The notes under the pieces were generated by a model, which ran no database searches, was not told where the DNA came from, and saw only the letters and a list, made by a program, of their open reading frames with translations. Position numbers and translations under genes: made by a program. Below are positions 1 to 64,000 of a stretch of DNA of 64,000 nt, piece after piece; position 1 is the stretch's first letter, and every line of letters starts with the position of its first letter. The DNA lies in the NCBI RefSeq assembly GCF_036345915.1, contig NZ_CP107785.1, positions 5,766,001 to 5,830,000 on the forward strand. The letters run 5' to 3'. Source of the stretch: Nocardia sp. NBC_00565. Its GTDB lineage: Bacteria; Actinomycetota; Actinomycetes; Mycobacteriales; Mycobacteriaceae.

Positions 1-3000
1 ACGCGGCACGCACACCGACGAACGCCGGACCGTACTCGAGCCCGGCGAGCTTCGCAATCCGCTCCGGAAGCCCCGCGCTGTCCACGACCTCGGTATCGAC
101 GGGCGGCCATTCCTCCTCGCGCAGCCGCGACAACAACGCCGAATCGCCATCCCACTCGGCCCCGAACGCACCGGTGGCGTTGTGGATCCATTCGGCATCT
201 GAGGACTTGCGGAAATAGAACTCGAACGGACGCCGCCCGGACTCGTCCGCCGCCTGCACCAATACCTGCAACTCGACCTCGTCGTCGGCGGTCGGCAGAA
301 TCGGCGCTTGCAAGGTGAGCTCCTCGACCACCCCGCAACCGATCCGACGGCCCGCGACGAGAAGGAACTCGATGAACGTCGCGCTCGGCACAACCACCAC
401 GCCATGGGTCATGTGATCGGCGATCCACGGATGAGTCCGCAACGAGAACCGGCCGGTCAACAACCATTCGTCGGTACCCGCCAACCCGACCACGCCCGTC
501 AGGATCGGATGATCCGTCGACGGCGAAGCGTCCACGGCGCCCGACAACCAGAAACGGCGATGCTGGAAGGCATAGGTAGGCAACGGAACCCGACGCGCCT
601 CACGACCCGCGAACCACGAACGCCAGTCCACCCGCGCACCCGCGACATGAACCTGCGCCAAGGAAGTTACGAACTGCTCCACCTCATCGACCGACCGCCG
701 CGAAGTGGCCGCCACCGACGACACCGACTCGACTTCCGGGTTCTCGGCCAGACATTGGCGAGTCATCGCGGCCAGCACCGCATCCGGTCCGATCTCCACG
801 AACCGCCGCACACCAGCCTCGACCAGGACATCGATCCCCGGCGCGAACCGGACGGACCCTCGCACCTGCTCGACCCAGTACTCGGGATCGGTCAGCTCGG
901 CAGCGACCACGACCGCCGAAACATTCGACACGATCGGCAACGATGGCTGCCGATACGTCAATCCTGCTGCGACAGACCGGAACTCGGCCAACATCGGATC
1001 CATCCGCGCCGAATGAAAGGCATGGCTGACCCGCAACCGGTTCGTCTTCACACCCTCGGCGGACAGCAGCCGCTCGATCTCACCGATCACATCGACGTCC
1101 CCGGACAACACCGTCGACGACGGACCGTTCACCGCCGCGATCGACACACGGTCGGCGAAATCGGCGACGATATCGACAACTCGTCCTGCACCGATCGCCA
1201 CCGCGAGCATCGCGCCGCCCACCGGCAATGCGCCCATCAACCGGCCCCGGGCCGCCACCAGCGCACACGCATCCTCGAGCGACCACACCCCGGCCACATA
1301 CGCCGCCGCCAACTCACCGATCGAATGCCCGATCAGCAGATCCGGTGTCACACCGAATGACTCGATCAACCGGAACAACGCCACCTCGAACGCGAACAAG
1401 GCCGGTTGGGTGAATTCGGTCCGATCCAACACACCCTCGGCGTCGGCGAACATCAGCTCCTTCAAGGACAGCGCGGAGCTCCTCGAGGGGTGGTGGTCAG
1501 GCGACGGGTGGACCCGGCCCAACAACGGATCGAACTCCGCACACACCTCGTCCAACGCGGCCGCGAACACCGGGAACGCCCGATACAGGCCCGCACCCAT
1601 ACCAACCCGCTGCGCACCCTGACCCGTGAACAGGAACGCCGTCCTGTCAGAACCCGCCGTCCCCTCGATCGTGCCGTGCGAACCGGCGGCCACATCAGCC
1701 AGACCGGCCAGCAGTTCGTCCCGGTCACGCCCCACGACCGCACCGCGCCGGTCCAACTGCGCCCGCGACGTCGCCGAGGAATACGCGATATCCCACACAT
1801 CTACGTCGGGATCGTCGATCAACCACTGTCGCAGTCGATCCGCCTGGACACGGAGGGCTGCGTCGGACTTGGCCGATATCAACAACGCAACGATATCGGC
1901 CACCACGGTTTTCGCGGCCGGTGCCTGCTCGGCCCCGTCTGCGGACGTCACGATGACCGGATGGGCGGGCGCTTCCTCGAGTATCAGGTGGGCGTTGGTA
2001 CCGCTGGCTCCGAACGACGACACCCCGGCTCGCCGGACCCGGTCCCCCACCGGCCACGACTCACTGTCCTGCAGTAGCCGCACCGTGCCCGCGGACCAAT
2101 CCACATGCGGGGTGGGCGAATCCACGTGCAACGTCTTCGGCAGCACGCCGTACCGCATGGCCTGCACCATCTTGATCACGCCGCCGACCCCCGCCGCAGC
2201 CGAGGTGTGACCGATATTCGACTTCAACGACCCCAAACGCAACGGCACGCTCTCGCGCCGCGCGCCATACGCGCTGATCAGTGCCCGCGCCTCGATCGGA
2301 TCCCCGAGCGTCGTGCCGGTGCCGTGCGCCTCTACCGCGTCGATCTCCGACGGGTCCAGCCCGGCGTTCGCCAACGCGGCCGCGATTACGCGTTCCTGCG
2401 ACAGACCATTCGGCGCGGTCAAGCCGTTGCTCGCACCATCCTGGTTGACAGCACTGCCACGCACCACCGCCAGCACGGTGTGACCGAGCCGCTGTGCGTC
2501 CGACAACCGCTCCAACACCAACACTCCGAGCCCCTCGGAGAAACCGGTCCCGTCGGCAGCCGCCGCGAAAGCCTTACAACGCGCATCGGGCGACAACGCA
2601 CGCTGACGCGCGAACGCGATCAGCAAAGACGGATCCGACATCACGGTCACCCCACCCGCCAACGCCAGCGACGTATCGCCCTGCCGCAGTGCCTGGCACG
2701 CCAGATGCAACGCCACCAGCGACGACGAACAGGCGGTATCGACCGATATGGCCGGGCCTTTGAAACCGAACGTGTACGCGATCCGACCGGACAGCACAGC
2801 GTTCGAAACACCCAGGTAGGCATGGCCTTCGGTCTCGGCGGTGATATTCGGCGAGCCGATGCGGGGACCATAGTTCTGGTGGATGACTCCGGCGAAGACG
2901 CCGGTGTCGCTGCCGCGCAACGCCATCGGGTCGATACCCGCGTCCTCCAACGCTTCCCAGGACGCCTCCAACATCAGGCGCTGCTGCGGATCCATCGCCG

Positions 3001-3352
3001 CGGCCTCACGCGGGCCGATCCCGAAGAAAGCCGCGTCGAACTCACCTACGGAGTCGAGGAACCCACCGTCACGGGTGTAAATGCTGCCCGGCACATCCGG
3101 ATCCGGGTTGAACAGCCGTGCCAGGTCCCACTCTCGATCGGTCGGGTAATCCCCGATGGCATCTACACCGTCCGCCGTCATGCGCCACAAATCCTCGGGG
3201 GACCGCACACCCCCGGGATACCGGCAAGCCATACCGACGATCGCGATCGGTTCCCGCGACCGGTCGGTGAGCACACGTAGTTGTTGTTTGGTCTCGTAGA
3301 GCTCCTTCGCGGTCTTCTTCAGATACCGGCGTAGCTCGTCGTTGTCGGCCAT
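1..3352 (-). CDS. Type I modular polyketide synthase, partial (N-terminal 1,117 residues)
   Basis: This is the extension module that receives the chain from the PKS encoded upstream (3405-18296). The reading frame is open to the left edge, so the C-terminus is missing. It starts with a charged docking helix ([13 protein letters not shown]) typical of class 1 PKS docking. A ketosynthase follows with catalytic Cys208 in VDTACSSS. The acyltransferase has Ser677 in GHSIGE and a later HAFH motif, the pattern of malonyl-CoA selectivity. The dehydratase has His980 in a HxxxG motif and is cut by the window edge. The AT contains a 16-residue insertion (HPSPDHHPS) caused by a dispersed DNA element. The ATG at 3350-3352 has a GGAG about 10 nt upstream, and 52 bp separate it from the preceding PKS, so the two are probably co-transcribed. 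Any ER, KR and ACP domains, and the module count, lie outside the window. Confidence 0.95.
1469..1514 (+). repeat. Dispersed hairpin element, copy A, inside PKS acyltransferase
   Basis: The element core GGTGGTCAGGCGACGGGTG lies antisense to the PKS frame, which reads HPSPDHHPS. The host AT has about 16 extra residues here compared with module-1 AT of the neighbouring protein, where FDPVLE runs straight into CSLKE. This copy sits inside a tract identical to the one around copy B, so A and B probably share one insertion followed by duplication or conversion. Confidence 0.75.
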
Positions 3353-3404
3353 CGGTGGAACTCCAGATCGTGTGTGCTCAGCTGAGGTGGTCGCGGAACG
3401 TGCT

Positions 3405-6400
3405 TCAACTGATTTGGTCGATGAATTCGAAAAGCTCGCGGTCGTCCGCGGTTTCGAGACTGTCGGGGTCGCCGCCCAAGTCGATTTCGCCGATGTCCTT
3501 GCCTTCGAGCTCACGCAACAGTGCGGTCAAACTGCTTGCGATAGCCGACCGGTCCACAGCCGACAGCTCGGCCGTGGCACAACTGCGCGCCAGCGACTCG
3601 ATCTCGGTCGCGATACGTTGCGCGGGGTCGTCGACCGGAACGATCTCCTGCCGGATGAAACCGGCCAGCGCCTCCGGGGTGGGATAGTCGAACATCGCGG
3701 TTGCGGACAACTGCACGCCCACGGCCGATTTCAGCCGGTTGCGGAATTCCATCACGCCGAGCGAGTCGAACCCGATATCGCTGAACGGCTTGTCCGGAGG
3801 GGTCGAGTCCGCGCTGGTGTGTCCCAGAACGACCGCGGCCTGGGTGCGGATCACGTCGAGGATGAGACGTTCTTGTTCGGCTGTCGGGCGGCCGAGCAGT
3901 TGCGCCACCAAAGACGCGGAGCCCGCGGAGTGCCCATTCGACGCTGTCGGCGGCGCACTCGTCGTAGCCGCCCGGCGGTGCGAGGGCCGCGACAAGCCCT
4001 CCCGTCGCCCACCACCACCCTCAACGGTGGCGCTGCGCGCCGCAGATACATCCCGCATAACCGCGCGCAGATCCTCGGGAGCCGCCTCGCCGAGCGCGGT
4101 CCGGTCGATCCGGACCGCCACGAACGCCGACCGGCCGCCCGCCAGCGCGGCGTCGAACAGCCCCATGCCGTCCTCGTCGCCCAACGGAAGGAGACCTTCG
4201 CGCCGCAAACGGGCGATATCGGCCTCGCCGAGCGCGCTGGTCATACCGCCGCTCTGCTCCCATGGCCCCCATATCACCGACGTCGCGGGCAGACCGGTGA
4301 CGTGCCGGTGTTGTGCCAACGCATCGAGGAAGACATTGGCGGCCGCATAGTTCGCCTGGCCCGGATTGCCGATCACGCCCGCGATCGAGGAGTACAGCAC
4401 GAACGCCGACAGATCCAGGTCCTTGGTCGCCTCGTGCAGATTCCAGGCCGCATCGACCTTGGGCCGCAGCACCGTCGCGATCTGCTCCGGCGTCATGGTG
4501 GCGAGCAGACCGTCGGCCAGCACACCCGCCGCATGCACGACACCGGTCAACCGATGCTGCGACGGTATTGCCGCCAACACCGCGTCCAGTGCGGCTCGAT
4601 CAGCCGCGTCACACGCGACCACGTCCACATGCGCACCGAGCGCGGTCAGCTCGGCGGCGAGTTCGGTCGCGCCGGGCGCTTCCGGACCACGCCTACCTGC
4701 CAACACCAGCCTGCGCACACCATGCGCGGTGATCAGGTGTCGCGCGGCCACAGCGCCCAATCCTCCGGTGCCGCCGGTGATGAGAACAGTGCCCTCGGGC
4801 CGCAACGGCACCGGCACGGTGAGCACATTCTTGCCGATATGCCGGGCCTGGCTCAGGTACCGGTAGGCGTCCGGCGTCTGCCGCAGGTCCCACGCGATGG
4901 TCGGGTACGGCGCCAGAGTCCCGGCCTCGAAAAGCTCGACCAGCGCGGTCAGAATCTCGTGCAGCCGATCCGGACCCGCCTCCATCAGCATGAAACTGTG
5001 GTAATCCACGCCCGGATGCTCGGCGGCGACCTCGACCGGATCACGCCGGTCGATCATGCCCATCTCGACGAACCGACCACCGCGCGGCAGCAGACGCAAG
5101 GACGCATCCACGAATTCGCCTGCCAGCGAATCCAATACGATGTCCACACCGCGACCGCCGGTGGCGTCGAGGAATTTCTGCTCGAAATCCAGTGTGCGCG
5201 AGTTTCCGATATCGGAGTCGTCGAACCCCAAATCGCGCAACACATTCCACTTGGGCTCACTGGCGGTGACCAACAACCGCAGGCCCAGGTGTCGCGCGAG
5301 TTGCACGGCCGCCAGGCCAACGCCACCGGTCGCCGCATGCAGTAGCAGCGTCTCACCGGGCCGCGCATCGGCCAGGTCGACAAGGCCGTAGTAGGCGGTC
5401 GCGTAGACGATGGGAATCGCCGCGGCCTGGGCGAAGGACCAGCCGCGCGGGATCGGCGCAAGCAGTCGGCGATCGACCACCGCCACCGATCCGACACCCG
5501 GGATCAACCCGAAAACCCGGTCACCGGGCGCGAATTCGGTCACATCCGGTGCGACCTGCACCACGACCCCGGCTCCCTCACCACCGATTCGCTCCGCCTT
5601 GTCGGGGTAGGTACCGAGTGCCATCAGCACATCTCGGAAGTTGAGGCCGACCGACCGCATACTCACCCGGACCTGGCCTGGTGCAAGCGGTTCCAACGCA
5701 CTCGGATGGTCGCTCAGACCGAAGTTGTCCGCGGTCAACGTGCCCTTGTCACGCAGAGTCAGCGCCCATGCCGAGGCGTCTCGCGACGCGACTTCGAGCG
5801 GGTTCGCACCACCGCGATTCAGGCGCGGCGCATGCGCCTTTCCGCGCCGCACGGCCAGCTGGGGTTCGTCGCCCGAAGCCAGGGCCACGGCGGTCCGATA
5901 ATCCGCCCAGTCCTCGACATCGACGAGCAGAATCCGGTCCGGGTTCTCACTCTGTGCCGTACGCAGCAGACCCCACACCGCTGCCGTGGGCAGGTCGACC
6001 GACTCGTGTGGATGTACCGCGACCGCGTGCCGGGTCACCACGACGATGCGCCGGTCCTGTGTCAGCAGCCGCTGCACCCGCACCGCGAGTTCGGTGACCC
6101 GATCCCGTACCGCCGCAGGGAGATCGCCGTCGACGGCCGTGGCGTCGAGCCGCAACACCGTCGCGTCCCGTCCCGCGATCGTCACGGTTTCACCGTCACC
6201 GTCACCGTCACCGTCATCGGCGAGGCTCCAGGTGTCGACCGCGATGAGCTCACCCGCGGGCTCGGGTAGCACGACCCAATTCACCTCGTAGCCAACGCCT
6301 TCGGTTCGACGGTGCGCCGAGCCGAGCGCATCGGCCGACAACATCCGCAGCGTCAGTGCCCCCACTTCGGCCACCGCCACGCCCGCCGGGTCGGCGAGGG

Positions 6401-9400
6401 CTACAGTTATCCGCTCACCCCCCGGCCCGGAGCCGGTCACGGCGGCACGCACCCGCACGGTGGTCGCGCCCGTCGCATACAGGGCGATGTTCTCCCAGGA
6501 GAACGGGACGGCGATCGCACCGGCCCGGGTGTCCGGAGCCAGCCCACCGAGCAGGATCGCGTGTAGTGCGGCATCCAACAATGCCGGATGCACACCGTAT
6601 TTCGCGCCGTCGGATCGTGCGGACTCCGGCAGGACGACCTCCGCGAACACCTCACCGTCGCGCCGCCACAGGGCGGTCAGTCCGCGGAACGCCGGTCCGT
6701 ACTCATAGCCGCGCTCGGCCAGATCCGCGTAGGCGTGATCGATCGCTATCGCCGTCGCACCCGCGGGCGGCCAGCTCACCAGATCGGAGTCGACCGAGAG
6801 CGTGTCCGACCCGGCGGTGACCGTCGCGACCGCGTGGCGAACCCACTGGTCCGCATCGTCGTCGCGCGAGTCCGAATCACCATCGTTGGACCGCGAGTAC
6901 ACCGACACTGTCCGCGCACCGGTGTCATCCGGTCCGCCCGCTACCACCCGCAACTCGACGGCCCCGGTGGCCGGTATCGGCAGGGGTGCCTCGATCACCA
7001 ACTCCGCCAGTCGCGGGCATTCCACCACCGTTCCCACGTGCAGGGCCAGCTCCACGAGGGCGGCGCCGGGCAGCAATGTCACCCCGGTGACGGCATGATC
7101 GGCCAGCCACGGATGACCGGCTCGTGACAGCCTCCCGGTGAACACCACGTCCTGGGAATCCGGCAACCGCACCATCGCACCCAACAGCGGGTGCCCCGCA
7201 TCGTCCAGTCCCGACTGCCACAGGTCCGGTGCGTCGACCGGCTGCGCCCAGTAGCGTCGATGCTGGAAGGCGTAGGTGGGCAACGTAATCCGATTCGTGG
7301 GACGGCCCCCATACAGCGGCGTCCAGTCAACCCCTACGCCGACGACAGCGGCCTGTGCCAGCGCGGACACGAACTGGGTCGGCTCGTCGATCGAGCGCCG
7401 GGCGGCCGCGACCACCGTTGACTTGGCCTCGGCGGCCGGAGTCTCGACAAGGCATTGCCGAGTCATCGCGGCCAGCACCGCATCCGGTCCGATCTCCACG
7501 AACCGCCGCACACCAGCCTCGACCAGAACGTCGATCCCCGACGCGAACCGGACGCACCCCCGCACCTGCTCGACCCAGTACTCGGGATCGGTCAGCTCGG
7601 CAGCGACCACGACCGCCGAAACATTCGACACGATCGGCAACGACGGCTCCCGATACGTCAATCCTTCGGCGACAGACCGGAACTCGTCGAGCATCGGCTC
7701 CATCAGCACCGAGTGGAACGCGTGGCTGACCCGTAGCCGGGAGGTCTTCACTCCCTCCCCGACAAGCCCGTCACTGATCTCGTCTATCGCGGACACTTCC
7801 CCGGACAGCACCACCGATGATGGGCCGTTCACCGCTGCCAACGACACCCGACCGCCGTACTCGGCCAGCACCTCCTCCGCCTCGGCCTCCGACACCGCGA
7901 TCGCGAGCATTGCCCCGCCCGCCGGCAAGGCACCCATCAACCGACCGCGCGCCACAACCAGCGCACACGCATCCTCGAGCGACCACACCCCGGCCACATA
8001 CGCCGCCGCCAACTCACCGATCGAATGCCCGATCAGCAGATCCGGTGTCACACCGAATGACTCGATCAACCGGAACAACGCCACCTCGAACGCGAACAAG
8101 GCCGGTTGGGTGAATTCGGTCCGATCCAACACACCCTCGGCGTCGGCGAACATCAGCTCCTTCAAGGACAGCGCGGAGCTCCTCGAGGGGTGGTGGTCAG
8201 GCGACGGGTGGACCCGGCCCAACAACGGATCGACCTGTGCGCACACCTCGTCGATCGCAGCCGCGAACACCGGGAACGCCTCGTACAGCCCCGCGCCCAT
8301 TCCCGCCCGCTGCGCACCCTGACCCGTGAACAGGAACGCCGTCTTCCCCGAACCCGCCGTCCCCTCGATCGTGCCCGGCGAATCCGCCGCCACATCGGCC
8401 AGACCCGCCAGCAGCTCATCTCGATCCCGACCTACGACGACCGCCCGACGGTCCAGCAATGCCCGGGAGTCCACCAATGACCGTGCCACCGACCAGATCT
8501 CGACCTCCGGACGATCGGCCAACCACGCCCGCAACCGCTCGGCCTGAGCCCGCAGGCCCTCCTCCGATTTGGCCGACACCGTCCACGGCACAGCAATATC
8601 GATTCCGCCCGAATCGTGCTCGGGCACCGATGCCGCCTGGGCCGGAGCCTCCTCGATGATCACGTGCGCGTTGGTGCCACTGATCCCGAATGACGACACC
8701 CCGGCCCGGCGCACCCGGTCACCGGCCGACCACGCCTGCGCCTCGGTCAACACCTGGACCGACCCCGCCGACCAATCCACATGCGGCGATAACGCATCCA
8801 CGTGCAATGTCTTCGGCAGCGTCTCGTGCCGCAGGGCCTGCACCATCTTGATCACACCGCCGACACCCGCCGCCGCCTGGCTGTGACCGATATTCGACTT
8901 GAGCGAACCAAGACGCAACGGATCGCCCGCACGATCCTGCCCGTAGGTGGCGATCAACGCCTGCGCCTCGATCGGGTCGCCCAAAGCCGTTCCCGTACCG
9001 TGCGCCTCGACCACATCCACATCCCGTGGACGCAATCCGGCATTCGCCAGCGCCGCCGCGACCACCCGCTCCTGCGACGGACCGTTCGGCGCCGTCAAAC
9101 CATTGCTCGCACCGTCCTGATTGATCGCACTGCCACGCACCACCGCCAACACGTTGTGGCCCAGACGACGCGCATCCGACAGACGCTCCACCACCAGCAC
9201 CGCGGCGCCCTCGGACCAGGCGACACCGTCGGCCGCGGCCGAAAACGACTTGCACCGACCGTCGCGCGCCAAACCACGCTGCCGCGAGAACTCCTGGAAC
9301 ACCATCGGCGTCGACATCACCGTCGCGCCACCGACCAACGCAAACGAACTCTCCCCCTGGCGCAGCGCCTGGCAGGCCAGGTGCAGCGCCACCAGCGACG

Positions 9401-12400
9401 ACGAGCAGGCGGTATCCACCGTCATCGCCGGGCCTTCCAGACCCAGCGCATAGGCCACCCGTCCGGAAGCCACACTCCCCAGACCACCGGTGAGGACATA
9501 CCCCTCGACCTCGGGCCCGGCCTTGCCGGTCACCGCCTCGTAGTCCTGGTACATCACGCCCGTGTAGACGCCGGTGTCGGTGCCGCGCAACGACGTCGGG
9601 TCGATCCCCGCATGCTCGAGCGCTTCCCAGGACACCTCCAGCAGCAACCGCTGCTGCGGATCCATCGCCGAGGCCTCACGCGGACCGATCCCGAAAAAGC
9701 CCGGATCGAAATCACCTGCGTCATAAAGGAATCCACCGCGCCGGGCATAGACCGTCCCCGGCTTGTCCGGATCCGGGTCGAACATCCGCTCCAGATCCCA
9801 GCCACGATCCGACGGGAACTCACCGGTCGCATCTCTTCCGGAAGCAACCAGATCCCATAGCGCGTCCGGCGATTCCACGCCGCCGGGGAACCGGCAGGCC
9901 ATGCCAACGATCGCGATGGGTTCGTCCACGCGTGTACGGCGCGGCACCCGTGCGGTCCTGGAATCGGACGCTGTTCCCTCGATCCTGGAGTGCAGGAGGG
10001 TAGCGACCGCCGCGGCGGTGGGGTGGTCGAAGACCAGGGTGGACGGTAGCTGGACACCGGTGGCCTTCGACAACCGGTTGCGGAATTCGACGCCGCCGAG
10101 CGAGTCGAATCCCAGTGCGTCGAATCGGTCGGCCGGGTTGACGTCTTCGGCGCAACCGTGCCCCAGCACGGCCGCCGCGTGCTCCCGGACCAGGTCGAGC
10201 ACCACCGCGGCGCGTTGGGCCTGCGGTACCCGGCTCAGTCGGGTGCCCAGCGAACTCGACGCGGCCGCGGTCCGGTCCGGGGTGCGGGGCAGAAAACCGC
10301 GCAGCACCGCCGGTGCCGCACCGTCGTGCGCTTCGCGCCGCAGTTGCGCCGGGTCGAACCGAATCACTGCCAGGTGCGCGGCGGCGCGGCCGGTGGCCGC
10401 ATCGAACAGCCGCAGACCTTCGTCGTTCTCGAGCGAGTAGAGACCGAGCCTTTCCCAGCGAGCGACGGCGCTGCGGTCCAAGCCGCCGGCCATACCGCTT
10501 GCGGAATTCCAGGGCCCCCAGCCCAGTGCTATCGCGGACAGCCCTTCAACTCGGCGACGGTGCGCCAGCGCGTCGAGGAATGCGTTGGCTGCCGCGTAGT
10601 TGCCCTGTCCCGCCGATCCGATCGTTGCCGCGACAGACGAGAACAGCACGAAGGCCGACAGGTCACGGTCGCGAGTGAGTTCATGCAGGTGCCATGCGGC
10701 TGCGGCCTTCGAGTCGAACACTCGCCGCAGTTGCTCGGCGGTCAGGCCCGCGAGGGTGCCGTCGTCAAGGACACCCGCCGCATGGACCACACCGGTCAGC
10801 GGATGATCGGCTGCTATCGAATCGAGCAGAGAACCGACGGCATCTCGATCGCCCACATCGCAGGCCGCCACCCGGACAGCCGCACCGGCTTCGGACAGCT
10901 CGGACATCAATTCCATTGCACCGTCGGCGGTTTCGCCCCGCCTGGACACCAGCAGCAGATGGCGGACTCCGTGCGCGGCGACCAGATGTCGAGCCACCAG
11001 TGCGCCGAGGCCACCGGTGCCACCGGTGATCAGGACAGTACCGGTACCGAACAACAGCGTCGCGGAGCGACTCGATGAGGGGTGGTGGTCGGGCGACGGG
11101 TGGGCCGGCTTCGGCTCGGCCTCGCGCTCCGCTCGTGCTCTCGCCAGTCGGGGTACGAGCACCGCTCCGGCGCGCACCGCGGCCTGTGGTTCGCCCGCCG
11201 CGATCACCGCACCGACCAGCGTCGGATCATCCATGGGCGCAACGGCCGACGGATCGGTGTCGACGAGAACGAACCGGCCCGGATATTCGGATTGGGCGCT
11301 GCGTATCAGGCCCCAGACGGCCGCCGCGGCGAGATCCGGTGCCTCACCCGGCAGCGCGGCACCGTTCGCGGTCACCACGACCAGCCGAGTGTCGGCCAGA
11401 CGATCCTCGGCCAGCCAAGCCTGCACCGTCGCCAGCACCATTTCCAAGTGGCCGCGAACGGCCGCCGGATCGCCGGACGCAGCGCTGTCCTCCGGATGCC
11501 AGCTCACGAAATCTGGAATCTCTTGTGCCGCAGCGAGTTCTGATGGGCTCGAACCGAGTACGGCGATCCGGTCCGCGGATACGCTCGGTGCCGCTACCGC
11601 CGCGGGCGTCCACTGGACCTCGTAGAGGTCGGCGGCATCCCCGGCCAGTGTGCCGCGCATCTGTTTCACGTCATAGGGCCGCATGACGACCGCGTCGACG
11701 GAGACCACGGGCCGTCCCGAATCGTCAATGGCCGCTATGGAAATCGTCTCCGGTCCGCGCGCCACCGCAATGACCCGCAGCGTCGTCGCCCGGACCAGCG
11801 GCTGGTGTAGCCGCGCTCCGCCCCAGCGGAACAGCAACCGGCCGGTGTCCGGATCGCTGTCCTGATCGCGCCAGAGGAGCCCGGCCAGCCCGGCGTGCAG
11901 CACCAGGTCGAGCAGAGCCGGATGCAGATCGAACCGCTCCGGCTCGGGCGCGGCCGCCGTATCCAGGGTGATCTCGGAGAAGACGGTCTCGCCCCGCCGC
12001 CATGCGGCGTCGACACCGATCAACGCCGGGCCGTATTCGAGTCCGGATCCTTCGGCGATCCGCTCGGGAATCCATGATGGGTCGAGAGTTTCGGCGTCGA
12101 TCGGCGGCCAGGCCTCGTCCCGCAGCTGGTCCAGCAGCGCGTCATCGCCGTCCCACGAAGGGGCCAGTACACCGCTGGCGTTGCGCACCCATTCGCCCGC
12201 TCGGCGACCCGCCTGACGGAAGTAGAAGCTGAACTGCCGTCGCCCGGTCCGGTCCGGCTCCTGCACCGACACCTGGAGTTCGACCTCGTCGTCTTCCGAC
12301 GGCGGTATCGGAGCCTCCAGGGTCAGTTCCTCGACGACGCCGCAACCTATTCCGCTGCCCGCGACGAGTAGGAATTCGACGAGGGCGGCGCTCGGCAGAA

Positions 12401-15400
12401 CCACAGTGCCGTAGGTCATATGGTCGGCGACCCACGGGTCGGTCGGCAGCGAGAACCGGCCGGTGAAAACGAACTCGTCCTTACCGGCCACCGGCACCAC
12501 ACCGGTGAGCAACGGGTGGGCAAGGGCGTCGCCGGTGGCTTCGGGACGCGGCGGCAACCAGAAGCGCTGGTGTCGGAAGGCGTACGTGGGCAAGGGAACT
12601 CGTCGAATCGCCCGGCGACGCAACAGTGGCAGCCAATCCACCCGCACACCGGATGTGTGAGCGTGCGCCAACATCGTCGAGAACTGTTGGGGCTCATCGT
12701 GATCCCGGCGTGCGGCCGCGGCGACAACCGTCGCCGACTCCGCGTCCTCCGGAAGGGTCTGCCGGGTCATCGCCGCCAGCACCGCGTCGGGCCCCACTTC
12801 CAGGAACCGGCGCACACCCGAGGCGATCAACGTCTCGATCCCCGGCGCGAATCGCACCGCGGCCCGCACTTGCCGAACCCAGTAAGCAGGTTCGGTCACT
12901 TCGTCCCCGGCAAGCTGACCGGACACATTCGACACCACCGGCAGGCGTAGCCGGTGGTACGTCAACTCCTGTGCCACAGACTCGAATTCGGCCAGCATCG
13001 GCTCCATCCGATGCGAGTGGAAGGCATGGCTGACCCGCAGCCGCGACGTCTTCGCGCCACGCTCGGCGAATCGGGCCTCGATCTCGACGACCGCGTCCTC
13101 GTCACCCGAGATCACCAGAGCCGCCGGCGCGTTCACCGCGGCAACCGACACTCGGCCGGGATACCGGGCGACAACATCATTCACTTCGGTTTCGGACGCT
13201 CCGATGGCCAGCATCGCTCCGCCCTCGGGCAGCGCACCCATGAGACGGCCGCGCGCCGCCACCAACCGGCACGCGTCCGCGAGCGACCACAGGCCCGCGA
13301 TGTACGCGGCGGCGACTTCTCCGATCGAATGGCCGATCAACACATTCGGGGTGACGCCGAACGACTCCAGCAAGCGATACATCGCCACCTCGAAGGCAAA
13401 CAACGCGGGCTGGGTGAACTCCGTCCGATCCAGCACCGTGACACCGGTACCACCAGCGACGACGCCGTTGAACATGATCTCTTTGAGCGAGCACTCCAGC
13501 ACCGGATCGAACTGGGCGCACACCGAATCCAACGCGTCCGCGAATACCGGGAACGCCGCGTACAAGCCGGCGCCCATACCGATCCGCTGTGCACCCTGAC
13601 CGGTGAACAAGAATGCCGTCTGCCCCGAACCGACGACACCTCCGATGACACCGGTGCCGGTCCCCGATTCGGCAAGGCTCGCCAACCGCTCGAGCAACTC
13701 ATCGCGATCGCGACCGAGTACCACGCTCCGCGAATCCAGCTGCGCCCGCGACGTCGCCAGCGCATAGGCCGCATCCGCGACGTCGATCTCCGGCCGCTCC
13801 GACAACCATGCACGCAGCCGGGCGGCCTGCGCACGCAGACCTGCCTCGCCCTTACCCGACACCAGCAATGGGGTGACCGGCACGGTGATCTCGGTGTCTT
13901 CCTCGGCAGCCGTCACCGGTGCGGCAGGTGCTTCTTCGAGGATCACATGCGCGTTGGTGCCGCTGATCCCGAACGACGACACACCCGCCCGACGCACCCG
14001 ATCTCCTGCGATCCACGGTTCGGCTTCGGTCAGCAAACGCACCGCGCCCGCGGCCCAATCCACGTGCGGCGACGGCGTCTCGACGTGCAGCGTCCGCGGC
14101 AACCGCTCGTGCCGCATCGCCTGCACCATCTTGATCACACCGGCCACACCGGCGGCGGCCACGGTATGGCCGATATTCGACTTCAAGGAACCGATCCGCA
14201 ACGGCTCCCGATCGCCGCGATCCTGTCCGTAGGCAGCGATCAACGCCTGTGCTTCGATCGGATCACCCAGAGTCGTGCCGGTCCCGTGCGCCTCCACAGC
14301 GTCCACATCGACCGCCGAGATCCCCGCATTGGCGAGGGCCTGCGCAATCATCCGCTCCTGCGACGGACCGTTCGGTGCGGTCAGACCATTGCTCGCGCCG
14401 TCTTGGTTCACCGCACTTCCGCGAATAACGGCCAGGATGTTGTGGCCGAGCCGCTGTGCATCCGAAAGTCGTTCCAGCACAAGAACACCCGAGCCCTCCG
14501 ACCACGCCACACCGTCGGCGGCGGCCGAGAACGCCTTGCAGCGACCATCCGGTGACAGGCCGCGCTGGCGGGCGAAGTCCACGTACAGATACGGGCTGGC
14601 CGCAACGGTCACACCACCGGCGAGAACCAGCGAGCTGTCGCCCTGACGCAGCGCCTGGCACGCCAGGTGTAACGCCACCAGCGACGACGAGCACGCCGTA
14701 TCCACCGTCACCGCCGGACCTTCCAGACCGAACACGTACGCGACACGGCCCGAAATGACGCTGTGCGACGTGCCGGTCAGCCGGAAACCCTCCAGGTCAC
14801 CGGTCACCCGTCGCGAGTAGCCCGACGAGCAGGCACCAGCGAATACGCCGGTATCGCTGCCCCGCAACGACATCGGGTCGATACCCGCGTCCTCCAGGGC
14901 TTCCCATGATGTCTCGAGCAGTAGCCGCTGCTGCGGATCCATCGCCAACGCTTCGCGAGGGCTGATGCCGAAGAAGCCGGGGTCGAAATCGCCTGCACCG
15001 CTGAGGAATCCACCGTGGCGCGTGTAGACCGTTCCCGGTTTATCGGGATCCGGGTCGAATAGCCGGTCCAGGTCCCAACCGCGGTCGGTGGGGAATTCGC
15101 CGATCACGTCCCGGCCCGCAATCATCAGGTCCCACAGGTCCTCGGCGGACCGCACACCACCAGGGAATCGGGCACCCATGCCAACGATCGCGATCGGTTC
15201 GTCCGACATCGGGGATGGTCGGCCGGCGGAGCCGGCGGGGCGGGTTAGCTCAGCGCGCCGCGCTACCCGGTGCTTGCCTCGGTCGGTTCCGGTGACCCGT
15301 GCTCGCAGCAGTGTCACAACCGCATTCGCGGTCGGATGGTCGAAGATGAGCGTCTTCGGCAGCGGCACACCGGTGGCCCGTGTCAGTCGGTTCTGCAGCT

Positions 15401-18296
15401 CCACCCCACTCACGGAGTCGAGGCCGAGCTCGGTGAACGGCAGGTCGGGCTGAATTGACTGGGCCGACCCGTGGCCTAGTACGGCAGCAGCATGCTCACC
15501 GACGATATCGAGAACTACTGTGTCGCGCTGATATTCGGGGGTCGCCAGCAATTTGCGTGCCAGCGGGCCGTCGTCCCACGCTCCGGTCTGCTCCCTGCCC
15601 TCGGAAATTCGACCCTCGGAACTTTGCTCCTCGGTTGCCGCAACGACGTCGGTGACACCGGTGAAGCCACCGGAAGTGACCGGCATACCGGCCCAGAAGT
15701 TACGGCGCTGGAACGCGTATGGCGGCAGGTCTACCCGCGCCCCACCGGAGACCAACGCGCGCGGATCCACCTGCACACCGGCGCAGTAAGCCTGTGCCAG
15801 CGACGCCATGAACCGTTCCGGGCCGCCCGCACCGCGCCGCAACGATCCGACAACAGATACGCCCTCGGCTGCACCGGCCGCCTCGGCGGTCAGGCCGATA
15901 CCCATCGTGAGCACCGGATGCGGACTTGCCTCGATGAATCCGGTGATACCGTCCCCGATCAGCGCCGTAACAGCATCGGCGAATCGAATCGGTTCCCGCT
16001 CCGACCGGTACCAATATTCGGCGTCCAGTTCCGCCGTATCCAACCGGTCGGCGAATACCGTGGAAAAGAACGGCACCGACCCGGATTGTGGGCGGATCGG
16101 CTCCAGTTCCTCGAGCAGCCGATCGCGGATCCGCTCGATCGCCTTCGAATGCGACGCGTAATCTATCGGAACCCGGCGGGCCCACACACCGTCGTGGGCG
16201 CAGTCGGCGAGGAAGTCCGCCATCGCCGAAACGTCACCGGATATCACACTTTGCGCCGGTCCATTCACCGCCGCCAATGACAGCCGATCCCCATACGCCG
16301 AAAGACGTTCCCGGACCGCATCCGCGCCGAGTCCGATCGAGACCATACCGCCGTGTCCGGCCAGCTCATCGGCGATCGCCCGGGACCGGAGAGCCACCAC
16401 ACGCGCCGCATCGGACAGCGACAGTCCACCGGCAACGTAGGCGGCGGCGATCTCGCCATGCGAATGGCCGATCACCACGTCCGGCTCCACGCCGGCCGCT
16501 CGCCACATCCGAGCCAGTGAGACCATCACCGCGAACAGCGCCGGCTGCACCACATCCACGCGGTCCAGCGAGGGCGCGTCGCCTTCGCGACGCAGTACGG
16601 CCGTCAGCGACCAGTCCACGTACGGCGCAAGCGCCGCTTCACATTCGGCGATCGATGCCGCGAACGCCCCACCCGCAGCCAGCAGTCCGAGCGCCATACC
16701 CTCCCACTGGCTGCCATTCCCCGGGAAGACGAACGCGATCCGCCGCTGCTCGGCCCGCCCGGTTGTCGGCTCGATGGCCGCCGCAGGCGCGGTCGGGTCG
16801 GCCAGGGCTGCCAAACCGGCCAGCAGCTCGTCGCGATCCCGCCCGACAACGCTTCCGCGCCAATCCATTTGGGCTCGCGTGCGCAGCAGCGAATGCGCCA
16901 CATCGACCACATCCAGCTCCGGATGGCGCAGTAGCCATTCCCGCAGCCGGGCCGCTTGCGCACCGACGCCGCTCTCGCTGCGGGCCGACACCACCCACGG
17001 CACCGCACCGGCCGCGCCGTCCACCGTGGACGCGGCGGACCCGACGGCGGGCGCCTCTTCCACGATCACGTGGGCATTCGATCCGCCCATGCCGAACGAC
17101 GACACAGCTGCCCTGCGCACGGTGGCCAAGGGCCAGTTCTCGGTGCCCGTCACCACCCGTAAACCCAAGTCCTGGAGTGGAATTCGCGGATTCGGTGTCT
17201 CGAAGTCGAGACTGGCCACCAGTTCTCGGTGGGTCAGACAGAGCACGGTCTTGATCAGGCCCGCGATACCGGAAGCACCTTCCAGATGCCCGATATTCGT
17301 CTTGACCGATCCTACGGCCAGCGGCGCATCCTGCGCCCGGCTCATTCCGTAGGTCTCGCCGAGCGCGGCGGCCTCCACCGGATCACCGGCGGGTGTTCCG
17401 GTGCCGTGCAATTCGACGTACTGCACCGACGGCGCCTCGACACCTGCCGCGGCCAGAGCCGAGCGGATCGCCGCCGCCTGCGCATCCCGACTCGGGGCGC
17501 TCAGCACTCGGCGTTCGTTGCCGGTGTTGACCGCACTGCCACGGATCACCGCATGAATCCGGTCGCCGTCGGCGACCGCCTGCGCCAGTGGTTTCAGCAC
17601 CACCATGGCGCCACCCTCGCCGCGCACGAACTCGTCGGCCCGCGCATCGAATGCGTAGCACCCGCCAAGCGCCGACTGCGCGCCGAACTGCTCGATCCGC
17701 GCACCGCTCGTCGGCGACAGAATCAGGTTCAGCCCGCCGACCAGGGCCATGTCGCTCTCGCCGCTGCGCAGGCTCGCACATGCCAGATGAACCGCGACCA
17801 GCGAGGATGCCTGGGCGCTGTCGACCAGGATGCTCGGGCCGCTGAAACCGAAGTAGTTCGAGATGCGGTTTGCGATGATGCCGCGTTCGACACCGCATAG
17901 CGAGTGGCGGCTGACCCCCGGGCCGCCCTGGGAGGCCACGATTCCGGCGAAATCGCTGCCGGTGCAGCCGAGGAACACACCACACCGCCGGGCATCGCGT
18001 GTCGTTGCGGCCAGGCCCGCGTCCTCGAACGCCTCCCAGCTCAACTCCAATGCCAGCAGCTGCTGCGGATCGATTGCCCGCGCCTCATCAGGCGAGACCC
18101 CGAAGAAGTCCGCGTCGAACTCCCCTGCGGTATCAACGAATCCGGCCCGCTCGGTGATGCTCCCCCGTCCGGGCGGAGCTGCGCCGATCGCGGCGCGCCC
18201 CGCCCTGAGCAGCTGCCAGAAACTGTCGAGATCGGCCGCGCCCGGCATTCTGCAGGACATGCCAACGATAGCGACGTCAAACGCCGATCCGCTCAC
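3405..18296 (-). CDS. Type I modular polyketide synthase: KSQ loading module plus two extension modules
   Basis: This 4,963-residue synthase begins polyketide assembly. The loading module has a ketosynthase-like domain with the active Cys replaced by Gln162 (VDSAQASS), an AT with Ser612 (GHSHGE) and a YASH motif typical of methylmalonyl selectivity, and an ACP (Ser961). Module 1 has KS (Cys1202), malonyl-type AT (Ser1657, HAFH), DH (His1959), KR (NADPH motif near 2425, Tyr2567, B-type LDD) and ACP (Ser2732). Module 2 has KS (Cys2964), malonyl-type AT (Ser3425), DH (His3734), ER (GGVGLAA near 4325), KR (near 4500, Tyr4650, LAD instead of LDD) and ACP (Ser4845). The acidic/helical tail resembles a C-terminal docking domain. 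The inferred route is decarboxylated methylmalonyl giving propionyl, then pent-2-enoyl, then hept-4-enoyl. The GTG start overlaps the upstream ORF stop (GTGA) and is preceded by GGAAGG at good spacing. The gene is unbroken over 14.9 kb. Confidence 0.96.
3997..4043 (-). repeat. Dispersed hairpin element, degenerate copy C, in KR-ACP linker of module 2
   Basis: On the plus strand CTCCCGTCGCCCACCACCAC is followed by a GC-rich tail ending GCGCGCCGC. Aligned with the other copies it keeps the GGTGGTGG and GCGACGGG blocks but has lost the perfect first hairpin. It runs in the opposite orientation to copies A, B and D and reads [13 protein letters not shown] in the protein. It falls in a flexible inter-domain linker, where insertion would be tolerated. 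It is weaker than the others. Confidence 0.5.
8169..8214 (+). repeat. Dispersed hairpin element, copy B, inside PKS module-2 acyltransferase
   Basis: Identical to copy A at exactly +6,700 bp, antisense to the PKS. In the protein it produces the extra [13 protein letters not shown] segment between FDPLL-type and SLKEL-type residues of AT2 (near residue 3370). AT1 of the same polypeptide lacks this segment, which shows that it is an insertion and not a family feature. Confidence 0.75.
11057..11105 (+). repeat. Dispersed hairpin element, copy D, in module-1 DH-KR linker
   Basis: The plus strand shows GTCGCGGAGCGAC, a perfect 5-bp stem with loop GGA. After a short spacer comes GGGGTGGTGGTCGGGCGACG, which contains the second small hairpin (GTCG-GG-CGAC). 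It is translated antisense as [13 protein letters not shown] just before the KR NADPH-binding motif. Compared with the ABC-gene copies the first stem has changed from ATCGC/GCGAT to GTCGC/GCGAC, a compensatory pair. Confidence 0.75.
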
Positions 18297-18625
18297 CTCT
18301 GAACATCCTTCCCCACGGCGTGCTGCAACCCGCCGTAAGCCTCTGACCAGTGTGTTTGTTGTCGGCCACCGTTGACATCCGCAATGCGAGACGGCACGAA
18401 CTTCGCGACCGCACCCACCGCCGGATAGTCGAGGACGAGCGTGGCCAGCAAGTTCCGTTCTTCTACCCTGGCCAACCGGTCCCGAAACTCCACATCAACG
18501 CTTGCCAATCGCCCCGCCGGCAATGCGTTCTCGATTCGGCGTTCCCGCCGCGGCTCCTGGTCGATGGAGCTCGCTGGTCGGCCGCCGCCCCCCGCGTCAT
18601 CCATCCGGATCGCGGAGCAGGTCAT
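18293..18625 (-). pseudogene. Degenerate acyl-carrier-protein fragment preceding the PKS
   Basis: This 110-residue ORF has no complete domain. Its middle ([19 protein letters not shown], then [13 protein letters not shown]) aligns with the second half of the PKS ACPs here ([19 protein letters not shown], then [14 protein letters not shown]). The DSL tract carrying the phosphopantetheine serine is missing: LAS stands where DSL is expected, and helix I is absent. It cannot be a working carrier domain in this form. Its TGA stop overlaps the PKS GTG start (GTGA), so translation of it could couple to the PKS. It is probably the tail of a lost upstream PKS gene. The ATG at 18623-18625 lacks a clear Shine-Dalgarno sequence. 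Confidence 0.55.
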
Positions 18626-19009
18626 ATCACCATCAATTCGTAGGTCTAACTAACGAGTTCACAAGTAGGTCGACTCAGACGATTCCTGCTTCGACATAGC
18701 GGATTTCGACGCGGTCGAGGCGCAGCGAAGAGGCACCGAAGGATGCGGAGCGTCTTCCACAGGCGGCCTGGGGCCCCGAGGATATGGTGCAGGCCAGGCC
18801 CAGACTGGATCTGAGCTGTGCCGCCGGGCTCAGCAGAGCAACTGATCAGCGAGCGACGCTGAAAACTGAGGCGCTACGGGGACATGCCAGAAGATTGAGG
18901 CGCGCGCAAGAGGGGGTAGTGCCCGAACGAGGTGTTTACGTAGCACCTACGTTACGGCGATGTGGATCGACACAATGATCCCTCTCGGGGTTCGAACGGT
19001 AGGACAGGA

Positions 19010-19052
19010 GTCACGGTTACTGCGCAGTAGGGGTCATGGTTACTGCACAGTA
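19010..19052. promoter_or_regulatory. Tandem 20-bp direct repeats, each centred on a palindrome (candidate operator)
   Basis: GTCACGGTTACTGCGCAGTA (19010-19029) and GTCATGGTTACTGCACAGTA (19033-19052) differ at two positions and repeat at 23 bp, about two helical turns. The core TACTGCGCAGTA is a perfect 12-bp palindrome; the second copy has one mismatch. They lie about 385 bp upstream of the ACP fragment/PKS start, a plausible site for a dimeric regulator of the PKS genes. No regulator gene is visible beside them. The rest of 18626-19220 shows no recognisable gene. Confidence 0.5.
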
Positions 19053-19219
19053 TTTGGATGATCTTGACCTTGTCAACCAACCGATATCCCCACTGCTGAG
19101 GACGAGACGCAGGCTCGATCGAGGCGGTGATCACCAGTCGGCTCCGGCGCGCTAGCAGTGGGGATCCGATGGATCGCCGGCGTCGTTGCCGCAGTCGCTG
19201 TGCTCGACATCCCGATGTT

Positions 19220-19440
19220 CTCGGTGATCGATCGGCGCGAGCCGTTCGGGTGGTAGTTGCGGCCGTTCACCACGATGAGATCCTTCTGTCGGCCGACCAC
19301 GAAGAGTCCGATCCGGTCCAGATCTCACCGACGCGACCTTCGGCCAGGACCTCGGAGGCCGCCGGGATCGGCGATGCGGACAGCCATCTCCGGTGCAGCC
19401 GACCACGGTACGTGTGGATGCCTCGGGCGAGGAATCCGCC
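19220..19440 (-). pseudogene. Remnant of a fatty-acyl-AMP ligase (FAAL/FadD-type) C-terminal region
   Basis: Two minus-strand frames carry family motifs. EVLAEGRVGEIWT (plus-strand about 19310-19350) resembles the GxVGEIWV block of fatty-acyl-AMP ligases. VGRQKDLIVVNGRNYHPN (about 19241-19300) resembles the hinge motif GRxKDLIIVxGRNHYPQ. The two are in different frames and the 30-50 residues that normally separate them are missing. The gene is therefore broken by deletion and frameshift. Such ligases often load starter acyl groups in actinobacterial PKS systems, so this may be a relic of an earlier form of the cluster. Confidence 0.6.
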
Positions 19441-19631
19441 ACCCTGCCGGTCGACGCAAGGACTCCGCGATCCGGGGATAGCGACCGCCGGCCGGTTCCC
19501 GGGGGGCCGCCCGGTCACGAACAGTATCTACTCAGCAAACCCGTAGCACGGAAGAAACGCCGAGGGATCGAAGCCGCAGGGTACGAACCGTTCAGGACCC
19601 CGACCTCGTTCACCCGGGAGAGGGTCGACAC

Positions 19632-19850
19632 GTTCACCCGGACTCGATCCGGGAGAGATTCAAGCGTCTTGCGGCGGAGGCGGGGCTACCTGAGATCCGG
19701 TTCTACGGTCCGAGGCGCTCCTGCGTGACCGGCGCGCTGGGATCAGCCCGAAGGTGGTCAGCGAACGAGTCGGTCACGCCGATGTGGCGTTCACCCTCGA
19801 GACCTACTCGCGCATGCCGCCGGGGATGGATCAGGATGCGGCGGTTCGCG
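19632..19850 (+). pseudogene. Remnant of a tyrosine recombinase (phage-type integrase), C-terminal part
   Basis: The frame from 19632 reads HPDSIRERFKRLAAEAGLP and then EIRF, the usual segment before the catalytic R-x-x-H box. A frameshift near 19715 moves the rest to another frame, which reads RAGISPKVVSERVGHADVAF then TLETYSRMPPGMDQDAA. That carries the conserved GHA and the catalytic-tyrosine region (TYS). The expected LRHTYAT box is degraded to PRRSCVT. The N-terminal DNA-binding part is absent. It points toward, and ends about 135 bp from, the 3' end of the initiator tRNA gene, the usual place for a tRNA-targeting integrase. Confidence 0.75.
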
Positions 19851-19944
19851 GACCACCTCCTGGGCGATGCCGCCCTGAACCCGACGGCGGATCCAGAATC
19901 CTGAACTTGGCTGAGGTTCCCAAATTCGTTCTCATGGGGAAATG

Positions 19945-19981
19945 AAAAACGACCCGGAACAATGTGTTCCGGGTCGTTTTC
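19945..19981 (-). terminator. Rho-independent terminator of the tRNA-fMet gene
   Basis: Near-perfect inverted repeat AACGACCCGGAACA / TGTTCCGGGTCGTT with a 3-nt loop, followed on the minus strand by TTTTT. It begins about 6 nt beyond the tRNA 3' end. Confidence 0.85.
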
Positions 19982-19986
19982 CCTTG

Positions 19987-20060
19987 TAGCGGGGACAGGA
20001 TTTGAACCTGCGACCTCTGGGTTATGAGCCCAGCGAGCTACCGAGCTGCTCCACCCCGCG
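19987..20060 (-). tRNA. tRNA-fMet (initiator, anticodon CAT)
   Basis: The minus strand reads CGCGGGGTGGAGCAGCTCGG at the 5' end, with anticodon arm CTGGGCTCATAACCCAG and a 3' acceptor CCCCGCT plus discriminator A. The unpaired first position (C1 opposite U72) and the three G-C pairs next to the anticodon loop are hallmarks of initiator tRNA. CCA is not encoded (CAA follows). Length is 74 nt. A terminator and the recombinase remnant lie on its 3' side, so its 3' half is a candidate attachment site. The following stretch, 20061-20352, holds no gene that I recognise. Confidence 0.95.
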
Positions 20061-20352
20061 TCGGTAAACACAACATTACACACGTCTACGCACAGAAGGC
20101 AAATCGCCTACCTTGCAGGGGGTTTGCGCTGGTCAACAGCGCGGAGCGGGGGTCACCACAGCCGCGGGTGGCGTGGCACACAGACAGTCCGAGGGCGGGC
20201 TCAGCGACCGAAGAGGGCGGCCGGAGTCGTCCCCGAGCCGATGCCGAGAAAGTCGCCGGGGGCCCCGGCAAGCAATCGAACCCGGTTGGTCAAGCGGGTT
20301 CAAACGTGACCCGTGCCACTATTTCGTAGTGATCCCGAACACATAACGTTGC

Positions 20353-21184
<832 letters not shown>

Positions 21185-21249
21185 CGCACGAGCCCGAGGT
21201 CACTCGGCAACGGCGCCGAGAGTGACGTACGGTTCGTCCGACGTCGACT

Positions 21250-21291
21250 AGAACGGCCCCGCCACCCGGATTCGGGTGACGGGGCCGTTCT
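21250..21291. terminator. Bidirectional terminator between rpf and the convergent UPF0182 gene
   Basis: An 18-bp near-perfect inverted repeat (GAACGGCCCCGCCACCCG with its complement) and a 4-nt loop lie between two convergent genes. Confidence 0.8.
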
Positions 21292-21304
21292 CGGTTTCAG
21301 CGGG

Positions 21305-24295
21305 TCAGCGCCCGGCGTCCTGGTAGGCCTTCACCGCGGCATCCAGTTCCTCCAGCGCCTTGCCGAAGTCCTGGAAGTTGCCGGACTTCATGGCATTTCG
21401 CACACTTTCGATCTTCTTGCTCAGGTCCGCGGCCGCGGCATCCTTTGCGGCGGCTCCGGTCGCGGGCGGCGGTGTGGTGCCCTGCGCCGGTGGCGTGGTG
21501 CCCTGGGTCGGCGGCGTGGTGCCGTGTTCCACCGGCGGTGCCGTACCCGGTTTCGGCCTGCTCGCCGGATCACCGCCGAACGGCGTGGCCAGCGAACCCG
21601 TCCCCGGCAACACCTGATTCAGCGCGTCGGCCAGAGTGGAGGCGAAGCCGACCTTCACACTGCCCGCCACATCGCGATAGCTCACCAGTACACGCAGTAG
21701 CTGCGGGAAGGTGGAGCTGCCCGTATTTCGTTCGTTGTAAAACGGCTCCACATAGAGGATTCCGCCGTCGGCGATCGGCAATGTCAGCAGATTGCCGTAT
21801 CTGATCTTGTTCGAGTTCGACAGCAATGTTTTCTGACTGGAGACTTCGGGCGCTGTCGTCATGCTGTTCTGCGTCTGCTGCGGACCCTGTGTCTGCGCAT
21901 CGGTCGGCAATTGCAAGATCGTGAATTTGCCGTAGCCGTCCGGATCCGAACGCACCGAGATATACGCGGACAGGAATTGCCGGTTGTAGCCGACCATGGC
22001 ACTGGTCAAATTGAACACCGGCTTATTCGTCGCCGGATCACCGAGCAGCACATAGTACGGCGGCTGGTCGAAAGTGCCGCCCTCGGCGGTCGGATCGCTG
22101 GGCACCGACCAGAAAGCGTTGTTGGTGAAGAACTCTCGCGGATTGTCCACGTGGTACTTGGTCAGCATTTCGCGCTGCACCTTGAACATATCCTCGGGAT
22201 AGCGGAAGTGCGCGCGCAACTCCGGGGAGATCTCGCTCTCTGACTTGACCGCGCCGGGGAACACACCGCGCCAGGCCTTGAGCACCGGGTCGGTGGGGTC
22301 CACCTCGTAGAGGGTCACCGTGCCGTCGTAGGCGTCGACGGTGGCCTTCACCGAGTTCCGGATATAGCTGACCTCCTTGCGCGGCAGCAGTCTTCCGGTC
22401 TTTTTGTCGATGCTGTCCTCCGTGCCCTCCAGCGAGGTGGACTGCGCGTACGGGTAGTTGTCCAGCGTGGTGTAGGCGTCGACGATCCACTGCATCCGGC
22501 CACCGACGACCGCCGGGTAGGCGTTGCCGTCGGTGGTCAGCCATGGCGCCACCTTCTGCACCCGCTCACGCGGACTGCGATTGAAGATGATCTTGGAGTC
22601 GTCACCGATGGCGGAGGAGAACAAGATATTGCGCTCGGTGTACTTCGCGGCGAAGGCCAACCGGTTGAACCAGTTGCCGATCGAGACGCCGCCCTTGCCG
22701 TTGTAGGTGAATTGCGCGGTGTCGGAGTCGTACTCGCGCGGCTGCTGGCCGCTCACGCCGCCGACGATCGCGTAATCCGGGTTGGACTGCGAGATCAGCT
22801 CGCCGTAGTAGACGCGCGGCTGGTCGACCTTGATCTGCTGCTGATCCGTCGTGTTGAACAGATCGCTGACCAGGAAGATCGGATAGCCGCTGTCGCTGCT
22901 GCCACCGGAATTGGCGTTCGGATCGTCGTACTGCGGCTTGTTGACCCGATTGGCGGGGGCGGCGACGAAACCGTTGCCGTGGGTGTAGACGGTGTGCTTG
23001 TTGATCCAGTCGGTCTGGTTGCCGCTCAGCGCGGACGGATGCAGCTCGCGCGCGGCCACGATGTAGTCCTGCACGTCGCCACTGAGGTTGTAGCGGTCGA
23101 TATCCAGCGACTCCGGGAAGCCGTAGAAGTTCTTCAGCTGCTTGAGCTGCGTGAAGGTGGGCGAGAGAATATTCGGATCGAGCAGCCGAGCGTTGCCGAT
23201 GGTGGCCGCGTCGACCGGGACCTCGAGCGGGCTCTTCTTACTATCCCCCTTGTAGTCCTTGTACTCGATCTTGTCCGAGGTGATGCCGAACGCCTGCCTG
23301 GTGGCGGCGATATTGCGCTGGATGTACTCGCTCTCCTTGTCCGCGGCGTTCGGGCGCACCGAGAACTGCTCGACCACCAGCGGCCACACCGCGCCGACCA
23401 GGATCGAGGACAGCACGAGCAGCGCGGCGGCCATCGCAGGCACCCGCAGATCGCGCAGCACGATTCCGGCGAAGAAGGCGATCGCGCAGATCACCGCGAT
23501 GGACAACAGGATCAGCTTCGCGGGCAGCACGGCGTTGATATCGGTGTAGGAACCACCGGTGAACGTCGGCTCCTTGCGGCTGCTCGACAGCAGTTCGTAG
23601 CGATCGAACCAGTAGGCAACCGCCTTGAGCAGCACGAAGATTCCGGCGATCACGGCAAGCTGGATGCGCGCGGGCCGAGTCAGCGTGCCCTCGCGTCCGC
23701 TCAGGCGCAGACCGCCGAAGACGTAGTGCGTCACCAGGTTGGCGAAGAACGCGATGACCACCGAGACGAACAGCCAGTTCAGCACCATGCGATAGAAGGG
23801 CAGATCGAAGGCGTAGAAGCCGACGTCGAGGCCGAACTGCGGATCGGTCTGACCGAACGAGCCGCCGTTGAGGAACAGCTGCACCGTCACCCAATTCGAC
23901 TGCGCCACCAGGCCCGACAGCACGCCGAGCAGCAGCGGGATGCCGACGCCGAACAGCTTGAGCCAGCTCATCACGGTGGTGCGATAGCGCGCGATCGGAT
24001 CGTTCGGACCCGCCACCGGCACGAACACCGGCCTGGTTCGGTAGGCGAGCAACAGCGCCAACCAGACCACGAGACCGACGAACAGCGCGACGACGACCAA
24101 CAACAGCACGCGCGTGCGCAATACGGTGAGATAGACGCTGCGGAAACCGACCTCGCCGAACCACAACCAGTTCGTATAGGTGTCGGTCAGCCGCGGTCCC
24201 AGCAGCAGCAGAGCCGCCACAATGATGGCCGCCACCAGCAGCACTCGGCTGCGTCGGGACAACGAAGGTAAGCCGGTGGGGGGCCGCATGCCCAC
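21305..24295 (-). CDS. UPF0182 family large membrane protein (Rv3193c-like)
   Basis: This 996-residue protein has seven or so hydrophobic segments in its first third (starting LLVAAIIVAALLLLGP at about 20-35) and then a large, mostly soluble extracytoplasmic region. The C-terminus is Pro/Thr/Gly-rich (repeated GTTPP) and ends in a helical tail. Its function is unknown; it is conserved across mycobacteria and nocardiae. The length matches M. tuberculosis Rv3193c (about 990 residues). The GTG at 24293-24295 (GMRPPTGLP) is preferred because TTGGAGAG lies 8 nt upstream. It is divergent from the PPA1309 gene and convergent with rpf. Confidence 0.92.
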   Translation of the reverse strand: MGMRPPTGLPSLSRRSRVLLVAAIIVAALLLLGPRLTDTYTNWLWFGEVGFRSVYLTVLRTRVLLLVVVALFVGLVVWLALLLAYRTRPVFVPVAGPNDPIARYRTTVMSWLKLFGVGIPLLLGVLSGLVAQSNWVTVQLFLNGGSFGQTDPQFGLDVGFYAFDLPFYRMVLNWLFVSVVIAFFANLVTHYVFGGLRLSGREGTLTRPARIQLAVIAGIFVLLKAVAYWFDRYELLSSSRKEPTFTGGSYTDINAVLPAKLILLSIAVICAIAFFAGIVLRDLRVPAMAAALLVLSSILVGAVWPLVVEQFSVRPNAADKESEYIQRNIAATRQAFGITSDKIEYKDYKGDSKKSPLEVPVDAATIGNARLLDPNILSPTFTQLKQLKNFYGFPESLDIDRYNLSGDVQDYIVAARELHPSALSGNQTDWINKHTVYTHGNGFVAAPANRVNKPQYDDPNANSGGSSDSGYPIFLVSDLFNTTDQQQIKVDQPRVYYGELISQSNPDYAIVGGVSGQQPREYDSDTAQFTYNGKGGVSIGNWFNRLAFAAKYTERNILFSSAIGDDSKIIFNRSPRERVQKVAPWLTTDGNAYPAVVGGRMQWIVDAYTTLDNYPYAQSTSLEGTEDSIDKKTGRLLPRKEVSYIRNSVKATVDAYDGTVTLYEVDPTDPVLKAWRGVFPGAVKSESEISPELRAHFRYPEDMFKVQREMLTKYHVDNPREFFTNNAFWSVPSDPTAEGGTFDQPPYYVLLGDPATNKPVFNLTSAMVGYNRQFLSAYISVRSDPDGYGKFTILQLPTDAQTQGPQQTQNSMTTAPEVSSQKTLLSNSNKIRYGNLLTLPIADGGILYVEPFYNERNTGSSTFPQLLRVLVSYRDVAGSVKVGFASTLADALNQVLPGTGSLATPFGGDPASRPKPGTAPPVEHGTTPPTQGTTPPAQGTTPPPATGAAAKDAAAADLSKKIESVRNAMKSGNFQDFGKALEELDAAVKAYQDAGR

Positions 24296-24489
24296 GATGC
24301 CACTCTCCAAGGTCCGGCGACGCTCGCACTGATTACTCAGCCTTCGCGCCGCAGTCCAATGTTGCGGGTGGTCCATTGCGGACCGCTCTGGGCCCACTCT
24401 ACGGAATCGGACAAGGTACAGACCCGTGGGTTGCAATTGGCCTGCGATTACCCAGACCACGGGGTTGCCAGCAGCGCCGGTTTGGTTGG

Positions 24490-25080
24490 ATGTCCGGTGT
24501 GACCGCAGACCTGCACGCCGAACTCGTCCTGTCCCGTTCCGTCCGGGAGGTGGCGGAATTCGTCGACGCCGAGGGCTGGGACAGACCGCCGCAGATGTTC
24601 GCGCTGGTGCCCACCGCCGATCTGGTCGCGGCCGAGCCCGGGTTACTCGATCAGCTCGACCAGGGCAGCGAGCTGACTCCCATTGCGCAGGAATCGTTCC
24701 CGGAGGACATCACCGGCGGATCGATGGCGCTCGACGAATTCCTCGCGACCACCAGTTGGCCCGATGGGGTCAGCGGCTGCGTGCTCGTCCAGGAGATCGT
24801 GGTGCTCCCGCCGGATGCCGAGAGCACCCTGGACGAGGCGTTCACCCCGCTGCTCGCCGACCACGAGGCCGCCGACGCGGCCGCGCGTGCCGCCGCCGAG
24901 ACGCATCCGGAACGGCGCACCGCCCGACTTTTCGCGGCGGTGCTGCGCGCGGGCACGGAGCTGTGCCTGCTGCAGGTCAAGCCCGAGGACGACGCCGATG
25001 AATTCGGCGATCTCGACCTGCGCACCTACCCGAACCTGGCGCCGAACCTCCTCGAGGCACTGCACCACACCATGGAGTGA
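24490..25080 (+). CDS. PPA1309 family protein, function unknown
   Basis: A 196-residue, acidic, soluble protein with no signal peptide or membrane segment. It resembles the actinobacterial PPA1309 family, which sits between the UPF0182 and PDZ-protease genes in related genomes. Visible conserved-looking parts are the WDRPPQMFALVPTADL segment near residues 30-45 and the DDADEFGDLDLRTYPNLAPN segment near the C-terminus. The ATG at 24490 is chosen as the first in-frame start outside the divergent promoter region. The next gene begins only 3 bp away on the opposite strand, so the two are convergent. Family assignment is from memory of gene context. Confidence 0.7.
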   Translation: MSGVTADLHAELVLSRSVREVAEFVDAEGWDRPPQMFALVPTADLVAAEPGLLDQLDQGSELTPIAQESFPEDITGGSMALDEFLATTSWPDGVSGCVLVQEIVVLPPDAESTLDEAFTPLLADHEAADAAARAAAETHPERRTARLFAAVLRAGTELCLLQVKPEDDADEFGDLDLRTYPNLAPNLLEALHHTME

Positions 25081-25083
25081 GGC

Positions 25084-26118
25084 TCAGCCGCAGGAGACGG
25101 TTTCGCGTCCCGCGTTGATGTCGTTGAGGGATTGCACTGCGCCGTTGAGGTTTTCGACCTTCACCAGGCGCAGGCCATCCGGTGTGCGCTGTTTGGCCTC
25201 ATTGCAGTTGGCGGCCGGGACCAGGAAGGTCTCGGCACCGGCATCGCGGGCGGCCATCATCTTGTACTGGATGCCGCCGATCGGGCCGACCTTGCCGTCC
25301 TGGTCGATGGTGCCGGTGCCCGCGACGAACTTGCCGCCGTCGAGCTCACCGGGGCTGAGCTTGTCGATGAGCGCGAGGCTGAACATGAGACCGGCCGAGG
25401 GGCCGCCGATATCGGCGAGGTTGAACGCGACCTGCAGCGGCGGGCGCGCGCCCTCGGTCGGTGTGAGACCGAGGTAGCCCTTGGCCGCGTCGTCCGGGCG
25501 TGCGGCGAGGGTGATGGTCGCGGTCTGCTCGGCGTTCTCGCGGCGGTACACCACGGTGATCTGGCTGCCCGGGGGCTGCGAGGACACCGCGGCCACCACA
25601 TCCTTGGGCGTGGTGATCGGCGCGTCGTTGATGCTGACCAGTTCGTCGCCGGCCTGCAGCGTCTGCTTGGCCGGGCCGTCGTCGGAGACCTTGCGCACCA
25701 GTACCACCGTCGGCAGGCTCAGGTAGTGCAGCGCGGCCACCTCGGCGTTGCCCTCGGAGTCCTTGAAGTCCTGCTGATTGGACTTATCGATCTCCTCGCG
25801 CGGGACACCGGGCGGGTACACCTCGGCGCGCGGGACCAACCCGTGCTCACCGCTGACCCAGAGCCCGAACGCCTCGAAGATGTTCAACCCGTCGCGCACC
25901 GAGACGGTGGTCATATTCAGGTGCCCGGTCGTCGGGTCGATGTCGGCGCCGCGGACGTCGACGACTTGCTGGCCATCGACCTGGCCGAGGGTATTGAACG
26001 TAGGTCCGGGGCCGAGTGCGACGAACGGCACAGTGAGCACGCTGCCCACCGCGCCGAGCACGAGCACCGGGATCAGGGCGGCCACCAGGGTCAGGATCCG
26101 ACGATTCACCTGGACCAC
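25084..26118 (-). CDS. Membrane-anchored PDZ-domain serine protease, Lon-like (S16; Rv3194c-like)
   Basis: This 344-residue protein has one N-terminal membrane anchor (about residues 8-32), a PDZ domain at about 130-205 (DDGPAKQTLQAGDELVSIN) and a C-terminal Lon-type proteolytic domain. The catalytic dyad is visible as Ser241 in GGPSAGL and Lys286 in QYKMMAARDAG. It should act outside the membrane without an ATPase domain. M. tuberculosis Rv3194c has the same arrangement and position. The start ATG is 26116-26118. The gene is divergent from the DUF2342 gene, with about 120 bp between them. Confidence 0.92.
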   Translation of the reverse strand: MVQVNRRILTLVAALIPVLVLGAVGSVLTVPFVALGPGPTFNTLGQVDGQQVVDVRGADIDPTTGHLNMTTVSVRDGLNIFEAFGLWVSGEHGLVPRAEVYPPGVPREEIDKSNQQDFKDSEGNAEVAALHYLSLPTVVLVRKVSDDGPAKQTLQAGDELVSINDAPITTPKDVVAAVSSQPPGSQITVVYRRENAEQTATITLAARPDDAAKGYLGLTPTEGARPPLQVAFNLADIGGPSAGLMFSLALIDKLSPGELDGGKFVAGTGTIDQDGKVGPIGGIQYKMMAARDAGAETFLVPAANCNEAKQRTPDGLRLVKVENLNGAVQSLNDINAGRETVSCG

Positions 26119-26237
26119 AGTAGTGATCGCCCCCGCCGGAATACACGCATGGGCGGATATTCAGCGCCCCCGCGCGTCCACCGATTTCGCGCCGCGCGAA
26201 CATCGAACCGCCATGCGACACGCGTAATGTTTGGGGT

Positions 26238-27647
26238 ATGAGTGACGTCCCCTTCGGATTTTCGAACCGCGATGACGACGACCGCAAGCGCGGCGACGAG
26301 CCGAGCGGTGCCGGAGCGAACGATCCCTTCGGCTTGGGCGGGGCAGGCGCGGGCGGATTCGATCCGGCGCAGCTCGGACAAATGCTCACCTCGCTCGGCC
26401 AGATGCTGAGTGGCATGGGGCAGCCCGGCTCCGCGCAGTCCGGTCCGGTCAACTACGACGTGGCCAAGCGACTTGCCCGCGAGCAGCTCGGCTCGACTGT
26501 GTCACCGGTGGCCTCGGGCACCGTCAGCGCCGTGACCGATGCCGCGCACCTGGCCGAGTTATGGCTCGACGGCGCGACCACGCTGCCCGCCGGCGCGACC
26601 AAGAGCGCGGCCTGGACCGCCAACGACTGGATCGAGGAGACGCTGCCGACCTGGAAGCGGCTGTGTGATCCGGTGGCCGAGCAGATCTCCAGAATGTGGA
26701 CCGCGCAACTGCCGGAGGAGGCGCGGGAGTTCGCCGGACCGATGGTCGGCATGCTCGGGCAGATGGGCGGACTGGCATTCGGCTCGCAGCTCGGGCAGGC
26801 GCTCGGGCAGCTCGCCAAGGAGGTGCTGACCTCTACCGATATCGGTCTGCCGCTGGGTCCGAGCGGAACCGCGGCGCTGCTGCCCGCGGCGATCTCGGAG
26901 TTCAGCGCCGGGCTGGAACAGCCGGAGAGCGAGATCCTGGTCTTCCTCGCGGCCCGTGAGGCCGCGCATCAGCGACTGTTCGGCCATGTGCCGTGGCTGC
27001 GCCAGCAGGTGCTCGGCGCGGTCGAGGACTATGCGCGCGGCATCAAGATGGACTTCTCCGCGCTGGAGTCGGCGGCCCAGGGCATCGACCCGATGTCGCT
27101 GACCGATCCCGCCAAGCTCGAGGAGCTCCTGTCCCAGGGCACCTTCGAACCGCAGACCACCCCGGAACAGAAACAGGCGCTGGAGCGGCTGGAGACGCTG
27201 CTCGCCCTGATCGAGGGCTGGGTGCAGGTCGTGGTCACCGACGCGGTCGGCGATCGCCTGCCCGGCGCGGGTGCGCTGGCCGAGACGCTGATCCGCCGTC
27301 GCGCCACCGGTGGTCCGGCCGAGCAGACCTTCGCGACCCTGGTCGGGTTGGAACTGCGGCCGCGCAAGCTGCGTGAGGCGGCGGCGCTGTGGCGGCGGCT
27401 CACCGTCGATACGGGCATCGACGCGCGCGACGCCATCTGGGCGCACCCGGACCTGCTGCCGGATTCCAACGACCTGGACTCCCCCGCCGGCTTCATCGAT
27501 TCGGTGATCGGCGGCGGCACCAACGCATTCGACGATCCGCTGGCCCAACTGGCCGAGACCGAGGCTCGTGAGCAGGCCGAGCGCGAAAAGGGCAGGGGCG
27601 ACGGCGAATCCGGCCCCAACCTCGGCAAGGACACCGACGCGTCCTGA
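26238..27647 (+). CDS. DUF2342 / zincin-like family protein (Rv3195-like)
   Basis: A 469-residue cytoplasmic protein. The N-terminal 70 residues are acidic, then Gly-rich (FGLGGAGAGGFDPAQLGQ), and the rest is helical. The position of the zincin HExxH motif is occupied by REAAH (240-244), so the first metal-ligand histidine is replaced by Arg. Activity as a protease is therefore doubtful even though the family carries the metallopeptidase name. The ATG at 26238 is preceded by TAATGT seven bases upstream, which fits a leaderless promoter. Gene order around it is the same as in M. tuberculosis Rv3194c-Rv3196. Confidence 0.85.
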   Translation: MSDVPFGFSNRDDDDRKRGDEPSGAGANDPFGLGGAGAGGFDPAQLGQMLTSLGQMLSGMGQPGSAQSGPVNYDVAKRLAREQLGSTVSPVASGTVSAVTDAAHLAELWLDGATTLPAGATKSAAWTANDWIEETLPTWKRLCDPVAEQISRMWTAQLPEEAREFAGPMVGMLGQMGGLAFGSQLGQALGQLAKEVLTSTDIGLPLGPSGTAALLPAAISEFSAGLEQPESEILVFLAAREAAHQRLFGHVPWLRQQVLGAVEDYARGIKMDFSALESAAQGIDPMSLTDPAKLEELLSQGTFEPQTTPEQKQALERLETLLALIEGWVQVVVTDAVGDRLPGAGALAETLIRRRATGGPAEQTFATLVGLELRPRKLREAAALWRRLTVDTGIDARDAIWAHPDLLPDSNDLDSPAGFIDSVIGGGTNAFDDPLAQLAETEAREQAEREKGRGDGESGPNLGKDTDAS

Positions 27648-27735
27648 TAGTTGTCCTGTTGATAAGTACGAATCCCTGTGGATTACTGCGGGATTCGCGC
27701 TGATTCACCCGTGATGTGGTGCGCATACTGCTCGC

Positions 27736-28599
27736 ATGACGACGGGGCGGGTATGCGGGCCGATGCTGGCGCCGCGAGTGACGGTATTGGTGCGGGCGTC
27801 CGGGGTAGTGCAGCTCGGATGGGATCCCGAGGGCGCGCTATTGCTCGATCGGACACCGTTGGACGCCGATACCGTGCTCGCGTTCCTGCGGCTACTGGAT
27901 GGGATGCAGAGTCGGCCACAGGTCATCTGGCGGGCCGGGGAGTGCGGGATCGAGCCCGAGGCCGCGGCCGAGCTCTTGACCCGCATCGATGACGCGGGAC
28001 TACTGCTGCATCCGAACGAACGGATGGGCCGGGTGCGTTCGGTGCGGGTGCACGGACTCGGACCACTCGCGGACGCGCTCTCGACCGGGCTGCGCGGACT
28101 CGGCCTGCGCCCGATCCGGTCACGTGGGTACACCCCCGACGGTTCGGTCCCCGACTGGCGCGGCGAACTCGTGGTGTTGACCGACACACTGGTGATCGAC
28201 CCTCGGTTCACCAATGAGCTTGTGCTGCATGGGATCGCACATATGCAGGTCCGCATTCGCGATGCGAAGGGCGTGGTCGGTCCGTTCGTTGTGCCGGGCC
28301 GAACGAGCTGCCTGCGTTGCGCGCATCTGACCCGCTGCGACTACGACGCGGAGTGGCCGCACCTGGCCGCACAGTTGCTCGGCCGCGTCGGGCATGCGTC
28401 ACCGGCCGCGATCGCGGCAACCGCCGCGCTGGCGCTGTACGAACTCGAGACGATCCTGGCCTGCTCGGCGCGCCGGACACCGGCCACCCTGAACACCACC
28501 CTCGAATTGGACCTCGACTCGCACCTGGTCGAGCAACGCGATTGGGCGGTACACACCGCATGTGGCTGCCATGCGATCTCCGCTGATGCGAACTCATGA
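27736..28599 (+). CDS. E1/ThiF-like, cyclodehydratase-domain protein (Rv3196-like)
   Basis: A 287-residue protein resembling the ThiF-like partner domain of azole-forming cyclodehydratases. The signature is the stretch VGPFVVPGRTSCLRCAHLTR near 181-200. Cys192/Cys195 together with Cys276/Cys278 (ACGC) could bind zinc. A Rossmann-like HGLGPLADAL lies at 106-115, but no complete ATP-binding glycine loop is seen. No precursor peptide or YcaO partner is encoded nearby, so a role in peptide modification is not supported by context. A possible leaderless promoter (CATACT, then 6 nt) precedes the ATG. The M. tuberculosis homologue lies in the same place. Confidence 0.75.
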   Translation: MTTGRVCGPMLAPRVTVLVRASGVVQLGWDPEGALLLDRTPLDADTVLAFLRLLDGMQSRPQVIWRAGECGIEPEAAAELLTRIDDAGLLLHPNERMGRVRSVRVHGLGPLADALSTGLRGLGLRPIRSRGYTPDGSVPDWRGELVVLTDTLVIDPRFTNELVLHGIAHMQVRIRDAKGVVGPFVVPGRTSCLRCAHLTRCDYDAEWPHLAAQLLGRVGHASPAAIAATAALALYELETILACSARRTPATLNTTLELDLDSHLVEQRDWAVHTACGCHAISADANS

Positions 28600-28715
28600 C
28601 CAGAGGCGATCATGTGCTGTTCCGGCCGATGAAGGTGTCGATTCTTACACTCCGCCAAGGAAGGGCATCAAGATTGGCATGGCAAATCCACGGGTTTGTC
28701 CGCCATGATGGGTAC

Positions 28716-30059
28716 GTGTCTGAGATTGTGCGTCGTCGCTCATCCCGCAATGCCAAGTTAGCCAAGATTCCGCTCGGTATCGCTGGCCGGGCCGCCGTCG
28801 GGTTCGGCAAGAGGTTGGCCGGTGGCGACAAGTCCGAGATCAACGCCCAGTTGAACCAGAAGGCCGCCGAACAGCTGTTCACCGTGCTCGGTGAGCTCAA
28901 GGGCGGTGCGATGAAGTTCGGCCAGGCGCTGAGCGTGATGGAGGCCGCGGTTCCCGAGGAGTTCGGCGAGCACTATCGCGAGGCACTCACCAAATTGCAG
29001 GCCGCCGCGCCGCCGATGCCGGCCGAGACCGTGCATCGGGTCCTGGACCAGCAGCTGGGCACCCAGTGGCGGCAGCGGTTCCAGTCCTTCGAAGACACTC
29101 CCGCCGCGTCGGCGAGCATCGGCCAGGTGCACAAGGCGGTCTGGTCGGACGGTCGGACGGTCGCGGTGAAGGTGCAGTATCCCGGCGCGGACGAGGCGCT
29201 GCGCGCCGATCTCAAGACCCTGTCGCGGATGACCGGCCTGATCGCCTCGGTCGTTCCTGGCGCGGATGTGAAGCCGCTCCTGGCCGAGATCACCGAACGC
29301 ACCGAGGAGGAGCTCGACTACCGCAATGAGGCCGCCAACCAGCGCGCCTTCGCGAAGGGCTTCGACGGGCATCCGGAGATCGTGGTGCCGAGGGTGGTGG
29401 CCAGCGCGCCGAAGGTGATCGTGACCGAATGGCTCGACGGCACCCCGGTCTCCACGATCATCAAGCTGGGCGCCGAGGATCCGGAGGGCACCCGGGCCCT
29501 GCGCAATCGCGTCGCCGCATTGATGGGCAAGTTCCACTTCTCCTCGCCGGAGACTGTCGGCCTGCTGCACGCCGATCCGCATCCCGGCAACTTCATGATG
29601 CTGCCCGACGGCAAATTGGCCGTCATCGACTTCGGCGCCTGCGCGCCCATGCCGGGCGGCTTCCCGGAGATCTTCGGGCGGATGCTCGCGCTGGAAGTCG
29701 ACGAACGCTTCGACGAGCTGGTGCAGTTGATGTACGACAACGGCTGGGTGATTCCCGGCCGAACCGTCACCGATCAGGAGATCGCCGACTACCTGCGGCC
29801 GTTCACCGACCCGATCCAGACCGATTCGTTCCACTTCACCCGCAAGTGGATGCAGCGGATGGCGGGCAAGGCCTCCGATATCACCAGCACCGATATGAAG
29901 ACCGCGCGCGCCCTGCAGCTGCCCGCGCAGTACGTGATGATCTTCCGGGTCCTCGGCGGCTCGGTCGGCATCCTGGCCCAGCTCGACGCGGAGCTGCCGT
30001 TCATGCAACTGGTGCGGACCTGGATGCCCGGCTTCCGCGAGGAGCGCTCGGCCAGCTGA
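28716..30059 (+). CDS. ABC1/UbiB-family atypical kinase (Rv3197-like)
   Basis: A 447-residue protein, the same length as M. tuberculosis Rv3197. Family motifs are in order: KFGQ (67-70), the alanine-rich loop ASASIG (131-136) that replaces the glycine loop, VAVK (Lys152), HADPHPGN (284-291) and DFG (304-306). ABC1 proteins bind ATP and are linked elsewhere to isoprenoid-quinone metabolism; Rv3197 has been connected with macrolide tolerance. That is notable because whiB7 is the next gene, on the opposite strand. GTG at 28716 is chosen by protein length and by CATGAT at -10 spacing, which suggests leaderless transcription. The frame stays open upstream to 28596. Confidence 0.9.
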   Translation: MSEIVRRRSSRNAKLAKIPLGIAGRAAVGFGKRLAGGDKSEINAQLNQKAAEQLFTVLGELKGGAMKFGQALSVMEAAVPEEFGEHYREALTKLQAAAPPMPAETVHRVLDQQLGTQWRQRFQSFEDTPAASASIGQVHKAVWSDGRTVAVKVQYPGADEALRADLKTLSRMTGLIASVVPGADVKPLLAEITERTEEELDYRNEAANQRAFAKGFDGHPEIVVPRVVASAPKVIVTEWLDGTPVSTIIKLGAEDPEGTRALRNRVAALMGKFHFSSPETVGLLHADPHPGNFMMLPDGKLAVIDFGACAPMPGGFPEIFGRMLALEVDERFDELVQLMYDNGWVIPGRTVTDQEIADYLRPFTDPIQTDSFHFTRKWMQRMAGKASDITSTDMKTARALQLPAQYVMIFRVLGGSVGILAQLDAELPFMQLVRTWMPGFREERSAS

Positions 30060-30126
30060 TTGATCTCGAACCGTCCGACACCCCGGCGGCCGGTCCGAAC
30101 ACATGTGAAAAGTATTGCCGTGGAAC

Positions 30127-30172
30127 GCAAACGAGCCGCCCACCTGATCTCGAGGTGAGCGGCTGGTTTGCT
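30127..30172. terminator. Bidirectional terminator between the ABC1 kinase and whiB7
   Basis: Imperfect inverted repeat with arms AAACGAGCCGCCCACCT and AGGTGAGCGGCTGGTTT around a GATCTCG loop, followed by a pyrimidine-rich stretch. It lies between convergent genes. Confidence 0.75.
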
Positions 30173-30204
30173 TTCTCGTTCCTGGGCCCGGCCCGGATCC
30201 GAAG

Positions 30205-30252
30205 CGGCCGGGTGGGCCTCAGCGACCGGAGGGAGGGGAGCCACGGATCTCA
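30205..30252 (+). repeat. Possible second dispersed repeat (CTCAGCGACCG type), copy at whiB7 3' end
   Basis: The tract GGGCCTCAGCGACCGGAGGG followed by ATGCCGAGA closely resembles 20188-20250 (GGGCTCAGCGACCGAAGAG followed by ATGCCGAGA). Both sit in non-coding DNA beyond gene ends. Two copies only are seen in this window. Confidence 0.35.
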
Positions 30253-30573
30253 TGCCGAGATCGCGACCTTGCGCGGACGACCACGCGGGCGCTTGCGGGC
30301 GATCACGACACCCTGGTCGAAGATCTCACCGCCCCAGACACCCCACGGCTCACCCCGATCCATGGCCGCGGTCAGGCAGCCCTTTCGGATGGGGCAGGAC
30401 GCGCACAGCGCCTTGGCCTGCTCCAACTGGACCGGGCTCTCGGCGAACCACAGATCGGGATCTCCGGCTCGACAAGGCAGGACCTTTGTGACCTCCCGGG
30501 GGCGGGTAGGCCGTGCCACGGTTCGGCATGTCACGTCAGTAGTGGCTTGTGGCCAGCTCTCTGCGGTGAACAC
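30250..30573 (-). CDS. whiB7: WhiB7, iron-sulfur transcription activator of intrinsic antibiotic resistance
   Basis: A 107-residue WhiB-family protein. Four cysteines (34, 57, 60, 66; LPCRAGD and CASCPIRKGC) ligate a 4Fe-4S cluster. The GVWGGE turn (78-83) contacts SigA. The C-terminal RPRGRPRK AT-hook (95-102) is specific to WhiB7 among WhiB proteins and binds AT-rich DNA upstream of -35 boxes. In mycobacteria it responds to ribosome-targeting drugs. The GTG at 30571-30573 is chosen because AAGGAG lies 6-7 nt upstream. A shorter start at the GTG near 30534 would give a length nearer the mycobacterial protein but has no good ribosome site. Its leader, attenuator and promoter are listed separately. 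Confidence 0.93.
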   Translation of the reverse strand: MFTAESWPQATTDVTCRTVARPTRPREVTKVLPCRAGDPDLWFAESPVQLEQAKALCASCPIRKGCLTAAMDRGEPWGVWGGEIFDQGVVIARKRPRGRPRKVAISA

Positions 30574-30653
30574 GTCGTTCTCCTTCAGCTCGTTTGCAGC
30601 GGTACGTTTCGTTCGTTCCGCGAAACCGAGGCCGGTGCTGGCTGAAGGGCCGG

Positions 30654-30700
30654 TAAAAAAAATACTGGCCACGGTTTCGCTTCGGGCGATCCGTGGCCAG
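30654..30700 (-). terminator. whiB7: Intrinsic terminator/attenuator in the whiB7 leader
   Basis: Minus-strand CTGGCCACGG pairs perfectly with CCGTGGCCAG around a 16-nt loop and is followed by TATTTTTTTT. It lies between the leader ORF (stop at 30719) and the whiB7 start (30573), so read-through is required for whiB7 expression. Ribosome-dependent attenuation is known for mycobacterial whiB7 leaders. Confidence 0.85.
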
Positions 30701-30718
30701 GAGGTCGGGGAGTGTTCC

Positions 30719-31060
30719 CTACCTAGTTCGACATCTCTGTCGAATCCTGATCACGGTCGCTGGGTGGGTGGTGCGGCGGAGGTGTGCTGCCCGCAGATCT
30801 GCCGGGGCATATCCGGCCTCAACTGCGAAGACGCCGACTTCTGCCGAATTGGCAAATGCCGGGTGCCAGCCCACGCTGGGCTTGTCCTGCGTCATGACGC
30901 ACACGGGGGAATGCGTAGGCATGGATTGCGCCTGGAGCCCGAATACGTCGACGCCGGACAGACCGATCCCCTGCAAATCGAGGATCCCCCGGGAGGCCGA
31001 CATGACGGGTGCAGCATTCACCGCAACGCCGATGGCGCTGGAGTTCGTGTTGTCATTCAT
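30719..31060 (-). CDS. whiB7 leader ORF (possible 113-residue peptide)
   Basis: The minus-strand ATG at 31058-31060 has a strong Shine-Dalgarno tract (AGGAGGGAGG) upstream. The frame encodes 113 residues (MNDNTNSSAIGVAV...) ending 18 bp before the attenuator stem. No known domain is recognisable. It sits between the WhiB7-type promoter and the attenuator, so its translation, or that of a part of it, could control termination. It is longer than the short leader peptides reported for mycobacterial whiB7, so it may also be a real small protein. The last 25 residues are Arg-rich and look less protein-like. I am unsure which reading is right. Confidence 0.5.
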   Translation of the reverse strand: MNDNTNSSAIGVAVNAAPVMSASRGILDLQGIGLSGVDVFGLQAQSMPTHSPVCVMTQDKPSVGWHPAFANSAEVGVFAVEAGYAPADLRAAHLRRTTHPATVIRIRQRCRTR

Positions 31061-31126
31061 CGTTCTGCCTCCCTCCTGTACTCGTGTCGGTAACTGTGCG
31101 CGCACCGGAATGACCTCCCGGTGCGT

Positions 31127-31171
31127 GATTCCCACCATATGTGTTGGCGCCGATCGCGACAACCTATTTTC
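31127..31171 (-). promoter_or_regulatory. whiB7: WhiB7-dependent (autoregulated) promoter
   Basis: On the minus strand an AT tract AAAATA ends two bases before TTGTCG (-35). A 17-nt spacer and TATGGT (-10) follow. WhiB7 is known to act at SigA promoters with an AT-rich block just upstream of -35, including its own. Transcription would start near 31127, about 67 nt before the leader ORF. Confidence 0.7.
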
Positions 31172-33360
31172 TACCTGCGGTTTTGTGGGCTTGACCGCAG
31201 GCGCGAAGCCACTATCGACAGCACCTCGGCCCCGTATTGCTCGAGCTTCTTCGACCCGATTCCGGGGATCGCGGTCAGTGCGTTGTCGTCGGCGGGCAGT
31301 TGCTCGGCGATCGCGGTGAGCGTGGTGTCGGTGAAGACCACGAACTCGCGCACCCGCAGATCCTGCGCTTTTTCCGCGCGCCACGCCTTCAGCGCTTCCA
31401 GTAGCTCGGCATCCAATTCCGCCGGGCAGCGACGGCAGCGCCCGAGCATCGTGGCGTAGGTGCCGATTAACGGTTTGGCACAGACCCGGCAGGTCGGGCG
31501 CACACCGTTCGCGGCGGAGTCGGCGACCGGCGCGGCGATTCGCGAGGCGGGCGAGTCGTCGGGCACCAAGCCGTTGAGAAACCGGGAGCGGCGCCGAGTG
31601 CGCCTGCTGCCCTCGCCGCGGGCCAGCGCCCAGGACAGTTGCAGGTGTTCGCGGGCCCTGGTCACGCCGACGTAGAGCAGTCGCCGTTCCTCCTCGAGCG
31701 CGGCCTGATCGGCAACCGAGCCGTCGTCACCGAGTACGTGCGCGATCGGCAGGGTGCCGTCGGCGACACCGACGAGGAAGACCGCGTCCCACTCCAGCCC
31801 CTTCGCCGCGTGCAACGACGCGAGGGTCACCCCCTGCACGGTCGGTGGATGCCTGGCCTCGGCGCGCGCGGCCAGCTCACGCAGCAGACCGGGCAGCTCG
31901 AGGGCATCGTCCTGGTCGACCAACTCCTCGGTCAGGCGCACCAGCGCGACCAGCGATTCCCACCGCTCCCTGGCCTGCGCGCCCGCGGGTTCGGTAGTGG
32001 TGAGGCCGACCGGCGCGAGCGCGGCCCGCACCAAGGTAACCAAGGCCTTACCACCGCGGGACTGGTCGGGCAGGTCCTCGCGGGAGGCGACCTGACGCAA
32101 TACGGAGACGGCTTGCCTTACCTCGGCGCGTGCGAAGAAACCCTCGCCGCCGCGGACCTGGTAAGGGATGCCTTGTTCGGTCAGCGCCTGCTCATAGGCC
32201 TCGGACTGCGCGTTGATCCGATAGAGCACCGCGATCTCGGCGGCGGGCGTGCCCGCGGCGATCAGCTTCTTGATCGATCGGGCGACCGCCGCCGCCTCGG
32301 CCGGGCCGTCGTCGAATTCGGCGAAGGTCGGCTCCGGCCCGTCGTCGCGCTGCCCGATCAGTTGCAGCCGGGTGCCCGCGATGCGCCCGCGGGCGGCGCC
32401 GATCACTCGGTTCGCCAGCGATACCACCTGCGGCGTCGACCGATAGTCGCGCTCCAGCCGGACCACCGTCGCCTCGGGAAAGCGCCGGGAGAAGTCCAGC
32501 AGAAAGCCGGGGGTGGCGCCGGTGAACGAATAGATCGTCTGGTTCGCGTCGCCGACCACGGTCAGATCGTCGCGCTCACCGAGCCAGGCATCGAGCACCC
32601 GCTGCTGTAGCGGCGTGACGTCCTGGTATTCGTCGACGACGAAACTGCGGTAGCGCCCGCGGAATTCATCGGCCACCGACGGATAGTCCTCCAGCGCGGC
32701 GGCGGTGTGCAGCAGCAGATCGTCGAAATCGAGCAGCAGGCCGTCGGGCGTCGCCTTCAACTTCTCGTAACCGCTGTAGACCGCTGCGACGCGCAGCGGG
32801 TCATACGGCGCCTCGCGGCGGTGCTTGGCCACCGCCGCCGGATAATCCTCCGGCGCGATAAGGGTGGCCTTCGCCCATTCGATCTCGGTGAGCAGATCGC
32901 GCACGGCGTCGCTGTGCGAGGACAGTCCGGCCTGGTGCGCGGCCTGCGCCACGATCGGGAATTTGCGATCGAGCAACTGCCAGGGCACATCCCCGACGAT
33001 CTGCGGCCAGAAGTACTTCAGCTGCCGCAGCGCGGCCGCGTGGAACGTGCGCGCCTGCACCTGGTTGGCCTCGCCGCCGAGCCCGAGGGCGCGCAGGCGA
33101 CTGCGCAGTTCCCCCGCCGCGCGCGCGGTGAACGTCACCGCGAGCACCTGGTCGGCCTTCACATGTCCGGCGGAGACCAAGTGCGCGATGCGATGGGTGA
33201 TGGTTCTGGTCTTACCGGTGCCGGCGCCCGCGAGCACGCACACCGGACCCCGCGGCGCGCGGACCGCGGCGGCCTGCTCGGGGTCCAGCCCGTCTTGGAC
33301 ATCAGCCAGCGCTGGGCGGACGGGCTCGCTGATACTGGTTGCCGACACGACACACATCAT
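31171..33360 (-). CDS. uvrD2: UvrD2, superfamily 1 DNA helicase with HRDC domain
   Basis: A 729-residue 3'-5' DNA helicase, essential in M. tuberculosis (Rv3198c). The Walker A motif GAGTGKT (45-51) is followed by [13 protein letters not shown] (motif II), [15 protein letters not shown] (motif III) and [11 protein letters not shown] (motif IV). [12 protein letters not shown] and [10 protein letters not shown] are near 560-640. A four-cysteine zinc-binding module (CRVC...CRRC) links the motor to a C-terminal HRDC domain ([14 protein letters not shown]). All of these are features of UvrD2. The ATG at 33358-33360 is chosen; the GTG at 33348 is an equally possible start. The frame extends farther upstream but that part lacks similarity to the family. 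Confidence 0.93.
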
Positions 33361-33461
33361 GGCAGTGCCCGCCGACAAGTCATGGCGGCGGCGCAAAATG
33401 GGCGTCGGTCCCGGCCCGCCTGAGTACCGCATCGAACATCTGATGGGCCACCTTATCTCGG

Positions 33462-33935
33462 TCAACCCGGCGAGTTCTTGGAGTCGCGCAGTTGTCGTAG
33501 TGCACCGGCGAATGCCTCGACGTGCGCACCGAGCGGAGCGAAGAACTCCTGGTCGCACTGCTCGACCGCGACCACGGCCCGATTCGCCAATGCTGCACCG
33601 GCTTCGGTGGGGATCAGGGCCTTGGCTCTGCGGTCGTTCGGGTGGGCGCGGCGCTCGAGCAGGCCCCTTTGCTCGAGCGCGCGCAATACCTGGGAGGTCA
33701 TCATCGGGTCGGTGACGGCGTGTGCGGCCAGATCGCGCTGCATTACCGGTTCGTCGCGGCGGGCGGCCAGGTAGGTCAGTGAGGCCAGTAGGACGAATTG
33801 CACATGGGTGAGGTCGAATGCGGCCAGGGCCGCGCGCTGGGCTGCCTGCCAGCGGTTGGTCACCTGCCAGAGCAAGAGGCCCGGGCTTTCGTCGGCCTCG
33901 GCGAAGCTGCTGCGCAGACCCTTGTCCTCACTCAT
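33462..33935 (-). CDS. MarR-family transcriptional regulator
   Basis: A 157-residue winged-helix repressor. The DNA-binding part spans about 50-115: [20 protein letters not shown] (recognition helix) then [14 protein letters not shown], the wing with the conserved DxR motif. Helices at both ends form the dimer interface. The start ATG overlaps the end of the EVE-domain gene by 8 bp (ATGAGTGA), so the two form one operon. The palindrome at 34425-34448, over the operon promoter, is its likely operator. The ligand is unknown. Confidence 0.88.
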
Positions 33936-34422
33936 GTGCCTGCGCTACTGCTGATTCGCCGATCATCGTCCGCGCGATCAATGCGAAGTCGTGCGCGGTC
34001 AGTTCGATGAGTCCGCGGCGCAGCGCCATGCCCCAATTCGGCGTGCTGGTGAGATCCAATTCGGCGCGCAGTTCGTCGATCGGGATCTCTTGCGCGTCGG
34101 TGCGGTAGTCGACCGCGCGTCGCCACGGCTGGAAGCAGCCGCCGTCGTCCGGGTCCGCCTGCCAGACCGGACCGTCATCGATGGTGCCGATGGCGGTGAA
34201 GGAGCGGATCGGCGCACCGGTTCGCATCCCCTCGCGCGGTGAGTAACAGAGGAAGCCGTCACCCGGGCTCATCCGTTCGAGTGGGGTCCGCTTGCCATGG
34301 TTGACCTGGGCGATGCCGAGTTCTACACCGCGGCGTACGTGTTCTCTGGAGACCACACCCAGCCAGTACCGCCCACCCGATGTGGCGGGCGAGGTGGCCT
34401 GTGCGGTGGCGATCGTCGTCAT
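33928..34422 (-). CDS. EVE-domain protein (UPF0310)
   Basis: A 164-residue protein with an EVE domain, part of the PUA-like superfamily whose members can bind modified bases in DNA or RNA. Visible family parts are RYWLGVVSREHVRRGVELG near 15-33 and the KRTPLERMSPGDGFLCYSPR strand-turn near 42-61. FTAIGTI and the YRTDAQEIPIDELRAEL region are toward the C-terminus. The frame is open to 34542, but the ATG at 34420-34422 is chosen because a -10 (CATACT) lies 6 nt upstream and a -35 (TTGCGC) lies 17 nt farther, giving leaderless transcription. It is co-transcribed with marR. Confidence 0.85.
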   Translation of the reverse strand: MTTIATAQATSPATSGGRYWLGVVSREHVRRGVELGIAQVNHGKRTPLERMSPGDGFLCYSPREGMRTGAPIRSFTAIGTIDDGPVWQADPDDGGCFQPWRRAVDYRTDAQEIPIDELRAELDLTSTPNWGMALRRGLIELTAHDFALIARTMIGESAVAQAHE

Positions 34423-34424
34423 GG

Positions 34425-34448
34425 ATTTAGTATGCGCACATACTAAAT
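34425..34448. promoter_or_regulatory. Perfect 24-bp palindrome: likely MarR operator over a leaderless promoter
   Basis: ATTTAGTATG-CGCA-CATACTAAAT has perfect 10-bp arms. It covers the spacer and the -10 of the EVE-marR promoter (minus-strand TTGCGC, 17 nt, CATACT, 6 nt, ATG), the usual place for MarR autorepression. It also lies 54 bp upstream of the divergent mycoredoxin gene, which might share control. Confidence 0.8.
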
Positions 34449-34501
34449 CTTGCGCAAGTCTCAGCCGGAACAGGATCGGACCGTAAGGCGTTGCACGATC
34501 C

Positions 34502-34759
34502 GTGACTGACGTGACTCCCGCTCTGACGATGTACTCGACCACCTGGTGCGGCTACTGCCGCAGGCTGAAGAAGCAGCTGGACGAGTCCGGTATCAGCTAT
34601 GTCGAGATCGATATCGAACAAGATCCGGCATCGGCCGAATTCGTCGGCAGCGTGAACGGCGGCAACCATGTGGTGCCGACGGTGAAGTTCGCGGACGGCT
34701 CCACGGCGACCAACCCGTCGCTGGCCGCGGTCAAGCAGACGCTGGCCACCCTCCCCTGA
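34502..34759 (+). CDS. mrx1: Mycoredoxin-1 (glutaredoxin-like, mycothiol-dependent)
   Basis: An 85-residue thioredoxin-fold protein with the redox motif CGYC at 16-19, preceded by TMYSTTW. HVVPTVKFADG near 55-66 holds the conserved cis-proline. This resembles M. tuberculosis Rv3198A, which reduces mycothiol-mixed disulfides. Start is GTG at 34502 with no clear Shine-Dalgarno sequence. It is divergent from the EVE-marR operon and convergent with nudC. Confidence 0.9.
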   Translation: MTDVTPALTMYSTTWCGYCRRLKKQLDESGISYVEIDIEQDPASAEFVGSVNGGNHVVPTVKFADGSTATNPSLAAVKQTLATLP

Positions 34760-34822
34760 TCGGCTCGATCGCCTGCTCCGTGCGGACCCTCGCGGCCCGC
34801 ACGGAACTTTTTATGCCCTCGA

Positions 34823-35731
34823 TCAGCTGTCGAGTTCGGCCCAGGACTCCACGATCGTGCGCGCGATGGAGATCGATCCGGGCAGCAGTAGCCGCGCGCC
34901 CTGGTTCTGCGCGGACCAGTCGCCGACGGCCAGCGCCGTGCGCACCTCGGCACGGGTGAACCAGTGGGCCTCGGCGATCTCGCCATCCGAGAAGGCAAGC
35001 GGCTGATCGGGATCCGCGATGGCGGAGAAGCCGAGCATCAGCGAGCGTGGGAACGGCCACGGCTGGCTGCCCAGGTAGGTGATGTCGCGGACATCGACCC
35101 CGACCTCCTCGAGCACCTCGCGTTCGACGCACCGCTCCAGCGACTCCCCCGCCTCGACGAATCCGGCGAGCAGCGAGAACAGCGTCTTCGGCCAGGTGTG
35201 CTGGCGCCCGAGCAACACTCGATCGCCGCCGTCGTGGATCAGGCAGATGACGGCTGGATCAATGCGCGGGAACTCCTCGTGACCGTTCTCGTCGACCCGC
35301 GACCAACCGCCCTTGGTCGCGGCCGTCGCGGTGCCGTCGACGGCATTGAATCCGGCCTTGTCATGCCAGTTCAGCAGGGCCATTGCGGCGGTGAGCAGAC
35401 CAGCGGTGAGATCGTCGATGCCGCCCGCCATGGCGCGCAGATCGGTCAGCGTGCCCGCCAGGTCGGCGTCGCGCACGGCCCAGACGTGCTTGCCGCCGTT
35501 GATACCGAGGAATATCGCGGCCGGACTCGGCTCGGCGGACAGTTCAATCGCCGGCTCCAGCACCAACGCGCCGTTCTCGAAGCGGAACTGGCCACGCTTG
35601 TTGACTCGGAGTAGTTCGGCGTCGGCCCAGCCCTCCTTCAGCGCCTGTTCGTCGGCCCGGATCTCCTCGGCCCGGTCGAGCACTGAACGCGAAAGCAGCG
35701 GAACGCTATTGAGCTGGAATCCTGAGGCCAC
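34823..35731 (-). CDS. nudC: NADH pyrophosphatase / RNA decapping hydrolase NudC
   Basis: A 302-residue Nudix hydrolase that cleaves NAD(H) to NMN(H) and AMP and may remove NAD caps from RNA. The Nudix box starts GFVEAGESLERCVEREV (190-206) and continues LEEVGV. The NudC-specific SQPWPFP is at 222-228. The four zinc cysteines of the E. coli-type zinc ribbon are absent. In their place is a short region around FNAVDGTATAATKGGWSRVD, as in mycobacterial NudC. The start ATG is 35729-35731. Order with mrx1 and the channel gene matches Rv3198A-Rv3200c. Confidence 0.93.
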   Translation of the reverse strand: MASGFQLNSVPLLSRSVLDRAEEIRADEQALKEGWADAELLRVNKRGQFRFENGALVLEPAIELSAEPSPAAIFLGINGGKHVWAVRDADLAGTLTDLRAMAGGIDDLTAGLLTAAMALLNWHDKAGFNAVDGTATAATKGGWSRVDENGHEEFPRIDPAVICLIHDGGDRVLLGRQHTWPKTLFSLLAGFVEAGESLERCVEREVLEEVGVDVRDITYLGSQPWPFPRSLMLGFSAIADPDQPLAFSDGEIAEAHWFTRAEVRTALAVGDWSAQNQGARLLLPGSISIARTIVESWAELDS

Positions 35732-35778
35732 GGTTCGAGACTATCGCGCCGCCGCGAACACCAGTCGTCGCGGCAGTG

Positions 35779-36843
35779 TTACCTGCCCACGTGCCGGATG
35801 TACAACAGTTTGTCGGTCGGCTCCAGCGCGTCCACCTCGGCCTCACCCACCCGGATCAGCACACCGCCGCGCACCACGCCCAGCACGATATCGCCGAGAT
35901 GTCGTGGCGAGCCGCCGACCTCGGCGGGTTCCACTTCGCGTTCGGCGACCGCAAAGCCCTGGTCGGGGGTCAGCAGATCCTCGATCATCTCGACCACGGT
36001 CGGCGTGGTGGTGGCGATGCCCAGCAACCGGCCCGCGGTCTCGGAGGAGACCACCACCGAATCCGCGCCGGACTGGCGCAGCAGGTGGGTGTTCTCGGCC
36101 TCCCGGATGGCCACCACGATCTTGGCGCTCTTGTTCAGTTCACGCGCCGTGAGACTCACCAGGACGGCGGTGTCGTCCCGGTTGGCGGCGACCACGACCG
36201 CGGCCGCCCGCTGCACACCGGCCAGCCGGAGCACATCGGACCGGGTGGCCGAACCGTGCACCGTCACCAGGCCGGCGTTCGCGGCCGCCTCCAGCGCGAC
36301 GGCATCGGTGTCGACCACGACGATATCGGCGGCCTGCACGCCATCGCCGAGCATCGCGTCGACCGCCGTACGGCCTTTGGTCCCATAACCGACGACCACG
36401 GTGTGATCACGCATGCTGCGCCTCCAACGCTGAATCTTGAATGCCTGCCGGGAACGCTCGGTGAGTACGCCGATGGTGGTACCGACGAGCACGATGAGGA
36501 AGAGAATGCGCAGCGGGGTGATGATGACGATATTGGCGAGCCGGGCCTCGGGCGTCACCGGCGCGATATCGCCGTAGCCGGTGGTCGACAGCGAGACCGT
36601 CGCGTAGTAGAAGGCGTCCAGGAACGACAGCTCGTCACCGGAGTTGTCGTGGTACCCATCGCGACCGAGGAACACCACCAGCGCCGCGGCGAACAGCAGG
36701 CCGATTGCGAAGAGCACCCGGCGCACCAGCGAAGTCCATGGGCTGGTCGCTATTTCGGGGATGCGCAGCACGCCGACCAGCGCGAAATCCGGACGACTCG
36801 ACAAACCGACACTGCGCGCCCGATCACCGAACACCGGACTCAC
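35779..36843 (-). CDS. Potassium channel subunit with RCK/TrkA domains (Rv3200c-like)
   Basis: A 354-residue two-helix channel. The membrane helices are about residues 42-60 and 103-126, with the selectivity filter TTGYGD (87-92) between them. An RCK-N domain starts VVVGYGTKG (149-157), a Rossmann nucleotide-binding loop. An RCK-C (TrkA-C) domain covers about 270-354. This is the MthK/Kch-like layout. GTG at 36841-36843 is the start. The gene lies 142 bp downstream of adnB and may be co-transcribed; the gap holds no feature I recognise. Confidence 0.93.
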   Translation of the reverse strand: MSPVFGDRARSVGLSSRPDFALVGVLRIPEIATSPWTSLVRRVLFAIGLLFAAALVVFLGRDGYHDNSGDELSFLDAFYYATVSLSTTGYGDIAPVTPEARLANIVIITPLRILFLIVLVGTTIGVLTERSRQAFKIQRWRRSMRDHTVVVGYGTKGRTAVDAMLGDGVQAADIVVVDTDAVALEAAANAGLVTVHGSATRSDVLRLAGVQRAAAVVVAANRDDTAVLVSLTARELNKSAKIVVAIREAENTHLLRQSGADSVVVSSETAGRLLGIATTTPTVVEMIEDLLTPDQGFAVAEREVEPAEVGGSPRHLGDIVLGVVRGGVLIRVGEAEVDALEPTDKLLYIRHVGR

Positions 36844-36985
36844 CCACCCCCACGCTCGCCGAAATCTCGGCGCTCACCGAGTCGGTCAACTCCGGCGCTT
36901 CTTGTCCCTCCGGCACGCACGGCAGCCTACCGGGTCAGCCGAGCATTGCCCGCGCCCGACGCGAACACCCGATGAATGTATGGGT

Positions 36986-39900
36986 TCAGTCCGGCGCGGA
37001 CGCGCTCGTCGGCGCGGCATTCCTGATCAGCTCGGCCAATTCGTCCGGGCCGGGCAGTGCGGCGGGCGCGATGGTGCGCCCGGTGCGCACGTAATGGAAT
37101 GCGGCGCCGATGCGTTCGAGCATCTCGGCCTCGGTGCCGTGGTCGCGGGCCGCCATCAGCCGAGCCCAAGCCAGCCGGTATACGGCCAGCTGCATGGCGA
37201 CCGCGGGTTCGTCGGCGGGCGCGGGCTCGGCGCCGGTCTTCCAGTCGACCACAATCCAACCGCCGCCGGGTTCGGCGAAGACCGCGTCCATCCGGCCGCG
37301 AATCACCGTGCCCGCGATGGAGGTCTCGAACGGGATCTCCACCTCGAGCGGGCTGCGATTGGCCCACGGCGAGTTGAGGAACGACTCCTGCATGGTGACC
37401 AGTTCGGTGTCCGGGCCTGCGTCGGCGGCAGTGCTGTCGGCGGCGCCGGGCAGTGCGTCGAAGCCGAGCAGCCGGTCGGTGGCGAACCAGCGCTGCACCC
37501 AGGCGTGGAAGGCGGTGCCGCGGCGGGCCAGCGGATTCGGCGGGAACGGCAGTGGGCGGCGCAGGCGGGCCGCGAGTTTGGTTGGGTCGGCACGCATTTC
37601 GACCAAGGCCGTAGCGGCGATCTGGCCGGGGAGTTCGACGTCCTGGGTGATCGCCTGGGTGGCTTCGAATTCGGCGAGGAGGGCGTCGACGTCGGCGGAC
37701 CAGCCGTCGGGGTCGTCGGGGTTGGCGGCTGGGGTGGTGGTGTCGGTATGGGGGATCCCGGGTTCGGCTGGGGCGGTGAGGTCGTCTGGGGGGGGCTCGA
37801 ATTCGTCGGCGTACGGCGCGAAATCATCGGAGTACGGGGGGAAGTCGTCACCGTAAGGTTGGACGGCGTCGGCGTATGGCGCGACGTGTTCCGCGTGCGA
37901 CGCGACGTGCTCGGCGTACGGCGCAACATGTTCGGCGTGCGACGCGACGTGTTCGGCGTACGGCGCGACGTGCTCGGCGTACGGCGCAACATGTTCGGCG
38001 TGCGACGCAACGTGCTCGGCGTACGGCGCGACGTGCTCGGCGTACGGCGCGACGTACTCGGCGCGCGACGCGAAGTCGCCTGGGGGCGGCGGGAAGTCGT
38101 CCCGGTCGTACGGATCCGGGGCGCTGTTGACAGATGATTCGCCGGGATCCCCGAATGATGCGGGCGGGTCGAGATAGTCGGGCAGGGGAACATCGGCGTA
38201 GGGGTCGTCGGGTAGCGCGATGGCGCCGAGATCGTCGGGCGCGGAGTTCGGGGCGGCAAAGTTGTCGGTGGGCGGGTCTACAGTCATTGCCATGTCGATG
38301 TCACGGAGGGCGCTGGACGCGAAATCGACTGAGGCAGTCGGGTTATCGAAGACCGCGTGGTGCAATGCGGTGATGCCTGCGGCGGATTGTGCCGTGAGTT
38401 CGGCGAGGGCGGCGTGGACGAGAGAAGCGCCCTGTTCGATGGGGGCGCGGCGGTTGCCGAGGGGGTCGCGGGGCCATTCGGCGGTTGCGGGGTTGTCGGT
38501 GAACGGGTTTACCGCGTCGACGTCGGGGGCGTCGTCCCAGCGGTCGATGGTGACCGCGCCGTTCGCGGGGCTGTCGGGGGCTTCGCTGGCGTGTTTGAGT
38601 TCCAGGAGGAAGTCGGAGGGCCCCTTGGGTGCGGTGCCGGTTTCGGCCCAGTGGTGGGCGCAGACGAGCAGGACCCGTTCGGTTCTGGTGAGGGCCACAT
38701 AGAACAGGCGGCGGTCTTCATCGATGCGACGGCGGTCCAGGGATTCCTTATGGGACTTGATCGCTCGCTCCAGGTCGGCGCGGTCGTAGAGATCCGAGAG
38801 GTCGAGCACGGGGACACCCTCGGCGGCATCGTCCTGTCTGCGGTCACCGCGTAGGGACGTGGGGAGTTCGGCGAGTGCGCCGAGCCAGGTGCCCGAGGCC
38901 GCGCCGGACGGGAAAACGCCGCGGGCCACGTGCGGAACGGCGACGATCTCCCACTCCAAGCCCTTGGCGGCGTGCACGGTCAGCACCTGGACGCGGTCCC
39001 TGGCGACCTCGACTTCACCCGGTTCCAAACCGTTCTCGACGGATTCGGCGGCGGCGAGGAAGGCGAGCAGGCCGCCGAGCGACGCGCCGGAATCGCTGGC
39101 GTATCCGGCGACCACCTCGGCGAAGGCGTCCAGATGTTCGCGTCCGGCACCGGCGCCGACCAGTGCGCGGCGAGCCTGGGTCTCGACACCGACGCCGATG
39201 GTGCGTTCTACATCCGCGACGAGTTCGGCGAGCGGCTGGCCGCTGCGTTCGCGCAGCCCGGCAAGTTCCCGGCTGAGCGCGACAATGCGCTGGCATCCCG
39301 ACTCCGAATACTGTTCGCGCGGACCGGGATCGGCGATCGCGTCGGCCAGACCCGCCTGTTCGGCCGGTTCCGGCGCCACCTCGCGCAGGGCCTCGGCGAG
39401 TGCGGTCGAATCGGCGATCTCGTTCGCCTCATTGCCGTGCAGGCGGCTGATCGACAGGTCTCGGGCACGGCGGGCGAGCGCGGCGAGGTCGGCGACGCCG
39501 ATACGCCAGCGGGCGCCGGTGAGGATGCGCATGGCGGCGCTGCCTGCGCCGGGTTCGGCGACGAGCCGCAGGGTGGCGACGATATCGGCGACCTCCGGGG
39601 TGGCGAGCAGGCCGCCGAGACCGACGATCTCCACCGGAAGTCCCTGCTCGCGCAGGGCTTCCGCGAGGGGTGCGGCGTCGGCGTTGCGGCGGACCAGCAC
39701 GGCCGAGGTCGGCGGTGGCTTCCCCGCCTCGCGTTTGATCGCCCATTCGGCCGCGATCCGCCCCGCTACCCAATCGCGTTCGTCGGCAACGGTTTCGGTC
39801 AACGCCAGCGCGACGACACCCGGTTCCGCATCGGGTTTCGCACGCAGCGCGTCGACCGTGACACCACCGCTATCGATCGCACTGCGCCGCAACGGTTCCG

Positions 39901-41410
39901 CCACCAGATTCGCCAGCGCCAGCGCCTCCGGCGGATTCCGCCAACTTGTCAGCAGCGGCAGGATCGGCGCGGGAACACCTGGGGCACTGGGAAAGTCGGT
40001 AGCGAACCTGGGGAGATTAGCGGCCGACGCCCCACGCCAGCCATAGATCGATTGCATCGGGTCACCGACAGCGGTCACCGCCAACCGCTGTACACGGTCT
40101 GCTCGGGCATCCGACCGATGCCCATGTGTCGCATCGCTTTCACTCCGTCGATCCTCGGGGTCCGTCGGCACACGTGCAGCCGAACGCTGGCCGCCACCAT
40201 TCACTGCCGCCCGCTCCGCATCCGCCTGAGGGCGCTGCGTCGCATCGAGATGGCTCCGCCCGGCATCGGCATCCACCGGCTGACGTGCAGCCGAGCGCGG
40301 GGCGGCACCACTGGCTGCCATCTGCTGGGCGTCCGACGGGTTGTGCTGCGTCGAATCGCCCTCGCTGTGGTGCGTGTCGGGGGCCGTCGGGGGGAGCGAA
40401 TCCGAGGCGACGGGCTTGCCGGCGGTGGACCTGGTGGAGTCGGTCTTTCGTGATCGCTTGGCGCGCGGCTGTGGGGGGGATCCGCCGAAGAGGGAGGCGA
40501 GCAGGATGCGTTGGGCGTGACCGGTGTCCTGGTATTCGTCGAGCAGGACCAGGCGGAAGCGGGCGCGTTCGGCCAGGGCGACTTCCGGATGTTCGGCGGC
40601 CAGGCGGGCGGCCAGGGACATCTGGGCGCCGAAATCGAGTGCGCCGCGGCGGCGTAGCGCTTCGGCCAGCTGCTTGACCAGCGGCAGCAGGGCGACGCGC
40701 TCGCGTTGGACCTGGACGATGTTCTGCAGAGCCTGGCTCGGTCCGCCGCGTTGGCGTGGACCCGCGGGCAGGGTGTGGACCAGCTTTTCGAGTTCGGTGT
40801 GAGCCTCGGCGAGTTGTTCGGGTTCCACCAGGTGTTCGGCGAGTTGGCCGGAGAGGGCGAGGACGGCCTCGGTGACCGAGACCGGGGTGCGGTCGGTGTC
40901 GAGGTCGCCGTCCCAGTTGCGGACCACCTGGTGGGCGAGCTGCCAGAGCTGGGTTTCGGTCAGCAGTGTCGCCGAGGGTTCCACGGGCAGCAGCAGACCG
41001 TGCTGGGTGAGCAGTCGGCCCGCGTACGAGTGGTAGGTGCTGATCTCGGGTTCGGCGCCGGAGAGCTGAGCGCGCAGTTCACCACCGGCGTCGAGTTCGC
41101 GCAGCAGCGGCGAACCGGCCAAGCGGGCCAGCCGGGTGCGGATGCGGGAGGTCAACTGCTGGGCGGCTTTTCGGGTGAAGGTCAGGCCGAGCACTTCGTC
41201 GGGCAGCACCAGGCGGTTGGCGACCATCCACACGACCCGGGCGGCCATGGTCTCGGTTTTGCCCGCGCCCGCACCGGCGACCACGAGCGTCGGTCCCGGT
41301 GGGGCCGCGATCACGGCGGCCTGCTCGTCAGTGGGCGGTGGCAGGCCGAGCGCCTCGGCGAGACGGTTCGGCGAGACGGTGGCATGCGCGTCGCCGGAAA
41401 TACTGCTCAC
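36986..41410 (-). CDS. adnB: AdnB, motor-nuclease subunit of the AdnAB recombination complex
   Basis: A 1,474-residue UvrD-like helicase fused to a RecB-type nuclease, which resects double-strand breaks with AdnA. Walker A (GAGAGKTE) is near 45, LLDEYQDTGHAQRI near 290, GDPMQSIYGW near 447 and [12 protein letters not shown] near 820. The nuclease domain shows GTAFHAWVQRWF near 1297, RGRMDAVF, VVDWKTG near 1387 and a QLAVYR motif. M. tuberculosis AdnB is about 1,100 residues. The excess comes from a low-complexity insertion at about 317-437 (between motor motifs) and a repeat-rich linker at about 1020-1225. The GTG start overlaps the adnA stop (GTGA). The frame is open to 41548, but that part belongs to adnA in another frame. 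Confidence 0.93.
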   Translation of the reverse strand: MSSISGDAHATVSPNRLAEALGLPPPTDEQAAVIAAPPGPTLVVAGAGAGKTETMAARVVWMVANRLVLPDEVLGLTFTRKAAQQLTSRIRTRLARLAGSPLLRELDAGGELRAQLSGAEPEISTYHSYAGRLLTQHGLLLPVEPSATLLTETQLWQLAHQVVRNWDGDLDTDRTPVSVTEAVLALSGQLAEHLVEPEQLAEAHTELEKLVHTLPAGPRQRGGPSQALQNIVQVQRERVALLPLVKQLAEALRRRGALDFGAQMSLAARLAAEHPEVALAERARFRLVLLDEYQDTGHAQRILLASLFGGSPPQPRAKRSRKTDSTRSTAGKPVASDSLPPTAPDTHHSEGDSTQHNPSDAQQMAASGAAPRSAARQPVDADAGRSHLDATQRPQADAERAAVNGGGQRSAARVPTDPEDRRSESDATHGHRSDARADRVQRLAVTAVGDPMQSIYGWRGASAANLPRFATDFPSAPGVPAPILPLLTSWRNPPEALALANLVAEPLRRSAIDSGGVTVDALRAKPDAEPGVVALALTETVADERDWVAGRIAAEWAIKREAGKPPPTSAVLVRRNADAAPLAEALREQGLPVEIVGLGGLLATPEVADIVATLRLVAEPGAGSAAMRILTGARWRIGVADLAALARRARDLSISRLHGNEANEIADSTALAEALREVAPEPAEQAGLADAIADPGPREQYSESGCQRIVALSRELAGLRERSGQPLAELVADVERTIGVGVETQARRALVGAGAGREHLDAFAEVVAGYASDSGASLGGLLAFLAAAESVENGLEPGEVEVARDRVQVLTVHAAKGLEWEIVAVPHVARGVFPSGAASGTWLGALAELPTSLRGDRRQDDAAEGVPVLDLSDLYDRADLERAIKSHKESLDRRRIDEDRRLFYVALTRTERVLLVCAHHWAETGTAPKGPSDFLLELKHASEAPDSPANGAVTIDRWDDAPDVDAVNPFTDNPATAEWPRDPLGNRRAPIEQGASLVHAALAELTAQSAAGITALHHAVFDNPTASVDFASSALRDIDMAMTVDPPTDNFAAPNSAPDDLGAIALPDDPYADVPLPDYLDPPASFGDPGESSVNSAPDPYDRDDFPPPPGDFASRAEYVAPYAEHVAPYAEHVASHAEHVAPYAEHVAPYAEHVASHAEHVAPYAEHVASHAEHVAPYADAVQPYGDDFPPYSDDFAPYADEFEPPPDDLTAPAEPGIPHTDTTTPAANPDDPDGWSADVDALLAEFEATQAITQDVELPGQIAATALVEMRADPTKLAARLRRPLPFPPNPLARRGTAFHAWVQRWFATDRLLGFDALPGAADSTAADAGPDTELVTMQESFLNSPWANRSPLEVEIPFETSIAGTVIRGRMDAVFAEPGGGWIVVDWKTGAEPAPADEPAVAMQLAVYRLAWARLMAARDHGTEAEMLERIGAAFHYVRTGRTIAPAALPGPDELAELIRNAAPTSASAPD
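37798..38070 (-). repeat. adnB: Thirteen tandem 21-bp units encoding heptapeptides in the AdnB linker
   Basis: The units translate as [YH]AEHVA[PS], eight of them exact, followed by drifted copies (YADAVQP, YGDDFPP, YSDDFAP, YADEFEP). They lie between the motor and nuclease domains. The number of units is likely to vary between strains. Confidence 0.9.
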
Positions 41411-44400
41411 TCGTCGGTCACCTGCCTCCCGGTGTCCTGGACGGGGCAACTGCCCGCCACCGGACAGTGCCTGCAGCCATCGTTGCGCATAGCGAGGTAA
41501 CTCGGCCCCTGCGTGGCGGCCGCGGCATCGTGAATCGTGCCACGCCACTTGTCGAGCGCCTCAGCATCGAGCGGGGGCTGCATGCGTTGTGTGGCCCCCT
41601 CCTTGCTGCTCGGCTTGGCGACGTAGACCAGACGCGCACCGCCGGGTTCGCCTGTGGTGGAGCCTGGTTCACCTGCAGCGGGGCCGGACTCACCTGCAGC
41701 GGGGCCGGGAACGCGCACAGCACCGCCGGACTCACCAATAGCACCGCCGGGATCGCCTGCAGGGCCGCCGAGACCGCCTGCAGCAGAGTTGAACTCGTCC
41801 GCAACGGAGACGAACCCGTCGGCGGCAGTGCCGGAATCACCCGGGCCGGACTCACCTGGACCACGAGGCGTTGCTCCGGCCGCAGAGGCGGATTCGGTAT
41901 GTGCTCGATCGGATTCCGAGGTGGGGTCGCCCAGGGTGATATCGAGTGCGCCAGCGGCGGCGGCTACCTGGTAGGTCGCGAGTTGGGCGTGGTCGGCGGC
42001 GGCTTGCTTGGTGACCGGTGATTTTCCGGTCTTCACGTCGACGATCACGAAGCGGCCCTGGGCATCGCGCTCCAGGCGGTCGACTCGGCCTCGAATCCGC
42101 ACGGCGCGTTCGTCTTCGGTGCGCGGGGGCAGTACGCAGTCGACCGGAACCTCGACTCCGGCCTGGGTGAGTTCGCCGCGGGTATTGTGCACCCATGCCA
42201 TGAACGTTTCCAGCATGGCCTCGGTGCGACGCAGTTCCTGCCGCGAATGCCAGCCGGTGCCGGGATCGATGGCCTGCCATGCCTTGTCCAATGCCGCGCG
42301 GACCTGGGATTCGGGCACCTTGCCCGCCAGCGCCTGCACGAGCGTATGCACCAGATTGCCCTTGACGGCGTGCGGATTGTCACCGTCGGTGCCGCCATGG
42401 CGTTCCAGCGCCCAGCGCAGCGGACAGGTGCGCAGCAACTCAACGGTGGACGGGGACAGGGCGACCGCGCTGTCGTCCTCGTCCCAGAGCGACCGCGACG
42501 AGCTGAGATCCGCGGTGCCGTACCAGTCGTCGGGGTGGGTACCGGGCACGCCTGCGTGCGCGAGCCGGGCCAGCTGATGTGCGGCGCGACGCCTGCGCTC
42601 GGGTTCGGCCTCGGCATCGCAGACCACGCCGCGCAATTCGGCCACCAGCGCATGCATGACCAGCGCCCGGCCCGGATCGGCGACCGGCAGCGCGCCGGGT
42701 TCACTGTCGTCATCGTGCCCGAGCAGTTCGGCGAGGAACCGGGACGGGACCAGATCGCGTTCGCCCGATACCGATTCCACGGCGGTGACCAGCAGCGAGT
42801 GCCGGGCCCGACTGCAGGCGACGAGCAGCAGTCGACGCTCCTCCGCCATGATCGGAGCCGCCCGGCTCACCACTGCGCCCGCATCGACTATGCCCGCGGT
42901 GAGATCGACCAGATCCTCGGTCTGCAACAGGGTGCCGCGCGGGCGCGGATTGGGCCAAATACCTTCCTGCACAGCGGCAACCGCGACGACGTCCCATTCG
43001 CGGCCCGCGGACGCGTGCGCACTGAGCAGTGCGACGGCCTCCCCCGGCGCGGTCAGCGATCTGGTGTCGTGTGGAATCTCCTGCTGCAGTAGGTATTCAA
43101 CGAAACCCTCGATACTCGCGCGCGGCAGCCGGTCCACATACGCGGCCGCGGCGTCGAACAATCCCACGGCGGCATCGAGGTCGCGATCGGCCTGCATACC
43201 CGCCGCCCCACCGCGTTCGGACTGCGCGACCCAGCGCCGCTCCAGCCGCGATCCGGTCCACAGCGCCCACAGCACGTCTTCGAGCCCAGCACCGCGACGC
43301 CGAGTCGTGGTGGCCCGGTCGAGCGCGTCGAACACCCGCTTCAGCGGCGCGGCCTCGACATCGGTGAGCCGCTCCATGATTCGCCGGTCCGCGCGCCCCA
43401 CCAACAGATCACGCAGCACCTCCGCGGAGGATTTGTCGACATAGGCGCGCCATACGGAGCCGTCCTCGGCCTGTCCGGATGTCGATGAGTCCCGTTCGGC
43501 ATCCGCGTCGCCTGGATCGGTTCGCTCAGCCTCGTCTACGCCGGAGGCGTCACCGCCCACCCCGCCATCTCGTTCGGGATCGCCAACACTGCGTTCGGCA
43601 TCCTCGAGATCGGGCTCCGGACTCTCCCATTCGGAGTCTCCGCCACTCCATTCCGGCTCGATGCCATACCAATCGGCGTCGTCCGCGGTCCGTTCGGCGT
43701 CGCTGATATTCCGTTCGGCCGTCGCAACATTTCGTTCGGCGCTGTCGACGCCGGATTGTTCGGGCTCGAAGCCCGCTTCATCCGGCGGAAGACCCTCAGC
43801 GCCCCAATCGGGTTCATCATCGCGCGCGGAACCCACACGCGCCGCCTTGATCTCACTGCGTGCGGACTCCAGCACACTGCGCCGAATACCGCGCCGCAAC
43901 CGCCGCAGGGTGATCTGATCAGCACCGCCGAGCGGCCCGGCCAGCAGGTCCAACGCATCCTCAGCGGTGAACATCGCCTCGGCAGCGCGCCGACGCCCGC
44001 GCTGTACCGCATCCTCCGCGAGCACCGTCCGCAGCGCGAGCAGCATCCAGGCGGCACCGCGCCGCCGAGCCAGCGGCGCGTCGAGCGCGGGCTGCTGCAC
44101 CGGCACTCCGGCCGCCAGCAGCGCGCGCCGCAGCGGTGCCAGCGATAATGGCACCGAGCGGACGATCACCGCCATCCGCGACCACGGCACGCCATCGGTA
44201 AGGTGGGCGCGGCGCAAATGATCGGCGATCAAGGCGGCTTCCTTCGCCGGAGTGGCCAGCACACGCACCCGCACCTCGGTGCCGTCGTCCTTCGGCGGCA
44301 CCGCATGGTTGGGCGTCGAAAAGCGTTGTGGCGCACTGCCCGGCAACTTGGCGGCGATCCGCGCGACGGCCAGTTGCACCTGCCCGCCCGATCGATGGTT

Positions 44401-45456
44401 GTCTCGCAGGATGATTCGCTGCCCGTCCGGCGCCGCCAGATCAGCGACGAAGCGAGCGTCCGCGCCGCGAAACGCGAAGACACCCTGATCCGGATCACCC
44501 GCGACGACCGCGGTATGCGCGGCCGTACCCATCACCTCGACGAGCAGCGCGGCCTGCGGATCCAGATGCTGGGCATCGTCGACCAGCAGGTATCTGATCC
44601 GATTCCGTTCGGCGGCAAGCAGTTCGGCGTCACCGGCGAGCGCGTCCAATGCCGCGCCGACGAGTTCGGCCGCGTCGAGCGCGGGTGCCGTCGCCTCGGG
44701 CGCCTCCACCCCGACCGACCACCGCAACAGCATCGACTGTTCGTAGCGCACCGCGAACTTGCCCGCCGCCACCCACTCCGGCCGACCGTGCTCGCGGCCG
44801 AGCCGCACCAGATCCTCGGGCCCGAGCCCACGTTCGGTGGCCCGCAGCATGAGATCACGCAACTGTTCGGCGAACCCGCCGAGCCCCAGTGCGGGCTGCA
44901 GCCGTTCGGGCCACAGCCCGTCGGCACCGGCCGCGATATCGATCAGGTCACCGCGCAGCATTTCACGCAGCACGGCATCCTGCTCGGCACCGGTCAGCAA
45001 ACGCGGCGGCGGATTGCCGTGCGCGCTCGCATGTCTGCGCAGCACCGAGAACGCGTAGGAGTGCAGCGTGCGCACCAACGGCTCCCTTGTCGCACCGGGC
45101 ACCCCGCCCGCCGCGCCGTCGGAACCACTCAGCCGGGCGGTGATGGCATCGCGCACCGCGCTCGCCGCCTGCTTCGAATGGGTCAGCACCAGCACCGATT
45201 CCGGATCGGCGCCCGCGGCGATGCGTTCGGCGGCCAGATCGATCAGCAGCGCGGTCTTGCCGGTCCCCGGTCCGCCGAGCAGCTGCCACGGCCGCCAGCC
45301 GGGTCGCATCGGGCCTACGGTGGCGGCGGCGTCGAACAGCGCGCGGACATCGGCACCCCAGGCACGAGCCGGGGGTGCCGCCACGTTTCGGCGAACAAGT
45401 CGCACCGCGCTATCCGATCGCACCACGCGGGCTATTGCAACAGACACCTCCGACAC
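41407..45456 (-). CDS. adnA: AdnA, motor-nuclease subunit of the AdnAB recombination complex
   Basis: A 1,349-residue partner of AdnB. Walker A is GGPGTGKTALL near 57, with YLLVDDAQHLDPQAALLVE near 300 and VVAGDPDQGVFAFRGAD near 325. The nuclease domain shows GNLVHTLVQAL, RIRGRVDRLE and VIVDVKTGK. A C-terminal GCRHCPVAGSC, with an upstream LLRTCPLRW cysteine, fits an Fe-S cluster of the RecB/AddB type. M. tuberculosis AdnA is about 1,055 residues. Extra length comes from an acidic insertion with AER repeats (about 532-667) and a Gly/Pro/Glu-repeat insertion within the nuclease domain (about 1175-1275). The GTG at 45454-45456 is preferred with GGAG 11 nt upstream. A TTG at 45540 would also be in frame but would run into the lipV promoter. 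Confidence 0.9.
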   Translation of the reverse strand: MSEVSVAIARVVRSDSAVRLVRRNVAAPPARAWGADVRALFDAAATVGPMRPGWRPWQLLGGPGTGKTALLIDLAAERIAAGADPESVLVLTHSKQAASAVRDAITARLSGSDGAAGGVPGATREPLVRTLHSYAFSVLRRHASAHGNPPPRLLTGAEQDAVLREMLRGDLIDIAAGADGLWPERLQPALGLGGFAEQLRDLMLRATERGLGPEDLVRLGREHGRPEWVAAGKFAVRYEQSMLLRWSVGVEAPEATAPALDAAELVGAALDALAGDAELLAAERNRIRYLLVDDAQHLDPQAALLVEVMGTAAHTAVVAGDPDQGVFAFRGADARFVADLAAPDGQRIILRDNHRSGGQVQLAVARIAAKLPGSAPQRFSTPNHAVPPKDDGTEVRVRVLATPAKEAALIADHLRRAHLTDGVPWSRMAVIVRSVPLSLAPLRRALLAAGVPVQQPALDAPLARRRGAAWMLLALRTVLAEDAVQRGRRRAAEAMFTAEDALDLLAGPLGGADQITLRRLRRGIRRSVLESARSEIKAARVGSARDDEPDWGAEGLPPDEAGFEPEQSGVDSAERNVATAERNISDAERTADDADWYGIEPEWSGGDSEWESPEPDLEDAERSVGDPERDGGVGGDASGVDEAERTDPGDADAERDSSTSGQAEDGSVWRAYVDKSSAEVLRDLLVGRADRRIMERLTDVEAAPLKRVFDALDRATTTRRRGAGLEDVLWALWTGSRLERRWVAQSERGGAAGMQADRDLDAAVGLFDAAAAYVDRLPRASIEGFVEYLLQQEIPHDTRSLTAPGEAVALLSAHASAGREWDVVAVAAVQEGIWPNPRPRGTLLQTEDLVDLTAGIVDAGAVVSRAAPIMAEERRLLLVACSRARHSLLVTAVESVSGERDLVPSRFLAELLGHDDDSEPGALPVADPGRALVMHALVAELRGVVCDAEAEPERRRRAAHQLARLAHAGVPGTHPDDWYGTADLSSSRSLWDEDDSAVALSPSTVELLRTCPLRWALERHGGTDGDNPHAVKGNLVHTLVQALAGKVPESQVRAALDKAWQAIDPGTGWHSRQELRRTEAMLETFMAWVHNTRGELTQAGVEVPVDCVLPPRTEDERAVRIRGRVDRLERDAQGRFVIVDVKTGKSPVTKQAAADHAQLATYQVAAAAGALDITLGDPTSESDRAHTESASAAGATPRGPGESGPGDSGTAADGFVSVADEFNSAAGGLGGPAGDPGGAIGESGGAVRVPGPAAGESGPAAGEPGSTTGEPGGARLVYVAKPSSKEGATQRMQPPLDAEALDKWRGTIHDAAAATQGPSYLAMRNDGCRHCPVAGSCPVQDTGRQVTDE

Positions 45457-45541
45457 GCCACGCGGCGCTCCGCAGTCGACGCACTCATCGGTGAGCTCGA
45501 ACACACGCCTCGGTCTGCGTTCGAATTCGATATACGTCAAT

Positions 45542-46327
45542 ATGGTTCAGGTGTCGACTCTTCATGTGCACCGGTACGGGCCTGCGGACGGGCCGAAGGT
45601 CCTGGCCCTGCACGGCGTGACCGGACACGGCAAACGCTGGGAAGACCTGGCCATCCGCCATCTGCCGGACGTCCGGATCATCGCCCCCGACCTGCGCGGA
45701 CACGGCGATTCGACCTCGTTGCCGCCGTGGAACTTCGAAACCATTGTCGAGGATCTGGTCGAGGTGCTCATCGCGGAGACCGACGAGCCGGTGGTGGTCC
45801 TCGCGCATTCGTTCGGCGGCGCGTGCGCGCTACACCTGGTGCATCAGCATCCGCACCTGGTGCGCAAGCTGGTGCTGCTGGATTCGGCCGTCGCGCTGGA
45901 GCCGGAACGTTTAATGGATATCGCGCTGTCCAGCCTGGCCGCACCGGACTACGACACCATTGAGCACGCCCGCCGGGACAAGATCGCCACCGGCTGGGGC
46001 GAGGTGGAGCCGCGGCTGCTCGACGCCGAACTCGCCGAACATCTGATGCCCACCGCGGACGGCCGTGTCGGCTGGCGGATCAGCCTGCCCGCCATCAATT
46101 CCTACTGGGGTCAGCTGGCCCGCCACTATGTGCTGCCGCCCGCCGACCTGCCGACGGTCCTGGTGCAGGCCATGAAGGTGGTGCCGCCCTTCGTGACACC
46201 GGAGTTCCGGGCGGCGCTCACCGAGCATCTCGGCGCGAATCTGACCCTGCTCGAGTGGGACTGCGATCACATGGTCGCCCAGGCCCGTCCGGCCGAGACC
46301 GCGGCCCTGGTCCGATCGGTGCTGTGA
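45542..46327 (+). CDS. lipV: Alpha/beta hydrolase, LipV-like esterase
   Basis: A 261-residue hydrolase. The oxyanion-hole region is LHGVTGHGKRWE (23-34) and APDLRGHGDS follows (48-57). The nucleophile Ser90 is in AHSFGGA and the C-terminal CDHMVA carries the catalytic His. A VVPPF/VTPEFRA lid region comes before it. It corresponds by position to M. tuberculosis Rv3203 (LipV). ATG at 45542 has TATACG five bases upstream, consistent with leaderless transcription divergent from adnA. The natural ester substrate is unknown. The next gene starts 6 bp after its stop. Confidence 0.85.
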   Translation: MVQVSTLHVHRYGPADGPKVLALHGVTGHGKRWEDLAIRHLPDVRIIAPDLRGHGDSTSLPPWNFETIVEDLVEVLIAETDEPVVVLAHSFGGACALHLVHQHPHLVRKLVLLDSAVALEPERLMDIALSSLAAPDYDTIEHARRDKIATGWGEVEPRLLDAELAEHLMPTADGRVGWRISLPAINSYWGQLARHYVLPPADLPTVLVQAMKVVPPFVTPEFRAALTEHLGANLTLLEWDCDHMVAQARPAETAALVRSVL

Positions 46328-46332
46328 GTCCG

Positions 46333-46629
46333 ATGGCCACCACCGACGCCGAGGTCGAGCGGGTGCGCGCGCTGGTGGCGACCGTTCCGCCCGGCCGCGT
46401 GGTCACCTACGGCGATATCGCGGCGGCGGCCGGGTTGTCCACGCCGCGCACGGTCGGCTGGATCATGCGCACCGACTCCGCCGATCTGCCCTGGCACCGG
46501 GTGATCGGCGCGAGTGGCCGGCCGGCCGCTCACCTGGCCGGTCGCCAGTTGAGCTTGCTGGCCGCCGAGGGCGTACCGATCCGCGACGGACGAGTGGACC
46601 TGCGTGCGGCACGCTTTCCGCTCCCGTAA
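46333..46629 (+). CDS. Alkyltransferase-like (ATL) DNA-lesion sensor (Rv3204-like)
   Basis: A 98-residue protein of the O6-alkylguanine-DNA alkyltransferase fold. The active-site PCHRV motif of true transferases reads PWHRV here (about residue 54), so it cannot accept the alkyl group. This is the defining change of ATL proteins, which bind O6-alkylguanine and flag it for nucleotide excision repair. The helix-turn-helix (VVTYGDIAAAAGLSTPRTVG) is intact. It is probably in one operon with lipV. The short length agrees with ATL proteins. Confidence 0.88.
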   Translation: MATTDAEVERVRALVATVPPGRVVTYGDIAAAAGLSTPRTVGWIMRTDSADLPWHRVIGASGRPAAHLAGRQLSLLAAEGVPIRDGRVDLRAARFPLP

Positions 46630-46668
46630 ACGGCCCCGCCGCCGTCGATCGGCGGCTAACGTAGAGCT

Positions 46669-47418
46669 ATGTCCACCCGCCTGGCGCGTGTCGTGTTCGA
46701 TGCAGACCGGCCCCGGTTCGTCGCGGATTTCTGGGCCGTATTGCTGGGCTGGAGGGTGACGGTCGACCGACCCTACGAGGTCGACGTGGCGGCGCCCGAT
46801 CCGGACGGCCTGGACCTGGCCCTGAGCTTCCTGCCGGCCCCCCGCGCCAAGGATGGTAAGAACCGCATCCATCTCGACCTGGCGAGCCGCTCGTACGACC
46901 ATCAGCGCGTGCAGGTCGACCGCGCACTCGCACTCGGGGCACGCCGGGTCGATATCGGCCAGGGCCGGGTGCCGTGGGTGGTGCTCGCCGATCCGGAGGG
47001 GAACGAATTCTGCGTGCTGGAGCCGCGGGAGGAGTACGTGGATACCGGCGCGGTCGCGGCCATCGTGGTCGATACCCACAACCCGGTGCGGCTCGCCGAG
47101 TTCTGGTCCATGGCCTCCGGCTGGCCGGTCGCGTACGGCGGCGCGCAGGTGGCCGGGTTGCGCTCGGCGACCGGGCTCGGCTCCTGGCTGGAATTCGTCC
47201 GCACGCCCGATGTGAAGAGCGGCCGCAACCGACTCCATCTGGACCTGAGGTCCTTCCCCTCCGACGATCAGGCCGCCGAGGTGGCCCGACTACGCGCGGC
47301 GGGCGCGACCCAGGTCGACCCGAACGGTCTCGGCGGCACGCCGGGGTTGGTGCTCGCCGATCCGGAGACCAACGAATTCTGCCTGCTCCGAGCGGCCGCG
47401 TACTACTCGACGGTTTAG
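46669..47418 (+). CDS. Glyoxalase/VOC-like protein with two tandem domains
   Basis: A 249-residue protein made of two similar halves, each with a glyoxalase-like fold. The halves share ADFWAVLLGW/LAEFWSMASGW, KNRIHLDLAS/RNRLHLDLRS and LADPEGNEFCVLEP/LADPETNEFCLLRA. The His in the HLDL strand and the Glu in NEFC could bind metal. Substrate is unknown. ATG at 46669 is preceded by TAACGT and 6 nt, suggesting leaderless transcription. The 158 bp that follow contain no other gene. Confidence 0.85.
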   Translation: MSTRLARVVFDADRPRFVADFWAVLLGWRVTVDRPYEVDVAAPDPDGLDLALSFLPAPRAKDGKNRIHLDLASRSYDHQRVQVDRALALGARRVDIGQGRVPWVVLADPEGNEFCVLEPREEYVDTGAVAAIVVDTHNPVRLAEFWSMASGWPVAYGGAQVAGLRSATGLGSWLEFVRTPDVKSGRNRLHLDLRSFPSDDQAAEVARLRAAGATQVDPNGLGGTPGLVLADPETNEFCLLRAAAYYSTV

Positions 47419-47576
47419 CGGTTGCGACGGTCCGTGGGTCGCTCGAAGCCGCCACCCTCCCGGGATCTGCGCCGCCGTCGAATTAGCATGTCCACCATGC
47501 TCGCCCCGTCGCTCAACCGCCACACCGCATCGCATCGCATCGCGATACTGCGGCCCATCGTGCCTGGCGCCTGCCG

Positions 47577-49373
47577 GTGACCGCCGTGGACGCGATCGTG
47601 CTCGCGGGCGGGCGAGCCAGCCGGATGGGGGGCGTCGATAAACCCGCCATCGTGATCGGCGGACGATCCATGCTCGACGCGGCGCTGGCCGCGGTGCGGC
47701 TGTGTGCACGGACCGTGGTCGTCGGACCCCATCGGTCCGGGTTGGACCCGCGGATCGTTCAGGTGCGGGAGGTGCCGCCGGGTTCGGGTCCGGTCGCCGC
47801 CGTCGGGGCCGGGCTGCGCGCGCTCGGCCCGACGGCGGCACCGCTTGTCGTAGTGCTCGCGGCGGACCTGCCGTTCCTGTCGGAATCGACACTGACAGAA
47901 CTGATTCGGTACGGGAACGAATCCGGTGCGGACGCGGTTTTCGCGGCCGACGAATCCGGTCGACCGCAGTATCTGATCGGCGTGTGGCGGCGCGCCGCGC
48001 TGGCGGCCGCACTGGGGCGGCTGGACTCGCTGATCAATCAGCCGATGAAGGCATTGATTCCGGCCGATACGGTCACCGTCACCATGGCGGGCATCGCCGA
48101 CTGCGATACCGAGGAACAGGTGCGGCGGGCCCGGCTCGCGTGGGATACCGGGGTGGCCGAACTCGGTGGGTCGAGCACTCGCCCGGCACCACCGCCGACC
48201 GCTGCCACCACTGCGCTGCCTCTTGATGAGGCACGAGACATCCTGCGCACCAGCCTCTCTCGGCTCACCGACTATCGGGCGGAACTGCGTTCCGTGCGCG
48301 GTGCCACCCTCGCGGCACCGCTGACCGCCGTCGCGCCGCTGCCGCGCTTCGATGTCTCCGCGATGGATGGATACGCGGTCGCCGGTGCGGGTCCATGGCG
48401 ATTGCGCCGCGATATCGGCTTCGCGGGCGGTCGGCGGCCGGTCGGGCTACTGCCCGGTGAGGCGGTGCGGATCGCCACCGGCGCGCATGTGCCCGATGGC
48501 ACCACCCGCGTTCTCCGTGACGAATTCGCGCGGATCGAACCGGACGACACGCTGCACCAGCGGCCGGATTCCCCGCTGCGCGACGATATCCGCCGCCACG
48601 GCGAGGACCGCGATCGCGGTGATCTCGTCGCCCCCGAGGGCACGGCGGTCACCGCGGCCCTGGTCTCCGCCGCGGCCAGCGTGGAGATCACCGAGGCGCT
48701 CGTGCGCGGCCCGGTGCGGGCCCGGATCATCATGACCGGCGACGAGATCCGCAGCACGGGACCGCTGCAAACCGGCCAGACCCGCGACTCGATCGGTCCC
48801 ATTCTGCCGGATGTGCTGTCCTGGTGCGGAATTCGCGCGGTCGATCAGGTCCACCTGCGCGACACTCCGCGCGGCTTCGACGAAGTACTCGGTGCCGCCG
48901 ACGATTGCGATCTGCTGGTCATCGTCGGCGCTACCGGCGGCGGCGCGGCGGATCAGCTGCGTGCTGCGATCGCGCGTGCCGAGGCTCGAATCCTGGTGCA
49001 CCGCTTGGCCGTACGTCCCGGCGGCTCCACCGTTGTCGCCGAACTGGCCAACGGCACAACCATTCTCGGCCTCCCCGGAAACCCGTTCGCGGCCCTGGCC
49101 ACCCTGATGACGCTGTCCCCCGCCCTGGTCGAGGGCCGGACCGGCGGCCATCCCCAGCGCCCGCTGGTCGGGCCACTGCACAACGCGAGCGCGATCTCGG
49201 GGCCCGTCACCCGCATCGTCCCGGCCCGGATCGCGCCCTACGGCGGTTGGCTCGGCGATCCACAGGTTCGCACCACCCATCTGGGCGGTCTCGTCGACCG
49301 TGACGGCCTGGTCATCGTCGCGGCCGAGGCCACCGACGACGATCTGGTCGAATTCCTGCCACTCCGGGTGTAA
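47577..49373 (+). CDS. MobA-MoeA fusion: molybdenum cofactor guanylyltransferase and molybdenum insertase
   Basis: A 598-residue fusion. Residues 1-200 are a MobA-type nucleotidyltransferase (LAGGRASRMGGVDKP at 9-23, VVLAADLPFLS near 100, GRPQYLIGVWRR near 127). It would attach GMP to molybdopterin. Residues about 215-598 are MoeA (PRFDVSAMDGYAVAG, GEAVRIATGAHVP, MTGDEIRS, LPGNPFAALATLM), which inserts molybdate. The usual GGTS-type loop reads VGATGGGAADQL. Fusing the two steps is a plausible channelling arrangement. GTG at 47577 is the start; a second GTG at 47586 is possible. The narG gene 13 kb to the right encodes a user of the bis-MGD cofactor. Confidence 0.9.
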   Translation: MTAVDAIVLAGGRASRMGGVDKPAIVIGGRSMLDAALAAVRLCARTVVVGPHRSGLDPRIVQVREVPPGSGPVAAVGAGLRALGPTAAPLVVVLAADLPFLSESTLTELIRYGNESGADAVFAADESGRPQYLIGVWRRAALAAALGRLDSLINQPMKALIPADTVTVTMAGIADCDTEEQVRRARLAWDTGVAELGGSSTRPAPPPTAATTALPLDEARDILRTSLSRLTDYRAELRSVRGATLAAPLTAVAPLPRFDVSAMDGYAVAGAGPWRLRRDIGFAGGRRPVGLLPGEAVRIATGAHVPDGTTRVLRDEFARIEPDDTLHQRPDSPLRDDIRRHGEDRDRGDLVAPEGTAVTAALVSAAASVEITEALVRGPVRARIIMTGDEIRSTGPLQTGQTRDSIGPILPDVLSWCGIRAVDQVHLRDTPRGFDEVLGAADDCDLLVIVGATGGGAADQLRAAIARAEARILVHRLAVRPGGSTVVAELANGTTILGLPGNPFAALATLMTLSPALVEGRTGGHPQRPLVGPLHNASAISGPVTRIVPARIAPYGGWLGDPQVRTTHLGGLVDRDGLVIVAAEATDDDLVEFLPLRV

Positions 49374-49461
49374 AGAATTGGAATTCTTCTTCCTCTGGTG
49401 ATGTCCGCTCGCTACTGTGTGATGGTTAGGCGAATACAAAATCACCTTCGGAAAGGACCGA

Positions 49462-49644
49462 GTGGAGATGGCTGAAAAGTCGAAGAAAACGCCTAAGAAA
49501 GCACCCAGGCAGATGGATCGCCAGCAGCAACAGCAGCGCCAGGATCAGAGCCGAGCAGGCGGTGAGGAGCGCCAGCGGATGGCGAACGACCCGCAGCGCC
49601 AGGAGCGGCGAGACCCTGACCAGCGCCGAATGGGTCACAACTGA
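49462..49644 (+). CDS. Small basic, Gln/Arg/Lys-rich protein, unknown function
   Basis: A 60-residue, very hydrophilic protein (VEMAEKSKKTPKKAPRQMDR, then glutamine and arginine runs) without hydrophobic core, domain or cysteine. It is probably disordered and nucleic-acid binding by charge. Good Shine-Dalgarno GAAAGG, 6 nt before GTG 49462, and a strong terminator right after the stop support that it is a real gene. A start at ATG 49468 is possible. Confidence 0.65.
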   Translation: MEMAEKSKKTPKKAPRQMDRQQQQQRQDQSRAGGEERQRMANDPQRQERRDPDQRRMGHN

Positions 49645-49650
49645 TCTGAA

Positions 49651-49686
49651 ACGGGCCGCCGGTTCCCCCAAGGGCCGGCGGCCCGG
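49651..49686 (+). terminator. Terminator after the small basic protein gene
   Basis: CGGGCCGCCGG pairs with CCGGCGGCCCG across a 12-nt loop, 8 bp after the stop codon. The remaining intergenic DNA to 49912 has no recognisable gene. Confidence 0.7.
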
Positions 49687-49912
49687 TTGTGCGTTCGACT
49701 CCCCGCTTCACCCCGCTCATCGCCGACATTATTTACGGCAATGCGTTTGGACCAATAACGCAGGACGCGTCCCTTTTTCAACGCGCTGCGCGGTTCGAAT
49801 TGGGCCCGCCACCACCCGGCGAGTTGCCTTTTCTCGGGGCAAATACGAAATGGCTTTGCAGGCCGCCATCGAGGTGGCAGCAGTGTTTCCCGCGGCCACT
49901 GCGAGGTGCGGG

Positions 49913-51640
49913 TCAGGCCCCGATGCGGGCCAGTTCCGGGGAGGTCGCCGTGTGGGCGGCGCGGCGGGCTACGGCTGGGTCGGGGGTGGGCACTGCGTCG
50001 AGCAGGCGGCGGGTGTATTCCGCTCGGGGCGCGGCGAATACCTCGGTCACGGGGCCGGTTTCGACGACGGCACCTGCACGTAGGACCACGACGCGGTCGG
50101 CGATCTGGTGGATCACCGCGAGGTCGTGACTGATGAACAGGCAGGCGAAGCCGTACTCGGCGCGCAGGTCGGCGAACAGGTCGAGGACCTGGGCCTGGAC
50201 CGAAACGTCGAGGGCACTGGTCGGTTCGTCGGCGACGAGCAGGCGTGGGGCCAGCGCGAGTGCGCGCGCCAACGCCACCCGCTGACGTTGGCCACCGGAG
50301 AGTTCGCCCGGACGGCGGGCAGCGTAATCGCGTGGTAGACGGACGGATTCGAGCAGATCACCCACCTTGGTGCGCAGCAGCGCTCCGGAGGCGACACGGT
50401 GCACCTGCAGCGGTTCGCCGATGGCGTCCTCGATGCTGCGGCGCGGATCGAGCGAGGCCGTGACGTCCTGATGCACCAGGGCGACGTTCTTGCGCAGAGC
50501 GCGCAACTCCCTGGCCGGTAGACCGGTCAGCGAAACCCCTTGCAGCTCAACCTGTCCCGCATGGGCGGCCACGAGACCGAGCGCACTGCGCCCGAGAGTG
50601 CTCTTGCCGGAACCGGATTCGCCGACCAAACCGATCACTTCGCGCAGCGCGACCGTCAGCGACACATCACGCAGCGCGCGAAAGGCTCGCCTGCCACCAC
50701 GACCGCGATAGACGACGCTCAGATCGCTGACTCGCAGCACCGGCTGAGATTCCGTGGGAGCAGTGCGGGCAGTGGAATCCTCGTCGTCCCCGATCGGCCG
50801 CGTGGCCGCCGGTAGGCGCGGGACGGCGTTGAGTAGAGACCTCGTGTAGTCCTCGCGGGGATCGGCGAACAAGCCGTGTACCGGCTGTTGTTCGACGAGC
50901 TTGCCCGCGCGCATCACCACCACTCGGTCGGCGATTTCGGCGACGACGCCGAGGTTGTGGGTGATGAAAAGGATTGCGGTGTCGCGGGTTTGCTGGAGGG
51001 TGCGCAGTAGATCCAGGATCTCGGCCTGGACTGTCACGTCCAGGGCGGTGGTCGGCTCGTCGGCGATCAGCACGTCTGGTTCGCCGGATAGGGCCAGTGC
51101 GATGACCACGCGCTGTTTTTGACCGCCGGAGAGCTGGTGGGGGTACCAGTCGACGCGCCGGTCGGGCTCCGGGATGTCCACCATGGCGAGTAGTTCCACG
51201 GCGCGGGCGCGGGCCGCGGCCTTCGAGATGGGACCGTGCGCGCGCAGGGCCTGGATGAGCTGGGTGCCGACCTTCTGCACCGGATTCAGCGCGGTCTGCG
51301 GCTCCTGGAACACCACGGCGGCGCGGGTCCCGCGCAGGCCGCGCAGTCGCGACTCGGGCGCATCGACTACTTCGGTATCCGCGAGCCGGATCGACCCGGC
51401 TGCGCTCGCGCCCTCGGGCAGCAGTCCGAGCACCGCGCGGGCCGTGATCGACTTGCCCGAACCGGATTCGCCGACGAGCGCCACGACCTCGCCGCGGCGC
51501 ACCTGGAAGCTGACACCGTCGACGACGGTGCGAGTGCCGAAGCGCACCACCAGATCCCGGATATCCACCAGCGTGTCGGTACGCGCTCCCGTCGCCCGAC
51601 CGCCACCCCGCATGGAATCGCTACGCGATGCTTCGTTCAT
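49913..51640 (-). CDS. ABC importer ATPase, two fused nucleotide-binding domains (DppD-DppF type)
   Basis: A 575-residue protein with two complete ATPase domains for a peptide/nickel/opine-type importer. Domain 1 has VALVGESGSGKS (near 52-63), QLSGGQKQRV and VLIADEPTTALD. Domain 2 has VIGLVGESGSGKS (near 336), ELSGGQRQRV and LLVADEPTSALD. The N-terminus ([14 protein letters not shown]) is not part of the ATPase fold and is encoded by a dispersed hairpin element. Its start ATG overlaps the stop of the upstream permease (ATGA). It is the last gene of a four-gene operon. Confidence 0.93.
   Translation of the reverse strand: MNEASRSDSMRGGGRATGARTDTLVDIRDLVVRFGTRTVVDGVSFQVRRGEVVALVGESGSGKSITARAVLGLLPEGASAAGSIRLADTEVVDAPESRLRGLRGTRAAVVFQEPQTALNPVQKVGTQLIQALRAHGPISKAAARARAVELLAMVDIPEPDRRVDWYPHQLSGGQKQRVVIALALSGEPDVLIADEPTTALDVTVQAEILDLLRTLQQTRDTAILFITHNLGVVAEIADRVVVMRAGKLVEQQPVHGLFADPREDYTRSLLNAVPRLPAATRPIGDDEDSTARTAPTESQPVLRVSDLSVVYRGRGGRRAFRALRDVSLTVALREVIGLVGESGSGKSTLGRSALGLVAAHAGQVELQGVSLTGLPARELRALRKNVALVHQDVTASLDPRRSIEDAIGEPLQVHRVASGALLRTKVGDLLESVRLPRDYAARRPGELSGGQRQRVALARALALAPRLLVADEPTSALDVSVQAQVLDLFADLRAEYGFACLFISHDLAVIHQIADRVVVLRAGAVVETGPVTEVFAAPRAEYTRRLLDAVPTPDPAVARRAAHTATSPELARIGA
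51586..51631 (-). repeat. Dispersed hairpin element, copy E, N-terminus of the ABC ATPase gene
   Basis: Minus strand: ATCGC-GTA-GCGAT hairpin, then GGGGTGGCGGTCGGGCGACG with the GTCG-GG-CGAC hairpin. It starts nine bases after the start codon and adds about 15 residues before the true domain (DTLVDIRDLVV). Confidence 0.75.
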
Positions 51641-52557
51641 CCGATCCTCCTGGCCCGGCCCAACGCCTGGGCGATCAATAGGAAGCCGAGTGTCAACCCC
51701 GCCACGACGACGAGCGGACCGATCGCGAACGCGGCATTGACATCGAGATTCGAGATCGATTCGGAGATGATCGATCCCAGCGACGGGTCCGGCGGACGCA
51801 CGCCGATGCCGATGAAACTCATGGCGCCCTCGACGAAAACCGCCACCGACATCGACAGTGCCAGCTGCACCGACAGCGGCTCGATAACGTTGGGCAGCAC
51901 GTGTTTACGCACTATCCACCAGGTGCCCGCGCCGATCACCTCGGCGGCCTCGACATAGGGCTGTTCGCGAACCTGTAGGATCGCCGTGCGAATCTGCCTG
52001 CCGAACACCGGAATCTCCGCAGCGACGATCACCACGATCACCGCATGAATGCCCGGTCCGGTGATCGCGGCCAGCGCGATGGCGAAGATGAGCGCGGGAA
52101 ATGCCAGTATGACATCGAAGACCCGCTGCGCCACCACATCCGCGACCGGATTGACGCTCGCGAGCAGCCCCGCGAACGCACCGGCCAGCGCACCGAGTGG
52201 TACGGCGACGAAGACGATGATCAGGTCGATCCGAATTCCGTACAGCACGCGCGCGAACACATCCCGATTCAAGTGATCGGTGCCGAGCCAGTGATCCCCG
52301 TTGGGTCCCAACAGGTTCGCGCCCGGGATCTGGGCGATCGGATCGTAGTGGGACAGCGCACCGGCGAAGATTCCGGCGAGCGCGATGATCACCACCAAAC
52401 TCAGCCCGAACAGCCCTTGCCCGCTGCGCAATGCCGATCGCAGCGTGCCAGCGACACGATCGGTTGTCCGCGTGGCACTTTCGACAGCAGCGATATCGGG
52501 CCCACCCGTCACCCGGCCACCACCTCCCATCGAATCGTTGCGCGATGCCAACCCCAT
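51637..52557 (-). CDS. ABC importer permease (DppC type)
   Basis: A 306-residue inner-membrane permease with about six hydrophobic segments and the cytoplasmic EAA loop (EAAEVIGAGTWWIVRKHVLP near 200). DHLNRDVFARVLYGIRIDL is typical of DppC/OppC. The first 19 residues (SRNDSMGGGGRVTG) come from a dispersed hairpin element and are not permease-like. The start overlaps the stop of the upstream permease by one base (TAATG). Its partner is the permease at 52557-53513. Confidence 0.92.
   Translation of the reverse strand: MGLASRNDSMGGGGRVTGGPDIAAVESATRTTDRVAGTLRSALRSGQGLFGLSLVVIIALAGIFAGALSHYDPIAQIPGANLLGPNGDHWLGTDHLNRDVFARVLYGIRIDLIIVFVAVPLGALAGAFAGLLASVNPVADVVAQRVFDVILAFPALIFAIALAAITGPGIHAVIVVIVAAEIPVFGRQIRTAILQVREQPYVEAAEVIGAGTWWIVRKHVLPNVIEPLSVQLALSMSVAVFVEGAMSFIGIGVRPPDPSLGSIISESISNLDVNAAFAIGPLVVVAGLTLGFLLIAQALGRARRIG
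52501..52548 (-). repeat. Dispersed hairpin element, copy F, N-terminus of the DppC-type permease gene
   Basis: Same element as copy E, beginning nine bases after the ATG. It agrees with copy D in about 85 percent of 47 positions by eye, including the flanking GGGCCCACCCGT end. It encodes SRNDSMGGGGRVTG. Confidence 0.75.
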
Positions 52558-53513
52558 TACGGGCCGCCGATCCGGATGCGCGGATCGAGATACGCGTGTG
52601 CGATATCGGTGACCAGCTGGATCGTCACGAAAACCGCGACCGACAGCAGCAAGAGCACCTGCACCACCGGATAGTCACGCCTGCTGATCCCCTGCTCGAC
52701 CAGCTGACCGATGCCCGGCCACGCGAACGCGGCCTCCACCAGCACCGCACCACCGAGTAGCTGTCCGGTCTGCAGACCGAGCGCGGTCACCATGGTGGGC
52801 AACGCATTTCGCAGTGCGCCACGGGTCACGATCTGCCAGTGCGAAATCCCCTGCGAACGCGCGGTCAGCACATAGGGCTTGCGCAGCTCGGTCCGCAGCG
52901 ATTCGGTGAGGAACCGTGTCAGCGCCGCACCCACCGGCATCGCGAGGCAGATCGAGGGCAGCAGCAGATACTGCACGGCGATATCCGGTCGCGCGATGAA
53001 CCCGTCCGGCGGCACACCGCCGGCGGGCAGCACCGGGAGCGCGACCGCGAAGACGAGCACCAGCAGCACACCCGTCACAAAAGTAGGCAGTGCCACCGCA
53101 ACGGTGTTCGCGGCGGCTACCACCGCGTTCAACCAGCGATTCGGCCATGCCACCGACACCACGCTGAGGACCACACTCACCACCACCGCGAGCAGCAGCG
53201 CGGCACCGGTCAGCACCAGGGTGTTGGTCAGGCCCCGGCCGACAAGATCGGCGATCTGACCGCCGATGATGTAGGACCGGCCGAGGTCGAAGGTGAACAG
53301 GTCACCGAGCCAGGTCACGTACTGGGCCGGGATCGATCGGTCGAGCCCGAGCTGATGGCGGATCGCGGCGATCGTCTCCGGCGACGCGTCGGGACCGGCC
53401 AGAGTGAGGGCCGGGTCACCGGGGACCAATCGCAGCAGCAGGAAGATCAGCACCGACGCGGCGAACAGCACGAGTACCGCGGAAGGTAAGCGCCGCAATA
53501 GATATCGGGTCAT
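52557..53513 (-). CDS. ABC importer permease (DppB type)
   Basis: A 318-residue permease beginning MTRYLLRRLPSAVLVLFAAS, the usual N-terminal helix of DppB/OppB, followed by RLVPGDPALTLAGPDAS. About six membrane segments are present, with the EAA loop LTARSQGISHWQIVTRGALR near 220. The ATG at 53511-53513 overlaps the substrate-binding-protein stop (ATGA). The frame remains open to 54092, but that upstream part is a shadow of the binding-protein gene. Confidence 0.93.
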   Translation of the reverse strand: MTRYLLRRLPSAVLVLFAASVLIFLLLRLVPGDPALTLAGPDASPETIAAIRHQLGLDRSIPAQYVTWLGDLFTFDLGRSYIIGGQIADLVGRGLTNTLVLTGAALLLAVVVSVVLSVVSVAWPNRWLNAVVAAANTVAVALPTFVTGVLLVLVFAVALPVLPAGGVPPDGFIARPDIAVQYLLLPSICLAMPVGAALTRFLTESLRTELRKPYVLTARSQGISHWQIVTRGALRNALPTMVTALGLQTGQLLGGAVLVEAAFAWPGIGQLVEQGISRRDYPVVQVLLLLSVAVFVTIQLVTDIAHAYLDPRIRIGGP

Positions 53514-55096
53514 GACAGGAACGCGTCGGTCAGCACCGTCTCCCGGCGCTTGGTCCAGTTCAGCCCGTGCACCTTGCGCGTGGTCGAGGCCTGCTGGTTG
53601 TACACACCGATCTCGATGAGAAATAAATTCTCCAGCAACTGGTTGCTCACGGCCTGATAGGCCTTGATCGCTTCGGCGCTGTTGCCCTGCTTCACCTTCC
53701 ACGCCGCATCGGCCGCATCGACATACGCCGGGGATTCGAAGTGCGAGGAATTCTTGCGCGCGTTGAAGGGGTACGCGCTGACGGTGAGCGTCGAGGGCGT
53801 GAACTGCGCCCACGAATGCGTTGTCACCCACAGACCCGGGAACTCCGCGCCGATCAGCTTTTTCACGAAGGTGGCCGGTTCGATCGGATCGAGGGTGACG
53901 CCGATGCCGATCTCGGCCAGGTTGGCCTGCACGATCTGCGCGGTCGCCGCGGAGTACGGATAGCTGGTGTCGTAGGACAGCGACAGATTCGGCGGCGTAG
54001 TGGTCTGTGCCAGAATCTGCTTGGCCTTGGCGATATCTCGGGTGTAAGTGTTGTTCCGACTGTTGTCGAAGGCGGGCGAACTCTTGGGCCACGGCAGGCT
54101 CACCGGATAACCCGCGTTGCGGAACACCTCGGCGATGATCCGTTCCCGGTCGATGGCGTACGCGATCGCCTGGCGCACTTTGACATCCGCCAATGCCGGC
54201 TGGGCGACGTTGGCCCCGACGTAGATCTGCAATTCGGCACCGTCATAGCTGACGGTGGTGAAACCGTCGCTCTTGGCGAAGTTTTCGTTATCGCGGTAGT
54301 TCAGGCTGTGTGCGACCGCGATCTGACCGGACTTGAGCGCGTTCACCAGCGCCTGGGAATCCGGAATGATCGAGATCTCGACACGGTCCAGGTACGGCCG
54401 CTCGGGCACCCGGTATTGCTCGTTGCGCTCGAAGACCAGCAGTGAATTCGGGGTGCGCTGGGTCAGCTTGAAAGCTCCGGTGCCGATGAACTTTTCACCG
54501 GTCGATAGCTGCGCGGCGGTCTCGCTGTCCAGGATCGGCGCGGTGTCGAGCAGGTCGAAGATATTGCCGATCGGATGCGCGAACTTCAGCACGATGCGGT
54601 TCGGCGCGGTGATGTCGTATTCGGTGATCGCCGCTGCGGTGCTCTTGAGCTGGGCCGACCACTTCGGGTCCGCGTAGGTGCGCAACGAGAATTCGACATC
54701 CTTGGCGGTGAACGGTCGGCCGGTGTGGAACGTCACGTCCTCGCGCAGTTCCAGCGCCAGTGAAAGTCCGTCCTCGGCCAGCGTCCACGACTTCGCCAGC
54801 AGCGGGCCGGGTTCCAGCTTGTCGTTCGGGTAGCGGACCAGCGTCTCGTAGACGAGTCCGATGACCGCGGGCACGCTGCCGGAATTGGTGAGCAGGTTCG
54901 CCGGGATCACATCCGTCGGCACACCGACCTTCAAGGTGCCGCCGCGCACCGGCTGCGCGTCATCCTTGCCACCCGCCTTCTGCTCACTCACCGCCGACGT
55001 GCAGGCCGCCAGCGCACCGGTGCCGAGGATCGCGAAGGCGGCGATACCCGAATTGCGCAGGAAATTGCGGCGAACGAGGGCCTGGGAAGAACTCAT
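53510..55096 (-). CDS. ABC importer substrate-binding lipoprotein (family 5, Tat-type signal)
   Basis: A 528-residue extracytoplasmic solute-binding protein of the peptide/nickel/opine family. The N-terminus has a twin-arginine motif (RRNFLRNSG, 9-17), a hydrophobic stretch and a lipobox ending at Cys32 (GALAAC). Export by Tat and lipid anchoring are therefore likely. Family features are LEPGPLLAKSWTLAEDGLSL near 95-115, DVTFHTGRPFTAKDVEFSL and VRQAIAYAIDRERI. It is the first gene of the importer operon and is divergent from a sulfatase. The ligand is unknown. Confidence 0.93.
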   Translation of the reverse strand: MSSSQALVRRNFLRNSGIAAFAILGTGALAACTSAVSEQKAGGKDDAQPVRGGTLKVGVPTDVIPANLLTNSGSVPAVIGLVYETLVRYPNDKLEPGPLLAKSWTLAEDGLSLALELREDVTFHTGRPFTAKDVEFSLRTYADPKWSAQLKSTAAAITEYDITAPNRIVLKFAHPIGNIFDLLDTAPILDSETAAQLSTGEKFIGTGAFKLTQRTPNSLLVFERNEQYRVPERPYLDRVEISIIPDSQALVNALKSGQIAVAHSLNYRDNENFAKSDGFTTVSYDGAELQIYVGANVAQPALADVKVRQAIAYAIDRERIIAEVFRNAGYPVSLPWPKSSPAFDNSRNNTYTRDIAKAKQILAQTTTPPNLSLSYDTSYPYSAATAQIVQANLAEIGIGVTLDPIEPATFVKKLIGAEFPGLWVTTHSWAQFTPSTLTVSAYPFNARKNSSHFESPAYVDAADAAWKVKQGNSAEAIKAYQAVSNQLLENLFLIEIGVYNQQASTTRKVHGLNWTKRRETVLTDAFLS

Positions 55097-55378
55097 CTGA
55101 ACAAATCCTCGAGAGACATATCGGGCCCGGGGACGAGGGGAACCGATTTCGATGCGGGGACGGCATCGGCGGGGATGGAATGGATCAGCATCGGATACGC
55201 GTCAGCAACGCGACGAGCGACACGAACAGCAGGGTTCCTGGGCGCATTCTTCGTGCGCGGCGCAGGGCGGATTCGTGGGCATGATGGCGAAATTAACAGT
55301 CGCCGCCACCGCGGTCACCGGTTATACGCACCGTGCGCGAAACGCTGGCGACCTGCGCCTACGCTGGCTTTGACTGCA
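55097..55378. other. Divergent intergenic region between the importer operon and the sulfatase
   Basis: About 280 bp expected to contain both promoters. I see no convincing operator, repeat or small gene in it. The sulfatase frame is open through it, but the codons there do not resemble the family. Confidence 0.4.
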
Positions 55379-57694
55379 ATGATGCCTGTTCCATCCCATG
55401 CTCGCGGCTATGCCGGATTCTCCGGTGCCATCGGGCGCACCACCGCCGATTCCACCCCCGAGTGGACCTACCCGCCCACCGCACCCGATGGCGCACCGAA
55501 CATCATCGTGGTCTTGATCGATGACATGGGATACAGCGATATCGGCCCGTTCGGCTCCGAGATCGAGACGCCGACGCTGGACCGTTTGGCGGCCGGCGGT
55601 CTTCGGCTCACCAACTACCACACCACTCCGCTGTGCTCGCCCTCGCGGGCCTCGCTGCTGACCGGAATCAACGCACACCGTGCCGGTTTCGGCTTCGTCG
55701 CCAATGCCGATCCCGGCTATCCGGGTCTGCGACTGGAACTCGCCGACGATGTACTGACACTGCCGGAGATACTGCGTACCAACGGATATGCCACGTATGC
55801 GGTCGGCAAATGGCACTTGGTGCGCGACGCGACGATGAACCCTGCGGCGCACCGCGATTCCTGGCCGACCCAGCGCGGCTTCGACCGCTATTACGGCTCG
55901 TTGGAGGGACTCAACTCTTTCTACTACCCGAATCAGCTGGTGTCGGACTCCTCGGTGGTCGATATCGAGGAATATCCGCAGGGCTATTACCTCACCGACG
56001 ATCTGACCGATAAGGCGATCAGCTACATCAAGGACCTGCGCGCGCACGACGCCGCCAAACCGTTCTTCCTGTACTTCGCCCACGTCGCCATGCACGGTCC
56101 ACTGCAGGTCAAGCCACAGGATCTGGCCAAGTACCGCGGCCGCTACGCCGAGGGCTGGGACAAGCTGCGCCAGAACCGATTCGCCGATCAGCTCGCCGCG
56201 GGCCTGTTCCCGCCGGGCACCCAGCAGAAGCCGCGCAATACCGAACCTGGATACGAAGCGGCCGAATGGGATTCGCTCACCGCGGCCGAGCAGCGGCGCT
56301 TCGCCAGGTACATGGAGGTGTACGCGGGCATGGTCGACAGCATCGACCAGAGCCTGGGCCGCATCCTCGACACGCTCGAGCAGCTGGGCGAACTCGATAA
56401 CACCATCGTGGTCTTCACCTCCGATAACGGCGGCACCGCCGAGGGCGGACCAGAGGGCACCCGAACCTATTTCGCCGAATTCGCCCACATCACCGATCCG
56501 GACTGGGTCGGCGACGTGCCGCATGATGAGGAGCTGATCGGCACCGCGAAGCTGGGCGTGCACTATCCACGCGGCTGGGGCCAGGCCTCCAATACGCCGT
56601 TCCGCTTCTACAAGGGACAGACCTTCGCGGGCGGTGTGCGCGTGCCATTCCTGCTGTCCTGGCCGAAGGGACTGCCACGCACCGAGGACGACAACGGCAT
56701 CCGCCACGAGTACACCTACGTCACCGATCTCGCGCCCACACTGCTCGAGCTGGCCGGACTGCAACGGCCGAGCGTGCGCAATGGTCTGCCCGCCAAGGAA
56801 TTCGATGGCATCTCCGCCGTCGAATCCCTGCGCGATCCGAGGGCGGCCGCCAAGCACACCGAGCAGTACTCCGAGATGGTCGGCAACCGCGGCTTCTACC
56901 GCGACGGCTGGAAACTGTTGTCGCTCTATGAACCCGGCACCGATATCGATGAGCCGAAGTGGCAGCTGTTCGATGTGCGCGCGGATCCGACCGAGCTGCA
57001 CGACCTTTCCGAGCAGTTCCCGGAGAAGGTCGCCGAACTCGCCGGCGCCTGGGACGAATCCGCCTGGGCGAATACGGTTTTCCCGTTGGTCACCCGGCAG
57101 GATCTGGCGCGGCGACGGCCGGAAGAGGGACGCTTCTCCGCACCGGTGCGGCTGTTGCCCGGCACGCCCACCCTGGAGCGCTACCGATCGCAAAGGCTGA
57201 TCGCCTACCGGGACTTCACCATCGAAGCCGAACTCGACGGCTACCGATCCGGCGACGAGGGTGTGCTCGTCGCACACGGTGATCCGCTCGGCGGCTATGT
57301 GCTCTACCTCGAGGACGGCCGAGTGGTGTTCGGGGTCAACAGCTACGGCGTCTACCACACGGTGGCGAGCGAGCCGCTGGTAACCGGCGTCCGGCGCATT
57401 ACGGTGCGCGCCACGGTTCGTCCTCGGCTGCGCTCGGATTTCGTCATCGAGATCGATGGCGTGCCCGGCGCCGAGCTGCTCGACCAGGTGCAGCTGGTCG
57501 GTATGTCACCGTGGACCGGCATATCCGTCGGCGTGGACGCCCGCGGCCCGGTCGACTGGGACCTGCGCGAACGCCGCGGCACCTTCCGCTACACCGGTGA
57601 TCTGCGCGCGATCACCTACACACCGGGCCCGATCCAGGTGCCGCAACAGACCATCGAGGCAGTGGAGCGCGAGGCGGAGTTCGTCGCGGAATAA
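55379..57694 (+). CDS. Type I sulfatase (arylsulfatase family)
   Basis: A 771-residue sulfatase. The metal-binding IIVVLIDDMGYSDIGPFG starts at 42. The signature LCSPSRASLLTG carries Cys86, the residue converted to formylglycine by the maturase. AVGKWHL, HVAMHGP and TSDNGG follow as further active-site blocks. The C-terminal 200 residues form an additional beta-rich domain. No signal peptide is evident from the chosen ATG (55379, or 55382), so it may be cytoplasmic. The frame extends upstream to 55175 without family similarity, and the start is uncertain. It is divergent from the importer operon, which suggests a shared substrate, but the sequence does not identify it. Confidence 0.9.
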   Translation: MMPVPSHARGYAGFSGAIGRTTADSTPEWTYPPTAPDGAPNIIVVLIDDMGYSDIGPFGSEIETPTLDRLAAGGLRLTNYHTTPLCSPSRASLLTGINAHRAGFGFVANADPGYPGLRLELADDVLTLPEILRTNGYATYAVGKWHLVRDATMNPAAHRDSWPTQRGFDRYYGSLEGLNSFYYPNQLVSDSSVVDIEEYPQGYYLTDDLTDKAISYIKDLRAHDAAKPFFLYFAHVAMHGPLQVKPQDLAKYRGRYAEGWDKLRQNRFADQLAAGLFPPGTQQKPRNTEPGYEAAEWDSLTAAEQRRFARYMEVYAGMVDSIDQSLGRILDTLEQLGELDNTIVVFTSDNGGTAEGGPEGTRTYFAEFAHITDPDWVGDVPHDEELIGTAKLGVHYPRGWGQASNTPFRFYKGQTFAGGVRVPFLLSWPKGLPRTEDDNGIRHEYTYVTDLAPTLLELAGLQRPSVRNGLPAKEFDGISAVESLRDPRAAAKHTEQYSEMVGNRGFYRDGWKLLSLYEPGTDIDEPKWQLFDVRADPTELHDLSEQFPEKVAELAGAWDESAWANTVFPLVTRQDLARRRPEEGRFSAPVRLLPGTPTLERYRSQRLIAYRDFTIEAELDGYRSGDEGVLVAHGDPLGGYVLYLEDGRVVFGVNSYGVYHTVASEPLVTGVRRITVRATVRPRLRSDFVIEIDGVPGAELLDQVQLVGMSPWTGISVGVDARGPVDWDLRERRGTFRYTGDLRAITYTPGPIQVPQQTIEAVEREAEFVAE

Positions 57695-57792
57695 CCCCGC
57701 CGACACGGACGGCCGGATTTCGGCCGCCACCGGCCATCCGATACCGTTGACCAGGCACAACACCACTCCGCCCGACCCGAAGGATGCGCCTG

Positions 57793-59514
57793 ATGGACGA
57801 CAGTTCCCTGATCTGGGACGACGGTGCGCTGGTCACCATCGACCAGCGTGAACTGCCGCATGAAGTGCGCGAGCTGCGGCTCACCACGGTCGACGAGATC
57901 ATCGACGCGATCAAGACGCTGGCCATCCGTGGCGCGCCCGCGATCGGCATCGCGGGTGCGTTCGGCGTGGTCATCGCCACCGCCGCGCAGACCACCGACG
58001 GTGTCGTCGACGTGGCGCGAGCCGAGGCCGAGGCCCAGCGGATCGCCGACGCCCGGCCTACCGCGGTCAATCTGGCCTGGGCAGTGCGCCGGGTGGTGAC
58101 CAAGGTGCCATTGGGCGCGGACGCGGTGCTCGCCGAGACCTTGGCGATGCTGGCCGAGGACGGCCGCGTCAACCGGGCTGCCGCTACCCATGCCGCCGAT
58201 CTCGTGCAGCAACTCTGCGCGGACCGGCCGCTGCGGGTACTGACCCACTGCAATACGGGTCGGCTGGCGACCAGTGCCTTCGGCACCGCGATCGGGGCGC
58301 TGCGGGTGCTGTCCGAGCGCGGGGCGATCGAGAACGTCCTGGTCGACGAGACCCGCCCGCTGCTGCAGGGCGCGCGGCTGACGGCCTGGGAGCTGGCCGA
58401 GGCGGGCATCCCGCACCGGCTCACCATCGATTCGGCTGCCTCCTGGGCGATGGCGACCGGTCAGGTCGACTGTGTGCTGGTCGGCGCGGACCGCGTGACG
58501 GCCAATGGCGATGTCGCGAACAAGATCGGCACCTACGGGCTCGCGATCGCGGCCCGCCACCACGGCATTCCGTTCATCGTGGTGGCGCCGGAGTCGACGC
58601 GGGATCCGAATATGGCGACCGGCGCGGACATCGTGGTCGAACAGCGGGCCGCCACCGAGGTGACCGGATTCGGTGGCGTCACAACGGCTCCCGTCGGCAC
58701 CGAGGCCTTCAACCCGGCCTTCGATGTGACGCCCGCCGAGTTGGTGACCGCCGTGGTGACCGAACTCGGTGTGGTGCATCGCGCGGGCGACGCCACCGCC
58801 GCGGCTCCCAACGGCCAACCGGCCGAGGCCGATTCGGACGACTCCGACCGCGCCGCGATCGCGGGTACCGCGCGCGAACTCTACCGACGCGGCTGGATGC
58901 CGGGCACGGCGGGCAATATCTCGGTGCGGACCGGCGAAACCGCGGTGATCACCGGCAGCGGGCTGTCCAAGGGCGAATTGACCGCGCGCGATATGGTCAC
59001 CGTCCGCATCACCGACTCCACGCCGTTGCCGAACCAACAGCGCAAACCCTCGGCGGAGACCACGATTCACACCGCGGTCTACCGCACCACCGACGCCGCG
59101 GCCGTCGTACACATCCATCCGCCGTACGCCACGAGCGTCTCGACGCGTTCCGGCTCCCCCGACGCGGTGACCACCCTGCGGATCACCGACTTCGAACTCA
59201 TCAAGGGGCTGGTCGCCAAGGAACCCGACGGCAGCTATCCCCGTACCCTCGACCTCCCGGTCTTCCCCAACTGGCCCGACGTCGCGCGCATCGGCGCGGA
59301 TATCGAGCGATACCTGAACGAGAATCCCACCGCGCCACCGGTATTGGGCATCGCGGGCCACGGCATCACGACCTGGGGGGACAATCTTTCCCAGGCACGT
59401 AACCGCGCCGAATGCCTCGAAGCCCTGTGTGAGCTGGTGGCCCGCACCGGTCGACGGCAGGCGTTCGCCCCGCGCAATCCGAACGAGATACTCGAGATTG
59501 GACTCACCTCTTAA
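57793..59514 (+). CDS. Fused MtnA-MtnB: methylthioribose-1-phosphate isomerase and methylthioribulose-1-phosphate dehydratase
   Basis: A 573-residue bifunctional enzyme of methionine salvage. Residues 1-330 are MtnA: IRGAPAIG near 45, LTHCNTGRLATSAFG with the catalytic Cys near 155, and GADRVTANGDVANKIG with the catalytic Asp near 235. Residues about 345-573 are MtnB, a class II aldolase-type dehydratase. PGTAGNISVR, GSGLSKGEL and HIHPPYA carry the zinc histidines, with a third ligand in the GIAGHG region. The start at ATG 57793 is preferred because GAAGG lies 8 nt upstream and MDDSSLIWDD fits family N-termini; ATG 57784 is also in frame. The TAA stop lies at the edge of the adjacent IS element. 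Confidence 0.92.
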   Translation: MDDSSLIWDDGALVTIDQRELPHEVRELRLTTVDEIIDAIKTLAIRGAPAIGIAGAFGVVIATAAQTTDGVVDVARAEAEAQRIADARPTAVNLAWAVRRVVTKVPLGADAVLAETLAMLAEDGRVNRAAATHAADLVQQLCADRPLRVLTHCNTGRLATSAFGTAIGALRVLSERGAIENVLVDETRPLLQGARLTAWELAEAGIPHRLTIDSAASWAMATGQVDCVLVGADRVTANGDVANKIGTYGLAIAARHHGIPFIVVAPESTRDPNMATGADIVVEQRAATEVTGFGGVTTAPVGTEAFNPAFDVTPAELVTAVVTELGVVHRAGDATAAAPNGQPAEADSDDSDRAAIAGTARELYRRGWMPGTAGNISVRTGETAVITGSGLSKGELTARDMVTVRITDSTPLPNQQRKPSAETTIHTAVYRTTDAAAVVHIHPPYATSVSTRSGSPDAVTTLRITDFELIKGLVAKEPDGSYPRTLDLPVFPNWPDVARIGADIERYLNENPTAPPVLGIAGHGITTWGDNLSQARNRAECLEALCELVARTGRRQAFAPRNPNEILEIGLTS

Positions 59515-60800
59515 CGCTTCCCCTGCCTGGAGGCAGGAGATTCACAGCTCAGACCGCAACCGAACCACCCACCCGAGGGAGGTGACCCGCTTGTCTCACA
59601 TCCTCAACACTGCTGTGGCCGCGTTCTGCCACAACCAGAATCACCCTGGCAGCATTGCGATCCCGACCCGCGGTAAAGCCGCAGTCGGGGCATCGGAAAG
59701 TTCTCTCGCACAGTTCCAGTCGCTTGGCTCTCGCGAAACAGTCGCTGCACGTCATCGACGTATAAGCGGGCTGAACCAACACCACCCTCCGGCCAGCCCG
59801 CACACCACGCTCGATCAACTCCCGCAACGCAGCACCGATCGCCGCATCCGCCGCTTTACGCGCCATCGTCGACTTCGCCAGGAACTTCGGCCGGAAATCC
59901 TCCACCGCGATCAACCCATGCTCGGCGACAACACGTTTGGCCCACACCCGCGAATCATGCCGGGTTTGCCGCGCCGCTTTCTTGTGCAGCTTCGCGACCT
60001 CGCGCGCGGCCCGCTGGTAACCGCCGGACTGGGGGCCACGCTTGCCGCTGCGCCGCCGCGCCATGCGGCGTTGCGCTTTCGCCAGTTCCGCGGCACACCG
60101 TTTCCGGTGCCCCAGAAAGGGGAGGTCGAACTCGGTGTCGGTGGTTGTGGCCGTGGTGCTCACACCCCAGTCGATACCGACACCCCCCTGGGCCACCGGC
60201 ACGGTTTTTACCTCACGCCGCACGACGAACGAGGCATACCAATGCCCCAGACTGTCCCGGGTCACACGGACGGACGTGGGTTCGGATGGCAGTTCCCGCG
60301 ACCACACGACCGGGATGGAAACCCCTTTCGGCAAAAGCAGCCTGCCGTCGCGGATGCTGAACCCGCGCACGGTGTATTCCAACGACGGCAGCGCCTTCTT
60401 ACGTGGTTTGAACGTCGGCCGGCCACGTCCCTTCACCTTGAACGAATGGTCGAGGGCTTGCGCATAGGTGCGCAGCGTCTGCTGTTGCGCGACCTGCGAC
60501 CCGGCCCGCAACCACGCCGTCCGGCCACGCGCTTCGGTGAGCAACTTTCCGAGCTTGCCGAAGGTGAGACGCCCACCCGACTTCTGTTGATGCACAGCCT
60601 CATTCCACAGAAACCGGCATCTATCCCACTCCGCGACCAGCGCTCGCTCGGCCTGCACGCCAGGGCGCAGTCGGTAGCTGTACCGAACCACCTCGTCCAC
60701 ACCCGACAACCTAACCGGCACCACCGACAAATCCTTACGACCCAACCTCTGAAAGGAGGATGGCGCTTCCTCTCGCTCGTGAACGAGGGAGTATCCGCGC
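59512..60800 (-). mobile_element. IS605-type, tnpB-only insertion element within the methionine salvage operon
   Basis: The element separates mtnAB from mtnD, which are otherwise adjacent salvage genes. The tnpB-distal (right) end shows hairpin CCTGCC-TGGA-GGCAGG (59522-59537), then minus-strand GGGGAAGCGTTAA, typical of IS605 right ends. The other end has a small hairpin CTCG-TGAA-CGAG (60775-60786) and a related GAGGAAGCG. There is no tnpA (Y1 transposase) gene, so movement would need one in trans. The exact ends are estimated from these hairpins. The right-end RNA would serve as the guide RNA scaffold of TnpB. Confidence 0.75.
59549..60700 (-). CDS. tnpB: TnpB, RNA-guided nuclease of IS605-type elements
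   Basis: A 383-residue TnpB with an apparently intact RuvC site: Asp177 (GVGIDWG), Glu267 (AVEDFRP) and Asp347 (RDRNAA). A zinc-binding module (CSDC 318-321, CPDC 337-340) is also present. An N-terminal helix-turn-helix and basic segment (KVKGRGRPTFKPRKK, 88-102) are present. TnpB proteins cut DNA at sites specified by RNA from the element's right end, which helps to retain the element. No frameshift or stop is seen. GTG at 60698-60700 begins the conserved VVRYSYRLRPG region; a TTG at 60745 would add 15 residues. Confidence 0.9.
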   Translation of the reverse strand: MDEVVRYSYRLRPGVQAERALVAEWDRCRFLWNEAVHQQKSGGRLTFGKLGKLLTEARGRTAWLRAGSQVAQQQTLRTYAQALDHSFKVKGRGRPTFKPRKKALPSLEYTVRGFSIRDGRLLLPKGVSIPVVWSRELPSEPTSVRVTRDSLGHWYASFVVRREVKTVPVAQGGVGIDWGVSTTATTTDTEFDLPFLGHRKRCAAELAKAQRRMARRRSGKRGPQSGGYQRAAREVAKLHKKAARQTRHDSRVWAKRVVAEHGLIAVEDFRPKFLAKSTMARKAADAAIGAALRELIERGVRAGRRVVLVQPAYTSMTCSDCFARAKRLELCERTFRCPDCGFTAGRDRNAARVILVVAERGHSSVEDVRQAGHLPRVGGSVAV

Positions 60801-60810
60801 CAAACACCCG

Positions 60811-61386
60811 ATGACGCTGTTGCAGATCATGGCCGCCGACAACGCCGACAAGGTGCTGCTGCGCACCACTGACGATGCGGTGATCGGTGCCGAATTAGCC
60901 GCCCGCGGAATCACTTTCGACCACTGGCCGGTGCTGGACAACGCGGCCGAGACGGGCTCGGACGAGCTGCTGGCCGAATACGCCGACCGGGTAGCCGAAC
61001 TCAATGCCTCTGGCCGCTACCAGCATATCGATATCGCCCGCATCCACCCGGACGACGCGAATCCGGAGTGGCCGCAGATCGCCAAGGGCGCGCGGGAGAA
61101 GTTTCTCAACGAGCATCGGCACGCCGAGGACGAGGTGCGGTTCTTCGCGGCCGGGCGCGGCTGCTTCTACCTGCATCTCGGTGACGAGGTCGTGGCGGCG
61201 GTGTGCGAAGGCGGCGATCTGCTCTCGGTGCCCGCGGGCACGCTGCACTGGTTCGATATGGGCACCCGCCCCGACTTCATCGCCATCCGCTTCTTCGAGG
61301 AGGCGGACGGGTGGGTCGGCGATTTCACCGGTGACCACATCAGCGAAGGTTTCCCGACCCTCGACCAACTGCTGACGGCACCGTGA
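60811..61386 (+). CDS. mtnD: Acireductone dioxygenase
   Basis: A 191-residue cupin enzyme of methionine salvage that oxidises acireductone to the keto acid precursor of methionine. The metal ligands are in EHRHAEDEVRFF (two His and Glu), with the fourth His in PAGTLHWFDMG. The ATG at 60811 (MTLLQIMAADN) is preferred by family length. An upstream in-frame ATG at 60760 has an SD directly abutting it and would include IS-derived codons. Its own ribosome site is not obvious, perhaps because the IS landed just upstream. It overlaps mtnC by 4 bp (GTGA). Confidence 0.9.
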   Translation: MTLLQIMAADNADKVLLRTTDDAVIGAELAARGITFDHWPVLDNAAETGSDELLAEYADRVAELNASGRYQHIDIARIHPDDANPEWPQIAKGAREKFLNEHRHAEDEVRFFAAGRGCFYLHLGDEVVAAVCEGGDLLSVPAGTLHWFDMGTRPDFIAIRFFEEADGWVGDFTGDHISEGFPTLDQLLTAP

Positions 61387-62066
61387 TCGCCGCCGTCGTC
61401 ATCGATATCGAGGGCACCACCAGCCCGACCAGCGCGGTGCGCGAGGACCTGTACGGCTACACCCGCGCGCGCCTGCCCGAATGGCTGGCCGAAAACCGTA
61501 CGGACGCGGCCGCTCCCATCATCGCGGCCACCCGGGAGCTCGCCGCGCGCCCCGACGCAGACACCGACGAGATCGCGGCGATCCTGCGTGACTGGCTCGG
61601 TGCCGATGTGAAGGCCGAGCCACTCAAGGCCGCCCAGGGCATCATCTGCGCCGAGGGCTTCCACAACGGCGCACTGCACGGCGAATTCTTCCCGGATGTC
61701 GCGCCCGCGCTCACCGCCTGGCATGCGGCGGGGTTGACCCTCTACATCTACTCCTCGGGATCGGTACGCAACCAACAGGATTGGTTCACCTACGCCCGCG
61801 GAGGCGAATTGGCCTCGCTCATCAGCGGCTACTTCGATCTGTCGAGTGCAGGCCCGAAACGCGAACCCGCGTCGTACGAGAAGATCGCGAGCGCGATCGG
61901 CACGCCCACCGACCGCATCCTGTTCCTGTCCGACCATCCGGACGAACTCGACGCCGCGGTCACGGCGGGGTGGTCCGTCACCGGTGTCCACCGGCCCGGC
62001 GAACCCAATCCCGCACGGCCGCCGCACCGTTGGATCGCGTCATTTGCCGAGCTGACGCTGCCCTGA
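61383..62066 (+). CDS. mtnC: Enolase-phosphatase E1 (2,3-diketomethylthiopentyl-1-phosphate enolase/phosphatase)
   Basis: A 227-residue HAD-family enzyme that enolises and dephosphorylates the salvage intermediate to give acireductone, the substrate of mtnD. HAD motif I is VIDIEGTTSP (6-15, nucleophile Asp), motif II is YSSGSV, motif III includes the Lys of GPKREPASY, and motif IV is LFLSDHPDELDAA. The GTG start overlaps the mtnD stop, so translation is coupled. It is the last gene of the mtn operon. Confidence 0.92.
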   Translation: MIAAVVIDIEGTTSPTSAVREDLYGYTRARLPEWLAENRTDAAAPIIAATRELAARPDADTDEIAAILRDWLGADVKAEPLKAAQGIICAEGFHNGALHGEFFPDVAPALTAWHAAGLTLYIYSSGSVRNQQDWFTYARGGELASLISGYFDLSSAGPKREPASYEKIASAIGTPTDRILFLSDHPDELDAAVTAGWSVTGVHRPGEPNPARPPHRWIASFAELTLP

Positions 62067-62189
62067 GATATTCGCTTGCCGGTCCGGTATCCGGCCTCCG
62101 CCCCTGAGCGCCGCGATGATCTCCGCGGGCACCGCGACATAAGCGCCGCCGCCGGCGCCGGACTCGATGGTCGCTTCGAATCGCTGCAT
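62040..62189 (-). pseudogene. Truncated DUF1905-like fragment
   Basis: A 49-residue minus-strand ORF reads MQRFEATIESGAGGGAYVAV and continues to AALRGGGRIP. This resembles the first half of DUF1905 proteins (FEATIE..GGGA.V.VP....AL.GGGR.PV). The rest of the domain is absent. It overlaps the 3' end of mtnC on the other strand. It is likely a remnant. Confidence 0.5.
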
Positions 62190-62626
62190 GAACTGAAGAA
62201 TAATCGGGCGCTTGCGGCTGCAACCCGAACCGGGCGGCAAATTAATAGCGAACGGGTCGGCGGGCCCAGAAATCGTGTCACGCGGGTCCGTTCCAGCACC
62301 GCGAACGGGCGGAGAATCGGCGGCGAACGACCGCGGCCGAAGTGTTAACAAATGTAAAGCACCCGAGAACCAGCGGTTTCCAAAGTATCACCGGCAAGTC
62401 CCCGAAACACCTCCTCGGAGGTGCATTTCGGCCGGTCAGAACAGATCCGCCCTGGTCACATCGATGTCCACATCGTTTCGCGGCAATCGCGCGGTGACCG
62501 TCACGTTGCGGCGACCTCACAACGCACAATGGGCCCGCGCGCGCTGTGAGAGGATCGTTTGGACGTGCGTCGTGACCTCCTTACAGTCGGGGCAATAGCC
62601 CGATTTCTCAACTCGAAGGGGGCGCC
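62190..62626. other. Intergenic region upstream of narG
   Basis: About 440 bp without a recognisable gene. One clear hairpin lies at 62402-62430 (CCGAAA-CACCTCC, loop TC, GGAGGTG-CA-TTTCGG). It may be a terminator for the rightward mtn operon or part of the narG control region. I cannot assign a specific FNR, Crp or NarL-type site. Confidence 0.35.
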
Positions 62627-64000
62627 GTGGTTAATTCGCGCACTCAGGCTTCCGCGTCCTCCGATTCGGCCGATCAGCAATCCACCGACCCGGGCGACGC
62701 ACTGCTGCGCCTCGGGAAATACTTCCACCGAGGCGAGGTTTCGGCGGATCAGCGCAGCCTGCATCAGGTCGGCGGGCGCAGCGCCGACGAGTTCTACCGG
62801 GATCGCTGGTCGCACGACAAGGTGGTGCGATCCACGCACGGGGTCAACTGCACCGGCTCGTGCTCCTGGAAGATCTACGTCAAGGACGGCGTGATCACCT
62901 GGGAGTCCCAGCAGACGGACTATCCCTCGGTCGGCGCGGACAAGCCCGAATACGAGCCGCGCGGATGCCCGCGCGGTGCGTCGTTCTCCTGGTACACCTA
63001 CTCCCCTGCGCGGGTGCGTTATCCGTATGTGCGCGGCGTGCTGCTCGAGCTGTACCGGGAGGCGAAGGAGCGGCTCAAGGACCCGGTGCTGGCCTGGGAA
63101 TCGATTGTCGAAGATCCGGCGAAGGCCGAGCGCTACAAGTCTTCTCGCGGCAAAGGCGGGTTCGTGCGCGCGGAGTGGTGGGAGGCCGCCGAGATCGCCG
63201 CCGCCGCACACGTGCACACGATCAAGAAGTACGGGCCCGACCGGGTGGCCGGATTCTCGCCGATCCCAGCCATGTCGATGGTCAGCCATGCCGTTGGGGC
63301 ACGGTTCATTTCGCTGCTCGGCGGCTCGATGCTGTCGTTCTACGACTGGTACGCCGACCTGCCGGTGGCCTCACCGCAGGTCTTCGGCGATCAGACCGAT
63401 GTGCCGGAGTCGGCCGACTGGTTCGACGCGAGCTACCTCATCATGTGGGGCTCGAACGTCCCGGTGACCCGAACCCCGGACGCGCACTACATGACCGAGG
63501 CGCGGTACCGCGGCCAGAAGGTCGTCGTGGTGTCCCCCGACTACGCGGACAACACCAAATTCGCCGATGAATGGGTGCCGGCGCGACCGGGAACCGATGC
63601 GGCCCTTGCCATGTCGATGGGCCACGTGATCCTGAAGGAATTCTTCGTCGACCGCGCCACACCCCGGTTCCTCGACTACGTCAAGCGCTACACCGACCTG
63701 CCGTTCCTGGTGTGCCTCGACGATCCGCAGGGCTGGGACGCCAACGGCCAGTACCACCACGACGGTGCGCTGCCCGGCAAATTCCTCACCGCCGCCGACC
63801 TCGGCCACACCGACGAGACCGCCGAGCACAAGATGGTGCTGCTCGATGCCGCGGGTAATCCGGTGGTGCCCAACGGTTCTCTCGGACACCGCTTCACCGC
63901 GGGCGACGCGGGCAAGTGGAATCTGGACCTCGAGGGCGTCGATCCCCTACTGACGCTGCACGATCGGGCCGACCAACGCCCGGTCGCGGTGCAGCTGCCG
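62627..64000 (+). CDS. narG: Respiratory nitrate reductase alpha subunit, partial (N-terminal 458 residues)
   Basis: The large molybdenum subunit of membrane-bound nitrate reductase begins here and runs off the right edge; the full protein is usually about 1,230 residues. The FS0 iron-sulfur site is seen as HGVNCTGSC (about residue 69) with the later CPRGASFSWYTYSPAR. PDYADNTKFADEWVPARPGT (about 305-325) contains the Asp that ligates molybdenum. The N-terminus has no Tat signal in the usual position; alpha subunits are cytoplasmic-facing. The GTG at 62627 has GAAGGGGG 4-5 nt upstream. NarH, NarJ and NarI would be expected beyond the window. Confidence 0.95.
   Translation, partial: MVNSRTQASASSDSADQQSTDPGDALLRLGKYFHRGEVSADQRSLHQVGGRSADEFYRDRWSHDKVVRSTHGVNCTGSCSWKIYVKDGVITWESQQTDYPSVGADKPEYEPRGCPRGASFSWYTYSPARVRYPYVRGVLLELYREAKERLKDPVLAWESIVEDPAKAERYKSSRGKGGFVRAEWWEAAEIAAAAHVHTIKKYGPDRVAGFSPIPAMSMVSHAVGARFISLLGGSMLSFYDWYADLPVASPQVFGDQTDVPESADWFDASYLIMWGSNVPVTRTPDAHYMTEARYRGQKVVVVSPDYADNTKFADEWVPARPGTDAALAMSMGHVILKEFFVDRATPRFLDYVKRYTDLPFLVCLDDPQGWDANGQYHHDGALPGKFLTAADLGHTDETAEHKMVLLDAAGNPVVPNGSLGHRFTAGDAGKWNLDLEGVDPLLTLHDRADQRPVAVQLP

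Follow-up and report, generated by a model that had tools for sequence, protein, structure and literature searches.

A short hairpin repeat is dispersed over a 9.7-Mb Nocardia genome and has entered the reading frames of unrelated proteins without breaking them. It is probably a new non-autonomous, REP-like mobile repeat, with a branch in Nocardia that enters at DTGA start codons. In site it is like the mycobacterial MIRUs, described repeats that also insert at start codons, and in outcome like the Rickettsia palindromic elements (RPEs). Within this single genome, insertion looks to have given a similar N-terminal tag to many unrelated proteins, from housekeeping as well as from secondary metabolism, and empty alleles and eroded tags are available in related species. 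Two known oddities are linked in this way: insertion at start codons, known from MIRUs, and palindromes in frame within proteins, known from RPEs. Annotation is affected too, since some N-termini in these genomes derive from the element.

A dispersed hairpin element in the window and the genome

The original prediction described six similar tracts in the window, the whole 64-kb stretch of DNA that was analysed, and all six were recovered, their positions agreeing exactly or to within a few bases. Seven covariance model matches were obtained, corresponding to these six tracts, two of them truncated and one divergent, and to one extra copy (Table 1). A mismatch scan with a 25-nt core recovered five tracts at ≤3 mismatches and the seventh copy (47499-47550) at 6, while the tract at 3997 was not recovered at ≤7; six Markov shuffles used as a control gave five matches, all with 7 mismatches. 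The copy at 3996-4045 is the least certain among the six tracts. The copies at 1469-1513 and 8169-8213 are identical in sequence and have near-identical flanks, and were probably duplicated together with the domain.

Table 1. Copies of the element in the window and the presumed target of one of them
Feature	Position	Strand	Details
Truncated 45-nt copy, hairpin 1 destroyed	1469-1513	+	antisense, PKS acyltransferase region; 47.2 bits
Divergent copy, stem GGCGC/GCGCC	3996-4045	-	sense, 3' part of PKS ORF; 44.0 bits, E 2.5e-7
Truncated 45-nt copy, hairpin 1 destroyed	8169-8213	+	47.2 bits
Full 51-nt copy	11055-11105	+	antisense in PKS ORF 3405-18296 (-); 17 residues; 80.9 bits
Seventh copy, diverged	47499-47550	-	directly behind ATGG; 42.9 bits, E 4.7e-7
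54-nt copy, ABC ATPase ORF 49916-51640	51583-51636	-	model match 51583-51633, 70.7 bits
ATGA at ATPase gene start codon, presumed target	51637-51640	-	element sits between ATGA and native gene
Copy in ABC permease ORF 51640-52557	52500-52550	-	7 nt behind start codon (ATGG); 65.5 bits

In order to follow up the proposal that further copies be sought with a covariance model, 150 candidates were scored across the genome, which gave 93 copies at E ≤ 1e-3, a number that may be a lower bound. A 22-nt core allowing ≤2 mismatches occurred 47 times genome-wide, as against 0 for the reversed-pattern control. The outcome that the prediction had named as damaging, an absence of further genomic copies beyond chance, did not occur. 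The element consists of a hairpin with a 5-bp stem, followed by a brief spacer and the constant, G-rich block GGGGTGGYGGYCGGGYGACGGGYGGGC; this 3' block may have G-quadruplex potential. Its length had been put at about 47 bp and 14-16 residues; the in-frame addition was borne out, but a complete copy measures 51 or 54 nt (17-18 codons), and shorter, decayed copies also exist. The predicted compensatory change in the stem, an A-T/G-C switch, was seen, with helix 1 paired at 98.6% among 29 distinct copies, this switch included, and at 99.1% across 44 copies, where both-sided changes fell in 50 cells. The second predicted hairpin is weak, one of its pairs being mispaired in 15 of 44 copies.

Tandem duplication adds units of 51 or 54 nt, and in seven of eight start-codon arrays a tandem spacing of 54 or 51 matches a DTGA lying 7 or 4 nt away. 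Copies away from start codons are internal and mainly antisense in NRPS/PKS genes, those in NRPS genes sharing one common site; copies lying neither at a start nor within an ORF look few in this genome. A conserved GTAG was absent from both ends of the element in the two copy alignments checked, and the element matched no Rfam family, either in the window at the gathering threshold or in five loci at E ≤ 0.5.

Copies behind DTGA at translation starts

An [AGT]TGA motif was found upstream of 52 of 96 model matches, at a distance of exactly 7 nt (47 copies) or 4 nt (5 copies). The density of DTGA is 931 sites per 64 kb over both strands, so that less than 1% would be expected at any single offset. 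In 49 of the 52 flanked copies NTG opens a frame of at least 100 codons through the element. By the N-terminal criterion applied, 58 of 83 sites counted as N-terminal, as did 25-31% of ATGA or DTGA sites taken at random. The predicted outcome is an N-terminal tag starting M(N/S) on CarA, Hom, FolB, ABC proteins and many others. Most start-codon copies use one reading frame, with other frames at some sites (e.g. 8010697 and 7826941). Pfam matches were obtained for 27 of 30 tagged proteins, no listed best stretch starting before residue 20.

Copies had been placed inside the coding sequence of both PKS and ABC-transporter genes; the PKS copies are indeed internal, whereas both ABC copies (51583-51636 and 52500-52550) are N-terminal. 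The former would give a tag on an ATPase that matches Pfam ABC_tran, and its orthologue in genome G011 is identical in sequence up to the ATGA and does not carry the element, the 3' flank being too diverged to define the exact end. The tag predicted for the permease is MGLASRNDSMGGGGRVTGGP, and the G011 orthologue, without the element, reads CATGAGCG.

Comparison of orthologous loci across Nocardia revealed filled and empty alleles. At carA, nine of 30 aligned loci were filled and 19 empty, and at hom seven of 30 were filled and 21 empty, with sister species polymorphic. At both genes the sequence directly after ATGA in empty alleles is the one found after ...GGGC where the element is present; 54 nt separate ATGA from the 3' junction, the frame used is open, and comparison of empty with filled alleles showed no target duplication. 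In filled carA and hom alleles of the source clade, ATGA lies 3 nt closer to the upstream gene than in most empty alleles, which implies a net gain of 51 nt and a left side that may be partly rebuilt; ATGA may be the native start throughout or may in some cases have arrived with the element. Exceptions were noted at carA: an empty allele combined with the short spacer in G043, and filled alleles combined with the usual spacer in G057, G077, G112 and G094. The PKS locus, aligned for 12 Nocardia orthologues, was full, near-full or tandem in four, a remnant in three, devoid of the element in three and occupied by other sequence in two. Orthologues of FolB without the tag exist (e.g. MSTDRIELRGL), and the FolB tags include eroded in-frame forms. 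The peptides are hence not conserved in orthologues at carA, hom, the PKS locus or folB, conservation having been the second outcome regarded as damaging. These data uphold the central claim of a dispersed, structured element of mobile appearance that enters frames and leaves them unbroken, in both orientations and in unrelated proteins.

Relatives, known repeats and the search for a mobilising enzyme

The exact pattern gave 34 stretches, all 34 from Nocardia, and the Nocardia-only distribution that this suggested was rejected after model searches, which found relatives with rewritten yet paired stems across the class. Among the relatives inspected, 24 of 35 copies at the order level and 8 of 15 at the class level are intergenic, and stem and inner TG are retained in copies between genes as well. 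None of the sampled genomes from other genera of the same family matched the model. The exact pattern was unmatched among phages in IMG/VR, and plasmids in PLSDB gave no match at E ≤ 1e-3.

A resemblance to RPEs had been proposed, and it holds for the in-frame entry; copies sit most often at the start codon, so the target rule fits the mycobacterial MIRUs better. The MIRU insertion site is DTGA. According to the sections available of one account, MIRUs are short, apparently mobile repeats that insert at start codons with a likely minimal impact on genes and contain an ORF of their own that is coupled to the following gene at -4 spacing (PMC12548453); another, likewise available in part, names MIRUs of 53 and 77 bp (PMC4213456). 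The Nocardia element shares start-codon insertion, with DTGA at 52 of 96 matches and with empty sites, the two being compared by description. As far as those excerpts describe MIRUs, it differs in having no stop and forming a fusion with the downstream gene, and in its length of 51-54 nt.

RPEs are described, in the portions of text available, as palindromic repeats of 105-150 bp that form in-frame fusions with unrelated proteins; in R. conorii, close to half of the copies lie in ORFs (PMC2229807, PMC10969869). The Nocardia element is likewise in frame in unrelated proteins. Set against these partial descriptions, it is a unit of 51-54 nt with a 5-bp stem rather than a long stem-loop of about 105-150 bp; its structure differs, and a start-codon rule is absent from the RPE descriptions compared.

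The REP GTAG/CGTC superfamilies are, in the part available of their description, short, dispersed and grouped hairpins of variable stem (8-9 bp in CGTC families) that bear GTAG or CGTC as a tag at one end and lie mostly between genes, some in ORFs and some N-terminal (PMC3733652); the same part mentions neither Nocardia, Actinobacteria, Mycobacterium nor Pseudonocardia. The Nocardia element is also a short hairpin with a conserved structure and many dispersed copies, but has a 5-bp stem and no terminal GTAG, and no Y1/RAYT association was seen. No published description of the hairpin family was found among open-licence papers, in line with the original remark that none was known for this element in actinobacteria; a repeat that inserts at start codons, the MIRU, is already described in mycobacteria.

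A RAYT/IS200 partner was considered and rejected, as Y1_Tnp (PF01797) and the element did not co-occur over 249 genomes. No mobilising gene was found, Y1_Tnp being present in only two of seven copy-rich genomes from outside Nocardia and missing in the Nocardia genomes G018 and G073. The source genome has five Y1_Tnp matches; within the five loci around them a single strong element match occurs, at about 0.8 kb from a fragment of a Y1 gene, the others being weak, and no repeat ends were found beside the best Y1 gene. A scan of ten proteins encoded close to copies in four non-Nocardia regions (L309-L312) showed no transposase. An autonomous parent element was also rejected: the left half alone gave 74 matches at ≤2 mismatches, all but three (2738581, 6886903 and 7414918) within model matches, which leaves no family of detached left ends genome-wide. 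The class-wide, structure-conserved family is a place to seek the mobilising enzyme.

Proposed insertion and competing explanations

We propose that a trans-acting enzyme would recognise the G-rich block together with the shape of the hairpin and join the element behind DTGA, so that Nocardia copies would be placed directly 3' of [AGT]TGA at translation starts. The start-codon bias would then reflect the DTGA target combined with selection for harmless sites, and the predicted consequence, for which the open frame is observed and translation is presumed, is a 17-18-residue N-terminal tag able to decay in frame. A bolder version, which we put forward tentatively and consider rather doubtful, is that the insertion machinery itself seeks translation starts, a non-Y1 enzyme joining the class-wide hairpin element behind DTGA, perhaps on single-stranded DNA or message, as a natural genome-wide N-terminal tagging system.

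Random insertion lacking any target preference, with selection leaving only start-codon and linker copies, appears unlikely. It would accommodate the internal NRPS/PKS copies and the N-terminus as a tolerant place, but selection alone is not expected to fix the DTGA distance at -7 or -4, and copies outside starts and ORFs look few here compared with the 24 of 35 that are intergenic among order-level relatives.

Slightly less plausible still is a functional N-terminal tag or post-transcriptional regulon, in which copies would be retained because the leader hairpin, G-rich block or peptide is useful in expression control or targeting. The start-codon position, the one frame of most start copies and the conserved paired stems are in keeping with it, as is an excess of synonymous changes over neutral expectation (99/200 vs about 0.29), which could reflect selection on the peptide. 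Against this, the 30 host genes scanned have no common theme, carA, hom, folB and PKS orthologues exist without the element, other frames occur at some sites, FolB tags include eroded forms, and stem and inner TG are kept in intergenic copies too. Use of the inner NTG (columns 21-23) as an alternative start was rejected as the cause of its conservation because TG is mostly retained between genes; such use is itself possible.

Orthologous copies in G117 and G162 differ largely at family-polymorphic columns: the flank differs at 9 of 599 positions and the element at 4 of 51, all four between alleles common in the family. This is only suggestive of gene conversion between copies, because the flanks, being coding sequence, are under constraint. 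A spread that relied chiefly on homologous recombination or gene conversion among existing copies, together with module shuffling, in place of transposition, would suit such differences, the common NRPS site and the identical pair at 1469 and 8169, but it is highly improbable as the main route, since it leaves unexplained the copies behind start codons where genes and flanks are both unrelated and the exact empty sites in the unrelated genes carA and hom, and it remains a secondary process.

Copy number and structure of the element

All six tracts of the original prediction were present in the window, and further copies of this 51-54-nt hairpin repeat were detected throughout the genome of the window (G000; 9.71 Mb, single contig). 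A 22-nt core searched with up to two mismatches occurred 47 times, against none for the reversed control. The covariance model proposed as a check returned 96 matches at E ≤ 1 and 93 at E ≤ 1e-3, seven of the matches lying in the window; it was built from 31 copies, some of them among those later counted, its E-values are rough, and the count of 93 came from 150 scored candidates and is therefore possibly too low.

The consensus of the element is CAGCATCGCGNAGCGATTCGATGAGGGGTGGTGGTCGGGCGACGGGTGGGC, and RYD often precedes it behind ATGA. Its helix 1 comprises five base pairs closed by a loop of 3 or 4 bases and was 98.6% paired among copies of this genome. In a set of 44 copies, taken from Nocardia as well as other genera and selected by match to the 3' block, its pairing reached 99.1%; 50 cells showed changes on both sides, and none of the slid controls approached this pairing. 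Stem variants included GGCGC/GCGCC, CCCGC/GCGGG, AATGC/GCATT and both states of the previously suggested compensatory change, ATCGC/GCGAT and GTCGC/GCGAC. In 15 of the 44 copies one pair of the second hairpin then proposed, GTCG-GG-CGAC, was mispaired, and this hairpin is thus not established. A stop codon is typically found in one of the six frames of the element.

Filled and empty alleles

The carA gene was matched in 150/150 genomes and the best 30 loci were aligned: nine were filled (G000, G117, G162, G009, G053, G057, G077, G112 and G094) and 19 empty. In the other two (L213 and L218, from G081 and G085), a different GC-rich N-terminal extension, not the element, occupies the same place. 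Among 30 aligned hom loci, from 150, seven were filled (G054 decayed), 21 were empty and two (G053, G047) carried another sequence; presence differed from carA, with G162 and G000 filled and G117 and G009 empty. The encoded peptide is consequently not conserved in all orthologues. At carA, the empty G045 allele reads ATGA then TGCAAGAAGCAGCAGC and the filled G117 allele ATGA, 54 nt, CACAAGAAGCAGCAGC; at hom, empty G117 reads CATGA then CGGACGCAGCG and filled G000 ATGA, 54 nt, CGGATGCAGCG. The 3' junction is therefore exact at both genes, and no target duplication was seen on comparing their filled and empty alleles.

On the 5' side of carA (L189-L218) and hom (L219-L248), ATGA in filled alleles of this clade lies 3 nt nearer the upstream gene than in most empty alleles, so that the net gain is 51 nt. 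The carA spacer shortened by 3 nt was also found empty (G043) and the usual spacer also filled (G057, G077, G112, G094), and the empty G011 allele of the window ABC ATPase is identical up to ATGA. For these reasons ATGA is taken as the native start, behind which the element would have inserted; the left side of filled alleles may have been partly rebuilt.

For the window PKS copy, 145 genomes gave a match and 12 loci were aligned. Four of these, from G000, G143, G009 (3 nt short) and G053 (three units), hold the element in full, near-full or tandem form; G045, G084 and G083 keep a remnant, G117, G162 and G113 have none, and G079 and G158 show other sequence. Among the 120 listed of 3391 folB homologues, seven begin with the tag (the residues encoded by the element) by a simple pattern, several more carry apparent in-frame remnants by eye, and others lack it at the start; some entries start at the inner Met.

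Position at start codons

DTGA ([AGT]TGA) stands exactly 7 nt before element column 1 at 47/96 matches and 4 nt before it at five more; given a density of 931 DTGA per 64 kb on both strands together, this offset peak is not chance. At 49 of these 52 copies the frame that starts at the NTG of this DTGA stays open across the element and for at least 100 codons beyond, predicting tags of M(N/S) plus a 17-residue stretch, and variants; at least one DTGA (the TTGA in the table) probably marks no start. After merging of 13 tandem units, with three NRPS tandem units left separate, 58/83 sites passed a crude criterion for an N-terminal position in coding frame, which is support rather than proof, since random window sites also pass (ATGA 25%, DTGA 31%). 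Better evidence came from a Pfam scan of 30 tagged proteins: 27 had a family, and the listed best stretch never began before residue 20.

The hosts are unrelated, in keeping with the predicted in-frame entry into unrelated proteins: carbamoyl-phosphate synthase small chain, ornithine/aspartate carbamoyltransferase, homoserine dehydrogenase, FolB, isocitrate/isopropylmalate dehydrogenase, P450s, allantoicase, ABC ATPases and permeases, response regulators, MFS and others. A few copies are read in other frames, and three loci with similar flanks are possibly an older domesticated copy.

Ten matches lie antisense in NRPS genes, just before a motif we take to be LTYxEF, four lie in PKS genes and a few elsewhere. 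Copies in large ORFs near a YRTGD-like motif (L250, L258, L249, L272) mark a second recurrent internal site, occupied in Nocardia and in another family.

In seven of eight start-codon arrays the spacing is 54 with DTGA at -7 or 51 with DTGA at -4, consistent with a unit that starts directly after DTGA and extends to GGGTGGGC.

Coordinates of individual features
Feature	Sequence	Position	Strand	Remark
ABC ATPase ORF	window	49916-51640	-	
Rfam ASpks (RF01782, antisense sRNA)	window	8898-8969	+	above gathering; within PKS ORF
tRNA gene	window	19987-20060	-	adjoins PKS cluster
Seven tandem 51-nt units	G000:C1	8979662-8980017		behind GTGA; open frame from GTGA 116 aa, mostly element
Array exception	G000:C1	137158		DTGA at -7, spacing 51
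Copies in other frames (examples)	G000:C1	8010697; 7826941		
Loci with similar flanks	G000:C1	768420 (TTGA); 6787765; 425282		element-like sequence seems read in another frame (SIAERFDEGRWPGDGRARIMY, by eye)

Distribution, mobilisation and known systems

The core (up to two mismatches) was found in 68/118 Nocardia genomes at 0 to 47 copies, with at least five in 30/118; single matches mean little, since the reversed control gave 1-2 matches in 22. Under strict filters, the order-level model R1 matched 24/249 genomes, 19 of them outside Nocardia (14-24 copies in seven, 1 to 5 in the others), and the class-level model R2 matched 38/394: four Nocardia, G175, six from family f31 and 27 from a single genus (g85, 6-11 Mb). 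No same-family genome of another genus was matched in either draw. Outside Nocardia, 24/35 copies (order level) and 8/15 (class level) lay between genes predicted by a crude ORF caller, loci under the block threshold being left out; as far as seen, the start-codon habit is a Nocardia feature.

The Nocardia element thus sits behind DTGA at starts, with exact 3' junctions, variable presence and an in-frame outcome. MIRU share a site of the same kind but differ in architecture (PMC12548453), RPE share the outcome but differ in size and site rule (PMC2229807, PMC10969869), and REP are similar in build but differ in the tag (PMC3733652); no Y1 link was seen for the Nocardia element. The REP paper cautions that a REP annotated at an N-terminus could be extragenic should translation begin downstream (PMC3733652); here comparison with the empty alleles locates a start codon ahead of the insert, and translation of the tag itself is predicted.

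The element is probably mobilised in trans by an enzyme recognising the hairpin shape and G-rich block. The start-codon bias could arise from targeting of DTGA starts or from selection; against selection alone, the offset to DTGA is fixed and intergenic copies are apparently scarce in this genome. As a mobiliser, a Y1 (HUH) enzyme would fit the observed pattern, since such enzymes insert without duplication behind a tetranucleotide. Y1_Tnp (PF01797) occurs in 35/249 genomes of the order; its presence in only two of seven copy-rich non-Nocardia genomes and its absence from Nocardia G018 and G073 speak against a Y1 mobiliser.

Among 47 N-terminal copies, 99/200 single-change codons were synonymous versus about 0.29 expected. 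Much of this signal lies in a few family-wide columns, with several third positions invariant, and it therefore mixes several causes: constraint on the DNA, the history of subfamilies and possibly constraint on the peptide. Differences between orthologous copies fall mostly in family-polymorphic columns, hinting at exchange between copies. At L329, in the class-level genome G488, a copy precedes what appears to be another repeat unit, prefixed by GCAAGGTGCGC.
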